Origin: Trissonchulus latispiculum
Taxonomy: Eukaryota; Nematoda; Enoplea; Enoplida; Ironidae
Assembly: GCA_030248195.1 (NCBI GenBank)
Contig: JASAND010020726.1
Location: 1 to 64,000 of the forward strand
Direction: 5' to 3'
DNA length: 64,000 nucleotides
Of the stretch, positions 1-64,000 are shown piece after piece. Below the pieces are notes generated by a model, which was not told where the DNA came from, did no database searches, and worked only from the letters and a program-made list of their open reading frames with translations. A program made the translations under genes and the position numbers. The stretch's first letter is position 1. Each line of letters begins with the position of its first letter.

Positions 1-219
1 GGGGCCGTAGGATGCGGTGGGTTCTAGTTGGAGGGCCATTTGAAGGTCACAGATATTGACTTGCCGGGCTGCCCGGTGAGCCAGTGTAGCATGGGTATAG
101 ACATCGTGTACAGCATACACGATGTCCTGGATGTGGGGGAGAGGGTCCATACCATGGGCGCAACAGGTCTGTTCCTTAGGATTGGGGAAGTGGTACTCCG
201 ACGTTAGGCGGGACAGATG
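1..219 (-). other. Possible histone H3-like fold segment (partial, runs off window)
   Basis: A minus-strand frame is open from about position 219 to the window edge, giving 73 residues. Its last third reads ATLAHRAARQVNICDLQMAL. This lines up with the alpha2 end, L2 loop and alpha3 of histone H3: an acidic/His pair, then an aliphatic run, H-(A)-R-x-V-x-I, then D-x-Q-x-A. The spacing back to a LSRL stretch resembles that between alpha1 and alpha2 of H3. A TGA lies in frame just upstream near 246, so the segment would have to join the Pro/Ser-rich frame at 204-791 through a frameshift or intron. Homology was judged by eye only. Chance similarity in a GC-rich frame, or a degraded host fragment, remain possible. 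Confidence 0.3.
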
Positions 220-1030
220 GGACGGTGGTCCGTGCAAAAAGCCTGCTCAATCGGTAGCCTGGCTGGGCCAGGTAGGCATTTCACGGACCACCTGGGGGTT
301 TTGGGGAGCTTTCCGCAATTTAACCGGGGGGGGGGGTAGGTTTTGCGATATGAATGGGGAATGTCAGGTGCTGCTGCCAGCACTGGGGAAGCAAACCCGG
401 CGGGACCAGGTTGCTGGGACACTTGGAGAGAGGCATGGGCCTCGCTATACGCTTGGGAATCAATTGACCGGTAAGAAGCTGTGGAGGTATGACTGTAAGT
501 AGGGGATTGTACCAACTCTGGAGTCGAGAATTGGCACACTTGAGGGCGAAGGGAGAATAGGTTACTCAGGTCAGGAGGGGCAGTCGAGACTGGGGGTGTC
601 AGCACTGCCTGGGCGGCCTGTGTTGCCTGGGCTTGGGATACTGCACCTTGTATCCCGTTATCTGGGTTGGCTGCAGGGGAAGGGGTGTCAGCCGGCGGAG
701 TACCAGCTGGGCGGGACGGCGGTCTGCCGCCATCCGATAAAACTGAACCGGGGCTAGGGACTGGGGGGGGGATGGTCTGTATACCGTACAATAGGGTTCA
801 ATAGTAGAAATTCAGTCGCGGGGGGTCGGGACGGGGTCTCCGCGGACAGGCCCGCAGGAGATTGTTGGGGACCGGGTTCAGAAGTGGGCAGGGTATTGGG
901 GAGGGTTTGAGAGCCGGGCTGCCCAGTCTCTCTTGTAGGGGAATTCTGGCTCATCGGTAGCACCGGGTTCCAAAAAGCTTGATCGAGGTCGGGGAATTGA
1001 TCAAAGCTGTTGACGTCCCAGGGCTGAGGA
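204..1030 (-). CDS. Proline/serine-rich open frames of a retroelement-like region
   Basis: Two overlapping minus-strand frames (754-963, extending upstream without a stop to about 1030, and 204-791) encode low-complexity Pro/Ser/Ala/Thr/Gln-rich protein with no recognisable catalytic domain. The change of frame lies near 754-791. A poly-G run near 327-335 makes an indel or assembly error plausible. The composition resembles the disordered parts of the gag region at 3.4-6.0 kb, but I see no direct sequence match to it. The segment lies just upstream of the possible histone-fold stretch at 1-219 and could be its disordered N-terminal tail. It is probably not translated as a single frame as it stands. 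Confidence 0.3.
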
Positions 1031-2458
1031 GGGTCAGGTCATCGGATTTGGGGCCAGATGAATCCTTCGCGGAAATTTATCGAATTTCTCCGGCTCATAC
1101 AAAAGCCAGAGACCAGCACCAATTTGAACCAGGATCAGCGTCAGTGCCCACGTAATAAGGCACCGAAATTGCAATGGAAGCACCAGCTCTGAAACATACA
1201 AAGAGCAGTGCATACACAGAAAGGTGAAGAATTGTGAGAGAGAGTGTGCTGGGGTGAGAACAGTGTCAATATTTTGGAAGTGAACTACCTAAATGGTAGT
1301 TATAGGGAGGGGACGAAAAACCCAGGGTAAGGGGCAGGGGACAGGACAGGTTTTGGGGAAAGGACGAAGGGGAAAAGTTTGGGATTTCAAACCCACTTTG
1401 AAATATGCCAAACAGGGTGTGAAGGGTGGGCCGTGCTCCGTATCGAGCTGATTGGCCTCATTTCGACCATCGGTCGAAATAACTAAAATCATAAAAAGAA
1501 CTGGACATGGTATACAGGTACATACGTAGGATCGGCCGGACCTTACGGTACGGTCCTAGGGTACGAGGTACTACTTACCTGCAGTCTTTGCCTGTACATA
1601 TGTAACATACAAGCAACACAAGCAAACCGGAGGGAAAAACGACAAAGAACTGGAGGGGGGGGGGGGAGTGAGCATACCAATTTAATTAACAAGCATACCA
1701 CACATACGAAACATGCATACCTAGGAATCAAAAATACATACGTATGTAGGACCCAAAAGGGAGAAAAATTTTGGAGTTATTAGAATACATACGTATAACT
1801 AATAAGGAATTCGTAACGTGAGGGAGAAAGAGAAAAATACGTAAAAACCCCATTTTGGTTTAAATAGAAATCGTATAAGAAGAAAAATAACAAAAATAGT
1901 ATAAATCGTATAAGTATACAGAAATGTATAAATATACTAAGGGGAAAACCCCAATTTAGACTGAAAAGAGAGAAACCCAAAAATTTGAAAAATAACAAAT
2001 AGAAATAATCGTACGTAGGGTCCTACAGTTTTTGACACTAGAAGCATTCATACAAAGTTAGACATATATACGTACATTTATACCACAAACAAACAGATAA
2101 GCAAACGTTCAGACAAAACACCCTACTTACGTATTTATACAGAGCTCTGATTAATTAAAAGAGTGGTGCAGCGCTAAATTAAGAACGTACAAAAAGGAGG
2201 GGGAGGGACGAATAGATTAAGGGGAAAGGGACGGGTGAGTATACCATGTCGGGCAAGGCGAAGGGTCTAACACTCCAGACCCTTTTTGAGTTACCACGTA
2301 GCGTAACCCTAATAATAAAAAAATATGGGGGAGTAGGGTCCTGACCAGCAGGACCCCAGAGTTATCCTACATAACTCTAAAAACAGCTTTACAAAACTTA
2401 CAAAAATAAATCATTACGGGTTTTTCGTTTAGCAGTTTCTGGGCATGGGATTCGTAGA
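1031..2458. other. Non-coding spacer with repeated tacgta motifs
   Basis: About 1.4 kb without a supportable gene. It is A-rich in the middle (1.7-2.2 kb) and contains many palindromic tacgta/atacgtat motifs, for example near 1530, 1735 and 1790, as well as a G-run near 1658. The same motif recurs in the untranslated parts of both retroelements (6.0-6.1 kb, 15.5 kb and 15.8 kb). It may be retroelement UTR or LTR sequence, but I found no matching LTR pair. The RT, RNase H and integrase expected after the protease are absent here. Confidence 0.4.
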
Positions 2459-3378
2459 TCATGGGGATAACGCATTAATAGGCTTGGGCAAGGGTGTCGT
2501 TTCGAGGGTAGCAACAACAAGATCCCAAGTGTTGCTGGTATTGGCCTGCCATGTGCTCAGGCAACTAGGCGGGCTGCAAGTGCCTGAGATTATCGGGGTT
2601 TGGATAAGGTTACCGGAAATGACACTGTTCGTTACGGTAATACAAAATTTATCGGCCAGTGCCCGTAACTCGTCTGGGGTAAGGAGTGATGTCTGCCACA
2701 TAGGGATAGAAAGGGAATGGGACTTGGGGACTACGGACCAATCATATTTTTGCATAAGGTCATAACCAATAATAAAATCTTGGTACAGACCTTGGGCAAC
2801 GTGGAAGGGAAATGAATATTTGTGCCCGTTGCACAAAAAGGGTATCTCACATTTCCCCAATATGTCAAGGGACGTATCCTCGCAGCTGTGGAGAATTTGG
2901 AAGCCGCAGAGGTATGAAGGGCAAGGGAGGGGGTACCGGAGGCATTTACACGGTCGAAAAATGCATTGGATATGTAGCAGACATTCGCACCGGACTCCAA
3001 AAGAGCTAGGGCCTTCACACCCAAAATACTTACTAGCAGGTGGGGGCTTTTTTGGGGGGACAGACGAGTACACTGGGACACGTAAAAAGGGGTAGTGTCA
3101 GTCAGGATTGCTTGGACGAGGTCACTGACGGGACCTGTCTGTCCATGGTCAGGAGTATCTTGAGCCTCAACGTCCTCGGCGTCGAAGGATTGATTTCGGT
3201 CATTCAGGTTGCTGGGCGGGGTGGGGTTGGGCTGGGTCTCAGGGTCCTCAACCTCTAAAACCTGAGCGAAGGCATTTCGGACAGGGAGGGTAGTAGGAAT
3301 GACCGCTGGGTTTGGCAGCTGAGGCTCATTGATAACAGCAGGGGTGGGACTTTCTGTTTGATGGACCAACTCTCCCAA
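2459..3378 (-). pseudogene. Retropepsin-like protease of a retroelement, frameshifted
   Basis: Two overlapping minus-strand frames (2731-3378 and 2459-3073) together look like a retroviral-type aspartic protease. The first carries LLVSILGVKALALLESGANV, matching the active-site strand where L-L-D-S/T-G-A is expected. The second carries DFIIGYDLMQKYDW, matching the conserved I-(I/L)-G-x-D-x-(L/M) C-terminal motif. The catalytic Asp is replaced by Glu (ESG), and the two halves are in different frames, so the copy is probably inactive. A real element would continue into reverse transcriptase. Here the frame ends at 2459 and no RT follows. The family is most likely Ty3/Gypsy, inferred from the neighbouring CCHC protein. 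Confidence 0.6.
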
Positions 3379-3419
3379 GAGAGCAGTGGTTTTGGGCTGG
3401 GTCTCAGGGTCCTCAACCT

Positions 3420-4700
3420 CTAAAACCTGAGTTGAGGCATTTTGGGTAGTGAGGGTAGTAGGGTAGCCGCTGGGGTTGGCGGCTGGGGCTCATTGGTAGT
3501 AGCAGGAATTGGGCTTTCGGGTGGCAAGGTTAGCTCTCCCATAGATTGGGATCGCTGACGAAGGTGGGGTCGAGGGAGTCGTTTGGGTTTGGGCAAAGAG
3601 TCGCTTCTGGTGGACTCGTGGGGTTGGCAGAGTGGACCGGACATGTCCAGCTCCTCCATGCACTGACGAATTCGGCCCAGAAAGTCCAGCAGCATGCTTT
3701 CGAATTCTTCGAATTTTTGGCGGGTAAGGGTCACGGTTTTGGAGAAGTCCTCAGGGGTCTTCTCCACTACAAAAGGGGCCGTGGAGCACAATTCCTGCTG
3801 GCGATCTTCCACCGGGTTAAGCGACTCTCGGGGGTCCTGGAACATGTCGCCCAACTCGAAGCACGTAGCCCACTGGCAGGGGCCAAAGGGGTTAGTGGCA
3901 ATAACAGTAGGGCGGGTGTGGTCGTGACGAGCACGCTTGGAATGTCGGGAAACTATTTTCCAAGAATAGTTTCCTCTATCCCGCATGGGGTGGGAGTTTC
4001 CAGGGGCATTGCGAGTGGAGGCCGTGGTATGGGTAGCTGTAGTGGGACCATCCTGGTGATGCGAGGTACTGGGGAGGTGTTGCTGGCCCTCGCCAGTCAG
4101 CAACATCTCCCCAGGGCTTAGAATAAACTTAGGGGTGGAATGTGTACGTACTTTGTTAAATGTACGTACATGGTTTGTAAGGGGTAAAACTTTGGGCGTC
4201 AACAGTGGATCAATTAGGGAGGGGATAGGTACTTGGATCTTGTTGGACGCTACGGGCTTCCCGTAGCATCCGCGAGAGGCAGTCCACTGCTGAAGATTAA
4301 ACCTTTCGCAACCTCGCAACACCAAGTTTTTCCCTGCTGGCTGAGGGCTATACTCAGGGTTGGTGGGTAGGCAAGTCTGTGGCCTCCACTGACAAGTTCG
4401 TGTGCGTTTGGGCTCCAAAAATGAAAGGCGACGTCGGACAGGGTAAGGGGGTTCGACCTCGTGGTCAAACAGGCTGGGGGGTTTCGTAGATTGGGAGGAG
4501 GGTGGGGATGGGGTATACTCCGTTGAATAAGAGGACACTGAGACCGTCGGGTACTGATGTGACTCCGGGTGGTGGCCATTTGGTGAGAAATAGGGTAAGG
4601 GTTCGGGCTCCTCTGAGCTCCGATTGACCATCCGAGGGTTATCAGTCACTTCATACACGGGGGCCATATTAACTGGGTAGGGGTCAAACCGGGGGCGCAC
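3420..4700 (-). CDS. Retroelement polyprotein linker between nucleocapsid and protease, unassigned
   Basis: A 426-residue frame rich in Pro, Ser, Thr, His and Arg lies between the zinc-knuckle frame (4684-5429, overlapping by a few codons) and the protease-like frames (2459-3378). It has no recognisable domain. A coiled-coil-like acidic stretch near its C-terminus contains LTRQKFEEFESMLLDFLGRI. The TPAATNEPQ/TPAVINEPQ text at the end is repeated at the start of the protease frame (near 3300-3380 versus 3420-3530), which points to an internal duplication of roughly 190 bases in which the phrase 'ggtctcagggtcctcaacct' appears twice. It most likely belongs to the same gag-pol polyprotein, read across frame changes. 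Confidence 0.45.
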   Translation of the reverse strand: MRPRFDPYPVNMAPVYEVTDNPRMVNRSSEEPEPLPYFSPNGHHPESHQYPTVSVSSYSTEYTPSPPSSQSTKPPSLFDHEVEPPYPVRRRLSFLEPKRTRTCQWRPQTCLPTNPEYSPQPAGKNLVLRGCERFNLQQWTASRGCYGKPVASNKIQVPIPSLIDPLLTPKVLPLTNHVRTFNKVRTHSTPKFILSPGEMLLTGEGQQHLPSTSHHQDGPTTATHTTASTRNAPGNSHPMRDRGNYSWKIVSRHSKRARHDHTRPTVIATNPFGPCQWATCFELGDMFQDPRESLNPVEDRQQELCSTAPFVVEKTPEDFSKTVTLTRQKFEEFESMLLDFLGRIRQCMEELDMSGPLCQPHESTRSDSLPKPKRLPRPHLRQRSQSMGELTLPPESPIPATTNEPQPPTPAATLLPSLPKMPQLRF

Positions 4701-5429
4701 GTCGGGGCTTACTGACGGCGCCCCAGGTTGGCGTTTCCCTGGTTCTGGAAAAGGCCATCGGAAGTGGGTTGATGACTAACTTGAGGACTGGGTTGGGGTT
4801 GGAGGTCACCTCCTTGTTGGCAATGGGGGGGTCCGCGCTTGAGTTTGGGGGCTGGCCATCACCTTCGGGCTCGCCAACATACGTAGGAATCCGGGGTGGT
4901 TGGGCCCCAGGTTGTCGACTGCGCGGATACGGATGGGGCAGTATTGCCACCCGTGCCCCTCTTGGGTGCACCAGAAGCACAACCTGGGCCCATGAGTTCT
5001 GGAGTTGTGGTTGCGGGGGTAAGAATTGGAATTATTTCGAATTCCATATGGGCGGGATTTGATCTGATCATGGGGGCCTTGGGATGGTTTCGTTCCACTA
5101 GAGGCCGTAATGAATTTGGCATGGCGTTTCGTGGACGGGCAGGTTTGCGCTACCAGGGCTTCCCTAGTAGGCAAATGGGGTTTAGGGTATCCGGGGGTAT
5201 GGGGGGAATATTCATAAAAATACTCCAATGGGGTTTGATGGGAAGGGGGAGCCCATCCAGGACACGCCGGGGCTTTGGGACAAAAACCCAGAGCGGGTTT
5301 TTTCTTGGGTTGGGGCTTTCCGGACGGCTGTTCCAGGGGAGTGGGGTTGGGGTGGGGCTGAATCTGCTGAATTTCCGGAGGTAGAGGAATAGGGCTCATG
5401 TGAGGCCAGGGGGGGCGTCCCGTCATCAT
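4684..5429 (-). CDS. Gag nucleocapsid-like protein with one CCHC zinc knuckle
   Basis: This minus-strand frame (main part 4806-5429) encodes a Pro/His-rich protein with a perfect retroviral zinc knuckle, CFWCTQEGHGWQYC (C-x2-C-x4-H-x4-C), near positions 4935-4980. Such knuckles bind the element's RNA during packaging. It overlaps frame 5212-6003 upstream and 3420-4700 downstream, so the intact ancestor was probably one gag frame now split by indels, or used programmed shifts. Basic stretches flank the knuckle, as in other nucleocapsids. No capsid major-homology region could be recognised. Confidence 0.6.
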
Positions 5430-6003
5430 AATTCTGACGGTTCCTTAGGTCACCCGACTTGTCCCACATCAAGCCGGATGAGGGGGAGGCCAGGCCCCAG
5501 TGTTGGCTCGACCGGCAATTTGGGCAATTTTGAGCTCCCTCAGAGGTAGCTCTGGGTCGGGTGAAGAGGGGCATGGGTTTTCTAACTCTTGGCAGGGCTG
5601 GGCCCGAACCAGTGAGACGGTCAAAAATGGGGTTTTTGGGGTTGGGGGGATCGCCGGTCAGCCGGGCCAGCTGCTCTTGATACGTCTTCCGCTGTCCTCG
5701 GGTACATAATTGATCTTCTTCGCTCGGGTCGGAACCGACCAGATGAACCGTGGAATCACGACGGGAGGGGCTTCCCCTACCTCCGTCCTGGGGGGAGTCT
5801 AACGAGGGGTGTAGGTCGTCCTCGGGACTCAATCCTGACCCGAGGCGGGTGTGGACGAAAGATCCGGGCTGCCCAGAACTTCCGGCCACGGCCCCAAGGT
5901 CAGGAGGGGGAGGGTCAGGAGATCGGGCCACTCTGGGTTTACTGTCAAAGGGGTCGTCTTCAGGGGGGCGATTATCCATTACAAACACGACACGAAAAAA
6001 CAC
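5212..6003 (-). CDS. N-terminal gag-like frame of the 1-7 kb retroelement
   Basis: A 263-residue minus-strand frame with a possible start at 6003 or at the internal Met at 5976 (MDNRPPEDDPFDSKP). It is acidic and Pro-rich at the N-terminus and contains an isolated CPNC-x(4)-H pair (near 5510-5530), but no catalytic motif. Its position upstream of the CCHC frame and downstream of a leader with a long inverted repeat (6017-6094) fits a gag N-terminal region. It overlaps frame 4806-5429 by more than 200 bases, so a frameshift is needed to join them. Function beyond structural gag is not supported. Confidence 0.45.
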   Translation of the reverse strand: MFFRVVFVMDNRPPEDDPFDSKPRVARSPDPPPPDLGAVAGSSGQPGSFVHTRLGSGLSPEDDLHPSLDSPQDGGRGSPSRRDSTVHLVGSDPSEEDQLCTRGQRKTYQEQLARLTGDPPNPKNPIFDRLTGSGPALPRVRKPMPLFTRPRATSEGAQNCPNCRSSQHWGLASPSSGLMWDKSGDLRNRQNYDDGTPPLASHEPYSSTSGNSADSAPPQPHSPGTAVRKAPTQEKTRSGFLSQSPGVSWMGSPFPSNPIGVFL

Positions 6004-6016
6004 AACTCACCAAATT

Positions 6017-6094
6017 AGTTATATACGTATATCCTATTTTTGGGCAGGACCGGGGGCGATGGGGATTTTCAGGATAGGATATACGTATATAACT
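6017..6094. repeat. Perfect 21-bp inverted repeat in retroelement leader
   Basis: The 21 bases at 6017-6037 (starting AGTTATATACGTATATCC) recur as their exact reverse complement at 6074-6094, with a 36-nt GC-rich spacer. Each arm also contains the self-palindrome ATATACGTATAT. It lies just upstream of the gag-like start (minus strand) and would form a strong hairpin in a leader transcript. Confidence 0.85.
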
Positions 6095-6731
6095 CAAAAT
6101 CGGGGTTTTCCGGCCAGGGACACGAAACTCCAGATGTACGTACGTATGTCGGGGCCAAGAATCGGGGGGGGGGGTTGGGTCGAATCTCCAGATCGACCTG
6201 GATTTGCGGGGAATCCGTCCAAAGAATAAGCAGCAATCCACCAGTTGGGGCTTACGTCGTCCAACAGTACAAGGTTAGGTTCCTGGGCGGGCCCCGGGAT
6301 CCAACCAAATTTTACAAAAATTTGTATTTCCCTCCCGAAAAATTTTCTGGGTGGGGGAGGGGACTGATTGGGGTAAATTTAGGGCGGGCAGGGAGGTCCT
6401 GGTATAATAGGGATGGGTTATCACTTGGCCTGGCCCCAGTGATATTAACGGGGAAAGTTGGGCTACCCAACTATAATAATAAATTCAGAAAGGTAAGGGA
6501 AAAATAACACAAGCACTGAGAATTCACCAAAATAAACCAGTACGACAAAATTAAACACGCCACCAGACAACAGAAGGGAAACGGGGCTAATAAAATTCAC
6601 TGGAAACTGACAGGAAGTCAGGCGTCTGACTGGGACTCTAAGCGATGCGTGGGCGTCACTTCAAAGGGCCCAAGCGGAGTCAGGCGCCTGATAAGGAATC
6701 AAGCGATGAGGGGGCGGGCCAGAAAAGTTAA

Positions 6732-6776
6732 TACAAAGGTTTGCAATTGGAAATGACGTCAATTGCAGACCTTTGT
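6732..6776. repeat. 18-bp imperfect palindrome with a central CRE-like TGACGTCA
   Basis: Arms TACAAAGGTTTGCAATTG and CAATTGCAGACCTTTGTA pair with one mismatch around a 9-nt centre. The centre plus flank contains TGACGTCA, the canonical CREB/ATF site. Location upstream of the minus-strand gag frames suggests an enhancer in an LTR, but this is inference. Confidence 0.7.
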
Positions 6777-7904
6777 AAAGCCACACGGGGGGATGGGTAT
6801 ATACAAACGCCAAGGGAATAAAAGACCGGCGAATCCAGTCAAAATAAGGAAAATGGAGGGGGGAAACTTTACAGGTAGTAGATATAATGAAAGAAAAAAT
6901 TATTTGGGGACTCTAAAAAAATTTTTTCGACTAGGGGGGGACTAGAAAAATTAATTTATTTCACTATTAACTTTAACTATTAATTATTTATTTAACAATA
7001 TTGCACATCTTTGAGCTGGAAAGTCCATATTTTGTGCTAAATAGTTAAACGTGCTTTGCACCTCATAGGTAAGGAATTACGTGGCATCTTTTACATAGTC
7101 TGAAAGCCGAGACTGAGATCTAATTAGCAACACAAAATTTCCTGGATACAGTGCTACCCAGCTGGAGTTGTTAGCTGTCCAATTTTTTATTACAGCTGAG
7201 GCACAGCTGCGCGTTTTAAAAAAAGGCATATAGTCATTTGAAAGATCTCGTCGAGCTCTACATTTTTACTTTTGGAAGCAAGTTTCTAGCTCTTTTCTAG
7301 TGTGAGATATAGCCGATTTTCTTATTTCGACGTTGAAAAGTTGTCATTTTTACAGAAATCAAATAATCCACGATTTCTTGAGCTACGCAAGCCGTAAAGT
7401 TTGACTAAGGGTGCCGATTCGAAGGTCTCGTCAAGGCCGATTATCCAAGACATCCCGTGAGCTGCTATCATAAAAAATGTATTTTTGCAAAAACATGAAA
7501 AAATTTTTTCCAGCGATTGTCGAGCATTTACTATTCAAGCTAGAGGGTTGCCACTTACTAGACGTGTTCTACACAAAAATTCCCAGGGACCCTTTTTTAG
7601 TTGGCCCGATTGCTGCTTTCTAGCTAAAGTGGCCGCTTGCTAAAGTTGGGGAACGTAGGCAAAATCTAGGTTGCGCAAACGTTTTAGCTAATTTCTTCAT
7701 AACGAAGAGTGATTTCATGATAATTAAAAAAGGTCCCCAGCTACTTGATAGTAGAATCGAATGATGTAGACGATGCCTCACGAAGAAATTTACTTTAGTC
7801 TGCAGAAAATCTGGAAGATTAAAGTACTTCGAAAATCCAGGAAAATAGTTTCCGAAGACTGAAGTTAGTTTGATTGCATTCATTAGAAAGAGAATGAGAA
7901 TATA

Positions 7905-8045
7905 TTAAGCTACATTTTGATGTAAAAATGACATCTTTACTCCAAGTAATGAATGAGTAATAAGGGTTCAATGAATAATAATGAATAAAGAATGAGTAAT
8001 AATGAATGAGTAATAAGTTGATGTCTCCAAAAGGAATCAACACCT
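7905..8045 (+). repeat. Dispersed repeat, copy 1 (second copy at 32545-32640)
   Basis: Starts AAGCTACATTTTGATGTAAAAATG and contains several AATGAATGAGTAATAA units, then GGAATCAACACCTTAAATGAA. The same order of phrases is found at 32545-32640 with fewer internal units. No coding potential or terminal repeats seen. Confidence 0.7.
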
Positions 8046-9270
8046 TAAATGAAACAACAAGCTGGCTCCTAAAAGGAGCAATATCTCGACGTCGGACTGG
8101 GCTATGTTTCAGAAAACATTTATGGTTTACATGGAGTAAAGTTTTCGAGGTATGCAGACCCAGGTTGAGGGACCTGTTGTAGAAGAAGAACCATCCGACA
8201 TACGCAAGTTCGTAATTGCATTTAGGTTAAATTACTCTACTAGGAATAGAAGTATATATATACTTGGCGAAAATATTTACTGACATTTGTTGAAATTGGC
8301 AATTGAAAATTGGAAATCGGCAATCGCTGCTCCTAACACGTTCTATCCCTTAACGGCTTGCTTTAATGAAATCTTCAGCTAATAATTTACAATGCTTACC
8401 TCTGCTACTGCAGAACGCAGCTTTTTGCAGAGAATCAGTCACAGGAGAAAACAATTTTAGTTAAGCTTTAACCTAAACTAAGCCTCAGTTATTCCGAACA
8501 TCAAAGCTAAGTGGTTTTGACATTAGCTTGGTATTGGTTCAGGTTATCTGTGATATCTCAGAGATTAAGTTTTGCAATATATCTGTTATGCAATATAAAT
8601 GTTGCAGGATAGGAACAACTCATGAAAGGTTCTACCTTTCTTAGCATCATGAAATATTATACTTAATTCAAATAAATAAATACAAAACATTTCTTACAAT
8701 TGAAAGCTGTTACTTTTCAAGAGCAGACTTTGGGCTTAGGTTAAAATTAACCATAATTAATTAATTAATTAATTATTTAACCATTAACCAAGCGCTTACC
8801 ATAGATTAAAAAATTGGGTTAAAATTCCAATAATTCTAGACCATTCTCTGTTAATTATACAGCACAGTTGCTGCTATTCCAATCATCTAATGTAATGCCA
8901 CTTCATCAGGACAATGCCAGGTAGTAAACTGCCGTTAAACCGCAAAGCTTAATTTGCATAATACGTAAAAACTTCGAGCATAGCAGTTTTATCTCAACCA
9001 AAGGGGGTCTTGGGAAAAAGCAATTCTGTAGGAATTAATGCAACAAGAATTGAAAGCCCCCTCCATTGAGATTTAACTTCAAAATTTTTAATTTTTTCTA
9101 AGCATCAAATAAAACTAGCAATCGAAGAAATCAGTACCCACCCTGAGAAATCACCTGAAAGGCCCCCTTCGTACAAAAACATCCACTGCTTAAGAGAATA
9201 GTGTTAAGGATGGGGTGAAAATTTAACGTTGAAGATAAGCCGTTCATTTTGCCCCAGAAACGAAAATAGC

Positions 9271-9292
9271 TATCTCGCCTTCAGGCGAGATA
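9271..9292. repeat. Short GC hairpin followed by AAAAT (family member 1)
   Basis: TATCTCGCC-TTCA-GGCGAGATA, a perfect 9-bp stem, followed by AAAATATT. The preceding AAAATAGC is shared with the hairpin at 60165-60184 (opposite strand). Confidence 0.8.
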
Positions 9293-9875
9293 AAAATATT
9301 TGTCTCTTTCTATCCCCTTTCGAAATACCGAACATGGGAAGATCTGTTGGAGTGAAGACGGAATTGTGCTTAGTAGAATATTTTAAACACATATAAGTAA
9401 CCAACTATAACTTAACTCTACGCATACAACAGAGCTCTTATTTACTCCAGCATACAGACGAGCCGTAAATTTCAAAATGAGCCCGAGTCAGGAAATCCTT
9501 ATGTGTGTTTTCACCGACACACTTACACTAGCCTTCATAATTAGTTTCTCTTTCAATATTTGGTTATGGACCGGAAATTGTAAGGATCCACTTGGTTTAG
9601 ACTAGCAAGCCGACGGCAGGATACGGATTTCCAAACCAGGGCAACACGTCTACTACGCTCCACCCCAGTTTAGTGCAATTCTTGCCCTCTACTATAAAAA
9701 CTCAATAGGAAGTTGAGTAACCGCCACAGCAAAGCATTCTCCTGTCATTGCAAGAGGTGTGCGTACAATTTTCAGCTTTGTCTTGATGTCAATAAAAACA
9801 TAAAAAGCGCTTATCTCGGATCTATCTATGTTACAAAAACCGATCTCGATGACTTGTATTCCTTGTAACTTTCTT

Positions 9876-10478
9876 TACTTCAAGCACCCCTTTACCTGAA
9901 TGGTCTCTGCCCTGACTAAAGCAGGGAAGACAATATTCGTGTCAAAACTAGTTGAAAACGCCCACAGATTGATACGACCTCCCCCGAAAAGGGTTATTTG
10001 GTGTTTTACCGAGTGGCAGTCGGCGTACGAAAAAATAGATGCGGAGTTTGTAGAGGGCTTACCGGACTTGGAGCAACTAGAGGGAAGCACGGAACTGATT
10101 TTACTAATTCTAGACGATCTAATGGATGAAGTAAAAAAGGATTCTAAACTGGTTCGACTTTTCACCCGAGGATGCCATCACTGGTCTTGCAGCGTCATTC
10201 ACATCACTCAGGACCTATTTTATGATAAGCAACGAACTAACCGGATAAATTGCCAATACATTGTATTAATGAAAAACCCAGCAGATAAGTTAACAGCAAT
10301 GAACCTCGCCCGACAAATGTTCCGACTAACACTACCTACTTTATGGAACCTTTCAATGACGCAACCTCATGTTCCCACAGCTATCTCCTTATTGACCTTG
10401 ACCAGGAAACTCCAGAGCAGTACCGCCTTAGAACGGATATTTTCGACCGGACCGGAGTCTACCTACCGAAATCAATAA
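9876..10478 (+). pseudogene. Broken Polinton packaging ATPase (FtsK/HerA type)
   Basis: Closely similar to the intact ATPase at 44483-45133. It retains the P-loop region (TKAGKT), the Walker B strand (ILLILDDLMDEVKKD), and the shared stretches LFTRGCHHWSCSVI and LMKNPADKLT. Two lesions are visible. A TGA at 9895-9897 replaces the Cys codon just before the P-loop (K-H-P-F-T-stop), and a frameshift near 10325-10340 pushes the C-terminal part (ending SYLLIDLDQETPEQYRLR) into another frame. Also, the P of the APTKAGKT loop is Leu here. It heads a remnant gene block with the same order and orientation as the intact element (ATPase, 111-aa protein, 180-aa protein, integrase), here on the plus strand. 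Confidence 0.85.
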
Positions 10479-10512
10479 AAGCGGTGAAGAGTCAAGTAGT
10501 TGTTACGCCGAA

Positions 10513-10605
10513 TCAATAAAAACGCCGAATCAATAAAAACAGATACGCGATACATTAATCAAGCTGATACGCAATCCGATGATAGCATTGATAGTCAATA
10601 AAAAC
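10513..10605 (+). promoter_or_regulatory. Three TCAATAAAAAC motifs upstream of a Polinton gene
   Basis: Identical TCAATAAAAAC copies at 10513-10523, 10530-10540 and 10595-10605. The last ends 5 nt before the ATG at 10611. The core ATAAAAAC also precedes three genes of the intact Polinton, which suggests an element promoter box. Transcription data are lacking. Confidence 0.5.
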
Positions 10606-10610
10606 GCGAA

Positions 10611-10943
10611 ATGGCAAAGCGATTCGAAAGCAAGCTTCCTATCATACATCTTTGTAACTGCAAGAAAAAGGTCAGAGAAGCTATCATTGAAAATAGTGAC
10701 CTTTGTCTAATCAAAACAATCCTAGACCGCATTGGGAACGTACTTTCTGGGAACGTGGAACTCTCCGAAGCAGACAAATGGGCTTTGCGTAAACACGTGA
10801 ACACACTCCGAGCTCTCCGGGACAAGAAAATTAAACTTAAGGATAAGAAGCAAATTATTGTTGAGAACGGTGGCTTTCTTCCTGCTCTCCTAGGCCCTCC
10901 AGTTGGAATAGTCAGTGGTATTGCAAGCAGCTTTATAAAGTAA
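10611..10943 (+). CDS. Conserved Polinton 110-aa protein, remnant copy with intact frame
   Basis: Full-length homologue of the 111-aa protein at 44145-44480. The two share an R-E-A-I block, an NxLSGNV motif, a Lys/Arg-rich middle, and the signature GGFLPALLGP(P/I)VGIVSG near a hydrophobic C-terminus. The frame is undamaged although its neighbours are broken. The glycine-rich hydrophobic tail suggests a membrane-active or virion-associated small protein; the function is unknown. It is preceded by three TCAATAAAAAC motifs. Given the broken flanking genes it is probably not expressed as part of a functional element. Confidence 0.7.
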   Translation: MAKRFESKLPIIHLCNCKKKVREAIIENSDLCLIKTILDRIGNVLSGNVELSEADKWALRKHVNTLRALRDKKIKLKDKKQIIVENGGFLPALLGPPVGIVSGIASSFIK

Positions 10944-11625
10944 TGGAGTATATATTCTATCTTAGTTAAGCCTGAAGAGTTTGATCAACACCAGGAAGTT
11001 TTAGAAAAAGAGGTCGTGGACAAGCTAAAAAGCAAAGAGTCTGCCGATACGAAGTTTAAAAGGTACCAACAGGCCAACTATAGAAGACGGTTCTTGAAGG
11101 AAAAGCCCTATAAGTTAGATGTAACGACCGCGGAGCCCTCCACTCTTACCGACATTGTCTCTACTCTTCCGATAACCTTGCAAAGTAAAAGGAAAACCCT
11201 CATTGACTTCGTCCAGTCTATTCCTGATTTCTAATCAAAAGGGGGAGATAGAGTACAAAGGTAAATCAGTAGCTGGTTCTAGAATCTTTGACCTAATCCA
11301 TGACTTTGTCTGCAATCGCAAAACACTGTCTCCGGTCAGAGGTTGGGAATTATTCGCAGAGGCTTTGAGGGAAAGTAACGTCCACCGGGAGTTTATCGGC
11401 AATCGTCAGCGGTGGGCAGTAATAAAAGAAACTCCGTCTATTACTGATACGGTCGAACGCATACGAAAAGTAAGGCAAAGGCTTCAGTTTGGAACGGGAC
11501 GCGAGCAAACAACAAGCAATAAACGAAAACCGAAACAAAAACGTACAACGGGTGTAAATAACAAACAAGGCGAACCGAAACAAAAACGTAAGCCGGATCA
11601 GTTCAGTAAAGGACTAACAAACTAA
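10944..11625 (+). pseudogene. Broken copy of the conserved Polinton 180-aa protein
   Basis: Matches the 180-residue protein at 43587-44129 over its length. It shows VLEKE near the N-terminus, YRRRFLKEKP, TDIVSTLPITLQ, GEIEYKGKSVAGSRIFDLIH, and a GWELFAEALRESNV block. The N-terminal methionine context (ATGGAGTATA) at 10944 is followed by an early frame break. A second frame shift lies near 11230, between 'SIPDF' and the GEIEYKG block. The C-terminus carries an additional basic Lys/Arg/Asn/Gln-rich tail not present in the intact copy. The biochemical role is unknown. Position between the small membrane protein and the integrase is the same in both copies. Confidence 0.75.
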
Positions 11626-11645
11626 AACGGAAGACCTTTTAACCA

Positions 11646-11940
11646 AATTATATTACGATCCAACCCAACCCTCGGCATTTTCTGGGATAAATTCTTTGGC
11701 GAAAGCAGTAAGGGTTTCTCAAAAACAGGTCAGGGGGTGGCTGGGAAAGCAGTATACCTACTATGTCCACAAACCAATATAGCGAAAGTATCCCCACCTT
11801 AGATATGTATTGCACGATATTGATGAACAATGGCAGATTGACCTGGCAGTCATGGCAAACCTAGCTGATCAAAACGATGATTATCACTTCCTACTCACCT
11901 GTATAGATGGCTTCAGCAAATACGCCAAGCATGCTAATCT
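11646..11940 (+). pseudogene. Truncated Polinton integrase N-terminal part
   Basis: Plus-strand frames encode YYDPTQPSAFSGIN, then GWLGKQYTYYVHKP, and in another frame EQWQIDLAVMANLADQNDDY followed by FLLTCIDGFSKYA. These match the intact integrase (42445-43602) at its N-terminal domain and around the first catalytic Asp (WQIDL) and second strand (CIDVFSKYA). The match stops near 11940, before the second Asp and the Glu of the DDE triad. It is therefore truncated, probably by the junction with the Gypsy element that begins near 12.0 kb. Confidence 0.8.
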
Positions 11941-12080
11941 TACAACAAACATACGTATATGACCAAACATACACTCCTTACTAACAACACCGGATTACCA
12001 TTTAAATTTCCCATGATGGTTTTAACCACAAGCATGTTGATTTGCATCCTGACCAACCTGAAGGTAGGATGCCCTACCCT

Positions 12081-14660
12081 TCATGGACCTGACCAAGGCT
12101 TAATGTAACTGCTGAGTTGGAACCTTGACTGGCCGTTCATGATATGGTTTGATCTTCTATGTGAACCACATCCGGCTTGTCCTGAGTTCCAACTTTCTGG
12201 ATCCGGAAATTGACTTCCGACATCTTCTCCATTATCTGGTAAGGACCTTCCCATTTTGGTCTCATCTTGGCGCACATACCGGAAGGAGTTACTCCTGTAA
12301 CTTTGCTCATTACCAGCATACCGCGCTTGTAGTGGACCTCCTTGACCTTCTTGTCGAAATTTCTTCTTTTCTTCAGCGATGCCGCTTCCAACGACTCACG
12401 AGCAGCCTTCCAAGCTCGCTCCAACCGGAAGAGATGGGATTGTGAGTAAGAATCCTAATTCTCCACCACCTCATCATTTTTACCATCGAAGAAATGATGC
12501 AACGGCAACACGGCAACCGGATATCATGTCCAGTCATCAGGAAATGAGGCGTGTCACCCACGAAACTATGAACCGAGTTCCTATATGCGCAGAGCGCCCA
12601 CTTCACATAGTCATCCCAATCCGTCTGGTATATGTCCTCATACTTCATGAAAATGGTCCGGAGAGTCTTATTCATCCTCTCCACCACTCCATTAGCTTGC
12701 GGATGGTAAGCCGTTGTCCGCTGAAGTTTAGATCCACTAAGCTCGGACAGTTTGCTGAACAGCTTTGACGTGAAATTTGGTCCACGGTCCGACAGCAAAT
12801 GCACAGGAACTCCCCAACGAGCCACAAATCCATTGAAGTAGTAGTAGGCCGTCGTTTCTGCCTTCTCGTCGGGAATCAGAAATGCTTCCGCATACCTCGT
12901 AAAATGATCAATGACGACCAAAATACAGGTGTTGCCTCGCGTTGTCCGGTTCTTCGTGCAATGCATCACATCCAGACTGACCAAATCCAGAGGTCTGTTG
13001 GCACTTACTTCATTCTGCAAGCCAGCTTGAGGCCTTGCTGGGCCTTTATTGAACTTGGCACACACCTTGCAAGTTCTGCTGTAATCGGCGAGGTCCTGTG
13101 CCATGGTCGGCCAAAAATACCTTGACACCAGACTCGCATAACATGCTTTATGGCTGCGATGACCGCCAACCTTGAAGCTAGTGTGTACTTCTTCCATGAT
13201 TACCTCTCGGTAATCGTAAGGTACAGCGATTGAAGGCATCACCTCTTCTTCGACTTCTCTCATCCACGTGCCAAACAAACAGGAGACCCTCCTGTAAAAA
13301 GAAGTACTGCCGGAGCTTCTGCAACAGTGCAGCATCTTGGTCATCATCCGGCAAGAATTTCCGTTCAATCAAGTCCACCATAGGCTTGAATCCCGGATCA
13401 TTGCGCAGCGCGCGTTTCCACTCGGCGGAGGTGAGCACATCATCACCAATGGCGCAGATTTCCGGCGGTTCATGACTTCTATCCCATCCATTTCCACTTC
13501 CGTAGGACGGTCATAGCCTGGAAGACGTGACAAAGCGTACGGAACTACATTGTCACGGCCTGGTCGATAATCCACTATGAAATCGAACTCCTGCAGACGC
13601 AAGACAAATCTTGCCTGCCTTCCAGCTCCCAGCACTGATCTGTTGTTAAGGAGATCCTTCACTGCCGTATGATCCGTTCTGATGATGAAGGCTCTTGTTG
13701 TAAGATAGTGGCGAAATTTCTGACATGCCCAAACCACTCCTGCTCCTTCGAGATCTGTGGCCGAATAATTCCTATCGTACAGCGTCAGTGTACGACTCGC
13801 ATACGCCACTGGACGTGTCTTCACGGTCGATGCCTCGTCCGCTTTCTTCGGACTACGAGGAATCGACGCAGGCTGTTCGAGGACCGCTCCCAAGCCGTGA
13901 TGGCTCTCATCCACCGACAGGATGAAAATCTTGTGGTCGAAATCCGGATACGCCAACACCGGAGCTTCGATCAAAATATTTTTTAAAGCGTCGAACGCCC
14001 GTTGTCTAGCTTCGGTCCACTCGAAGACGGCATCCTTTTTGAGCAGTTCAATAAGTGGTGATGCCACCTTGGCAAAATTGGGCACAAACCTCCTATAGTA
14101 CCCTGACATTCCGAGGAACGCCTTAACGCCACGGCAGTCAGTAGGGTTAGGCAGCTTGGCCACTGCAGCTACCTTGTCAGGATCCACTTCGTAGCCATCC
14201 TGACTGATCATATGCCCTAAGAAAGGGACTTTCTTACGGATGAAGACACATGTCTTCAGTTTGATCCGCAGTCCGTTATCACGCAGCGTCTGGAAAACGA
14301 CCTTGAACATTTTCAGATGCTCACTGAAGGATCGTAATGGAATCAGGACATCATCAATGTAGACAGGCAGTCCGGTGAGGACCTTTTCCATGATCCTCTG
14401 AAAAGTGGCTGGCGCATTGCACAGCCCAAAAGGCATGACGCTCATGTGGAACAGTCCCATGTGTGACACGAACGCTGTCTTCTCTCGATGCTCAGGCTAC
14501 ACCTCGACCTGCCAATAACCAGCTGCTAAATCTATCGTGGAGAAGATTGCACTACCCTTGAGCTGGTCCATGATCTCGTCTATCTTTGGCAGTGGGTAAT
14601 TGTCCTTCTTGGTGATCTTATTCAGCCTGCGATAGTCAATGCCCATTGTCAATGCCCGAT
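12081..14660 (-). pseudogene. Ty3/Gypsy pol: partial RT, RNase H and integrase, interrupted
   Basis: Read from right to left. The RT palm begins near 14650 with DYRRLNKIT, continues through AIFSTIDLAAGYWQVEV to an in-frame TAG near 14500, then MPFGLCNAPATFQ and YIDDVLI (catalytic DD). RNase H follows (FILSVDESHHGLGAVLEQ; RTDHTAVKDLL). The integrase comes next with its H-H-C-C zinc domain (GHRSHKACYASL...CKVCAKF), Asp in SLDVMH, Asp in LLSDRGPNF, and Glu in GVVERMNKTL. It ends with a GPY-type stretch KWEGPYQI near 12290. The RT fingers domain and the whole protease are missing, and the IN-RNase H junction (13369/13438) and IN tail (12373/12424) shift frame. No 3' LTR is visible to the left. 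The copy is non-functional. Confidence 0.88.
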
Positions 14661-15445
14661 TCCATTGCCCAATTGTTCAGTGCCGCCGTTCCAAGTGAGA
14701 ATTCATGCTCCAGATCAATTCCTAGGCTCTGGAACACTGACGTGACTAGGTCATTCAGAGGTGGCAATCCAGGCATCGCCGCAGTTCCCAGAGCCAAAAG
14801 ATCATCATCAGAATCCAATAGGGATCGTTCATGAACCCGGGTGGAACCGAAGTCCATGCGTTCCCCAAGACCGACGACGGTCTGGTCCCCGGGACTCGAC
14901 TCAGGACCCTGAGGAGAGTCCCTCTGGTCCAACCCAACTGCATTCCAGTCCAATGTCCTGATGGCTTCGTCGTGAAACCTCCGAGTCTGAGCGGTCGAAC
15001 CGCCAGGCTGGTCGTCATCTAGTGATGCCATGCTTGAGGCTGCTGTTACGAAGACTGAATCTGATGCCAGACCAGCTTCGGGCAGTTCAGGCTCAGACAA
15101 GGTGGTCAAAGAACCGGAATTTGATGAGTCCAGAGAAGGGGCACTGCTTTTCCGAGCAGTCCCCGATGCACAGCCACTCTTCTTTCTTCTTAGTTCCGCC
15201 ATTGAAGCAGAACTGGACCGGGGGCGCATCCCTAGCGCCAGGTCCCGGTCAGTGAACGACCCAGCAGTCATTCTCGACGTAGACGGCAGACATCCCATAC
15301 AGTCCACATGGGAGTCTCCACGGTGTCCAATCACACTATACGGTTGGTGACGTAGTTCCTTCTCCTTCAGGCGTTGACTAGTGCGCTTCTGATCCATAGA
15401 GTCGAACTCTCTTCTTGAAATCAAAAAGGTCTTTTTCAAAAACAA
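14636..15445 (-). CDS. Gag-like N-terminal frame of the 12-17 kb Gypsy element
   Basis: A 269-residue minus-strand frame, Ser-, Asp- and Glu-rich and mostly low complexity. No capsid or zinc-knuckle motif is visible. It lies between the PBS/LTR side of the element and the RT fragment, as expected for gag. Its last codons run into the truncated RT with a short duplicated phrase (CAATGCCCATTGTCAATGCCC near 14638-14658). That marks an internal deletion which removed the rest of gag, the protease and the RT fingers. Confidence 0.5.
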   Translation of the reverse strand: MFLKKTFLISRREFDSMDQKRTSQRLKEKELRHQPYSVIGHRGDSHVDCMGCLPSTSRMTAGSFTDRDLALGMRPRSSSASMAELRRKKSGCASGTARKSSAPSLDSSNSGSLTTLSEPELPEAGLASDSVFVTAASSMASLDDDQPGGSTAQTRRFHDEAIRTLDWNAVGLDQRDSPQGPESSPGDQTVVGLGERMDFGSTRVHERSLLDSDDDLLALGTAAMPGLPPLNDLVTSVFQSLGIDLEHEFSLGTAALNNWAMESGIDNGH

Positions 15446-16123
15446 TATTAGCTACGACTCAAAAATTTTCCTAGGTACCCCAGAAAAATACACCTATATA
15501 CGTATATAAAAGTTTAGACAAAAATACAATATATTGATGGTGATTGAGCAGATGCCTGCTATTTTTTAGACCTGAAAAGGAAACAAATACCAAAATTAAC
15601 CTAAAAGAAATGAGATTAGACAAAAATCACAGAACAAACAAAATTACCACAGTAAAATTATTTGTAGTATAGGTATGAACTTTGGAAAAAGTTTCCTAGC
15701 TCAAATCCCAAAAAATAGCCCTAAATTAACTCACCCCAAAAATAAATACTATATTTTGAGCCTAAATTTGGGGGGAGCACAAGCACACAATTATATACGT
15801 ATACAAAACACTCACACCCTAGAGAAGAAAAAATTTCAGGTTTTTTGACCCTAGGAGGGGTTTACCTACCTAAGAAAAATGGAAACAATTACGTGCGCTA
15901 ACGCGAGGAACTACGGAGGGAACCCCAACGAAATTAAACAAAAATTGACAAAAATTTGGAAAATTTTCACGAAGGGGTTCAGGCAAGAAAAATCCCTGAG
16001 CTCCTGGCAGCCTAATGTAGCGGGGCAAGTACCGGATTCTACGTAGAAGCACCGTTACCACACCCAAAGCCTGACGGATGCGGAGACCGTACACAAATAG
16101 ACAACGAACCGACTACGGGGGGC
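15446..16123 (-). other. Retroelement leader, non-coding
   Basis: AT-rich untranslated region between the candidate PBS and the gag-like frame. Contains TATATACGTATA motifs near 15493 and 15792, shared with the leader of the first retroelement. No gene seen. Confidence 0.5.
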
Positions 16124-16142
16124 GGTCGGGACAGCGTCGCCA
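16124..16142 (-). other. Candidate tRNA primer-binding site of Gypsy element
   Basis: On the minus strand TGGCGACGCTGTCCCGACC begins 2 nt after an LTR-like ...TTTACA end. TGG-initiated PBS sequences of the TGGCGACC/GCTG type are common in Gypsy elements. It is read toward the gag-like and pol frames, in the correct orientation. Confidence 0.6.
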
Positions 16143-16144
16143 GA

Positions 16145-16881
16145 TGTAAACCGGGTAGAAACCTGCCCTAAGTGAAAAGATGCCTCTTCACTCTCAGTAG
16201 TATTGGATTCGAACAGGACCTACCTACCTAGCAGGAGCTCAGTAGACTCAAGCCTAATTAAAAAGAGTAGCAACACTTTAATAAAGAAACAACAAATATT
16301 ATATAAAGAATATAAAATATAGTTATGGGCCGGGCCCTCAATTATACAAAGCAATCACACAAAATACAAGAACTTACAGTAACTCAGGCCGGACGGCCAA
16401 CGTACCAATATCTGACCCAAGGGAGAGAAAGGGGCACAATATATACAGTGAATTGGGGGAGAATAGCAGAGAGGAATAGCAGGAGTGTTCGCAATGATAG
16501 AAAGTACAAGATTGATGGGGGAAGCGAGTGTTTGGTTGAACCCTCCCACGAGCGCCCCCTAGTGAGAATTTGCCCCCCAATCACGTAGCTCCCCGTATAG
16601 CAAGGGGGGGAACCCACCCAATCCCAAACGTACACGTTGGGGCAGCTACGTGACTTGCAAAGTAAACCCAGCCCCTTTTTGATGATGATATACTAAGCCA
16701 AGCGGGTAGCTAGCCTAGTGATACCACCAGCAACGGAAAGGTTGACCATTCCAACCTTGATCCGTTACAGCTAGATAAGAAGAGTAGATCCATAGCTAGA
16801 TAGATATTACACTTGATATTACAGAACCTGTCAGCCTATATGTTGTCTTCGTTCTTTGATTCTTGTTGAGGGGGCCTTACA
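16145..16881 (-). mobile_element. Candidate 5' LTR of the Gypsy element
   Basis: The 737-bp interval has TGTAA at its left edge and TTACA at its right edge, i.e. the short inverted TG...CA ends of an LTR, and directly abuts the PBS. No second copy is present in the window, so the right boundary is a proposal. The interior has no supportable gene. Confidence 0.45.
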
Positions 16882-17670
16882 CTTTCACACAGACAATCTT
16901 TTTTAAGTTTCTTCTTTCACTAAACAGCAGCCACTGCCATGCGTACGTTAGTTTTGTCCATTTCTCCACAATTTTCAACACTACCGTTTCGAGTTAGGCA
17001 AAAGCCGAATTTGGCGAATAACTGAACGGTGATTATTGGCAGATGGTAACGGAATATGCACTTTGTAGCATGATTGCTTAGCAACTACAACTATGATGTT
17101 GTTACATGCATAGTTTCACATTGAATTTCTTTTCTTTACAATTTCACCGAACATTGCGGAACACTTTCTGTAGTTTTATTACAGCTGTGGTAAGGCTACA
17201 GTGCTTTCAGATAATTTAAACAAGCTCAGTAAATGAGACCTTTTGCTTCTTCCTAAAAGAAGTTCTTCCGCTACAAACTATAACTCTCCAAATGTTCCAT
17301 ATGCCGGCTATTTTCGTATTGGGATTCTCTTCTTTGCTATATCTTAATTGTGGTTCTTGAGAATGCCAGCAACAGATAAAATGTTTTGTATAGTCTACAT
17401 TGTTGTCTCCGGCATAAAATTTGTACTTGTCCGGTGTGTGGTTTTTGTTGGATAAAGTTCTGTTCAGTAAAATTCATTGATAAATTGCTGATGCTTTTAC
17501 TTTATGGCTACTGCCCCCCGTCCACAGATGTAATCAACATTAGAGTTGTCGCTCCTGGCTTCGGGCTGTGAATCCGGAGATAAGCCCCGGTACCCTTTAG
17601 TTTTTTACGTTTATGGCATAAGGTTTATTTTTATTTGTTTTATCTTGTTATTCTAACTTTGAAGCTTTCG
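16882..17670. other. Intergenic stretch, nothing recognised
   Basis: Ordinary AT-rich sequence between the Gypsy LTR and the frame at 17673. Short frames (for example at 17386-17571) show no motif or splice context that would support them. Confidence 0.5.
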
Positions 17671-17672
17671 GC

Positions 17673-18145
17673 TTAATATTTTAATTTGTCGTGGAAAGCC
17701 AGTAGCCGTAGGGTCTGGCTGATTGCTGCGCTTTTGCTGTTTTCTGGAGTTCCAACGTATTTTTCTGGGTTACACCTGACCATTTTACAGATTTGTCTAA
17801 TCTTACGCAGTTGCAGGCGTCTCATTCCACTGCTTTCCATGATAAGTATCCTCAGAACTGCGTTTTTAGTTATTTGTTGTGTTTGCTTCCCCTTTTCTTG
17901 TGCCGTGGTCATGCTCTCCTGCTCTAACCGGTGTGGGGTGGATAGGTTGGCTTGAAGGACGCTGACCTCCATGTTGGTGTATTGCCTGGAGCAATTCATT
18001 TCAATACCGAACCACCTGGTCTGAGTCTCTTTGGTGCTGATTTCCGAGCCTTTTTTGGTCAGCTTCCGTGGAAGTCTCGGACGCTTCCTTTTTGGATAAG
18101 TACCATCCTGATCGCCTGATGATTGACACTTCGACTAGTTGTCCT
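17673..18145 (-). CDS. Possible terminal exon of a minus-strand gene, unknown basic protein
   Basis: A minus-strand frame is open from an AG near 18147 to a stop at 17673, about 155 residues. It is strongly basic, with a nuclear-localisation-like PKRKRPRLPRKLTKK near its start and a Lys/Arg/Leu-rich helical-looking region (MRRLQLRKIRQICKMVR) before the C-terminus. The upstream AG has only a weak pyrimidine tract, and no further exon could be recognised. It would be divergently oriented from the Stealth gene starting at 18387. It could also be a chance frame. I do not recognise the family. Confidence 0.25.
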
Positions 18146-18386
18146 TTCCGACAGAAGTGGGTAAACGGTAATACTACAGTAAGACAACGGATAAATGAAA
18201 AATTTGACAGAAACGTAACTGGGATGGCTGAGTAAACATAAGAGAGTATATGGCTGAGCAAATATATTAGATCGGATCATAATCCGGTTGAATTTGACCT
18301 GGCTTTTATTTGACTGAATACATTTTTAACCGGCTGTTCAGCTTTGAGTATATATATCTGTTAGTCTAATCTAAATTCAATGGAGT

Positions 18387-21300
18387 ATGGTCAAATATTT
18401 TCGAATTAGCAACATAATTGTGGCTGCTCTCATTCTACTATTAATTATCATAATATGGGATTGTTATAGCGTCAGAAAAATATGGCCGTGTCCTGCCGAT
18501 AGGTAAATGCATAAACTTTTCCCAAGGGGGTAATGGCCAGAGCTGGATTCGAGTCTAAATTTGCAGACCCGACCCAAGTTGCTAATCCCGAATCTAGGGT
18601 TCTAACTCAATTATATCACATTATTACTAAGTGCACTATGGATGGACCCATTCAAAACAATTTCTACAAAGGTCTAAACCAAAGTTCAGAACCATTATTC
18701 TTAATACAAGTTGCAAATATTCGGATATTTCAATAAGAACTTCCAATATATATTAAAACAGTTTATGTACATCCAAAATGGCTAAATTAGTGATTTTAGG
18801 GTTAAATTTGGATACAATTTGTAACGTTTGCTAATTCTTGTTAAAGGTATGGCTCTGTTATGGGTCTGCAAATCTGGAATAAAATGGGCTTTCAAAGACG
18901 GCACGATTTATGTACCAGGACAAGACCTCACAATAAAAGGAAATGCTTTTAGCATTAATAGCGTACGTAGAAACATCGCACAAAAATTGTTTAAACTCAG
19001 AATAACTAGTTGTCTGTCATTGCTATCTTAAAAGTTAGCATTCACTGGTTAGAGAAAAATGCTCAATGATAACTGCACATAGTATTCTGTCCAGATAACA
19101 ATAATCTGTGATGTCATGAAAACTACAAAAGAATTACACTTCAATATTTAGCGTATCAAATCATATTGTTGCCAACCCAGGTTGATACGATATGTGTTCT
19201 GGTATAGGTTGCCCAGAACACGTTTTGGCGGTTCGTGATTCGCAGTTTTGAACCTTAAGTATTAAGAAAATTAAATATAAATTCCCGAAGCAAATGGTGG
19301 AGGTTGCGTTAAGTTTAGGTTTCAAATTTCAATTACGGATGCACAATGACGCCAAAGTTCACGATTCCGTGCATGGTATTCAATACCATTGCTTTAGGAA
19401 GACGTATTTATTTCCACGCCATGATCCAAGAAAAATCTACCTCCAAGTATTGACGCTGAATTTAGTAATTTGCAATTTATTTGTTTGCTGGAAATTCGTT
19501 TATTCTTACTTTTAGAAGGGAAGCCTTTTCACTTCCTCATGTTGTGTCTTCGACGTCTCCATTTGTTGTGGATGCTGTGATCACTTACGTGAATGGTTCC
19601 GATCTTAATCATTTGAACCTCCTGCAAAAATATGCCCCACAGCGAACGGTAGCTGGATTTTTAATGCTTTTGAAGGTGTTTAGCGCAAATAATGCAATTC
19701 TGTTACCGGTGAACTGTGAGTGAACAACAAAGATTAGTCAAAATTGAAATTGAAACTTCGGTACCAAGATCTAGAACTGCAACTGAAGCTATGTGTAAAA
19801 TGAGTCCTGAAACTGAAACTAGAGTAAACACTAAATGCTTAGAAAACAAAAGCTTCAAAAACATTAGAAACTAAAACTCCCGTGAAAGTACTGCTGGAAG
19901 TAAAACTGAAACTAATCGGGCCAGCGCACACATCAGTAAATATCATTCCTGCTTCAGCCTTTCAATTTTCTGTCGTCAATTGCTAGTTTTCTTGGATTTT
20001 AATGTTTACTTCATTTTAGACTGCAAATTCCAATGATCGGAGGCGATTTGAAGATAACCATGACTTAAAGTATCTACTTAGATCTATTGAACGGCATGCC
20101 AAATTTTTAAGGTGAGTTGGGCTGCTTTCGTTTTAGATGTAATAATAAGCAAATCATAGACGGGCACAAGATACAAGGTAAGACAACGTGCCGAAATAAA
20201 TTACGTAGATAATCGGATAAATTGGAAATAACTTCTACTGACTCAGTTCTATCGCGAATATAGATTAAGGATGAATTACTATTTAAACAGTGCGCACCAC
20301 ACCAACCTGTAGCACTGGTATGACGCAGAGTTGTTGGCGACCGATGTCAAACTTGGCGGCCTTCCACCGGTCATCATTCGGCCGGTCGCCTGAACCATAC
20401 TAATATGTATGTGTTATTATCTGTTGTATATAACAAGGAGTAAACTTATGCATAGTTTTGTGCAAAACATTTGCTGATGCACCTAAAATACGGTTCTGAC
20501 CGGTCGGCAGGCCACAAAACCGACAGGGTAACAACACTGTATGTAGTTACCGACTGAGCAATGGAGAAACGGGTATCTTGGTCCACTTCAGATATCTCGC
20601 CAAAGCTTTTCCTTAGATTACTCATCACGCTGCACTAAAGGTTGTAATTTATATGTCGCAATTACAAGTCTATACGTATTTGTTTTCACGTCAATGAACA
20701 ATGGAATGGCTCTGTTATAGCAACATCATGTTTTGACGGAAACCTACATCACTTAAACATCGTTAAGTGATGTAGGTTAACAAGATTTGAACAATTGAAC
20801 CTCCGTTAGCGCAGTGGTTTCGTACTGCTGCGCTATAAAGTGGAGGATCATGTCAAGTCTAGAACTTGGAAAAAATAAGTTCTAGCATCCAATTTCTGCT
20901 ATCCCCCCGCTGGCAATTCACCGAGATTCCAAGGGGTGGCCGCCTTAGGGTGGAGCTGCCGCGGTGGGCTTATTGCATAAGCAGCAATAGGCACATCGCC
21001 GGCCTTGTCAAACGCCTCGGTTAATTGCGAAGGCAATTAGTCGGTGTCAGTTCCCCCTCCCCAGTCAAAAATCAAATTTGTGCAGTACTGACACCACTCC
21101 TAACCGGCGTGAGCTAACTGGAGTGAGGCGAACTAAAAAAAAAAAATTTGAACAATTGTTACATCATATGCGTGCTTAAGAGGGGGTCTCCGGGTGCCAA
21201 ATTTTATAGTCACTGATTGGTTTATTTTCAAGTATGATGTACCCCATTTATTGCAAAAAACCAAACAAATTTCTGGAGCTCAGGGCCAACTTATTTAAGA

Positions 21301-24300
21301 AAAATTGCATTTTAAATCCTTTCAAATATACATTTACGCCGATAACGGTAAATGGCGATTTCTAGCTGATAGCTACAAAGTCGCGTACACGTGGGACGAC
21401 ATGAGATTTTAGCATGGCCATACGTCAAATTAAAATTCAATCTATGCCCATTTACTGCTGTATAAACATAATTCAAACCTGATGCAAGCAACACTACAGC
21501 AGATTTCGTATCCAGTCTAGCATTACCTTACAAATTAACTGATAACCCCGCTGATAAATCAGATTGCTGCACGGCAAGCATGATCGATAACCTTCATGCC
21601 AATACAACGGAAGAGCTAATAAGAAAACCAACAAAAGACAAACCCTTGAAACGCTTAATAACCTAAACAATAAAGGTTGGCCGTATCCGAACGGATTCCT
21701 TACCGTAGCAAAGCATTGCGGCTTTAGAGGTGTTCTAATGGGAACCAGAGCCATCTATGCCATACCTGATAGGCTACCACATTTTAAAGCTTGTCCGTTC
21801 CAATCATCCAGTTTGATTAAAGACGCAGCAGCTGCCTAGCCCTCGCTATTGGTGGCCCAGTTAACTTACTGAAGTGGACAACTTTGTAGTAAATTGTACT
21901 CCTTGTCAGACTTCCAATCATATGGTAAAACCTTTGCCCCCAACATTTCAACAGTTTCGTAAGACGACAAAATTATGGTACTTCCACCGCATCGAGAGAG
22001 TCCTGTGTGAAGACTACAGATGTCGGATCCATAGAGTTGCAACCTTGGCGGTGACAAAGTTCCTGAACTCCGCCTTTGCAAGTTTGTTCAACCTGTCGAA
22101 CTGGTGACAATTACCTAATTGACCTCAATTCACCAGCAGAGTATACGAATCAATATGGTATAAGCCATAAAAATTGTAGTGTCTAACCCGCAAGCTAATG
22201 GTTCGGACGATATAGCTGCTATATAGATATATATATAGATATATAGATATATATATAGATATATAGACGACAAAGCACAGCCGTGCTTAAATCGCTGATT
22301 TTGGTTAGTGTCAGTTAACAACCAGAAAGAACAACAACAAGCATTACCGTCTTGCCTTTTCATTAGCGGGATCAGCTTCAACTGAAAAATCAGAATGGTT
22401 CGGAAGATGATACCTGGTGTAGCCGCCTGTGGTTCAGATACCCATCTAAGTCGTATATGTCCTACCAATGGGAAGAAATGCCATAACTGTGGGAAGATTG
22501 GACATTACGCAAGAGCCTGTCGTCGGCCGAAGAAGCACAGCCGCATCAATACTATCGAGTTGGGACGCGAACTTGGAGAGGAGAAGACGAAAAAATTACC
22601 ATACTGTAACTGTGTTAATTTTTGACATTTTTACTGTTTTGTGATTTAACAAGGGTTGTCGATATGCTTATAGACAGGTTTAACTTAGGGTAAGCAGATT
22701 GCCATAAAAGGAGGAAGACTGTTGTGATTTAATTTGCAATGTTGAGTAACTGACTGGTGCTATGACGAATTCTAAGCAAGAGTTCGTAACGATCGTTAGG
22801 AGTGGTCAGATTGACTGGAGGTAATAAAATGTACTTGGTGCCCATTAATTAAATGGCTTACTGCTAGAGCAGTTAGTAAAGTACCAGTTACATACAATTT
22901 CCATGGGATCTACAAAGTCAAGTTTGACAGGATACTCATCGTCGGACCTAATGTTTAAATTTCCAGTTCGGACTAAATTGGATCTTAATGTGTTTACAAA
23001 ACTTACAGCCATGCAAGCACTTGGCAACCTACAGAACATTGGCGACTACGTTCGCACCAAGAAGGTGCACAGTACAATGGCTATTCTCGATATAGTTTGC
23101 CCAACAAAGTAACCGACATTAAAGGTAGAGAAACAGTCCAACTTGAGGTCTTTTGGAATCTGGTCGCAACATTCTGTTTTGAGAGCCAAGAATTGGATGT
23201 CACTGACAACACATCATTTAAAGTAAGATGATCAAGCTTCTATGCCACAAATAATACTGCTAAAACAACCACGAGATGTTGAGAATCAGAATCCACCACC
23301 GATACCCGTGGAAGCCTCAAAATGATCGAAGGCCAGCACTGGTTGCAATCCTCTGACCACAATCTATGTTAGAAGAGCTTTTTAGACTACATACCTTTCA
23401 GTGGACAGAAGAATGTGGCTGCTCTGAAAACTAAGAAAGCAAATTTATGAAGTGAACTGAATTTATGAACTGATGAATATGATCCGTTTATTTAGTTACA
23501 ATGACGTATGACTTATGCGTATTAATGAGTTGCCACGTATTGTAATATGAATGTATTGATTATGTATTGATAAAGTATTATGTATTATTGATACTTAAAT
23601 GATTTGTGCTAATTATTACACAATAATCAACCTTCATAACTGTATACTGTCATTGTTCTTAGTTTAGATACATCTTTCTGATTGTTTCCATGGAAAGTCA
23701 GATACCAGTTTGGCTAAAGCGAGATAATCCCAGATTACGAATCGTATTCCACAACCAAATCTGGAAAAATACAGCTCAGCTTCCCTCATTCAACAGTGTC
23801 GCCATAGAAGGAAACATTCACAATATCCCAGAATTATCCCAGTATTTCCTGGAATTCAATGACGACTACCTCCTACTGACTGACATCGACGCGTCGCACT
23901 TTTTTGTGGGAAGTCCGGAAAATTTAACTTTAAATTTATTCTACGACCTTCCCTTCAAAATGGCCAAAAATCTGTTGCCAGAAACTGCTGTTGATGCTCA
24001 CTGGATGAACGTGGGTGTCAACGGCTTTAAATTGTTGACAAAAGTTTGTCCTCAATTGGTCACTCAAACGGGCAAGTTAGTTGGATTATTCATTGCTGTG
24101 TATGCAACAAACTTACTAATAAAACGTTGGAATACATGAGTCGTGTTTTTGAATTGACTTTAATTTAAGCTCAATTCATTTAGTGTTAATTTACTGCTCT
24201 GTTTGCATTAATTCTAATACAATTTCAGGCGTTTTTCAGTCGCAAGCTCACCTTTATCTAACTTTGGCTCTCAGTAGACATAGAGCTGCTAATTTGTGCA

Positions 24301-25149
24301 GTGCTTATTCATAATTCAGGTATCAACAAATTTCCGTGCCATCTACCCTGTCCCATGGTGAAGAATTCTTTGGCAAAAGCAGGAGAAGATAAACTAGTTG
24401 CCCCTGTGATGGAGACAACTTCATCCCAACGGTTCCGCAGTGGAAACACAACTGGAATGAAGCAACTTAGCCAATGGTAATGAGCTTAGATTTGCTAATC
24501 TTAGAACGACATTCTGCCCAATCGAGCTGTAGCACAGTTTAGTAAAGTGCTGCTTTTAGTTAAAATATGTCACCAAGTGTCGGACAAAAACTGTCAGGTC
24601 AAGCTTGACTGTTGTCTAGTCTGTGAAATAACCACCCTATCTTAAATTAAAATAGTTTAGATGTTTTACCATCTTCAGGGTACTTCGTCTAGTGATTCTT
24701 TTGTAGTCCTATTTCAGTTTCAGTTTAGTCAAAAATCCAACTTTTCGTTTTCTCAACCTTTCGCAATCTCAAACGAAAATTAACTTACGTAACATAAGGT
24801 AAATTTAATTTTTCAGCTTCAGCTAACGCGGCAGTAAACACATTTGCTGTTTCTTCGATCTTCTAGGTATGGATTTTGTAAGGGATTTTACAATATTACC
24901 GTAACCGACTGTAGCGAACTTCTGCGTTTAAATCATCGACGCGATGCTTCCAGTTATGGCGAAGTTAACACGGCTAGAGACACTCTTGGAATGCTGCCCT
25001 ATAATGTTGTCTTTGGCAAGAGCAAGTTCATCGTATTCAATGATGAAGCCGAAAGTGGCAATGTCACAGAGAACGGTGAAAAAATGCTGAAAGTAATGAA
25101 TGCCTGGAGACAATACGTGTTTTCTGAAAAAAGCAGTTTTGAGCTATGA
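18387..25149 (+). CDS. Stealth-family (GNPTAB-like) hexose-phosphate transferase, six exons
   Basis: Proposed exons are 18387-18502, 19516-19648, 20020-20111, 23668-24071, 24320-24476 and 24867-25149 (TGA). They join in phase to 394 codons. Exon 1 encodes a type II signal anchor (about residues 9-24, VAALILLLIIII preceded by basic residues). Stealth conserved regions follow in order: VDAVITYVNGSD (CR1), RRRFEDNHDLKYLLRSIERH and PVWLKRDNPRL...NSVAIEGNIHNIPELSQYF...NDDYLL (CR2), FPCHLPCPMV...TTSSQRFR (CR3), and KFIVFNDE...AWRQYVFSEKSSFEL (CR4). Family members transfer sugar-1-phosphate, for example GlcNAc-1-phosphate onto lysosomal enzyme mannose in animals, in the Golgi lumen. At about 394 residues it lacks the large spacer, Notch and DMAP modules of vertebrate GNPTAB. 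Intron 4 would use a GC donor (ACGG|GCAAGT). The function is inferred from family. Confidence 0.85.
20798..21145 (+). mobile_element. tRNA-derived SINE with 13-bp target-site duplication
   Basis: The 348-bp insert begins with a tRNA-like head (CCTCCGTTAGCGCAGTGGTTTC, box-A-like TAGCGCAGTGG), has a unique GC-rich body and ends in a 12-15-nt A-run. The flanks ATTTGAACAATTG at 20785-20797 and 21146-21158 are identical, a target-site duplication typical of LINE-mobilised SINEs. It lies in intron 3 of the Stealth gene, sense orientation. Confidence 0.9.
21780..22107 (+). pseudogene. Degraded Gypsy integrase zinc-domain remnant
   Basis: Plus-strand frames contain a WWP motif near 21850, then EVDNFVVNCTPCQTSNHMVK. 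This matches the end of the Gypsy integrase H2C2 finger (W-W-P-x-L-x-x-x-V-x-x-F-V-x-x-C-x-x-C-Q). In-frame stops (TAG near 21839 and others) interrupt it, and no DDE core follows. It lies in intron 3 of the Stealth gene. Confidence 0.6.
22215..22266. repeat. AT microsatellite (tatagatata units)
   Basis: About 50 bases of repeating tatagatatatatatagatata. Minus-strand frames through it give only a meaningless Tyr-Ile run. Confidence 0.9.
22395..22625 (+). pseudogene. Retroelement gag remnant with a CCHC zinc knuckle
   Basis: A 76-residue frame contains CHNCGKIGHYARAC, a canonical C-x2-C-x4-H-x4-C knuckle followed by a basic stretch (RRPKKHSR), as in Gypsy/BEL nucleocapsids. An earlier Cys/His pair (ACGSDTHLSRIC) may be a first, incomplete knuckle. 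No other gag or pol domain is intact nearby. A fragment in intron 3 of the Stealth gene. Confidence 0.7.
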
Positions 25150-25790
25150 TGATCTGACTAGTTATGAATCACGACTATGTTTCTTACAAATGAAAATTAA
25201 GAAGTTAAAGCTCATATGTGTGCTCAAGCAATTTAGGCGATAAAAGCGTTACCACAATATGGTGGCGGTGCATACTTTTTGCCGTGGTGGTAATTTTTTA
25301 AAATACCAGCACTGTCATATTAAAACAGAACTTTGGATTTAATGGATTTAACTGCTACAGTTACTAGAGTACAAGAGCTTAACGAGATCAGTTTAATCCG
25401 ACCTACATAATCCTTAGTGAAATCGGACCTCAATGAGCTTTTTAGTTCTTCATGGAACAAGAAGAAATAATATGTTTAATCCAACAACCATATCTGCTGA
25501 TATGGAGAGAAAAAAATTGAGTGAAATTGTTTAAAAGTGTTGTTCGAATCAGCAAGTTTTCTTACAATGGCATTCAAAAATCTATTTTATCAGAGTATTA
25601 GTAGTATAGAGAGGTAAAATGGTGTCGTATTGGTGGAGGAGGATCCCTGGGGGAGGAGCTGAGGATCACGTGGTCCTTCCTTTTGTATACGTGTATATAC
25701 ACATTCGTACGTGTATATACACATAAATGTATATAAATGTATACGTTTATGTGTACATATATGTGTGTATACTTGTGTCTACGAGTATGC
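25150..25790. other. Post-Stealth intergenic DNA with a TA/CG-rich microsatellite
   Basis: No gene recognised. The segment 25683-25780 is an imperfect tatacgtgtatatacac microsatellite. Confidence 0.6.
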
Positions 25791-25799
25791 AACCTCCAT

Positions 25800-26460
25800 G
25801 CTGACCCATGACCGGAACCATAGTTGACCGAAAGTCAAATTTCAAAATTGATCCTTTTCGCTCGAAAAACTTTCTCTAGGGGTTTTCCGGGTCAGAGATT
25901 TCAAAAATGAGGTTTATTCCAGTTCTTAATCTCCATTCTGTCGGGCACCCATGACCGCAACCTCGACCGACCAAGGTCGAATTTCAATATTGACCCTTTT
26001 CGTTGGGAAAACTTTATTAATACGGCACGCCTGCTTTTATACATTTATATAGGGGGATTTTAGGGTTGTAGATTCTAAAAATGACCTTAAAACATAACTA
26101 GGATGAAAGCTCCGTGCTGTACCTGACCCATGACCGGAACCATGTCCCACCAATGGTCAAATTTCAATATTGACCTTTTTCTTTTGGAAAAATTAATCTG
26201 GGGGTTTTCTAGGTCAGAGATTTCAGGAATGGCATTAGTTTTGCTCTATTTATTAACCTCCGTGCTGTAGCTGAACCATAACCGTAACGACGGTCGACCC
26301 AAGGTCAAATTTCAAAGTTCTCCATTTTCGCTCGGAAAATTTTACCTTGGGGGTTCTCAGGGTCGTAGATTTTAAACATGAACTTAGAATTTTGCTAAGA
26401 TGAAAGCTTCTTGCTGTATGTGCCCGGAACCACGGCTTAGAGTGGTCGAAATTTCAGAGT
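25800..26460 (+). repeat. Diverged tandem array, about five units of ~145 bp
   Basis: The phrase CATGACCGGAACCAT...GGTCAAATTTCA...TTGACC recurs near 25807, 25949, 26131, 26277 and 26420. Each is followed by a GGGGGTTTTC-(C/T)-GGGTCAGAGATTT-like phrase. Spacing is 142-182 bases. Units are diverged and show no coding potential. Confidence 0.75.
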
Positions 26461-26546
26461 TGGCCATGGTTATCAGGAAAACTGGAGATGTTAATGTGTC
26501 ATGGAGATGTTAATCTGGCTAGAGACACTCTTGGCATGGTTCCCTA

Positions 26547-27217
26547 TGTGAAAGGTTGAAATCAGGATCTGAAAGATGTGAAGAAAAGTGTCCAGGGCGG
26601 GGATCGAACCACCGAGCTTTGGATCTGCAGTCGAGAACTCTACCACTGAGCCACACCCCCGGACAAGGAGACTAGATTATTACGCTGATTTCAACCTTTC
26701 TGGGTTGCTGATATTTAACATACTCCCCTTGCTAATTTGAAATTCGGCCTCGAATTTCCAGGAATTGCAGGTCAGGTCCTCAATCAAAGCACCATGTGGT
26801 CTAAGGGCGGCTCCCCGGCTGCCTCCTAACCTGAGGCCATATCATACTTCATTCTTCTTCAAAGCCGGGAGCCTTTCAACCAAATCACACAAGAACCATA
26901 TAACCATATATATTAACCCTTAGCACCACGAGGACCACCATATAAACAACCAATTATCTCAAGGACCTGCAATTCCACCATTCTCAGGCATCACAAACGA
27001 CTTCATCTCCTCAGAGCGGTAAGGACACGGCACGGTCGCCAAATGTGAAAGGTTGAAATCAGGATCTGAAAGATGTGAAGAAAAGTGTCCAGGGCGGGGA
27101 TCGAACCACCGAGCTTTGGATCTGCAGTCGAGAACTCTACCACTGAGCCACACCCCCGGACAAGGAGACTAGATTATTACGCTGATTTCAACCTTTCTGG
27201 GTTGCTGATATTTAACA
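26547..27217 (-). mobile_element. Miniature LTR retrotransposon (TRIM) with tRNA-Cys-like LTRs
   Basis: Two apparently identical 174-bp direct repeats (26547-26720 and 27044-27217) begin TG and end CA, and are flanked by a 4-bp duplication CCTA (26543-26546 and 27218-27221). On the minus strand the first LTR is followed by TTTGGCGACCGTGCC, a PBS-like sequence resembling that of the Gypsy element. The purine-rich GCAAGGGGAGTA immediately precedes the second LTR. The 323-bp interior has no gene. Each LTR carries, in the same orientation, a tRNA-Cys-like sequence with box A TGGCTCAGTGG, anticodon context GACTGCAGATC (GCA) and box B GGTTCGATCC. LTR identity implies a recent insertion. It must be mobilised in trans, presumably by a Gypsy element. 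Confidence 0.85.
26600..26664 (-). tRNA. tRNA-Cys(GCA)-like sequence inside LTR (second copy 27097-27161)
   Basis: Read on the minus strand, GGGGGTGTGGCTCAGTGGTA resembles the 5' half of animal tRNA-Cys, and the anticodon arm CGACTGCAGATC fits GCA. Box B is GGTTCGATCC. The T-stem and acceptor pairing are imperfect, so it is probably a tRNA-derived internal RNA polymerase III promoter, not a functional tRNA gene. Confidence 0.6.
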
Positions 27218-27369
27218 CCTATAACGTCCTATTTGGCAGAAGCAAATTCATGGTCTTCAATGACGAAGCCAAGAGTAGCAATGTCACAGAGAACAGTGAA
27301 AAGATGCTGAAAGTCATGAATGCCTGGAGACAATACGTGTTTTCTGAAAAGAGCAGTTTTGAACTATGA

Positions 27370-28700
27370 ACTTGACTACCTACTTAGATTTGTGAAAAAA
27401 CACCGTTTTAGCGTTTAAGGTGGTGGTATATTTTTGTGCAGTGCTTTTTGGAGAACTATAACTTTTGCTGTGGATGTTTGAAAGAGATCTATGCCTCATT
27501 CTGAAACTGAGCACATTCAGATTACACTATGAAGCTGACAAACTGGTCTGGTTTCTGTCATGCTATTGCCGGATGAAAATTTTTGGGATTTCCCTCAGCA
27601 ACATGGAATGCTGCAGAAACTTCGCATTGAATTGCTCGCTGGAAAGGATCATGCCAAAAAATAAGTCCCCACGCAAACGCGCGAATGTTCCTTCTGCCTA
27701 AACCACGAGAAGCAATTCGATAGTTTTGGGTGAATCGATGTTCAAATCAAAATAAACTCAGTTTATCTAGAGCTGGCTTCCGACCGAATGTCTATCCTTT
27801 AACAATAAACTCCAACCAATAGGTGTAGGTGAGATTTAATGATTTATCAATTGAGCATCAATAAACCAAAAGTGTACTTAACATGTGACCGTACATTATT
27901 CTAGAAATGTTCTAGTAGAACGTACAAGAATGACTTTTGTACATGTACAAAAGCTTTTGTAGAAAGTACAGGTTACGTATGTACATACGTCCACATCGTT
28001 GGTCGTTTTCACTGCTATATTTACCGGTACTTTGCTGCAATGGATTACAAGTTAGATTAGTATTCAAAACAAATGAACCTGTAGTTCTAACTGGCTTTCA
28101 TGTTGATTCTACGGGTTGTTACGCGATGTGTCGATAATGCAAACTGAGTATGTAATGGCGACACTGATCATCGTTTTGAAGACTGAAAGTTTTTAGAATT
28201 TTTTCAAATTTTCGGTCTTCCAACACTCCGAGGTTGATAACTTTGTAACGGAAGCTCCCTGTCGAAAATGGGAGCGGCCGCCCCCAGGACCTGCCACCCA
28301 CTTTTCCATGAACCTGTCGATCCAGTGAAAGTTACAGATTTTACAGATCTTGTCAAATGTACAGGCTTGGTACTCATTTAGGATTGTCGAAAAAGTCAAA
28401 AACTACAGGTTTCTTTAGTATTTTTCACAGGAGACTCCTGTAAACACTATTGGTTTCTTTAGTATTTACTTCAGGAAACTCTTGTAACTTTTACTATTCG
28501 AGATGCCGGTAAAAATAAATACTTTTGTGGAAAATACAAGAAGCTCCGATAGTGACTGACCGAACAAGAGCACTTTTCTAGACTAATGCAAGAATTCTTT
28601 TTACAGGAGTCTGTTTGAGAGTGTAACTTTGAACATACTGATTTCCTGGAAAATGGTCACTTTGAATCCCACAAATTGTTTTTGGGTTATACTGACTCAA
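27370..28700. other. Intergenic, nothing supportable
   Basis: A 78-codon frame at 27465-27701 ends in a Lys/Arg-rich stretch but has no recognisable motif. Short direct phrases (ttctttagtattt...caggagactcctgtaa) recur near 28415 and 28455. No gene called. Confidence 0.4.
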
Positions 28701-28716
28701 CCACTATAGACTGATT

Positions 28717-28976
28717 GTAACGGCAAGAATGTTTATTTCAGTCACCTCCCTCCGACTAGTGTTTGAAACCGGCCGGGGTCTTACCGGCCGATGAGCCCGC
28801 AGGACAGGCTTTTTACAGGTTTTGTGTGAATATATAGCTCCAGCTCTCGGTGCTGGAGCAGGAAGATGATGAGGAAGAAGAGAGTAGAGTATGGAACTAA
28901 TCCGAGGATAAACTATGGAGTTTATCAAACGTCGAGAACCCGAAACTAAAGAAACTATTCTGATTATTGTCGTCCA
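28717..28976 (-). mobile_element. Possible solo LTR
   Basis: On the minus strand the segment contains TATATA near 28835, a GC-rich stretch, AATAAA near 28733, and ends GCCGTTACA at 28717. That order (TATA, poly-A signal, terminal CA) fits an LTR. The other end is uncertain (a TGG at about 28976) and no target duplication is clear. Confidence 0.3.
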
Positions 28977-29657
28977 AAAACCTTTAATTTGATGTGAATC
29001 CAACACGTTCAATTCAATTCAATTTTGTTCTATTTAGTATTTCAGCTACAGTAAGAGAAGTAAACAGTGAGTTAGGTATGAAGATTTTCGCCGCCAACCT
29101 GATTTTCGTCAGGCAGTTCACTTCGGGTTACGATTGTGCTAGGAAAGGCTGTTTAAGAGTAGTATCGGGTTTGACTGGATCTGATAGGTTAGGTTTGCTC
29201 TAAAATAAAGAACAAGAGAGAAATCTAGGAGCCAACTAGTGAGTATGGATATGAAATTTCTGATTCGAAATTTTTGTTGGTGCCAATGCTTCAATGACAA
29301 ATCAATTTGATAATACCAGTAGACGTCTTGTGAGCTTACTTCAATTAAATAAGTCCATTAATTTTAATTTTAAATTCTACACTGTAATATTTAAGTCCAA
29401 CTCGTTCTGGTGAAATCTGGCAATTAATTCTTAACGCCGATAACGCCCTCCTCATATCGACATCCACCAGGCTATGGTATCTCCTTCTGGAGTCTATGTA
29501 GGAATTCTGGTTGACTTCTCCCTTAGTTTACCAATTTGACCGATTTCAAGTTTCCAGTTTTGCCAAATTTTGTCAGCACCCAACAAGGCTTGGCAACTTT
29601 GCCTACCAACCTTACTGTACGGATAACCCCAATGCTATAAAGTATGTGCTCATCTCT

Positions 29658-29827
29658 CCTGGCTCCGTGGTGTATTGGCTAGCTAGAAAGTCTGACTGCA
29701 GCCTGGGAGGTCCGTGGTTTGATACCGGTTACATTAATGCAAAAAAATTCTCACTTCCTTGCGCCTTTGCCGAGATGAATGACTTAATATATACACACAT
29801 TAGTTAATTTAATTTAATTTAATTTAA
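29658..29827 (+). mobile_element. tRNA-derived SINE with (TTTAA)n tail
   Basis: Box-A-like GGTGTATTGGCTAGC and box-B-like GTGGTTTGATACC are 40-50 nt apart, as in tRNA-headed SINEs. The element ends in AATTTAATTTAATTTAATTTAA, a short-period tail typical of such SINEs. Target duplication not identified. Confidence 0.6.
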
Positions 29828-30057
29828 CATAGTGGCTCTGTTCCGACTGGGACAGTGTTTCCGATTGCACTAACGGTCGTTTGGCCTTGCAAATCCTATG
29901 ACTCCCTGGCTACTAGGAGATGTGTCGTTACTGCTGATCGCTTTGGCAGGCTGGTACTAAACTTCCAGTTATATACAGATTGCTAGAAATATGTACCCTG
30001 CCAAGACAATCACACTTTTGACAGAATTACAAACTTAAGCTTGGTTCAGTTATATCC

Positions 30058-30125
30058 CAAGTTCTCAATTGGTAGAGCATTGGTCTAGCCAATCAAAAGA
30101 CAAAAACTCAAAAGTCAATTAAAAT
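30058..30125 (+). mobile_element. tRNA-like remnant (SINE head)
   Basis: CTCAATTGGTAGAGCATTGGTCTAGCCAA matches the D-arm and anticodon-arm pattern of a tRNA with an AGC-like anticodon. The T-arm (ACTCAAAAGTCAAT) is degenerate. Most likely an old SINE head. Confidence 0.4.
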
Positions 30126-30344
30126 CAAATGTCCATTCCTACCATGGCCCGAATTTTTCTGGACCGAGTGCAATCATGGCGCCTCTGTCTTTCGTTCTTT
30201 ACACTTACATCTAGAATTAATGGAGAGCAAACGGGTGATCTAAGAAGGAGCTTACGAGACTTTTATGCCATTTTAAATATACAAGTTACCCCTAAAAGGG
30301 GAAGTATTCCTGGCCCGGTGTTGTTGGATGTAACGTGGTTTTGA

Positions 30345-31015
30345 ACTATAGCAGTATAGTTGTTTCAATTTGTCTTTTTTGTTTTTGAATGAAAGTTTGA
30401 ATGAAAGTTAATAGTTGGAGATTAACGACAAAGCTCTATGGTGAAGGTGGAGAAACGAAATATGGGACCTAGGGGTTCATTGAATATTAAGATACGTAAT
30501 ATTCTGTTCTTTTATGCACCTTAATGTTGGACAAAGTAGATGAATTAAGGCAACGGAGGATGATAGAATAGCTGGCGCAGTTACAGATGCGTGTGAGTGA
30601 AAGTGGTCCCAATCAAGGTCAAGAAAACAGGTTATAGAAAGTTGCAACTGTACTTTTTAAAGAAGTTAAGCAAAAGGACAGGATTATTTACTTTTGGCAG
30701 TTAAAAATGAAATGTTTTCTGTGAAAAGTTAATGATGAAGTCGCTTTAAAAATCGCCTTCTGATTTGCTAAGTTCCAAATGCCACATTCATATAAGATAC
30801 AGGTTAAAGTTTTATTTTCAGTTGTAGTGGGTATAAAATGTAGTGAGTATAATCTTTGTCTGAATTAATATGTAGTTTAATGTTTGTTTCAGCTAGGAAG
30901 CTAACGAATAAGTTTTCATCCAAACAAATGTTCATTAAACTTCATAACAAGAAATAACAACAAAAACAAGTTAGCATGGGAAATATAAGAAAACCATAAG
31001 ATATTGCACGGAGAT
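30345..31015. other. 3' flank of the Helitron gene, no gene seen
   Basis: The Helitron 3' end is expected here or further left. I found no convincing hairpin followed by CTRR on the minus strand. Confidence 0.4.
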
Positions 31016-34000
31016 TTAGTCTTGCGGGTCTTCAGAGTTAGGTTCGGAACTGTTGTCGTTTTCGCTATCGTAGGGATCATCATTGGAGCCTTCATCAGTT
31101 AGTCGCTGAACATATTCAATCTTTTTCGTAGATTCATTCAGGCGCATGAGGAAATTTGATCGGAAGGCATTAATCTGAGCATTGTCCGCGGAGGTTTGGT
31201 CCTTGATTATTTGGTTTGTTGTGAGCTGGAAAATCTCCTTGACACTGGGATAGAAAGCTGCAACAAGAATCTGCACGAATAGAGCTATGTAAGTGTTATT
31301 GTAGGAAAACATGACATAATGCATAATAGAAGAGCAGATAATTATAAAAATGTGATAGGGAATTGAATACCCATAAATTTGCCGCGTGGAATCTCGGTAT
31401 TGTCAGGTTTGATTTCTTGTATATTAAGTCGACAACGCAAACCATAGGTGAGCTTGGAGGTTCGGAAGGTTTGCATGCAGTTGGTGGCTCTATGCTTGAA
31501 ACAGGGTCCTTTTGGCAATTGGGACGGATCAAACTGAATATGTTGATGACAAGAAGGACACTGTCTGAAAATATGAAGAGATAACATCAGTATAAGATGA
31601 AAGTTAAGGGTGTGGGCTACGAATTTCACTAAAAGATCGATGTTGGAAAAGCTAGCTAGGCTTTTCCCGTATAATAGTATTAGGTTTGGTGCAAAACAGT
31701 TTAGTTTCAAAGAATTCCACCTAGCGTAGCATTCTGTGGAGCCCTCGCAAGGTGGTGTTAGCTGGTTCGAAACTAGACATTACACGCAAGAAAACTTCGC
31801 TGTGTGGTGAACGCTGTGTGCAAAATACAGTGTCGCAATTTGGCAGAGCAATATTTCTATGTGTTTTTGGACATAAAACTTTTGCTATAGTCACAAACTA
31901 GGAGAGATACAAACTTTACTTCAAATCATTACATGAGCATCACGAACACAAGCTGAAATGCTTAGTTTCAGATTCCACAGAAACCGATTTGGTCATTCTC
32001 AGGATTAAAGCATTAATTAAACTGTTCTGTTGATGACGTTGATTAGGCCTAAGTAACCGGGATCTATTTGGCTGTTCGTTGTTATCTTATCTAGCATTTG
32101 TTGCAATTAAATAACAACATATGCTTAAAGGCGACACTTAATCACGAAGCGGACATTTAAGAAGTGATGCAATAAGTTTAAGGCTGCCTCATTTGCATAA
32201 TCTGCGTATGGCAAACATTCTTTCATTTTGTATTGCAGTCAAGGGAGGTAACGTAATAACTTTGGTAAAGATGAAGAAATGTTTGTTGGGACCCCCTGTG
32301 AAAGTACAATGGATTAGAAAAACTTAAAAATTTCATCCCGGATAAGAACCCACTGATTCTACAACCCTCTTTTCCAAATCTTTAACTTTATAACATTGTT
32401 TGACCAAGGTCCCCTCTATCTAAAAAAAGGGAGCCGCTAGGATTACGTGCTAAGCATAGGCACTGCTTTTAGTAAAGGAAAAATTTCAGTTCAAAAGTGG
32501 GTGCACCCATTACAAATATTTCGCCTTCGGCGAAATAAAAATGTCAAGCTACATTTTGATATAAAAATGGCTTCTTAACTCCGAGTAATGAATGAGTAAT
32601 AATGGTGCAAATTTTATGTGACCAAAGGGAATCACCACCTTAACTGAATGAGCCCAAGTTCTCTGCAATCAATAATCCAAGTATTTGTGTGAATTTGTGT
32701 GAAAATTATATGATTGCCACTGTTATTTGGTGGCACTTCAAGGATGTGAATCAGTTACTCCAAGGTACTGAGGCAGAATCATCTGAAACTTTGCACATTA
32801 TAAGCTGATGACTGTACTAAGATTTGCAGAGAGTTAGAGCAGTAAGCCTTCCCGCACTGCTTAGAAATAGTGAATTACTTTCTCGAAGTAGGGGTGAAGA
32901 TCGATTCGAAATGCTGTAAGATAGTTGTAAGGGCATAATGAACGAAGGAAGCGTCATATCGAAAAACGGATTTGATATTCGGATTGAGGAGGTGAAAGAA
33001 CCCCTATAAGCAGTTTTGCAGCAAAATCAGTGACAATAAATTTGTTGGCCCTATTTTTGCTGGGCTTAGCCAGCTTTTCAAGGCTAAAAATCAGGGATAT
33101 TTCGTAACAAAAGCTTAGATAGCACACTAACCGGAAAACCAAAACCCTCTAAACTTAGCTACAATATGCCAAAATTAGAGTATAATAAATGGTAAAAAGC
33201 TGAGGTAGGCTAGGGGCTGCCAATTTTATTAGATCGAAAACGGCGCAGGGTCACCTCACAAGTTTTTGCTAAATTTTAAACTTCGACGTGTCATTGGTGA
33301 TGAAGGAAGCAACGCTCGAAAGTCGGAATACGTTCAAGATATAGTACCAGTAACAGATAACAATTTTGGCGGAAAGTTTTAAAATTGGTCAAACCGTTAA
33401 TGCAGCAGAGCTGAAAACAGCTTTCAGAAAAATCCCATGTTTCGCACCAAAATTAGCACTTTGCCGTTCTGCGAAAAACGCTGTATATGAGATATATTGT
33501 TGGCCGGTTTTAGGAAAACGGTTTTACTTTGATATGTTGGCTAACGTTGTGCAAAAAGTAGTTCTCTCCAACGACTTTCTTGACATAATTCGTAAGTTTT
33601 TGATGAAAGTAATTAATTGGAAAATTTGTAGTTTAACAGGTATATATTTAATTGAGAGTAGCAAAAGAGTAGAAGTTGCAAAAAATGTGAGGCATCTAAG
33701 TTAGCATTGATATGGGGAAAAGTTTAAAATTTTGACATAGATTAAAAGTATTATTCTTCGGAAAATTTAGAGTCGAATACTGTGCTAGCAGCAGATTAAG
33801 TCTGAAATAAAGCTAATTTCTATTATTAGCAAGTGGGAGGTATGGTAAATGTGGAGTAGCAAATGCACATGCTCATTGGATTTTCCTGGTACGCGGTAAA
33901 AGTAATACAAGAACTACAACATACTGTTCTGTCTTCGCTGTCAGAGACGCAAATTTGGGTTTCCGCCAAAAATGGCAAGGTTTCGAAATCGAAATTGTAC

Positions 34001-37000
34001 AAAAAATAACTAATCGTTATCTCACTTTCATGATTGTGAGCATCTGCTGTGACTGTACCAAGTCAGGACCAAGAGTGCATAATCGCTCTATATATAAGAA
34101 GAAGAGTAAGGCACTAGAGGGCTCCTCTTCTTGGCATTGTGTAACGGTGCTCCGACCACAATACGCGAATGTTCGTCCGTTTGGTGGGGGGTAGCAGAAA
34201 AGAGGTCGTCGTTTGGTGGTGTGGTAGCCAACAGCCAATCAGACTGCAGAAACGCCCTCCCAGTTTGGTGGGGGGGTTAGCAAAAAGAGGTCCCCGTTTG
34301 GTCGGGGTGTAGCAAAAAGAAGTCCCCATTTGGTGGGAGGGGGTACGCAAAAGAGGTCCCCGTTTGGGAGGGGGGGGGGTTCGGCAACCGCCAATCTGAT
34401 TCAGCATACCCCCCATCTGATATAGCTTTTGTATACCCCCCACCAAACGGAGTGGGGGTATGCTTGTCGACCGCCCCACCAAAAGGGGGAACATTCGCGT
34501 ATTGTGGTCAGTAGTATAAAAACCCCGGTTCTAGACCACTTAGCTAATAGTTCTGGCTTCTACTGGCTTTGCGCTTTTACACACTAGTAGCTACAATGAA
34601 GTTCTATACCCTTAGCCTTAAATTGAATTAGCTTTTTACGACCTAGGGTTTGTAACAACTATGACCTTGAAATTCTAACTAGCCTTAAAATCCGTAGTAG
34701 TATAGGAGAGGACAAATGGGAGCTCAGTATCAAATCATCACTTTATTTATTCAACAAGCATATGCATACAGTATTTATCAATACAAGTTCCACAAGTAAC
34801 AATCATTAAGTTTATTCAATCAATACATGACCATACGCAAATGAATGGATACCATCGTCAAGTATATATCGTTTGTCATCATAGGCGCTTAATCCTACCT
34901 TGCACCGCTGTACTGTAGTCAGTTGATGACCTCTTCTATCTATACTGCTCATGATATGTCGGGTTCTACCTCCATGCATTAATATTCGCTTATAATCTTC
35001 GTGCCTTAGTCTAACTGACCTATTAAGTCCCTTTGCCGCTGTCTTATCATCACCTTCACACTTGATGCTGTACATCTTTGCCCTTAATCCGACAAACTCG
35101 CTTATTGGCTTACCCTTGACTTCATCCTTCATCTTGCCTATCACCTTCTTGTTAGTACTGCTATAAAGTGGGTGGTCCTTAGGGTAGTTACTGGTATCGA
35201 ATAGGTCAATGTCCTGGCTCATATCCTGGTAAATGTCAGGGGTTGTCACATGGTAGCAAAAGCTGTCCGTGTCTGTGTACAGTAAGCTAACCCTGTCACC
35301 GTACTTCTGCCTCATGTAGTTATAGTGAAAGTTGTACATGAGGTATTTTGACAGTTCAAGTACAGTGAATCCTACATACACGGGTTTGCATAGCTTGACT
35401 GTACGTTTCTCCATCTGCACTGCTACCAGGTCCTCTGAAAATGCCTCACAAGCCTTGTACCTAGGGTTTGCAACTAACTTCTCAAACTTCTCTGGGCAGG
35501 TGACTAGTCTAACATCCACATGGTTGCGGACGTTCTCCATCGTTTTCCCGAATACCGCATTGTTCATCAGTTTGTAAAGATCTTCTTCAAACTTACTTTT
35601 CGCCGCTGCCCTCTTAACCATATTCAACTCAATGTAAGGCTTCATCCACGCCTCCTCCTCAAAGGTCACCCCTCTATGTATCTTCCTAATCACTAACCCT
35701 TGATCTATGTATTGCTGCAGGGTATGCTTGTGTATGATATAATGAGTCTTATTGCGTAGATTAGGTACTAACTTCTCACACCGCATGTACCCTCCTTGCT
35801 CCTTACTGTATGGCGATATCATCTGCTCAGTAATTGCAATCCTCTCGGGTGCAAGTGGGTAGTCATTGTGAGCGTTGTGTAGATGCTGCGGGTAGTCAAG
35901 GTCAACCTCAAGGATGCACGGAACTTCTCTCCATTGCTCCAAGTTGACCATCCACCTAAAGTTGCGTACAGGGAGTTTCTGGACCATTGACCAACCGTAT
36001 AGATTGTTCATATCCACGTAGGTGATGTAAGAGGTTGGCTGCTTAGGGTCATACCCATCGAGCAGTGGGTTATTGGCCTTTGCGTACCGTTGGGCAACCA
36101 TTGCCACCCCACCTCTTATACCATCTTCAAAAAACTTGTACATATCTGGATCAGTCAAAAGATCTAACTCCTGTCCAGTATACTTGAGGCAGGCGTCCCA
36201 GGCAAATGAAGGTAGAGTACAGTAGTGGCAAGGATCTAAGCCATACGTTTTCAGGCTAGTCTTGCGAAAGTTCTCTACCACATCTGCCAATAGTAGGACA
36301 TCTGTTCTCAAGTATTCGTCATGATACTGTCCCATATTCTCTATACCTAGCTCATTCCACACAGTCTTTGCATGTTCATAGTCTCGGATGTCAATGTCGC
36401 TATCAGTTAGTGTGCTGTGGAAGGCTTCAATGGGTGGTAACTGAGCTTCACTAAATCTATCCCACGAGTCCATATACTCATATGGGTAAACTCCCTTTCT
36501 TCTCATCAGTGAAAGCTTATCTCCGTAGACACTAGATGTGAATGTAAAGTCTTCATCTGTCAGTCCGTCTGCCAGTGTATCCAACGATCTATTCAGGAAC
36601 TGGTAACTATCGATGAATCTAATACGCCACTCCTGTTCGACATTCAGTTCAAAACAAAGGTAGTCTTCTAATCCCTTCGGTACACAGGTGATGTCTAACT
36701 TAAACTCTTTGCTAATCTTCCCTACCTCTTGCATAATCAGGTGCCCGTCGTATCGTCTCAGGTTATGGAACATTACAGTCACCGTCCGACCCAGTTTATA
36801 CTTTAGGTTACACCGCCTATGGGCATACCCCCTGAAGGTGCCACAAATGTGACAGTGGTCTCGGGTTGATTCCCCATCTGCAATCGTGCCATGACATAGG
36901 TGACATTCACTACCATGCTGAAGGAGTCGCTTGGGCAAACGTGGGTATTTATTCAATCGTTCCTGATATTGTTGACCTTTCAGTAGGATGGCTCTAAGGA

Positions 37001-40000
37001 ATTGTTGCACTGCGTCCTCCCCACGGTAAATCAATGGTTCACCTCGGACAACAGGCATTCCCTCACAACACTGGAGCACATCTACTAACCCAAATGCACA
37101 TGGCCTATGACTCTCATACCTATTCGTATAGGAGGAATACGGGTTGGGTTGACAAGTATCTATCTTCTCCAGTAAACACTCAAAATCTGCATAAATCACA
37201 TAAGGTCGCATTAAACGTCTATGATCATTCTGAAATTTTAGTTTAGTTGACGATGGCATTACTGTTATTTGCAAATTATCAGTACTACAAAGTTTCTGGT
37301 GATTGTTACATTTATCTTCAGTTGGAAATGGAAACAGGCAATGATTACAAAAGTATTTTCTGTGTTCGTCCTTCCGTTGGTCATGCAGGAGTCTTCCAAG
37401 GTTCTTGATTAGGCAATAGTGCTGATTATCCACAAGGAGGAGATGAAGATGCTTCTCTCGTTTGGTTCTGGATAGGTACAGGATATGGACTGATCTGTCG
37501 TATCCATAGACATTGACGGAGACATCATTCTGTCGTTCAAACTTCGGGATATCAGTCAGTTTCATTGGGAACTCCAATCCTTCAAAGTTCAACTCATCCA
37601 CAAATTGTTGATACTTGACCACTCTATTGGCATGATCTTTCATCGGATGGAGGCCTGCCAGGATACTCCACATGAAGCATTTATTGTCAGTATTCTTGGG
37701 ATTGATGATTGCCTTCTTTGCTGTGAGGCTCTTCGGTAGAGGTACGTATGTTGATCCATATAGTGGGCGATATTTAGCCAGGTGAATATCCAGGTATCGC
37801 ACATGATCGATCACCCATCCTGATCCATTGCGTTGGAATTCTTCGATATTGGTGAGAATGCGATTAATCATAGAGTTCATAGGCATATCTTCACCAGGAA
37901 TAATGATAGTCTGTTTGCTGGCAAAATAGCTGCTCATCGTTTCATTTGTAATCTCGTTGATGAATAAAATATGCAGTCTCAATTGCATCTTCAAGGCTCG
38001 GTCACCAATGAGGCTCTGAATAGCTTCGGTGCAGTCCAATAGGAATTCTTTAGGATCATTGGTTGACTCTTCGGGTGTTATGCGGTACCACCTATAGTAC
38101 CCACGTAAGGACGCCGCTTGACGCTGCAAAGTCATTATCAATACTGAATAACTGAACTGAATAACATATGTGATACCCTTCTTATTACCACGAAAATTTG
38201 AATTTCATGAAGCAACAAACAACAAACAACACTTACCGGTAATCATGAAGTTAGCAGTACATTTAAAAAAAGCTGATATTTAAAAATTGTGATATTACAA
38301 AAGGCTGCTTTTATAAATTTAGATTTTTCAAAAAAGTTACACGAAATGTACAAGACATTACAGTAGGGAAAATACTTAGTAGTAGTATTCACTTAGGGCA
38401 CCACGTAGGTATTCAAGTTCAGAGGTATTGGCAATCTTAAAGCCAGTCATTTTATCGTGGATAGACTGAAGGCGTCTGTCAGTGTCATAACAGTACTCCC
38501 AACATTGATCCCATTCAATGTAGTGACAGGCATTAGATCGATGACTTAGATCACCCTCGCGACACAGGTGTAGACTACAGTCCTCTAGCCGGCGATATAG
38601 GTGATCACTTTCTAACACGGTGGAAATATTGCCTTGAGATAGTTGAATACCATTCTCCGTCTCTGTAATGTCTACAGAAGACACTATTGCGATTAGGCTC
38701 AGTAGTAGCAACATTATAACTTATAGCTCAAAATTATTAGTGCACTTATGCAGACTTTTTATGGGATTTCTGGCAGTAAGGTGTGGGTTCTAGTGTCACC
38801 CGATCAACAAAGGTCTTGACAATGTTATCATTAGTGTCACTTCTTCGCCTCAGATAGTTGACAATTGAGTCCATTGATCTTCCTCGGGACCTGTGGTGAA
38901 GGAAGTATATGCAGTACTCCCCACATACATCAGTGGTGAAATCTTGCAACTGAATGCGATTATACTGTAGTTCCCTCCTGCCAATGTATGACATGAAGAG
39001 GAGAGGAGGTAGTCCGTAGCTGTCAAAATATTCTACCCTGTTATCCTCTAGCCACATTGCAACCCAGTGTTCACCAGCCTCACCGGATGCCTCAGTGTTA
39101 GCAACAAGACATCCTGGGCGGTACCGTGGTAGCTTATCACTGGGAAATACTCCTAGGAGAGGAACTTTGCAGTCTTTCCTTAAAGTCTCAAGGATCTCAC
39201 GGGTATTCATAGTGCGTAGTCAAAGAATGGTGTCCGATTATAGTCTATTGATATGAGATTATCAAATTCTCCGTATATAATGATTTCTACACCCTGGGGA
39301 TAAGTGGCGGCTGGTAGGGCCTTCTCAAGTTGCATCCTGAGTGACACATCACCTTCCTTGATCAGTTGCATTGCCCCTGTATCAATATTGTCTGGTGTCA
39401 GGTCAAAGGCAAAAATAGTGTATCCCTTGGCAAAGTCTTCGTAGGAAATATCTGCTCCCTTGGTGGATCCTGCCATATCGTTGCCTTCGTAGAGGTATAT
39501 GAAGGGCATCGTATACTGGAACTTATCCCATGCCATCTTCATTGGCTGCTTTGGTACAAACTCATCACCATACTTTAGGGCAATCTCACTGACATTACAG
39601 TGTTGGAACTCGAGGGGATTATGCTTCTGACTTCCATTGAATGCCTCTGACTTGACCATTGCCACTAGGACTCTACGAGGAAGTTGACCGGTGAATATGG
39701 AATTCTCTACGACAGTCTGCACACCAGGAGCGATATGCCTTGTCACCAGTTTAGTTCTTCTGATTGGATACTTGGCTGTCTCATGGTCTCTCAGTACACC
39801 CTCAATTGCCATGGTGAGAGAGTCTTGTGGTCTGACTTTCCACACATACCAACGTATATCGTCGACTAAAAGTTTGTATCCACTGGTTGCTGACTGGAGG
39901 AGGATGTCGTCACTGTTACGGTGTAATTCCAGACTCAACTGACACTCACTCAGAAGGTATCGGTCTTGCTTGAAGAGGTCGCAATGAAGGGGTCCTGCCA

Positions 40001-43000
40001 CCACGACATACCGGCCATCTGTAAATGGTATACCCCGATGCTTAGCTGCCGTAGTGGAGATATCGTTGAAATCACTATCCTTTGCAAATAGGTTACTCTG
40101 CAGATGAGACGTCTTTGCTTCTTTCCCAAAGTTGGCGATAGTCTCCAGGTACGCTCCATAGTGATAAAGGTCTCCACTGTTGTAAATTTCCTTGTCGGAT
40201 AGTTTGACCACTAATCGTCTAATGAATGACTTTGCTAGCATATTGATGGGTGCTACCGAGATACTACCGTCGGCCGCCTTTGCTACTGCCTTTCCATCAC
40301 TATCAGTTATCCGTAGTTTCAGGTAAAGGTAGTTCCGGTTCAGGTCAAGCATATAAGAATCCTTTGGTACAAGGAATAGGTATGGACCATTACTGGTTAC
40401 AGGATTTAGGGGATAAATTTCTGCCATATAGCCACTCTCCACACTGACCTGAGTTGGAGGTAGCGAGAAGAGATCCATTTCGGACTTGAAGCCCGGCATA
40501 GACCGTTCATCTACTTGCTTAGCCATTGAAATAATTGTTAGCGTATTACTATAATTACATAGGGCGGGTTTTTATGGGCTGTAAATATCGCGCTTCAATC
40601 TCTTAACTTTGCGTCTATGTGGTCTGCTTCCAATACCTTCTCCTTGCTGTATTGCCTTTCCACTGTTCTCCAGCAGGCGTCCAATGGCTGCCTTCCCATG
40701 TCGTTTGAGTGCTTCCTTTGGATCTTCACCTCTATTCAAGTAATCACGAGCCACATCTCCGGCTGTCTGAAAGGCCTGCCTGCCTGCCTCTAGACCTACA
40801 CGACGTACTACTGGCCAAATAAAGCGTCCAATACCTCTCAAGAGGCTGCCTAGGCCATCTCCTCGCTGATACCTTTGGCCGGCGTAGAAACCAGACCCTC
40901 TCTGTATCAGGTGCAGTTGCCAGTCTTCAACGGTTTCTGGATGATATCTGGTCCTCATCTTTCTTGAAGTGTAACTTGATAACTATACTACCATACTCAA
41001 AATGTACACTCCTGCCAATGTGATTGTTTATATGGACTTTAATGCTATTGATCACATGCTTATTCACAGGGACGTAGTGAGGTTCTGGAGAGTACTGGAT
41101 GGTATCTCCATACTCTTCACCCGCCTTTACTACTGCCAGCAGGTTGCCGGTAGTTGTGCCCACCAGCTGTTCTTTCACGATATCACAATGGACTTGAAGA
41201 TAATGAAAGTTAAGGCTGGGTGGACGTTGTGCGTAGAATTTCTTTGTCCTCAGGGCATCTCTACCATCCTCTACTGTGAATTTCTGAGAGTCAAAGCCAA
41301 GCATGCGTACAATGGTAGGAGCAAATTGAATAAACCCGAAGTTGGGTCTTTCAAGGTGTTCTGGATTTTCGTATAAGTCTAGGTAGACTCGATCCTTTTC
41401 CTGATCATAGACGAAACGTATAGGAGGTGATTCCTGACGTTCATTAAGAATTGACTGAATGGTAAGGTTGATGGTATTTATCAGATCGTGAAGGTTATAG
41501 TATCTCCGCCTGGGTATATTACTAACTGCTCTCTCGTCTGCCTCAAATAGGACTATGATGAATGTGTCTGCATTAGAATTGATGGCTTTCCAAGTGTGAG
41601 GATAGATAAAGTCAACCATTGCAACGGACCACCTGCCATGTAGATGCAGAGGGTGAGCTAGCTGGTTCTCAAAGGTTCCGTCCTTTCCGGTCACATACAG
41701 GTAGAAACTCATCTTCGCTTTCGGAAGTGTAACTTAGCAAAGACCTTTCCGTACTCAAAGTCTACCGCCATACCGTGATCATCCTTTATATGTATTTCAA
41801 TACTGTCAAACTCCTTTCTTAGCACTGGTATATAGTGTGGATTATTGTATATTCGATCAACAGTATCATTATGTTTTCCCTCGATACTGACAACACGAAT
41901 GATGGGAGCAATGGTGTTTCCTATCATTTGCGGTGCCACCACGTCGCAGTATATGAAGAGGGAATATAGTCCGCCTCTCAGGTCTGGTGCATTAGCGGCC
42001 ACTGCGTATCTAGGTGGTGAGACTGTCTTTTCCTTTGGTACGACCTTTGTGTCAGAGTATCCTAGCATATACTTGAGTTGTTTACTAAAGTGTAACGCCT
42101 TAAAGTCTGGTTCTTCATCTAGGGTAGTAGGTTTAAGTCCGACACGTCTATGAAGTTCATCGTAGGCCAATTCACAATTGATCTTCTTTGTTAGCTCAAG
42201 GGTATAATTGATGGCATCACAGAGTTGAAATATTGATTCATAGTTGTTCAGTGGGATGTGATTATGGAAGGTCTTCTTACCAACTGTCACTCCAAGTTTT
42301 GCATCATCCTTGTTTCCTACATTGAACCAGGTAACAGGATATCCGAGCTCTACAAGTGCCACCTCCCATTCACCTTCGAGGTCAACACGATGAGGAAGTT
42401 TGACTCGGAAATTGTGCAGTTTGTTTGTTGGATAGTCTGCTGTATTACTGGGTAGGTATAGGTAAAAATCCATTGTCTTCAGTTATCCAACTGTTGAACT
42501 TGTCAGGGTATCCAAGCCACTTGACAAAATACTCTTTACGACCTTTTCGACGCCTGGTTTTTATAACCTTTTCTACCCAATAGGTGTCTGGTTCGTCAAC
42601 CTTTTGTACTTCAGGCTGGTAGAAACCACCAATCACCTCTTCGCCACCATAGTCTTCTAGGAGATACATGGGTGGGTCACCAGTCCTGACACTTCTGATA
42701 CGGAACAACTCTTCTGACCAATTAGGGAGGTATCCTTTATCAAAGAGGCCTTTACTCTTACTGATTCGGACCATATCTCCCTTCTTTAATCCTGGCTGGG
42801 TTTCTCCACGGGATCCACGTCTGAGTGCCCTGTTAACCTCTTCCATATTTTCAGGTTTCGATGCCTCCACTGGCGTCATACGAATACTCCTGTGGCGAGC
42901 ATTGTTGTAGCCTTCCACGAGTTGAGGAAGGTCGTCAATGTACCTGTACGATCTGGTCTTTGTAAAGTATTTCCATATCTTTGTCTTAATAGTGCGATTG

Positions 43001-46000
43001 AAACGCTCAACGAGGCTACACTTGATCACTGGATTATTGCATGTATAAAAGTTGATGTGGTTCGCCTTGAGGAGTGACTGGAAATCTTTGTTCAAAAATT
43101 CTTTGCCTCTGTCTGACTGTAGGTGTTGTGGTCGTCTGCCATCTGCCAATATTTTACGAAAAGCTCTAGTCATCTCTTGACCACCCTTGCTTTTAACTGG
43201 GATCACCCATGCGTACTTGGAGAAGACGTCAATGCAGTTGAATAGGTACTTGTAGCCATCATTCTTGTCTGCTATAGATACCATATCTGCCAGGTCTATT
43301 TGCCATAGGTCGTCGATACCGGCCACCTGATACCTCCTCGTTTGGAATCTGTGTCTAACTGGTTTATGGATGCTGTAAGTGTACTGTTTCTCCAACCAAT
43401 CAGTGACTTTGGACCTCGAGATTCCATGTCTTTTTGCCTCCTGATACACCCGATTAATACCGCCAAATGCTGCAGGACTTTGCGGATCATAGTAAATCTT
43501 CTCTAAGGTGGAATTATGACCACTATTAGTATTACCATTAGCAGTATTATTATTATTGTTAATATTAGCATCTGTATCTGTATTCTCTAGTGCCGCTTCC
43601 ATTTGAGTTTTCTTAGGGCTGACCTAATTCCTTGACCTGTCTGTATATTTATGTACCGTGGATTTCCGATAAGTTCTCGAGGTACGTTGCTGTCTCTTAG
43701 TGCCTTTGCCAATGTTTGCCACCCTGTTGCCGGTGGTTGACTGGGTCTGTTGCGAATGAAGTCGTGAATCAGATCATATATTCTAGATCCAACTGCTGGC
43801 TGACCCTGATACTCTATTTCACCTCGACTGTTAACCTTGAGACCTGGTATACTCATGATATGTTCAATCAGATGCCTACCCTTCTGTTGCAGTGTTGGTG
43901 GTAAGGTAGATACAATGTCTGGCATAGCATGGGACTTCACGGTCATCTCCGTTGGTCTATCTCGTAGTATTCGACGCCTATAGTCTGCCTGTTTAAACAA
44001 TTTACTCTTGATATCTGCTGGTAGTTTAGACTTGAGAACATTGCTAGCTTCCTTCTCCAACACCCTTGTGTGCTCATCAAAGTAGTCTGGCTTAACTAGT
44101 ATTGAGTATTCCATCGTTGCTTTGCTCATCAGTGTCAGTTTTTATTATCTTATGAGATTCCCGAGTAGTCCACTGACAATACCTACAATAGGTCCCAGGA
44201 GAGCTGGTAAAAATCCTCCGTGCTGAATGATTAGTTTCTTCTTCTTCTTAAGACTGACTCGTTTCTTTCGTAGGGCTCTTAGGGCGTGTTTATATCTTGC
44301 TAATCTCTTCTTGTCTTTCTGGGATATCTTTACGTTGCCAGAGAGGATATTTTCTGCACAGTCACAAATAGCTTTAATGAGGTCGGAACTTCCATGAAGA
44401 ACAATTGCCTCTCTTTGCTTACGACTTTTGCAACGACACAATAGTCGCAGTGTATCGATATTTCTTTCAAAACGATCCATGATTATTCTTTCTTGATATT
44501 GTCAGTTTTTATGGAATATACGTCGGTATAAGGATCATCAGGGAAAATATGCCCTCGTAGGCGGAGTTTTTCTGGTGTGTTCTGGTCTAGGTCTATCAGT
44601 AGATATCCATGCGGTCGACTAGTGGCATGCTCAAAAGCTTCCATAAATCCTTTCACTCTACCTGGATACATTTGCCTAGCCAAGTTCATCGGTGTTAGTT
44701 TATCGGCTGGATTCTTCATGAGGACAATATACTGACTATTTATCCTATTAGTCCGCTGCCTATCGTAGAAGATGTCTTGAGTGATATTGATGACACTGCA
44801 GGACCAATGGTGACAACCTCGAGTGAACAGTTGAACAAGGTTAGGTTGCTGCTTAATTTCGCTCATCAGATCATCAAGTACTACCAACTTTGCGTCAGGG
44901 GTTTTCAATTTCTCTAGATCTGGTAGACCTTTGACAAATTCTACCTGAGGAAGATTATCATATGCATCTTGCCACTCAGTATAACACCAAATAATCTTTT
45001 CAGGTGGTTCTGATATCATTTCGTCTGCATGTTCCACCAGTCGAGACACAAAGGTGGTCTTTCCTGCCTTTGTTGGAGCCGCCACGATACATGTGAAGGG
45101 ATGCTGAAACTTTGGTGTCCTAACTCTCTCCATACTTACTATGAAAACACCAACGCTGTTTATATGACTTTATTGTACATACAGTGCACATACTCAATGC
45201 AACGATCATCAACAAGTATATATAGTCATCATAGTGTCATATTTTTTCTTGTCTCCTGATACATGTGTTCTTTCTTCACTGTTGAATCTTCATATCATCA
45301 TCACGTCATTCTTCATTTGGTAGTATCCATCATATCTTCATCATCGAGAATAAGTTCTTCCACTACTTCATCTTCATTGATCAGTTGCTTCATATCGACA
45401 TGTAGAATTCGTCGCCATCCAATGCCAGGAATAGAAATGATTATCTTTTGCCTCGGATATCGTCTGCATTTATTCTTGTGATAGCGGCTGAGGCGGATCA
45501 GGCTCTGGAGTGCCTTATAGATACCCATGGTGCAATATATGGTTTAGTGGTATTTACACCAGTATCGTAGGCCTACTTATTGACTATAGAGCTGGTATAT
45601 CTGGTCTGCTGTAAAACTGACAGGACCAACAAAGCCACAAAGGACACGCTTATCTTGATCCAGGCAAAGAGTTGTCTCGTTATATGTGGAAGTGTAGGGA
45701 CATGGAATAGATCCGTTAATATAGACTGGGCACTGGAAGTTTAGACAATTGTATATGAATTGGCGGATCTCGTGAAAACTATCAAGTGATACAAGGTGCT
45801 CAGTCCAACCATTATGAATAAAGATGGCATTGTCTATCGTAACGGAATCCTTCAGTGGTGGTAGCTTACACTGGGTATGCTGTGACAACAAAATCGCTAA
45901 TACAATCGTAGACAATAAAAATTTTATGAGAAGGCTTGTGATTATACAGGGAACTCCTTTGACCAATTGGAGTTTCGTATAGTTTAAAAAGGAATGCCCT

Positions 46001-49000
46001 TCTTGGGAATTTGCACCAGTAGCCATAGTCAGGATCTTGTACGGCACACTTTAACAGTACCTCTATTCGCTTCTTATTACCATAGAACTTAGATGCCGTC
46101 TTTGTATTAGCCCTACTACCATGCTTTTTATAGACGTGGGGTGATACCTTAGTGTTCCACATTAATAAGTGAGGGAGAGGATACCAAGGGAGTAACAATG
46201 ATTGTTAATGTTGTTCTCAGTGGACGCTTTGACAGGGAACTTCACCTAACGAACATTCCTAACATTAGACTCTATCGTGGATTTATTGGCGGTAGTCTGA
46301 AACACGAGGAGGCAACTTTCCAATTATTCACTAGTGGTAGTTTTGTTTGCCTCGGATGTAAATCAATCGAACGAGCTAATCAGTGTATTCGTCAACTAGC
46401 AGGCGCTCTTAATGTCGGTATTCTTCGCGAAGGCGAAGTGGTGAACCTGGTGGGATCCTTCTCAGTTGGCAGGTATATAGACCTAAGGAATTTATATGAA
46501 AGTATCAGGCATACCCATCAAGTTTGCTATGAACCGGAGCTATTTAATGGTCTCACGTGTAAGATTGCCGGGGTTACTGCACTTATTTTCCACACTGGCA
46601 AGGTCATATTAACTGGTGCTCGGAGTGAGTCTGCCCTATCAGATGCAAGGTCTTTAGTTAATAAGAAGGTGATAAGGTTTAAAGTTCATTAGTGCATCAT
46701 GTCTGCCCGAAGCCTGTTGAACGAACTGTTACAAAAGGCCCTGCGCCAAAGTCCACCTATTCGCATTGAGATTACCGGTCATTATGTAGCCGTCATGACA
46801 ATAGGCAGTAAGTCTTGGACAAGCTCACAATGTCCTGACCCACGTACTGCCATTGAGGAAGTTTCTCGTAAAGCCTACGGTACGTTATGTCACGGCGACG
46901 AACATCTCATCAGACGTGAATGCGGATTACCACCAAGACCTCATATCTACGAAATTGATGCAGTCAGGGATAAGATGAGGGACCTACGTGAATACAAAAG
47001 ATATCGCAGAAGTATTCAACCCATCTACAATATGCTAGACAGGCTAGAAGCAGAAATGCTCAAAAATCCGTTTTTTCATGGCTAACTGCCTACCTACCTA
47101 CAGTGCAACTAATGTTATCCGTAACATTTCGTTTACTGTATGCAACATTTTACAGTGTTATGCAATACTACAGTGTTATTCAATGGTTTACTGGACAGTA
47201 GTAATACCATATAATAATAATAATAATAGTCAATGATAATAATAATAATGATAATATCAATAATATAATGCAATTGTTTACTGTACATTATGTAATACTA
47301 CATGTTATAATAATAATAATAATAATAATAATACCATATAATAATAATAATAATAATAATAATAGTCAGTGGTTTACTGTACATTAGTAATGCTACGTAT
47401 TAGTCCATAATTGTTAGTGTTCTTTGCATTCCTGGTGATTCCATGGGGATACGAACCATTCCGGCACATTCCACTGTTTCACCATAGAATTTCCAATCCA
47501 CTCGATGAATACGACGGCACGGTTGTCGCATCCCAAGGGTCCAAGGGCCACCGCTGCGTCCAGTCTCGCTGCTTGTACCGTAGGGAAGGTGTCCTGGCTT
47601 TCTCTTAGCAAATATTTGCTCTTTGTGTAAATCTTCCACGTGACTCCCTTCTGATTCGTTCCTCCTTCGAACAGTTTGGCCAAGTTGTACTGCTTCGACT
47701 TCACCAAGGCCTCGTGGAGCAGGGGCACGATATCTTTGCTCCGCTTCAGTCGCAGTAGGAGATCAAACACTCCGTCGTATCTTGTTTCGGACTTGATGAT
47801 ATCTCGATAATCCGGGGTTATGCGCCGATGTTCAACCATGTAGTCTGCCACTGGAGCGGGATCCATTTCATCACAAAGAATAACCAAATTATCAATGATC
47901 TTCTCCACAGATGGTGAACCTGAAACATAAGTAATAATTTTCACACAACAAATAATGCTAATCTAAAAAACTATGAAATGTTCAAACTGTAAAAATATAA
48001 TGTTTAATATTGTAATATGTACAACTGCTAAAAATGTGACGATCAAAATTTGAATGACTAAAACTACTAAAATGCAATCATTAAAAATACAACTTTTAAA
48101 AATGCTACAATTAAATATCTTACCATTTTCCACAAAATTCATTGTCACGGTGATGTATAGTAAGTTAACAAATCGGGTGAAAGTCAATGTCAGTAAGGTG
48201 AATAATCCTACCAAACTTGCAATATATGTCTAAACTTTGCAGCATTCTTGTGCTAGGTTTCATAAAATAGGCTGTACACATATATCAATTTTGCATTGCC
48301 TTGTTCAGTTCATAGTTAGGAGTTAATTATTGAACAAATGTTGTATACTCTTTTTCTTTTAACTTTCAGCCTATTCCCAGTTTCACGTAATTGTTGTCAT
48401 ATTCATTACACACAAATTTTCATAGTCACCTTTAATTATTATTAACTAATTAGTTAACCTATAATTATCAACAGGTGACCGAAGTTAGTTCATTATTACT
48501 TTATTACACAGGCACCATAATTAACCCAATATGTGTCAACAATCTTACGTAATTGGAGACATAAAATTATAATCACCCATTTTCAGCCATAGTTAACTTT
48601 AACAAATTATTACTAACTAATTAGTTAACTACTAAACAAAATTAGTTGACCGAAGTTAGTTCAACACATGCTCTTTACGTAGACATAAAATTTATCACAT
48701 AAAGTTTTCCCAATCTTGCGTAATTGGAGACACAAAATTATAATCACCCATTTTCAGCCAATTTTCATAGTCAACTTTAACAAATTATTACTAACTAATT
48801 AGTCAACCAATAATTACCAACAGGTGACCGAAGGTAGTTCACGATATGCTCTTTACGTTGACACCAAAATTAGTGTGATAAGTATTGCCAATATTACGTA
48901 ATTAGAGACATAAAATTTTCATTTTCAACCAATGTTTATTGTTTACGTCTTTAATTTCAATGAGACAGGTGCAATCAAACTAGGTAAGGCGAATTGGTAA

Positions 49001-52000
49001 GCTTTGGGAGACAGGTTAAAGTCCTCAGTATGCTAAAGATATGCTAACACTAGAAGGCTGCTAATAGGGAGAAAGACTTTTGACAGGTTTGAGTCCTTAG
49101 TATGCTAAAGATATGATCACGCTAGAAGGCTGCTAATAAGGAGAAAATTTTAAACAAGCAGGGAGAGAAAGTCTTTTGACAGGTTTGAGTCCTCAGTGTG
49201 TTGAAGATATGATAACACTAGAAGGCTGCTAATAGGGAGAAAATTTTAAACAAGCAGGGAGAGAAAAAGTAGTGACAGGTTTGAGTCCTCAGTATGCTAA
49301 AGATATGATCACGCTAGAAGGCTGCTAATAGGGAGAAAATTTTAAACAAGCAGGGAGAGAAAGGCTTTTGACAGGTTTGAGTCCTCAGTATGCTAAAGAT
49401 ATGATAACACTAGAAGGCTGCTAATAGGGAGAAAATTTTAAACAAGCAGGGAGAGAAAAAGTAGTGACAGGTTTGAGTCCTCAGTATGCTAAAGATATGA
49501 TAACACTAGCAGGCTGCTAATAGGGAGAAAATTTTAAATGAAGATATTTAAAGTGTATTCTGAAGTACGTAACTAACAATCTTGTCTTCTTTAAGTGTTT
49601 GTTTCCCTCCTTCCGTTTCAAGGTTAATACAAAGGTCCAGATGTCATATAGAAGGAAATGCAGGAAAAGAAAATTTTAGTTGTTAAGGGAAGAAGTGGAA
49701 AATTTTAGTTATGAAAGGAAAATGGAAAAAATTTGTAGACATATAGTTGGCATTTACAACCTTGAGCTGGAAGTAAGCAGGTAAGAACCGTCATTGGCCA
49801 ATAGGTAAATAAAAGTTTGAAAAAAGTTTGAAAATGTTACTTCATATTACTTAATTAGGCCGTTAATTAATAAACACTAATTAGGCAAGTAAGCTAGTTG
49901 AATACATAGGTAAAGTTACATACAATATAGTCCAATAACACTGTGTTAAAAAATTTAGTACAATGTTACAAAGCTTATCTAAGCTAAAGGCAAAATTGGC
50001 CAACAATGACCTTGAGAACATCTGCACCAATGGCTAGGAGAAAGATTAATGACCTTACCTGTATGATTAATTAGCTCCCATTTGACTCCTGCACACCTGT
50101 ACAAAGAGGTCCCATTTCATCTCTCCTATACTACTGTGGTCGGAGCACCGTTACGCAATGCGAAGAAGAGAGCCCTCTTGTGGCTTAGTTTTCTTAAAAT
50201 ATGTAGTGCAATTATGCACTCTTGTGAGGACATTGTTTCTTCATGAGAAAAAGTTAATCAACGTGCAGCTAGATGCCGAATTTGAGCAGTTTTTCAATGT
50301 TAGTTCGATGCAGGCAGTAATAACCCATTAGAAAGGCTAAACGCACCAAAGCTGGCACATATTTTGCTTATGCCTTGGATGTATATATTCAGTAAAAATT
50401 TCAATGATTTGTAGAATTTGGGAAAATTAGGTTGGAAACGGATATATGTAGCATTGTGAAAATTATACACTTTTCGTACTTTGTGGCTAGACTACTCCCG
50501 AAAGAAAAGCTTCTGAGAGCTGCCATTTGGTGTGTACTAAACTTGTTGATCGAAATCAATGTGGAAAGTTTGGTTATAGTTCCCAAAACAAATTGAGAGC
50601 TTCAGAAAGAAATATAAAAATGAATGGAAAAATTTCAGTTAGGGTCGCTCTGCTGCTCGTAGGTTATGGGATGTGTCAATGTCTTATAGTAACCTTGTAA
50701 TTAGTATATGGTAGTCATTTGCATGCAAAAAGTAGCAGTCTCCAAAGAAGTTGTGCTAACCGTTGGCTAACCCCCCCTCCCCTAAAACAGTTAAGCAATT
50801 TAGATTGCCCTAAAACGCATAAATGCGGTAAGTGTGATAAGGAGCTTTGATCGGTCTAAACATTCATAGGAAGCATCAAAATGTTTTGTGAAAACGCTCA
50901 ATGAAAATGTGCCAAAGATATCAGAAAACGTGTTGCGATTGGGGTAATTGATAGACCCATAATTTTAATGTAGCAATGGTATTTAAAGAGTGTTTGGTGC
51001 ATTTCATTTTCTATGTTCTAACAGACGTTGTGGACAGATAGAAATCCTGCAGTTTGGAAAACTGAAGCTGTAGATTTCTTGCAACAAATTGTACTGTAAA
51101 ATTTGGTAGCTTGAAGAGAATAGGCGATGGTAATAAGACTGTTACAGTAGTTTAGGTGTATAGTAGTGTTGTTTCAGTAGCCGATTTTAGTTTCAGTTTC
51201 AGTTTTAGTTTCAGTCGGTGGTTCGAAATCAATTCAGCTTCAGTTGCAATTTCAGTCGACTGAGCAAAATAAATTCAGTTTCAGTTATAGTTTCAGTCGG
51301 AGTTTTAGTTTCAGTTTCAGTTTGCTTTAAAAACAACGGTTTCTAGCTCTCTGAGTTAATATAAAGCACAATTTAATGTTTCAAACCTTAAAAAAGTTCT
51401 ACATTTAAGGAAAGACTGAAACTAGTTTCAGTCTGAGTATCAGTCTTTTACCCAATATAGTTTCAGTTAGAGTCGGCTGGCTAAAAATGTTTCAGGTTAA
51501 GTTTCACTTCTCTTCTCAAAATAATTTCAGTTTAAGTTTCAGTTTTAGTGACTGAAATTGAAACCTGTACAAACTGAACCCTAGTTTCAGTTTCAGTTTC
51601 AGTGACTGAAACTTCACTAGTATATACTCTGTGTAACGAATTAGAATTAAAACCTTCTAATTCATAGTATTTATACGAATTGATGAAATAATAAATGAAT
51701 AATTGATGGTTTGAATTTAGTTAAAATGTATGTTTTGTTATGATATGAGAATTTCGCAAATTTCACAATATAACAGTATATAAGTAATGTATATATGTAA
51801 TCGTCAGTATGAATCACTTCAAGCATATAGTTCCTTACCCATAAAAAATCAACTCATCTGTAGAAACAATTGAGCATGTGATGGTATCGTCTGGAGAATC
51901 GAGAGAAGTGTCTTTCATGATTTTGGAGAAATCGACACTTGAAGCAATGGATGGAGGGGGAATAGTATTCACATAAGTATGATAGTTGGTAGTGATTTGG

Positions 52001-55000
52001 CGGCTCTTTTGAAACTGCTTGACTCTGCCATTGATAACTGTAATGAAAAACTGGAAATTAAGATCTGTATTATCAAATTAAAAATTTAAGATTAAGTTAT
52101 ATTCCGTGATTTATGAAGTAACAAAGAATATTTTGAAAAGCAATATGCTTAGTATTGTAATTTGAAAAAGTAGAATTAGGACGACGCACATACTTCAATT
52201 ATATGAAAGTTAAAAATATAGTTAAATCTAAGTAGATGTAGAGTTAGGACTTGTAAATAAGGAAACATACTCCTTATCCAGGCATTCTCAGGATAATCGT
52301 TGGTAGCATATGTATCCCAGAGAGTGACAGTAACCTGATTCATACTTTGATCGCAGACAAGTAACTGAAACATTAGAGGCAAGGATTACAGAATCGATTA
52401 TTTAAAACTGATACAGTAGTATGTACTGAACATTCTCAACTCCGTTCCCTTCCCTGAAGTTTCGTGTAAGGGTTCTCATCTTGTAGTGGTTACATACTTT
52501 CATTCAAACGAATGCCTGTTTGCTGATTCTCTAATTAGCGTTTAATAATGTAAATTATCAGTAATTTTTATGAATTAATTATAACGTTAATTAGGTTAAT
52601 GTAGGTAGTTAAAAATAATTAGACAACTTTGTTGCATTTTTCTGCTATTTCCGACGATTTTCGATGTGTTGTATAAAACAAAACTTCCTATAAGAATGTA
52701 GTGCGCAAAATTTTTTCTTTCATTTGGAAACTACAAAAATGCTACAACGTTATTGAATTAGTATTCAAATGAATTAAACTAATTCAAACGTAATAATTAA
52801 ATGCGGTTGTGAAAAGTTGAGCTGTGCAAGGGGGTTTATATAATCTTTGGAATCGATATATGGGGTATAAGGAAATATGTTATGTCATAGTCTCCATACC
52901 GTTTTCATTTTCTTTGGCTCTGGAGAATATGAAGTTGGCTTCTTATCTACGGATCCCTGTTCCAAAACGTAGACCTCCAAAGACAGCAAACTGTCTAGAT
53001 TAATAGTCTTTACATCCGATACAGAAGCTGGCTTAAATTCAATGTCCGAGTTTGAATCCAATTCTTTCCAAACTGCCTAAAATTGTCATTTTCAGCAGAA
53101 GTAAAAGCAATTACTGTTTGTACTGATGTATATACTCTTAGCAAAGCCAATGCTTGATTCAGAATCAAAGCTTTTTGAGGGATAGTCCAAGTCATTAAAA
53201 TTTGTTCTTATGCAATTTTTTATGGGAAAAACAGTGTTCTTCTAAAATTAAAAAATTTAAATTGATGCTAAATTTTTTCTAAATATGTTATTTTAACACC
53301 TGCCCATTCTGGGTAAGGCGACTGGACTTGGATTCTTATATGTGTAAAAATTAAAAAACAAGTCTAATTTGTTTGTAAGAATCTTCGAACACGTCTAATT
53401 GTTAGTAGTTTAGCGTAAACTCTAAAGTAATTGAAGTTAGAAAAATGGTTTTGACTTATGCTGGAATCTGCTTATCATCGGTGAGGGGACGGAAGTAGAC
53501 TAGCCAATGCAAGTCTTTTGCAGATTAAGTAAAATTCAGGTCAATGTTTAGTTTTTATTTGTAAAATTTCTTGCAGTAGAAGAAATTTCGACCGTTTTTG
53601 TTTGCTTGATCATAAAGACGAACAATTGCAAACTTGGTGCAGAATATGGATCCGTGACGCAAAAATTGGTGTGTAGAGCTACCCTCTTGCACATCACTTT
53701 CAACTAAGATTTCGGAAAAATCTAGAGCGGATATAAGAAAACTAATTGCTGAATCAAGAACTATTGCACCCAAAGATCGTGACTGAAAATGCTTTGGGTC
53801 TGACTCAAGCAGTGCCTGTGCTAAGGGTACATCGATTACTATAATTGAACATGAGCGAAATCGGTGACTGTAAAAATTAGGTAACCGGCGCACCATAAAT
53901 TTTAATGTTACTTTCTGCAGGCAGTACGAACTTACAGTTATATCTAGTAACAGTTCATATTTGGTTTCTGTCACAGATAAGCTATGGTGCAGTCCAGGGA
54001 CATATGGCGATTTGATGCGAAGTCCGCCAAATTTGAATACGCCATTCAGATTAAAGTTGTCCAACATCGATGCATCAAAGCAGATTATTCGGCACGAAGC
54101 TGTTTTGTCCATAACAAATAAACTGAACATGGATCCACTGTTAGTCGTCCGAAGTGGTGATTTGCCGACAATTTTAACAATTATTGATCTTTCCAAGATT
54201 TTTGAAGCCGATCCTTGGGATGGCTCCAGGCTAATGAGGCTTGCAATCTCTGAAATGTAAATGCAGTCGTTCAATTTCTTGTATAACTTTAGTATCTACT
54301 TTCAACTTACTGAAATCTATTTCCTCTATTGCTAACCCAGCTGCTGATGTAAGTCTGGACAGCGCTACATACATTTGACCAGGGCCAAACAGTTTAGGTC
54401 CTACATTAACTACAGCTTGCTGAAGTGATTGACCTTGACTTTTATGTATAGTAATAGCCCACGACAGCATAAGAGGAAATTGAATACGTTCGATGTTTTG
54501 GCCATCTATTATAAATTTAGCACTAACTCTGTTAATTTTAATGGGTTCTGTTTTGTCCCATAGCTGGTTGTTAAAACGTATGACACAAGTGGGATCGACG
54601 GGATTGTCATCCTCAAATTTTGTAAGCGTACCGATAGCGCCATTTACAAGACCCTGAGGCACGTCTATGTTTCTTGTTAGCATTACTGTACATCCTGGGA
54701 TAATGGAGATTTGTTTAGGTAATCCCCCGCATAACTGTTCATTTTCTAAGTCTGGAGACTCTATTTTTGTTGTTAAGCTAAACTTGTCTATGGCATCTAA
54801 TTGTATTATCTTATGTTTTGACTTTTTTTCCAGTTCTTGTAATTTTTTCAAGTTGTATTGTTGGCATTGCTTTTTAGTAGGATAAAGTCGAATTGCGGAT
54901 TCGAATGCAGTATCATGTAAATGAGCACCTATACGCGATTGCAAAAGTTTGACATCTTCTCCAGTCAATTTGCCAATTCGAATCCGATTTAGCATAGAGG

Positions 55001-58000
55001 CGAAGTAGTTGTCATTCTGTTGTCTAAAATTTTGTTGCAAAAAGAAAGGAATGACTGTATCTCGCCATAAGTGAATAATCTCAGGACCTAATTTACTGTC
55101 CTGAAATATCCATTTTCCTGAAACAGGTTTTAGTTGTAGCAGGTCGCCGACGAAAATAACATTTTTGTTGCCAAATAATGCGGTATTATCAGCAATTTCT
55201 TGTAGTCTTAAGTTTACATTTTGCAGAACGGAATAAGAGAGCATACTACATTCGTCTATTATTATAGTGTCCATATGCTTGAATTTGACTCTTAAGTCGG
55301 AAAGTTTTGCTGCTGACAATGGCACGTAGCTCCCATCGCGCTTTTTTAAATGTTTAATTGGCAAACATAGTCCACTATGAACAGTTACTCCGCCAATACA
55401 GCAACTCGCCATTCCTGTAGTTGCGGTTAATAGAGCAGACCTACATTGATAGTAACGATTTATGAAATCTTCAAGAAATTTAACTAAAAACGATTTTCCA
55501 GTGCCTGCTCCGCCAGTAACGAAAATTGAAAAGGAAGGTTTGCAGACGTTATTTGATTCGAAATGAGTTTTGATGTAATTTACAACTTCCATTTGTGTGT
55601 TACTTAATGCATTTAGTCTCTTCAGAAATTTTTCGTCTGAGTAGTTGTAATGAAAACACTCTTTTGACGTTGTAGAAGAATGTTCGTGAATAGCAGGAAA
55701 AATGTTTAAGCTAGATTCCTCAGTGTCCTCACCATCGTGGTTGGAGTGGCTTGTCGCCGGATTCAAATTAATTTTAGACTGTTCGTTAAGTGTAGTTGCT
55801 AGCTGTAGGGCAATGGCAAAGTCTTTTTCAAAAATTTCGTACTTTTGAGAAATAGGGTCTAGTTGTGATTGTTTTGCAAGAAAGCAGTCATAAATACTAG
55901 AATAGCCAAGGAGCAGATCTTCCTCCATGCGCCAAGGAATAAATGCACAAATTTTGAAGTATAGAAAATCTTCAATTTGGCGTGGAATTTTAAAATTTGG
56001 AAAAATTAGCGCTCTCTCTTTCCTCCTTTTTACTATAACCTTTTCTGAATGCTTTAGCTTCCACCTTTTGCTTGTTTTCGTTGCATCGGCTGAAATGCAA
56101 TTATACCAAGCTGCAAAGTGAGCCAAACTCATGACATTAAATAAATCATTATCTGGCCGTTCACTGTAGTCATCGAAAATATTGTGAACGTATATATCTT
56201 TGCTGTCTTTGTCTAACTTTGCACGTTCCTTTTTTGATTTTAAGATTCTAAATCGTTTTGTGGGAAGATACACATTTAGATAAATAGTTTCTCTTGTTGA
56301 TTCTACGTACGGATAACTGAGTATTCTCCATACTGCTTCTTGTGCGCTCACTTCTCGCATGCTTAAAATTGTACTTCCAATTTTGAATAATTTTTTCCTG
56401 TCAGATGAATTCGATGGAATTGTTTTAAGTGCTTCTCCTAATAAAGTCTTCAAATCCTCCGGCTCAGTTTTGCACATGTACGCGCATACGTATAGTGCAA
56501 TTCCATAATAAGACCCAACCAACTGTATATCATGATTCGCCCTCCATGTTAGTGAAATAGTTGGGTTAAAAGCATTAAGGTACCTGTCTTTTTCCGTTAA
56601 TCGTTTTCCTATAATTATTCGCGCTTGATTACCGCCATCACTTTTCTGTCGTAATCTCGTTCTTTGGCTTAGTTGATATGGTATATCGAATCTACACTTA
56701 CCATTCCTGTTGCAGGTTTTGGTATGTTGATGAACTTGCACCTGAGATACTATTGAAAACAAAGTGGGATCTTTGTGTTCATCTGGCATTGTTGTGTTGA
56801 CGTATTTGTCGTAGAAAGTACAAATTTTTTCTTCTCCGTCTTCCAAATTTGGTGCTCCTTTTATCCAAAGGAAAATATGCAAATGAGGGGATCCCCGTTT
56901 TTGAAATTCAACTCTAACGAAATAATCTTCAATTTTGCCGAGAGGTTGATGCTTTCCCTTTAGAATAAACTTTAAAAATCCTTTCCAACGTCTCCTAAAA
57001 AGACGTACTACGTGAACTGTATTTTTGTTGATCCATTCTGTTCGGTTTATGTTTGTCTCATCTGTTTTAAACACCTGATTAAACTCCGGCCATAAATCAC
57101 TAGTATCAGCAGCCGATAATGTTATGAACCAAGTAGGTGCACCAATTAATCTTACTTTTGCCAGAAGGCATTTCAACTGATGATGTAAATATGTTGAGTA
57201 TCCTCTAAGAGAACGAAGGTAAGAAAAACAACTTTCTAAAAACTGTGGAGGTATCCCTGTTTCTAAATGCTGTTCTGAAAAGTTGGTAAACTTTGAAGTT
57301 CGAAGAGCAATTCCCACAGCGTCGGACACTTTTTTAAATTCTAAAATGGAAAGAGCATAAAAAATATATAATACATCTTGCTGGAATCTATTGTCCTTTC
57401 CTAGCAGACGTCGTCTAAAATATTGCAGATAGGACAATTTTCTGGTAGTTTCATAACCTCCTCCACCAAAAGGAAATAAGTGAGGGAAAATTTGTTCCTC
57501 ACAGTTTACCCTGTCAAAAAAGGAAATTGGCTGATTAAAGTTTTTTCCAATTTTTATTGCAAGTCCATTTTTAATGAAACTTTCTACGTCAATATGTCTA
57601 GGTTGCATTGCAGATGTCATTGCAACTGTTTCGTTAATAAGATAGGACTTCATCTCAGGTTTCGTAGTAGGTGCTACTTTTGTTCCGTTTTCTAAAAATC
57701 GAATAGTATCGGCAACATCTGTTCGTTGGTAGTGCAAGTTATTTTCGTGTAACCATTTTAGCGCCTTCGTAAGTTTAGAAATTTTTATAACATTTCCATG
57801 GCCAAGTTTCCGTTTTCTTTCGTTACTATAAGGTTCAACAAGTACTAAATCACTTGCTAGCTGCGTTGGCGAGAAATGCTTAGTATAAAAATTGCTTAGG
57901 TTTACTGGTATATTTACAGCTTGCCCCTTTTCACCGTACTGTCCACCAGGTAAGATGACTATGCTGAGAAAAGGGTGAACTAAACTTATTAAGCGGGCTT

Positions 58001-59480
58001 CAATACTGGTCAAGCTTGAAAGTTCCAGTGGCAATTCCCCGCAATTTGCTTGAAAATTATCCGTGATGTCATTTTCTAATGTATTTATTTTTTTGTAGCA
58101 ATATGAACATAACGGAAATATTTTAAGCTTGCAGTGCTCTATTTTTGACGTGAACTTTGCTTCCTCTTCAAACATCGTTACTGCACACATTTTGCATGCA
58201 AACTTTAATTCCTTTCTCAAATATTCGTGAAATTTAGTGCAGTCTTCCCTTTGCTGTTTCAACTTTAGTTTGCACTGTTCAGTTGACATTTTCCCACATC
58301 TACTTTTCTTTTTAGAAGGATTATTCTTTACCACCTTTTTCCCTTTATCAACGCTAGATCCAGTTGCGACGGTATTATTATTTTTATGTACTTTATCAAT
58401 CAACATGTTGGGCTTACCTTCCGTCACTAACTCCAGTTTTTCTGCTGCGTTCGAGCGTTCAATCTTCTTTGAATCTCGACGTTTTGTTTCCGTCGGCGTC
58501 CTCCGCTTTCTTGATCGCGTCTTTGGCGTCTCCTCAGCTTTCATTTCCACAGTCGTCGTCGCTGTTTGTTGAGTTTCCTTCGTTTCGTTCGTCTCGTTTT
58601 CTTCTGGTTCAAGGCTGTCCATTCTTCCGATATCTACACTCACACTGCCTGAAACAATTTGTCTATAAACCAATAAAAATACGTTTGAATCATTATTAAT
58701 ATTAAAGCCACCTTTATCTATCTTGCATGTGAATGGATCAGGAGTCCCTGACCTGTTCATGTCATCAAGTTTCATCCAGCACTCATTCCTTTTCACTACA
58801 GGAATAAAGTGACTACCAGTTGCTAGAACTACACCAGCTAATTTATAGGACCGGTTCAATATTCCAACGTTGAACTCAACATTAATGCTGTTATAACAGT
58901 TACTACCTATTGCAACTACTAACAAACGTGGCATATTATGGTCAACGTTCATTCGTTGCTCTGTTTGGCACGATCCGCAGAATCTCTGCCTACACTGCAT
59001 CTTTAAGGATTCCTTCACAGCTGCCTCTATTGAAGCACAAGTATTTATTATATCAGCTGTTATGTAAAACGGCACACTCAGTTTGTCATATTTCGAGTAA
59101 TTGCAGCATCGACATGTACTGATTCTCACTATAGACATGATCTCATCTGACCCCTCTAAGCTTTCAAACAATTCTGCAATTTCAGCTGACATTGTGCCTA
59201 ATGGCCTAAAGCTCAAACAGCAGTCTCGAACAGCTATCCAAAGTTGATTTCTTGCTTTGAGTATACAATGTTGACTATTACCATTAGCTTCTCTATTCGA
59301 ACAAGCCTTTAATAGTGCCATCCCAATCTTGCTTTTGCTTTCCCTCATCCATGTTCTGCAATCTTTGCTTGAACTATATATTCCATAATAAAATAAATCA
59401 AAGAATGTGTCCACTGCACATGAATAAACATTAGGGGACAAGAAACAGCTATTTACGCACCACTTTCCTAAATCAGCCAT
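31016..59480 (-). CDS. Helitron-type USP-HUH-PIF1 helicase-RPA70 fusion gene, seven exons
   Basis: Exons (minus): 59480-54311, 54249-53936, 53076-52900, 52364-52271, 52037-51839, 31564-31371, 31257-31016. All junctions are GT-AG and in phase, total 2129 residues. Exon 1: USP-like N-terminus (Cys21 box SCAVDTFFDLFYY; zinc-like CRCC...CGSC; His box near 225, GSHFIPVVKRNECWMKLDD), Helitron-like region (near 516, LPGGQYGEKGQ), HUH motif SPHLHIFLWIKG near 863-875, catalytic Tyr region YGIALYVCAYMCKTEP near 997, PIF1 Walker A GGAGTGKS near 1325, Walker B IIIDECSML near 1408, and HKSQGQS near 1683. Exons 2-7 match RPA70 DBD-A (MFSLFVMDKTASCRIICFDA), DBD-B (VTVTLWDTYA...INGRVKQFQ) and zinc-bearing DBD-C (CPSCHQHI...C...C), with an acidic tail. 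Roles: strand nicking, unwinding and ssDNA binding in rolling-circle transposition. The fifth intron (~20 kb) holds the Polinton. Less likely, helicase and RPA are separate genes. Confidence 0.75.
32518..32536. repeat. Short GC hairpin followed by AAAAATG (family member 2)
   Basis: ATTTCGCC-TTC-GGCGAAAT, a perfect 8-bp stem followed by AAAAATGTCAAGC, immediately upstream of the dispersed repeat copy at 32545. Confidence 0.8.
32545..32640 (+). repeat. Dispersed repeat, copy 2 (first copy at 7905-8045)
   Basis: Shares AAGCTACATTTTGAT(A/G)TAAAAATG, (T)ACTCC(G/A)AGTAATGAATGAGTAATAA and GGAATCA(C/A)CACCTTAA with the copy at 7905-8045. It lacks the internally repeated AATGAATGAGTAATAA block. Confidence 0.7.
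34070..34160 (+). repeat. Left terminal inverted repeat of the Polinton, interrupted
   Basis: Pairs with 50135-50225 over most of its length. The match resumes at 34689-34715 (GTAGTATAGGAGAG...AATGGGA(G)CTC), so about 530 bases have been inserted into or expanded within the left repeat. Confidence 0.75.
34154..34509. repeat. Fold-back insert with perfect 21-bp arms and G-rich tandem units
   Basis: Positions 34154-34174 (GACCACAATACGCGAATG...) recur inverted at 34489-34509. Between them a unit of about 35-40 bp (GTTTGGTGGGGG...AGCAAAAAGAGGTCCCC) is repeated about five times. No gene. It sits in the left Polinton terminal repeat. Confidence 0.85.
34812..38141 (-). CDS. polB: Protein-primed family B DNA polymerase (Polinton pPolB)
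   Basis: A single 1109-codon frame. Exonuclease motifs: YADFECLLE (Exo I, near residue 315) and HNLRRYDGHLI (Exo II, near 457). A His/Cys cluster CHLC...RDHCHICG...RRCNLKY (near 415-450) resembles the endonuclease VII-type zinc fold usual in Polinton polymerases. Polymerase motifs: YVDMNNLYGWSM (A), KLMNNAVFGKTMEN (B) and LLYTDTDSF (C, catalytic Asp-Thr-Asp). The N-terminal third includes KCFMWSILAGLHP, a conserved stretch in these proteins. It replicates the element's DNA from a protein primer. It is the leftmost gene, transcribed toward the left terminal repeat. The frame looks intact, so the product could be active. Confidence 0.95.
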   Translation of the reverse strand: MIMTLQRQAASLRGYYRWYRITPEESTNDPKEFLLDCTEAIQSLIGDRALKMQLRLHILFINEITNETMSSYFASKQTIIIPGEDMPMNSMINRILTNIEEFQRNGSGWVIDHVRYLDIHLAKYRPLYGSTYVPLPKSLTAKKAIINPKNTDNKCFMWSILAGLHPMKDHANRVVKYQQFVDELNFEGLEFPMKLTDIPKFERQNDVSVNVYGYDRSVHILYLSRTKREKHLHLLLVDNQHYCLIKNLGRLLHDQRKDEHRKYFCNHCLFPFPTEDKCNNHQKLCSTDNLQITVMPSSTKLKFQNDHRRLMRPYVIYADFECLLEKIDTCQPNPYSSYTNRYESHRPCAFGLVDVLQCCEGMPVVRGEPLIYRGEDAVQQFLRAILLKGQQYQERLNKYPRLPKRLLQHGSECHLCHGTIADGESTRDHCHICGTFRGYAHRRCNLKYKLGRTVTVMFHNLRRYDGHLIMQEVGKISKEFKLDITCVPKGLEDYLCFELNVEQEWRIRFIDSYQFLNRSLDTLADGLTDEDFTFTSSVYGDKLSLMRRKGVYPYEYMDSWDRFSEAQLPPIEAFHSTLTDSDIDIRDYEHAKTVWNELGIENMGQYHDEYLRTDVLLLADVVENFRKTSLKTYGLDPCHYCTLPSFAWDACLKYTGQELDLLTDPDMYKFFEDGIRGGVAMVAQRYAKANNPLLDGYDPKQPTSYITYVDMNNLYGWSMVQKLPVRNFRWMVNLEQWREVPCILEVDLDYPQHLHNAHNDYPLAPERIAITEQMISPYSKEQGGYMRCEKLVPNLRNKTHYIIHKHTLQQYIDQGLVIRKIHRGVTFEEEAWMKPYIELNMVKRAAAKSKFEEDLYKLMNNAVFGKTMENVRNHVDVRLVTCPEKFEKLVANPRYKACEAFSEDLVAVQMEKRTVKLCKPVYVGFTVLELSKYLMYNFHYNYMRQKYGDRVSLLYTDTDSFCYHVTTPDIYQDMSQDIDLFDTSNYPKDHPLYSSTNKKVIGKMKDEVKGKPISEFVGLRAKMYSIKCEGDDKTAAKGLNRSVRLRHEDYKRILMHGGRTRHIMSSIDRRGHQLTTVQRCKVGLSAYDDKRYILDDGIHSFAYGHVLIE
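38142..38375. other. Spacer upstream of the polymerase gene
   Basis: About 230 bases, AT-rich, without a gene. The ATAAAAAC box seen before other Polinton genes is not present here. Confidence 0.5.
38376..38714 (-). CDS. Small secreted cysteine-rich protein of the Polinton, unknown function
   Basis: A 112-residue frame starting MLLLLSLIAIVSSVDITET, a clear signal peptide with probable cleavage near residue 14 (after S-S-V). The mature part has six cysteines (C-x(4)-C, then two Cys flanking HYIEWDQCWEYCYD) and one N-x-S/T site (GNIST), then a Tyr-rich C-terminus. It lies between the polymerase and the protease gene. It is not a core Polinton protein. A secreted or envelope-associated accessory product is possible. 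I do not recognise a family. Confidence 0.6.
   Translation of the reverse strand: MLLLLSLIAIVSSVDITETENGIQLSQGNISTVLESDHLYRRLEDCSLHLCREGDLSHRSNACHYIEWDQCWEYCYDTDRRLQSIHDKMTGFKIANTSELEYLRGALSEYYY
38746..39210 (-). CDS. Adenovirus-type maturation cysteine protease (Polinton PRO)
   Basis: A 154-residue frame with the order of catalytic elements of the Ulp1/adenain fold: GEHWVAMWLE (His), VEYFDSYGLPP (Asp), a Gln equivalent near LQDFTTD, and DVCGEYCIYFL (nucleophile Cys, CGxYC as in adenain). Family members cleave capsid and core precursors during virion maturation. Its start overlaps the last 4 bases of the capsid gene, consistent with co-transcription. The C-terminal KSHKK is basic. All catalytic residues are present. 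Confidence 0.9.
   Translation of the reverse strand: MNTREILETLRKDCKVPLLGVFPSDKLPRYRPGCLVANTEASGEAGEHWVAMWLEDNRVEYFDSYGLPPLLFMSYIGRRELQYNRIQLQDFTTDVCGEYCIYFLHHRSRGRSMDSIVNYLRRRSDTNDNIVKTFVDRVTLEPTPYCQKSHKKSA
39207..40526 (-). CDS. Double-jelly-roll major capsid protein of the Polinton
   Basis: A 439-residue frame. The N-terminal motif KSEMDLFSLPPTQVSVESGY is diagnostic of Polinton/Maverick major capsid proteins. It continues with YLYLKLRITDSDG, an asparagine-poor but recognisable strand containing PINMLAKSFIRRLVVKL, and the YHYGAYLETIANFGKEAK segment (standard: Y-P-Y-R-A-Y-L-E-T-L-x-N-Y-G). Trimers of such proteins form pseudo-hexameric capsomers of icosahedral virions. It is somewhat shorter than some Polinton capsid proteins, but no break is visible. 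An ATAAAAAC motif lies about 45 nt upstream. Co-linear with protease downstream and pVI-like gene upstream. Confidence 0.92.
   Translation of the reverse strand: MAKQVDERSMPGFKSEMDLFSLPPTQVSVESGYMAEIYPLNPVTSNGPYLFLVPKDSYMLDLNRNYLYLKLRITDSDGKAVAKAADGSISVAPINMLAKSFIRRLVVKLSDKEIYNSGDLYHYGAYLETIANFGKEAKTSHLQSNLFAKDSDFNDISTTAAKHRGIPFTDGRYVVVAGPLHCDLFKQDRYLLSECQLSLELHRNSDDILLQSATSGYKLLVDDIRWYVWKVRPQDSLTMAIEGVLRDHETAKYPIRRTKLVTRHIAPGVQTVVENSIFTGQLPRRVLVAMVKSEAFNGSQKHNPLEFQHCNVSEIALKYGDEFVPKQPMKMAWDKFQYTMPFIYLYEGNDMAGSTKGADISYEDFAKGYTIFAFDLTPDNIDTGAMQLIKEGDVSLRMQLEKALPAATYPQGVEIIIYGEFDNLISIDYNRTPFFDYAL
40561..40578 (-). promoter_or_regulatory. ATAAAAAC box upstream of the capsid gene
   Basis: Minus strand CCCATAAAAACCCGCCC, about 45 nt before the ATG at 40526. 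Same core as the boxes before two other genes and in the 10.5-kb remnant. Confidence 0.5.
40572..40958 (-). CDS. Minor virion protein resembling adenovirus pVI/pX-like Polinton proteins
   Basis: 128 residues, strongly basic, with two Gly-rich tracts: GSGFYAGQRYQRGDGLGSLL near the N-terminus and QQGEGIGSRPHRRKVKRLKR near the C-terminus. An amphipathic helix-forming segment (IGRFIWPVVRRVGLEAGRQAFQ) lies between them. Polinton proteins with this layout occur next to the capsid genes and are compared with adenoviral membrane-lytic or DNA-condensing minor proteins. It overlaps the upstream minor capsid gene by 32 bases. The ATAAAAAC box before the capsid gene lies within its 3' end. Assignment rests on position and composition. 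Confidence 0.65.
   Translation of the reverse strand: MRTRYHPETVEDWQLHLIQRGSGFYAGQRYQRGDGLGSLLRGIGRFIWPVVRRVGLEAGRQAFQTAGDVARDYLNRGEDPKEALKRHGKAAIGRLLENSGKAIQQGEGIGSRPHRRKVKRLKRDIYSP
40927..41712 (-). CDS. Minor capsid (penton-like) protein 2 of the Polinton
   Basis: 261 residues, paralogous to the preceding gene 41709-42473. Both start M-x-F-Y-L-Y-(V/L), then an H-x-L-x-x-x-W-(S/E)-V-A-(M/L)-V-(D/E)-x-x-Y-P segment. Both also share a Y-D-E-x-R(V)-type middle and a C-terminal stretch (here HINNHIGRSVHFEYGSIVIK; there HIKDDHGMAVDFEYGKVFAK). Single-jelly-roll penton proteins of Polintons carry these features and occupy the fivefold vertices. Its ATG overlaps the stop of its paralogue by 4 bases, a tandem duplication arrangement. 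Confidence 0.8.
   Translation of the reverse strand: MSFYLYVTGKDGTFENQLAHPLHLHGRWSVAMVDFIYPHTWKAINSNADTFIIVLFEADERAVSNIPRRRYYNLHDLINTINLTIQSILNERQESPPIRFVYDQEKDRVYLDLYENPEHLERPNFGFIQFAPTIVRMLGFDSQKFTVEDGRDALRTKKFYAQRPPSLNFHYLQVHCDIVKEQLVGTTTGNLLAVVKAGEEYGDTIQYSPEPHYVPVNKHVINSIKVHINNHIGRSVHFEYGSIVIKLHFKKDEDQISSRNR
41709..42473 (-). CDS. Minor capsid (penton-like) protein 1 of the Polinton
   Basis: 254 residues with the N-terminal signature DFYLYLPSN...F-R-V-K-L and VDLEGEWEVALVELGYPVTW, very characteristic of the Polinton minor capsid (penton) protein. The FSKQLKYMLGY segment is another family hallmark. It sits between the integrase (overlap 29 bases) and its own paralogue (overlap 4 bases). 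It is likely the canonical penton, the other copy being a specialised duplicate. No lesion visible. Confidence 0.88.
   Translation of the reverse strand: MDFYLYLPSNTADYPTNKLHNFRVKLPHRVDLEGEWEVALVELGYPVTWFNVGNKDDAKLGVTVGKKTFHNHIPLNNYESIFQLCDAINYTLELTKKINCELAYDELHRRVGLKPTTLDEEPDFKALHFSKQLKYMLGYSDTKVVPKEKTVSPPRYAVAANAPDLRGGLYSLFIYCDVVAPQMIGNTIAPIIRVVSIEGKHNDTVDRIYNNPHYIPVLRKEFDSIEIHIKDDHGMAVDFEYGKVFAKLHFRKRR
42445..43602 (-). CDS. Retroviral-type integrase with C-terminal chromodomain (Polinton INT)
   Basis: 385 residues. The N-terminal ~35 residues are Asn-rich low complexity. The core has LWQIDLADM (first Asp), FNCIDVFSKYAWV, LQSDRGKEF (second Asp) and SLVERFNRTIKTKIW (Glu), the complete D-D-E triad. 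The C-terminus carries a chromodomain, VIKTRRRKGRKEYFVKWLGYPDKFNSWI. Integrases of this family insert Polinton DNA and leave 6-bp duplications. Chromodomains may target specific chromatin. The ATG overlaps the 3' end of the 180-aa gene by 16 bases. It appears intact. Confidence 0.95.
   Translation of the reverse strand: MEAALENTDTDANINNNNNTANGNTNSGHNSTLEKIYYDPQSPAAFGGINRVYQEAKRHGISRSKVTDWLEKQYTYSIHKPVRHRFQTRRYQVAGIDDLWQIDLADMVSIADKNDGYKYLFNCIDVFSKYAWVIPVKSKGGQEMTRAFRKILADGRRPQHLQSDRGKEFLNKDFQSLLKANHINFYTCNNPVIKCSLVERFNRTIKTKIWKYFTKTRSYRYIDDLPQLVEGYNNARHRSIRMTPVEASKPENMEEVNRALRRGSRGETQPGLKKGDMVRISKSKGLFDKGYLPNWSEELFRIRSVRTGDPPMYLLEDYGGEEVIGGFYQPEVQKVDEPDTYWVEKVIKTRRRKGRKEYFVKWLGYPDKFNSWITEDNGFLPIPTQ
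43587..44129 (-). CDS. Conserved Polinton 180-aa protein of unknown function
   Basis: 180 residues with homologue (broken) at 10944-11625. Features: VLEKEASNVL near the N-terminus, ADYRRRILRDRP, PDIVSTLPPTLQQKGRHLIE, GEIEYQGQPAVGSRIYDLIH, and a C-terminal basic tail. Predicted mostly helical. It lies between the 111-aa protein and the integrase in both copies, so it is a conserved part of this Polinton lineage. No enzyme motif is visible. A second Met at codon 6 (ATGGAATAC) could be the true start, since the remnant starts at the equivalent place. Confidence 0.8.
   Translation of the reverse strand: MSKATMEYSILVKPDYFDEHTRVLEKEASNVLKSKLPADIKSKLFKQADYRRRILRDRPTEMTVKSHAMPDIVSTLPPTLQQKGRHLIEHIMSIPGLKVNSRGEIEYQGQPAVGSRIYDLIHDFIRNRPSQPPATGWQTLAKALRDSNVPRELIGNPRYINIQTGQGIRSALRKLKWKRH
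44134..44148 (-). promoter_or_regulatory. AATAAAAACTGAC box upstream of the 180-aa gene
   Basis: Minus strand ATAATAAAAACTGAC lies just upstream of the ATG at 44129 (or its downstream Met). The extended form ATAAAAACTGAC is identical to the box at 44501. Confidence 0.5.
44145..44480 (-). CDS. Conserved Polinton 111-aa basic/hydrophobic protein
   Basis: 111 residues: Arg/Lys-rich N-terminal two thirds with four Cys (LLCRCKSRK; ICDCAEN), a KKRVSLKKKKKLIIQ stretch and a Gly-rich hydrophobic tail HGGFLPALLGPIVGIVSGLL. A full-length homologue is at 10611-10943. The tail could insert in membranes or mediate virion assembly, but the function is unknown. It is located immediately downstream of the ATPase with a 2-nt gap. 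An ATAAAAACTGAC box lies 20-35 nt upstream within the ATPase 3' end. Confidence 0.8.
   Translation of the reverse strand: MDRFERNIDTLRLLCRCKSRKQREAIVLHGSSDLIKAICDCAENILSGNVKISQKDKKRLARYKHALRALRKKRVSLKKKKKLIIQHGGFLPALLGPIVGIVSGLLGNLIR
44483..45133 (-). CDS. Genome packaging ATPase (FtsK/HerA superfamily, Polinton ATP)
   Basis: 216 residues. A P-loop variant (VAAPTKAGKTTFVSRL) near residue 17, Walker B AKLVVLDDLM near 90, and the downstream arginine/sensor region RGCHHWSCSVINITQDIF are typical of the A32-like packaging ATPases of Polintons and related viruses. It pumps DNA into capsids. A damaged homologue lies at 9876-10478. The start at 45133 is the first Met and gives the standard length for the family. 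An ATATAAACAG sequence lies about 35 nt upstream. Confidence 0.92.
   Translation of the reverse strand: MERVRTPKFQHPFTCIVAAPTKAGKTTFVSRLVEHADEMISEPPEKIIWCYTEWQDAYDNLPQVEFVKGLPDLEKLKTPDAKLVVLDDLMSEIKQQPNLVQLFTRGCHHWSCSVINITQDIFYDRQRTNRINSQYIVLMKNPADKLTPMNLARQMYPGRVKGFMEAFEHATSRPHGYLLIDLDQNTPEKLRLRGHIFPDDPYTDVYSIKTDNIKKE
44501..44516 (-). promoter_or_regulatory. ATAAAAACTGAC box upstream of the 111-aa gene
   Basis: Minus strand TTCCATAAAAACTGAC, about 20-35 nt before the ATG at 44480, inside the 3' end of the ATPase gene. Identical in 12 bases to the box at 44134. Confidence 0.5.
45313..45528 (-). CDS. Small hypothetical Polinton protein, basic then acidic
   Basis: 71 residues. The N-terminal half is basic (YHKNKCRRYPRQK), the C-terminal half acidic (NEDEVVEELILDDEDMMD). 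No known domain. It lies upstream of the ATPase gene in the same orientation. Could be a genuine accessory gene or a chance frame. A TATA-like ATATAT lies just upstream at 45535-45541. Confidence 0.35.
   Translation of the reverse strand: MGIYKALQSLIRLSRYHKNKCRRYPRQKIIISIPGIGWRRILHVDMKQLINEDEVVEELILDDEDMMDTTK
45577..46047 (-). CDS. Hypothetical membrane-anchored or secreted Polinton protein
   Basis: 156 residues with a single strong hydrophobic segment near residues 33-55 (IITSLLIKFLLSTIVLAILL), followed by a Cys-containing extracellular-like domain with two N-x-S/T sites (NGS and NET) and paired cysteines (CLNFQCPVY; PCPYTST; CLDQDKRVLCGF). This suggests a signal-anchor or signal-peptide type glycoprotein. 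A Met at codon 8 (MATGANS) is an alternative start. It overlaps another short minus frame at 45866-46198 that I cannot support. An envelope-like or host-interaction role is speculative. No family is recognised. Confidence 0.5.
   Translation of the reverse strand: MPYKILTMATGANSQEGHSFLNYTKLQLVKGVPCIITSLLIKFLLSTIVLAILLSQHTQCKLPPLKDSVTIDNAIFIHNGWTEHLVSLDSFHEIRQFIYNCLNFQCPVYINGSIPCPYTSTYNETTLCLDQDKRVLCGFVGPVSFTADQIYQLYSQ
46198..46692 (+). CDS. TATA-binding protein (TBP)-like protein encoded by the Polinton
   Basis: 164 residues on the plus strand, opposite to the core genes. Two direct repeats with the TBP pattern are seen. Repeat 1: IVNVVLSGRFDRELHLTNI..., RGFIGG..., TFQLFTSGSFVCLGCKS. Repeat 2: VVNLVGSFSVGRYIDLRNL..., CYEPELFNGLTCKIAGVTAL and IFHTGKVILTGARS. 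YEPELFxG and (F/S)-x-x-G-K-(V)-x-x-T-G-A-(R/K)-S are the most conserved signatures of TBP. In TBPs the pseudo-symmetric saddle binds the TATA minor groove and bends it. The length equals one TBP core with no N-terminal extension. The two DNA-inserting Phe pairs are not all present by eye. It probably serves element transcription. Confidence 0.82.
   Translation: MIVNVVLSGRFDRELHLTNIPNIRLYRGFIGGSLKHEEATFQLFTSGSFVCLGCKSIERANQCIRQLAGALNVGILREGEVVNLVGSFSVGRYIDLRNLYESIRHTHQVCYEPELFNGLTCKIAGVTALIFHTGKVILTGARSESALSDARSLVNKKVIRFKVH
46699..47085 (+). CDS. Hypothetical 128-aa protein next to the TBP-like gene
   Basis: A plus-strand frame starting 6 bases after the TBP-like stop, probably in one transcript. 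The N-terminal 80 residues (RIEITGHYVAVMTIGSKSW...AIEEVSRKAYGTL) have a beta-beta-beta-helix look vaguely reminiscent of a double-stranded-RNA-binding fold. The C-terminal 45 residues are charged and helical (IDAVRDKMRDLREYKRYRR). The homology is too weak to assign. By position it may be a transcription partner of the TBP-like protein. Confidence 0.55.
   Translation: MSARSLLNELLQKALRQSPPIRIEITGHYVAVMTIGSKSWTSSQCPDPRTAIEEVSRKAYGTLCHGDEHLIRRECGLPPRPHIYEIDAVRDKMRDLREYKRYRRSIQPIYNMLDRLEAEMLKNPFFHG
47086..47413. repeat. AAT/ATA microsatellite between the plus genes and the CARD gene
   Basis: Intergenic spacer with (AAT)n tracts at about 47213-47256 and 47305-47365 and short imperfect duplications (cagtgttat, ggtttactg). 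No gene. Confidence 0.85.
47414..48142 (-). CDS. CARD-domain protein carried by the Polinton, two exons
   Basis: Exon 1, 48142-48124 (MNFVENG), splices with an AATG|GTAAGA donor to exon 2, 47919-47414, after a TTATGTTTCAG acceptor, giving 174 residues in phase. Residues about 8-90 show the six-helix pattern of a caspase-recruitment domain: KIIDNLVILCDEMDPAPVAD, EHRRITPDYRDIIKSE, a D-x-x-x-x-L-L-L-R-L, then PLLHEALVKSKQYNLAKLF. The C-terminal 80 residues (KIYTKSKYLLRESQDTF...WNHQE) are unassigned. CARDs mediate homotypic assembly in apoptosis and innate signalling. A short element-encoded CARD may act as a decoy or inhibitor. It is the only clearly spliced gene in the element, which suggests capture from a host gene. 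Death-fold type (CARD versus DD/DED) was judged by eye. Confidence 0.7.
48143..48409. other. Upstream region of the CARD gene
   Basis: No gene. The 5' part of the CARD transcript and its promoter would lie here. Confidence 0.4.
48410..48930 (+). repeat. Tandem array of three ~160-180-bp units
   Basis: Phrases TTTTCATAGTCA(A/C)C, TTATTACTAACTAATTAG, ACAGGTGACCGAAGTTAGTTCA, CTCTTTACGT and CGTAATTGGAGACATAAAATTATAATCACCC recur in the same order three times. Each has point differences and small deletions. Non-coding, near the right end of the Polinton. Confidence 0.85.
49010..49537 (+). repeat. Minisatellite, 96-bp units (about 5.5 copies)
   Basis: GACAGGTTTGAGTCCTCAGT starts at 49082, 49178, 49274, 49370 and 49466, a constant 96-bp period. 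A shorter 72-bp first unit starts at 49010. Two alternating end variants (GTCTTTT versus AAGTAGT) suggest a higher-order 192-bp duplication. Non-coding, inside the Polinton near its right end. Confidence 0.95.
49538..50134. other. Right subterminal non-coding region of the Polinton
   Basis: About 600 bases, AT-rich, with no gene seen. Precedes the right terminal inverted repeat. Confidence 0.5.
50135..50225 (-). repeat. Right terminal inverted repeat of the Polinton
   Basis: Reverse complement matches 34070-34160 and 34689-34715: ATACTAC, TGTGGTCGGAGC, ACCGTTACGCAATGC, GAGCCCTCT and TGCACTCTTG. Unlike the left copy it is uninterrupted. Confidence 0.8.
50226..51180. other. Intron DNA of the Helitron gene, right of the Polinton
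   Basis: AT-rich, no gene recognised. A 61-codon minus frame (50401-50586) has no support. Lies in the ~20-kb fifth intron. Confidence 0.5.
51190..51610 (+). repeat. TTTCAG hexamer-rich tract
   Basis: Dozens of perfect or near-perfect TTTCAG/TTTTAG units, interspersed with unique bases. Similar but shorter tracts lie near 24710-24740 (plus) and, as GAAACT, at 19740-19920. Lies in the fifth intron of the Helitron gene, on the opposite strand to it. Confidence 0.9.
53555..53935 (-). other. Open intronic frame with a GRF-like zinc-finger motif
   Basis: Directly after the proposed exon-2 donor (ACT|GTAAGT at 53936/53935) the frame stays open for 127 codons. It contains RHGSIFCTKF...DQANKNGRNFFYC, which resembles the GRF zinc finger (C/H-G-x-x-x...N-x-G-R-x-F-Y-x-C). 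If the intron is retained, the RPA-like DBD-A would end in this motif. A real alternative C-terminus or a chance extension are both possible. Confidence 0.4.
54250..54310 (-). other. 61-nt intron joining the helicase to the RPA-like exons
   Basis: Minus strand: TTTCA|GTAAGT donor at 54311/54310 and CATTTCAG|AGATTG acceptor at 54250/54249. Removal skips the helicase stop at 54231 and joins phase 1 to the RPA frame. Both splice sites match consensus well and the intron is AT-rich. Confidence 0.75.
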
Positions 59481-60004
59481 TGCTTACAAATATTAGCTTA
59501 CCTGATAAATATGAATACGTAGCCAAAGATAAGCCCTCTGATCATCAATTATTACTATTGAAATAGTTTTCCCTGTTGCATTAACCCGGACGCTTACAAC
59601 AAACAACTTCGCCAGACGCGAGTGCAAGATGTGGAAAGTGAATTGACACTGCTAAAACCTAATTTGCATAATCTAATTTGAATACCTTCATTACTTGTAC
59701 CAACTATAATTTGTATCCCTATCCGGAGGGGGCTTGTTCCAAATTTCATTTTCAAACATCCTTTCTTTTCAAATTAAATTTTAATAAATTTATAGTATTG
59801 AGTCATAAGTAGATCATGGAATTTAGTTGCAGTTCTTTAAATCATCGCCTTAAATACATTTTAAATAATTCACAGAAGCACATTTCGACGCTAGCCCTCC
59901 CCTTCATAAAAAAGACTCAATACTGGGTTTACACATATTTTATAGGAACTATCCTAATCACGTTTCTAGATTTCTATTGCGCAGAGGGTTGACCCATTTC
60001 AAAG

Positions 60005-60023
60005 ATTCCGCCTCCGGCGGAAT
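60005..60023. repeat. Short GC hairpin followed by AATAAA (family member 3)
   Basis: ATTCCGCC-TCC-GGCGGAAT, perfect 8-bp stem, then AATAAATTAGCC. Confidence 0.8.
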
Positions 60024-60164
60024 AATAAATTAGCCACCTTATCTGCTAGATTTAATCCTTGGTAAAGCTGATAGATGCTAATGACGGTAGGTATGCAAAT
60101 TAGATTTGTAAATTATTGTTTGCTTTCGTCTCAAATCTGATTTTGTGAACTGCATTTTATTTTC

Positions 60165-60184
60165 ATCTCGTCTAAAGGCGAGAT
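60165..60184. repeat. Short GC hairpin, opposite orientation (family member 4)
   Basis: ATCTCGTC-TAAA-GGCGAGAT (one G-T pair). Reading the minus strand, the phrase AAAATAGCTATCTCGCCTT is shared with the hairpin at 9271-9292. Confidence 0.8.
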
Positions 60185-61190
60185 AGCTATTTTTATTACT
60201 GCTGGAGCAGGAATGTATAAAATGGAAACCATGATTAGTGCATGGTGAGTCATTTCTCCATTTAGAAGCCCTATCGTCAACACAGGGCTAGCTTAGGTGA
60301 GATTTTTTGCATTCGGATTATGCAAATTAGACTTCAGAACCTATTTAAGCCGCAGAACTGTGAGCCGTGCAGTCTTCGGCTGTCAGCAATCTAAACGGTT
60401 GCATATTTTTGAGCACCTGTGTAGCTTGGGAGCTACACATGGGTGCCTTAGGCTAATATAAGGTACTAGCTTGCACTAGACATCACAAGTTCAGCCCAGC
60501 ATGGCAAGCATAGGCCTGCTCTCTCTCTCTGATGAGTATGGAGGTCATTGAGAACTGAGAACAAATTTGAGCAGCGGAATGAAAAGTTAGCTTCCAACAA
60601 GACCGTTTTGCAATTTGAATAAAAACAGGTCTACAAAGGAATACTGCCCCTTTTGGGGCCTACTTGTTGTTTCTGGCGCAAAATAAAACTGCTTATGTTC
60701 AACGTAAAATTTTCACCCTAATCTTAGCACTACCTTTATTAGCAGCTAGAGTTTTTGTCCGAAGGGGGACCTGTAGGTGCTTTCTATGAATTGGACCAAG
60801 ATTTTCTTGATTTCAATTTTTCTTTATTATTTGGGAAAACATTTAAATTTGTAAGCAAGTTTCCGTGGAGGGCGCCTTCGTTACCTGCGACATCAGCTTT
60901 TATGGAAATGATTTTCACAAGGCCTCCATTGATTGAAATAAAAGTTACAGATGCTTTCTTGCAATATGCAAATTAACTTTTGCGACGTGATTTCAGATCA
61001 CTAGCTGACAAAAACTTGAACAAGTTGCATTGGACGAAACTTTTCTCCGTTAAGTTTTAAGTTTTTTGAATGTGATCATTTTCCAACCGTTTAGAAGTGC
61101 AGATTTCGTATATCATTGATACCTTCGTGTTTGGGCGCTTACTTATCCGGAAGAAAAGCTATTCTAAAAATACAGGTTCATAGTCACTTT

Positions 61191-61912
61191 GGCCCATGTC
61201 AAGATAAAAGTTAGAACCCCCAGAACCCCCGTCAGAAAAAAAGGAGGTTCTCAAATTTTTTTAATGCGTTTGTATCCACTACTCAATGACCATGGCTACG
61301 TGACTATGTTGTGGATCTTTTCTATCTGACACTTTCCTTCATCATATGTTGATAAATGATAACGTGTATATTTGTAATCTCGGTCATCCAATTTGCGCCA
61401 TATAACCGGGGTGTGCTGGGGGGTCCTCCTGGCTTCTCTCAAAAATTTAGACTGAAAAATTTGTTTGACTAACATGCAATGCGCACAATATAGGTATCAG
61501 TCGGAAGCCGACGAAAACATGAACAAGATCGCAATAGATCTAAGTTCAGGTAACGCACACACTTTTCAAAATCCCCGGACTCCCTAACCCACAGAACCTC
61601 CAGCAAACACTTAAAACTAAATAGTAGAGGATCAAATCTCCTGAAAAAATTTTTGAACCCCCAGAACCCCCAGAACCTCCATCAAAAATTTGAAACTAAA
61701 TATTATGTAGTTACGGATCAAATCTCATCAAAAAGTTAAGAACCCCCAGAACCCCCATCAAAAAATGAAACTACACATAGTTATAGATCAAATCTCAACA
61801 AAAAATTAAGAACCCTCAGAACCCCAAGAACCTCCTTGAAAATAAAAGCTTCAAGAAAAACAATTGGTAGATCAGAACGCATCAAAAAGTGACTTTTATC
61901 TTGACATGGGCC
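61191..61912. mobile_element. Non-autonomous hAT-like element (MITE), 722 bp
   Basis: Terminal inverted repeats begin GGCCCATGTCAAGATAAAAG at 61191 and end with the reverse complement at 61912. The flanking 8-mers GTCACTTT (61183-61190) and GTTACTTT (61913-61920) differ by one base, consistent with an 8-bp target duplication as made by hAT elements. The interior contains several GAACCCCCAGAACCCCC units and no transposase. Confidence 0.85.
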
Positions 61913-61987
61913 GTTACTTTCCACTAACTTGTGTGAGCTCAGAAAAGTACCTGATCAAAAAATCCATTTTGAAAATTTCACATTTTT

Positions 61988-62011
61988 CCTGCTGCGTCAC
62001 GACGCAGCAGG
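61988..62011. repeat. GC-rich perfect hairpin, 11-bp stem (family member 5?)
   Basis: CCTGCTGCGTC-AC-GACGCAGCAGG. The same compact design as the other hairpins, but different stem sequence. Confidence 0.75.
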
Positions 62012-62282
62012 TCTACTATAATCAGTTTTGAAGGTAATTTAACGCATACACAATGATATTCACAATCTTTCCTATGAAATACACATACTGCATTGTGGAA
62101 ATTCAATGTATGTTGACGATATGCAAATTAGGTTTTTGCAAAAGGAAGAAACTTTAGAATGATATGTTTTATGTAGTTATGATAGATTTCAAATGCAAAT
62201 AAAAACGCTCGTGTAGACCCTAAACGTATATGGGTACGATCTCCAGACTCAGCAGATTATACGTTATTCAACGAAGCAGAGG

Positions 62283-63030
62283 CTTATTCCTAGTTGTCAT
62301 ACATCCTAGCTGTCATACACGCTATGATTGGACCGCTAGAAATCATGTGACAATTTAATGCTCCGCCCTAATAAGGTAATTTCTTCTTGTTTTTGAATGA
62401 CATTGCACACAAAGTATAAGGAAGAGTGAGATACAAAATTTAATATATACTTTTTGAAGAACAGCATTATTTAAAATATATTCATCATTTTTTAAAAACA
62501 GAAATTAATAAATGTATGTAAGTTACGTACGAATTAAAATACGAACGGCATATATCTCCAATCCTCAATTAAGTAAGATTCTAGGGAGTTATATATAACG
62601 TTTTTAACTTTTTTAAAAAACTGAAAACTTTTGAATTAGCAATTTTCACTTAAAAAACTTCGCTTAGTCTTAAAATCCTATTCCAGACTGACTCAGTATA
62701 TATTTAAATTTTATGCTTAGTCTGAAATTTATATATATTTGATAATGCATTTAAACAAAAATAAGTTAAACTACAAAATTCAGTTAAAACTAAAATTTAG
62801 CCTTAGCACAAATTTATATAAATTTCAAAATTACTCTACATAACCTCTTCCACCACTAAATCAATGGATGATATCTTTCCATTTTTTAAAATTTAAAGTC
62901 AGCGTAATTTTCCGTTACATCTTTATGCTCCGAAAAGGCGGAGCAATTACAGGAAAGTCGATTCACATGACATTGAGTTGGCCAATCATAATGTGTATGA
63001 CAACTACGATGTATGACAACTGGGAATAAA
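62283..63030. mobile_element. Element with ~85-bp imperfect terminal inverted repeats (MITE)
   Basis: CTTATTCCTAGTTGTCATAC... at 62283-62368 matches the reverse complement of 62937-63030 through (T/C)TGTCATACAC..TATGATTGG, TCATGTGA and ATGCTCCGCC, with scattered mismatches. About 750 bp in all, no transposase. The target duplication is unclear. Confidence 0.7.
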
Positions 63031-64000
63031 CCGGAGCAGATTCTCCAGCCCTGACTTAGCGACGCACGTCTCCTACTGAGTCCTACAGTCCGTATTCTAT
63101 TTTCCACATATACGCGCAGATATGAAGACGGATTGGACTCGTTCACAACATGGATTCCAAAAAATATAGAAGGAGTCTACGGCAGTATTGCATACTATAA
63201 CTAAATCTTTCATTAACACCACAGTAGCTTTACTTTTCAAAGTAGGACTTCAAATGGCAAGAGCCTTAAAACTACAATATACAAAGAACGAACTTTAAAT
63301 GTCAAACTAATGATGGCTTAAAACCCCCTTCCCATTGTTTTAGCATTGGGCATCAGCGGTCAACGTAATTAACCTCTAAACCCGGTTAGCTCGATTAAAT
63401 TTGTGTGTTGAAGATAGCGGAAGTAAACCACAGTTGGCGACTAAAGCCGAATTTAAATGTTGATAACATTGGCCCTAGATCTGATTTCTATAGTTTCTCT
63501 TCGATTCAGGTAAGTAGGCCGGTAGGTAGACTAGACTGCAATGCCGATTAGATTCTGCCAAGAGTCTATGATAGGAACAGTAGGTCACTCAGGTTGTCTA
63601 ATGCATTTAGCTTGCAATGTGATCGGAACATTAAGGTCGGAATCTGGGGAACTTCTCAGCTTATAAACACGCGACGCTGACGGTTTCCAAAACTAGACGT
63701 TTTAAACAAATTAAATTAACGATAGCAATAAATAATAGCATTAAATTAACAATAAATTAAATACTTTAAAATTCAAGAGATTTCATCATTTTTTCAAATA
63801 GTTTATGTTATTGCCGGATTTGTAAGAGATTTCCTGAACCAAACGATTAATTTTTGTGTAGCTAAAAGACCTATAGCTCTTCACAACATTATAGTCTAGC
63901 AAACTTAAACTGGACCAAAAGAGTGAATTTTGTGGAGAGTTTATTATTCAAGTTAAGTATGACAACGTATATATTTTCTGAAAGCTCAGAAATCAGAGAT
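63031..64000. other. Window end, no feature recognised
   Basis: Ordinary AT-rich sequence without a supportable gene or repeat. Confidence 0.5.

Follow-up and report, generated by a model that had tools for sequence, protein, structure and literature searches.

An apparent Helitron2-type locus with RPA70-like exons downstream of the Rep/helicase gene in Trissonchulus latispiculum

Helraiser is a canonical Helitron that is not known to carry an RPA or an extra protease, and with the locus described here it shares an HUH domain and a PIF1-type helicase (7lcc). Plant Helitrons have been split into same-ORF and two-ORF types, and in the maize elements ZmhelB1 and ZmhelB2 the RPA domains DBD-A, -B and -C follow the helicase in the same ORF (passages of PMC3288121). 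The order and orientation of the Rep, helicase and RPA1 DBD-A, -B and -C domains in these maize elements are the same as here, but those are plant elements, whereas residues of the Helentron/Helitron2 type and a protease-like N-terminus are found at our locus, where the RPA comes after introns and after a helicase stop that is conserved. The RPAs of plant Helitrons have been treated as a distinct clade (passages of PMC4683698). RPA ORFs are also present in Helentrons, and the mite element Helentron-Mo resembles our locus in having a Helentron/Helitron2-type Rep/helicase (Rep/Hel) with the RG-S-P-H residues and an RPA70-like second gene with DBD-A and DBD-B; however, in the mite the RPA has an ORF to itself, of 358 aa and with no intron, whereas the one found here appears to be spliced, and Helentrons have a C-terminal AP endonuclease that was not found in our ORF (passages of PMC4067079). 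The first-pass annotation of this DNA held that RPA is usually separate from Rep/Hel, which fits the Helentron RPA ORFs of animals but not the same-ORF maize elements.

Additional cysteine protease domains are likewise known from Helitrons. Three VTD domains of zebrafish Helitrons, which belong to the Herpes_teg_N family, have been shown to be deubiquitinases (passages of PMC9741609), and OTU domains have been noted in Helitrons, with peptidase C19 in another transposase (passages of PMC2836005). The Helitrons carrying VTD or OTU domains thus resemble our locus in having an extra cysteine protease domain, but by motif the domain found here is USP-like and not VTD or OTU. The relative P0026 (2143 aa) also combines Rep/Hel with a USP/UCH-type domain (precomputed Pfam PF00443/PF13423), although that domain is C-terminal and our USP-like region is N-terminal. 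Since same-ORF Rep-Hel-RPA, RPA in Helentrons and deubiquitinases in Helitrons are all known already, the novelty of the locus is modest.

The window analysed is a stretch of 64,000 nucleotides (positions 1-64,000 of contig JASAND010020726.1, assembly GCA_030248195.1), and the locus occupies 31016..59480 on its minus strand (Table 1). When the seven exons proposed in the first-pass annotation were rebuilt from the window, the arithmetic was exact, with GT-AG at all six introns, fitting phases and a single terminal stop after 2129 codons. Exon 1 forms the 5' part of a longer ORF, which has its ATG at 59480, comprises 1749 codons without interruption and passes the proposed donor before its stop at 54233-54231.

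Table 1. Positions of the features discussed, in window coordinates
Feature	Position	Strand	Remarks
Exon 1 of joined model	59480-54311	-	1723 codons + 1 nt
Rep/Hel ORF	54231..59480	-	1749 codons + stop; USP-like N-terminus, DUF6570, HUH, PIF1 helicase, conserved C-terminal tail
USP-like N-terminal region	58590..59480	-	Cys21, His224, WMKLDD at 235; motifs only
Proposed intron 1	54250..54310	-	Read in the helicase frame, codes for most of the C-terminal tail conserved in the helicase
RPA exon 2, DBD-A-like	53936..54249	-	314 nt; begins 16 coding nt ahead of the Rep/Hel stop codon
Open continuation past exon 2	53555..53935	-	126 codons, no recognisable domain
RPA exon 3	52900..53076	-	177 nt; profile matches
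RPA exon 4, DBD-B core	52271..52364	-	94 nt; profile matches
RPA exon 5	51839..52037	-	199 nt; profile matches
RPA exon 6, zinc-ribbon part of DBD-C	31371..31564	-	194 nt; weak profile matches
RPA exon 7 + stop	31016..31257	-	242 nt; preceded by a weak donor
Nested Polinton	34070..50224	.	PolB, integrase, weak capsid match, TBP-like ORF; between RPA exons 5 and 6
Candidate 5' palindromic inverted repeat of the element	60637..60667	-	Single copy
Candidate 3' partner repeat	30281..30311	+	Single copy
Top-scoring donor of the list, CAG/GTAAGC	59501..59502	-	20 nt upstream of the Rep/Hel ATG
Second-best donor, AAG/GTAAGC	58417..58418	-	Follows the USP-like region; its phase fits acceptor 54249

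The Rep/Hel protein and its N-terminal region

The Rep/Hel ORF matches Helitron_like_N (PF14214, E = 6.1e-22), PIF1 (PF05970, 1.1e-26), DUF6570 (1.8e-12) and the PIF1 2B domain (2e-05) in Pfam, and it thus combines an HUH Rep domain and a PIF1-type helicase in one intact protein, as expected of a Helitron. With residues 440-1740 as the query, 405 of 7999 scored candidates were related at E<=1e-10, and the best 24 of these 405 are 30 to 38% identical over 71 to 99% of the query. An alignment of the ORF with 15 relatives (A1, 16 proteins) contains invariant residues in the regions of the motifs SPHLH at 864, YVCAYMCK at 997 and GGAGTGKS at 1323. Structures matched by the profile made from A1 include those of PIF1 and, across the helicase part, Helraiser 7lcc (E = 2.1e-70); through the N-termini of the relatives, the same profile also matches a chain named "ATP-dependent DNA helicase" (8add) and a herpes tegument deneddylase. 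A scan of viral contigs with the window ORF gave no relative, and in scans with profile A1 the best 80 of 574 viral matches and the best 80 of 587 genome-contig matches all covered the PIF1 part only (about residues 1264-1748).

A serine near the HUH motif is diagnostic in separating Helentrons from Helitrons, with the signature F/Y-x-R and RG-S-P-H (passages of PMC4067079). The HUH region of our ORF reads YFVRVEFQKRGSPHLH and has the F/Y-x-R and RG-S-P-H residues of the Helentron/Helitron2 group, although its middle residue, V, falls outside the w/l/y/k set listed in the same passages. No AP endonuclease domain was detected in the ORF (Pfam, E<=0.1), and PF03372 is present in none of the 24 best-listed relatives in a precomputed Pfam list; we therefore group the element with the Helitron2-like elements that have no endonuclease. 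With its intact HUH and PIF1 domains, exon 1 encodes a Helitron protein belonging to the Helitron2/Helentron type.

Residues 1-297 contain Cys21, Cys-rich pairs at 123 and 168, GSHF at 222 and WMKLDD at 235, an order that we take to be that of a USP protease. Computed comparisons support this assignment weakly. No UCH match was obtained, the closest matches of the N-terminus were TssM deubiquitinases at non-significant values (E = 1.3 and 1.5), and its alignment to the USP domain of P0026 was no better than those of shuffled sequences (156 of 300 were as good). Alignments to the N-termini of four relatives were not significant either, and a single-sequence structure model had a mean pLDDT of 34.3. 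The idea that the protein is processed by its own N-terminal protease found no evidence in this analysis, and in zebrafish Helitrons the cysteine protease domains at the N-terminus proved, where assayed, to be deubiquitinases (passages of PMC9741609). Because Herpes_teg_N is carried by 8 of the 16 proteins in A1 and zebrafish members of this family are deubiquitinases, we suggest, by analogy, that a role as deubiquitinase is the better guess for this region; both roles are inferences. In the titles, abstract openings and passages that we covered, we recognised no description of an N-terminal USP domain in a Helitron, which is not evidence of absence. The OTU and VTD deubiquitinases known in these elements may thus be joined, at this locus, by a domain of the USP-like kind.

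RPA70-like exons

Exons 2-7 look like the DBD-A, -B and -C domains of RPA70, as judged by weak yet collinear profile matches. The RPA1 model TIGR00617 (E = 4e-4) aligns residues 25-211 of the 406-residue RPA part with model positions 197-388 of 608 and spans the 2/3, 3/4 and 4/5 joins, while PRK12366 (E = 0.0025; residues 160-271) additionally spans the 5/6 join. Besides TIGR00617, two replication factor A models match the RPA part, at E = 0.0025 (that of PRK12366) and 0.017. With PF16900 (REPA_OB_2), exon 4 alone scores 14.8 bits, and neither exon 3 alone nor exon 5 alone gives a match; exons 3 and 4 together score 17.2 bits, exons 4 and 5 together 18.8 bits, and a trimmed piece of exons 3-5 scores 23.2 bits (E = 6.8e-5). 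The exon pairs outscore the single exons, so the joins add signal. The RPA70 domain order claimed for the exons is supported by the collinear TIGR00617, PRK12366 and PF16900 matches, all of which, like every other RPA profile score obtained here, lie below the curated cut-offs. The zinc-ribbon matches are weak.

In a phmmer search of PDB (E<=10), neither the RPA part as a whole nor exon 2 had any match, and exons 3-5 matched an archaeal replication factor A (E = 1.2) behind two actinohivin matches (E = 0.4). None of the 2602 word-sharing candidates among Helitron-length proteins matched the RPA part at E<=0.001, and none of 1490 candidates did so at E<=10 when it was searched alone, although these searches require shared exact words and do not imply an absence of relatives. 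The structure model of exon 2 had a mean pLDDT of 35.1, and codon-usage scores failed to separate the short RPA exons from noncoding DNA. The RPA frame also stays open for 126 codons past the exon 2 donor (53935-53555), an event with a probability of about 2.7e-4 in any one given stretch; among 1404 runs in the noncoding comparison, the longest had 104 codons. This continuation has no recognisable domain and one chance-level match, and the RPA1 order of TIGR00617 nevertheless favours the 2/3 splice.

The RPA frame opens only from 54295, and from the stop ahead of it up to the first OB strand it has no ATG, so that it must be entered from an exon farther upstream, by a frameshift or by initiation at a codon other than AUG. 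The best RPA acceptor is 54249. Candidate donors were ranked among the 362 GTs at 59600-51700 with a consensus table not derived from this genome. On this scale the donors at 31370 (TGG/GTATTC; score 0.84, rank 123) and 52270 (GGA/GTATGT; score 3.37, rank 64) are poor, and donor 54310 has GTAAGT but a poor exon side (rank 20). GTAAGT occurs three times on the minus strand of 51500-60500, one of these being donor 54310. When the tail was recoded synonymously 5,000 times, 2179 recodings had some donor as good but just 185 had an in-phase, well-placed one, which gives mild support for the use of 54310. Stronger donors in the same phase are present at 58417 and 56701. Strong donors exceed the codon-shuffle expectation in exon 1 by a mild margin: it has two donors scoring >=10.5 against a codon-shuffle mean of 0.30 (P = 0.038) and one scoring >=11 against a mean of 0.21 (P = 0.18). 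We also considered an RPA with its own ATG on a leader spliced from donor 59501, which ranks highest of the 362. Of the 14 ATGs in the 600 nt before this donor, the sole one that is open to it has a phase that does not fit acceptor 54249, and this candidate was rejected.

The conserved helicase tail and the possible products of the locus

Read in the helicase frame, 54310-54250 codes for the C-terminal tail that the family conserves, and a stop comes after it at roughly the point where the relatives end. The tail consensus near the end of the relatives is typically F-x-P-x-K-I-x-A-x-x-x-V-x-x-E-x-x-R-L-R. A tail profile of 26 relatives gave the unspliced ORF 22.0 bits, compared to 8.0 for the best of 2000 shuffles and -1.0 for the spliced junction. 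A second profile, built from 21 relatives that stop after the tail, gave the unspliced tail 17.5 bits; 5000 shuffles reached 8.4 at most, the spliced junction had -0.7, and the remaining two frames had -0.6 and -1.3. Among the 30 best relatives, 23 end <=50 aa past YVALSR, as does the window ORF (46 aa past); two of the 23, P0016 and P0017, end 16 and 18 aa past it and do not have the tail. In P0022 and P0030 the motif is a variant one, and the protein ends, as judged by eye, after 53 and 46 aa. The longer relatives are P0013, P0025, P0026, P0027 and P0029, and the tail is recognisable in all except P0027. As many relatives come from contigs apparently without gene models, they show that the tail and stop are conserved and not that a downstream RPA exon is absent. 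Because a candidate intron here coincides with a conserved helicase tail, the locus is a clean, testable case of possible dual coding.

The claim of a single polyprotein is unsupported as it was put forward, since the fusing splice would remove the conserved tail and stop of the helicase. An obligate protease-HUH-PIF1-RPA polyprotein with constitutive splicing of intron 1 would agree with the in-phase joins, the missing ATG of the RPA frame, the scarcity of in-phase GTAAGT donors among the recodings and the same-ORF arrangement in maize (passages of PMC3288121). It would, however, always delete a tail that is kept even in the C-terminally extended relatives P0013, P0025, P0026 and P0029, and the 2602 word-sharing candidates of Helitron length included no match to the RPA part at E<=0.001; we regard this polyprotein as improbable. 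Still less probable, in our judgement, is that the exons are decayed or unrelated, being a piece of a host or other RPA gene that adjoins the Helitron outside the element. The weak RPA profile scores, the two poor donors, the codon usage and element ends that are candidates only would all fit such a piece, but it would have to account for open exons that keep order and phase across 23 kb with collinear RPA matches, that start inside the Rep/Hel ORF and that are enclosed together with it by a flanking inverted repeat.

The conserved tail encoded across intron 1 and the stop that follows it, taken together with an RPA frame that has no ATG, favour two products from one pre-mRNA. Our preferred reading, held at about even confidence from the sequence, is a Helitron2-type rolling-circle transposon without an endonuclease that makes two products from one locus, with the fusion as an alternative isoform at most. 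Against it stand the open continuation of exon 2, the RPA scores below the cut-offs, element ends seen in one copy and the failure to find a first exon for a free RPA among the leader ATGs. The long exon 1 would give the complete USP-like/HUH/PIF1 protein, ending at the conserved tail and the stop at 54231. The RPA70-like gene (DBD-A, -B and -C), starting 16 coding nt before that stop, would be spliced into acceptor 54249 and reached from an upstream donor on the same pre-mRNA. Use of donor 54310 would yield a helicase-RPA fusion without the helicase tail, and the normal helicase end would be made when it is not used. We are doubtful about a more specific version, in which this short alternative intron acts as a switch that when retained leaves a complete Rep/helicase and when removed swaps the tail for a tethered RPA. 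From the in-phase donors 58417 and 56701, a protease-RPA protein could also be made from the same pre-mRNA, and a frameshift or a non-AUG start for RPA is possible. It is equally doubtful that Rep/Hel and RPA are separate and never fused, with RPA made through another first exon, another donor such as one of these two, a non-AUG start or a frameshift. That Helentron RPAs are separate ORFs (passages of PMC4067079) and that the donors at 58417 and 56701 are strong and in phase agree with this, but no open leader ATG has the required phase and the alternative routes are backed by consensus matches alone.

What holds of the fused seven-exon gene as first described is hence the exon arithmetic and the RPA order, set against an intron 1 made of conserved helicase coding sequence with a stop after it, the 126-codon continuation of exon 2, the poor donors at 31370 and 52270 and the 20th rank of donor 54310; of its interpretation, the intact Rep/Hel, the RPA70-like gene that comes next on that strand and the Polinton between exons 5 and 6 are retained and the obligate polyprotein is not. 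The ORF, the conserved tail, the collinear RPA matches and the nested Polinton can be seen in the sequence itself, and the choice of splice site, the ends of the element and each biochemical step are proposed. In the preferred two-product reading, we infer that the HUH domain would nick and attach, PIF1 would unwind, RPA would coat the displaced strand and the N-terminal domain would remove ubiquitin from some target, with the Polinton inserting later into the intron between RPA exons 5 and 6. If the RPA exons are expressed, a Helitron2-type element would here supply its own single-strand binder beside or attached to its replicase, like some plant Helitrons. No description of an RPA made by alternative splicing was recognised in the literature covered (titles, abstract openings and passages), and this is not evidence of absence.

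Element ends, the nested Polinton and neighbouring sequences

Helitron2 ends are asymmetric terminal inverted repeats with hairpins at both ends (passages of PMC5148889). Outside both genes we find a palindromic inverted repeat, 60637-60667 and 30281-30311 (E = 0.002), from whose two arms a search pattern was made, and this single-copy repeat could represent candidate Helitron2-type ends. The hairpins have fold z values of -1.28 and 0.15, no better than many shuffles, and a separate repeat listing of the window did not include the two palindromes. Three related palindromes are present in the window (8051-8084, 30281-30311 and 60637-60673), with arms that differ in step; the one at 8045-8095 has the best fold of the three against shuffles (z -2.19). 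A repeat is common to 8941-9298 and 60984-60158, and the copy upstream of the Helitron gene has 467 extra bases (60668-60202). Another, direct repeat (86% identical) links 7899-7971 in the left part of the window with 32538-32610, which is in the distal part of RPA intron 5 and outside the Polinton repeats.

The insertion in this intron is a Polinton by its PolB (PF03175, 1.3e-16), its integrase (PF00665, 6.3e-15) and a 94-bp inverted repeat that is 85% identical, with arms at 34070-34163 and 50132-50224 and a weak capsid match inside. It also contains a TBP-like ORF (46153-46692, plus strand) on the strand opposite PolB and integrase, which matches PF00352 (6.9e-29) and TBP in PDB (2e-15) and has two matched TBP stretches. 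To our knowledge, this is an unusual cargo for a Polinton. Viral-contig scans with the TBP-like and PolB proteins of the Polinton gave no relatives. The segment 9883-10444 has an inverted similarity of 66% to Polinton positions 45105-44543 and a weak Pox_A32 match (E = 0.002, plus strand), and is perhaps the remnant of a second Polinton. Elsewhere in the window, 12373-14496 (minus strand) encodes a reverse transcriptase, an RNase H and an integrase domain, a combination found in LTR retrotransposons, and 23663-24139 (plus strand) carries a Stealth_CR2 domain (9.3e-23).
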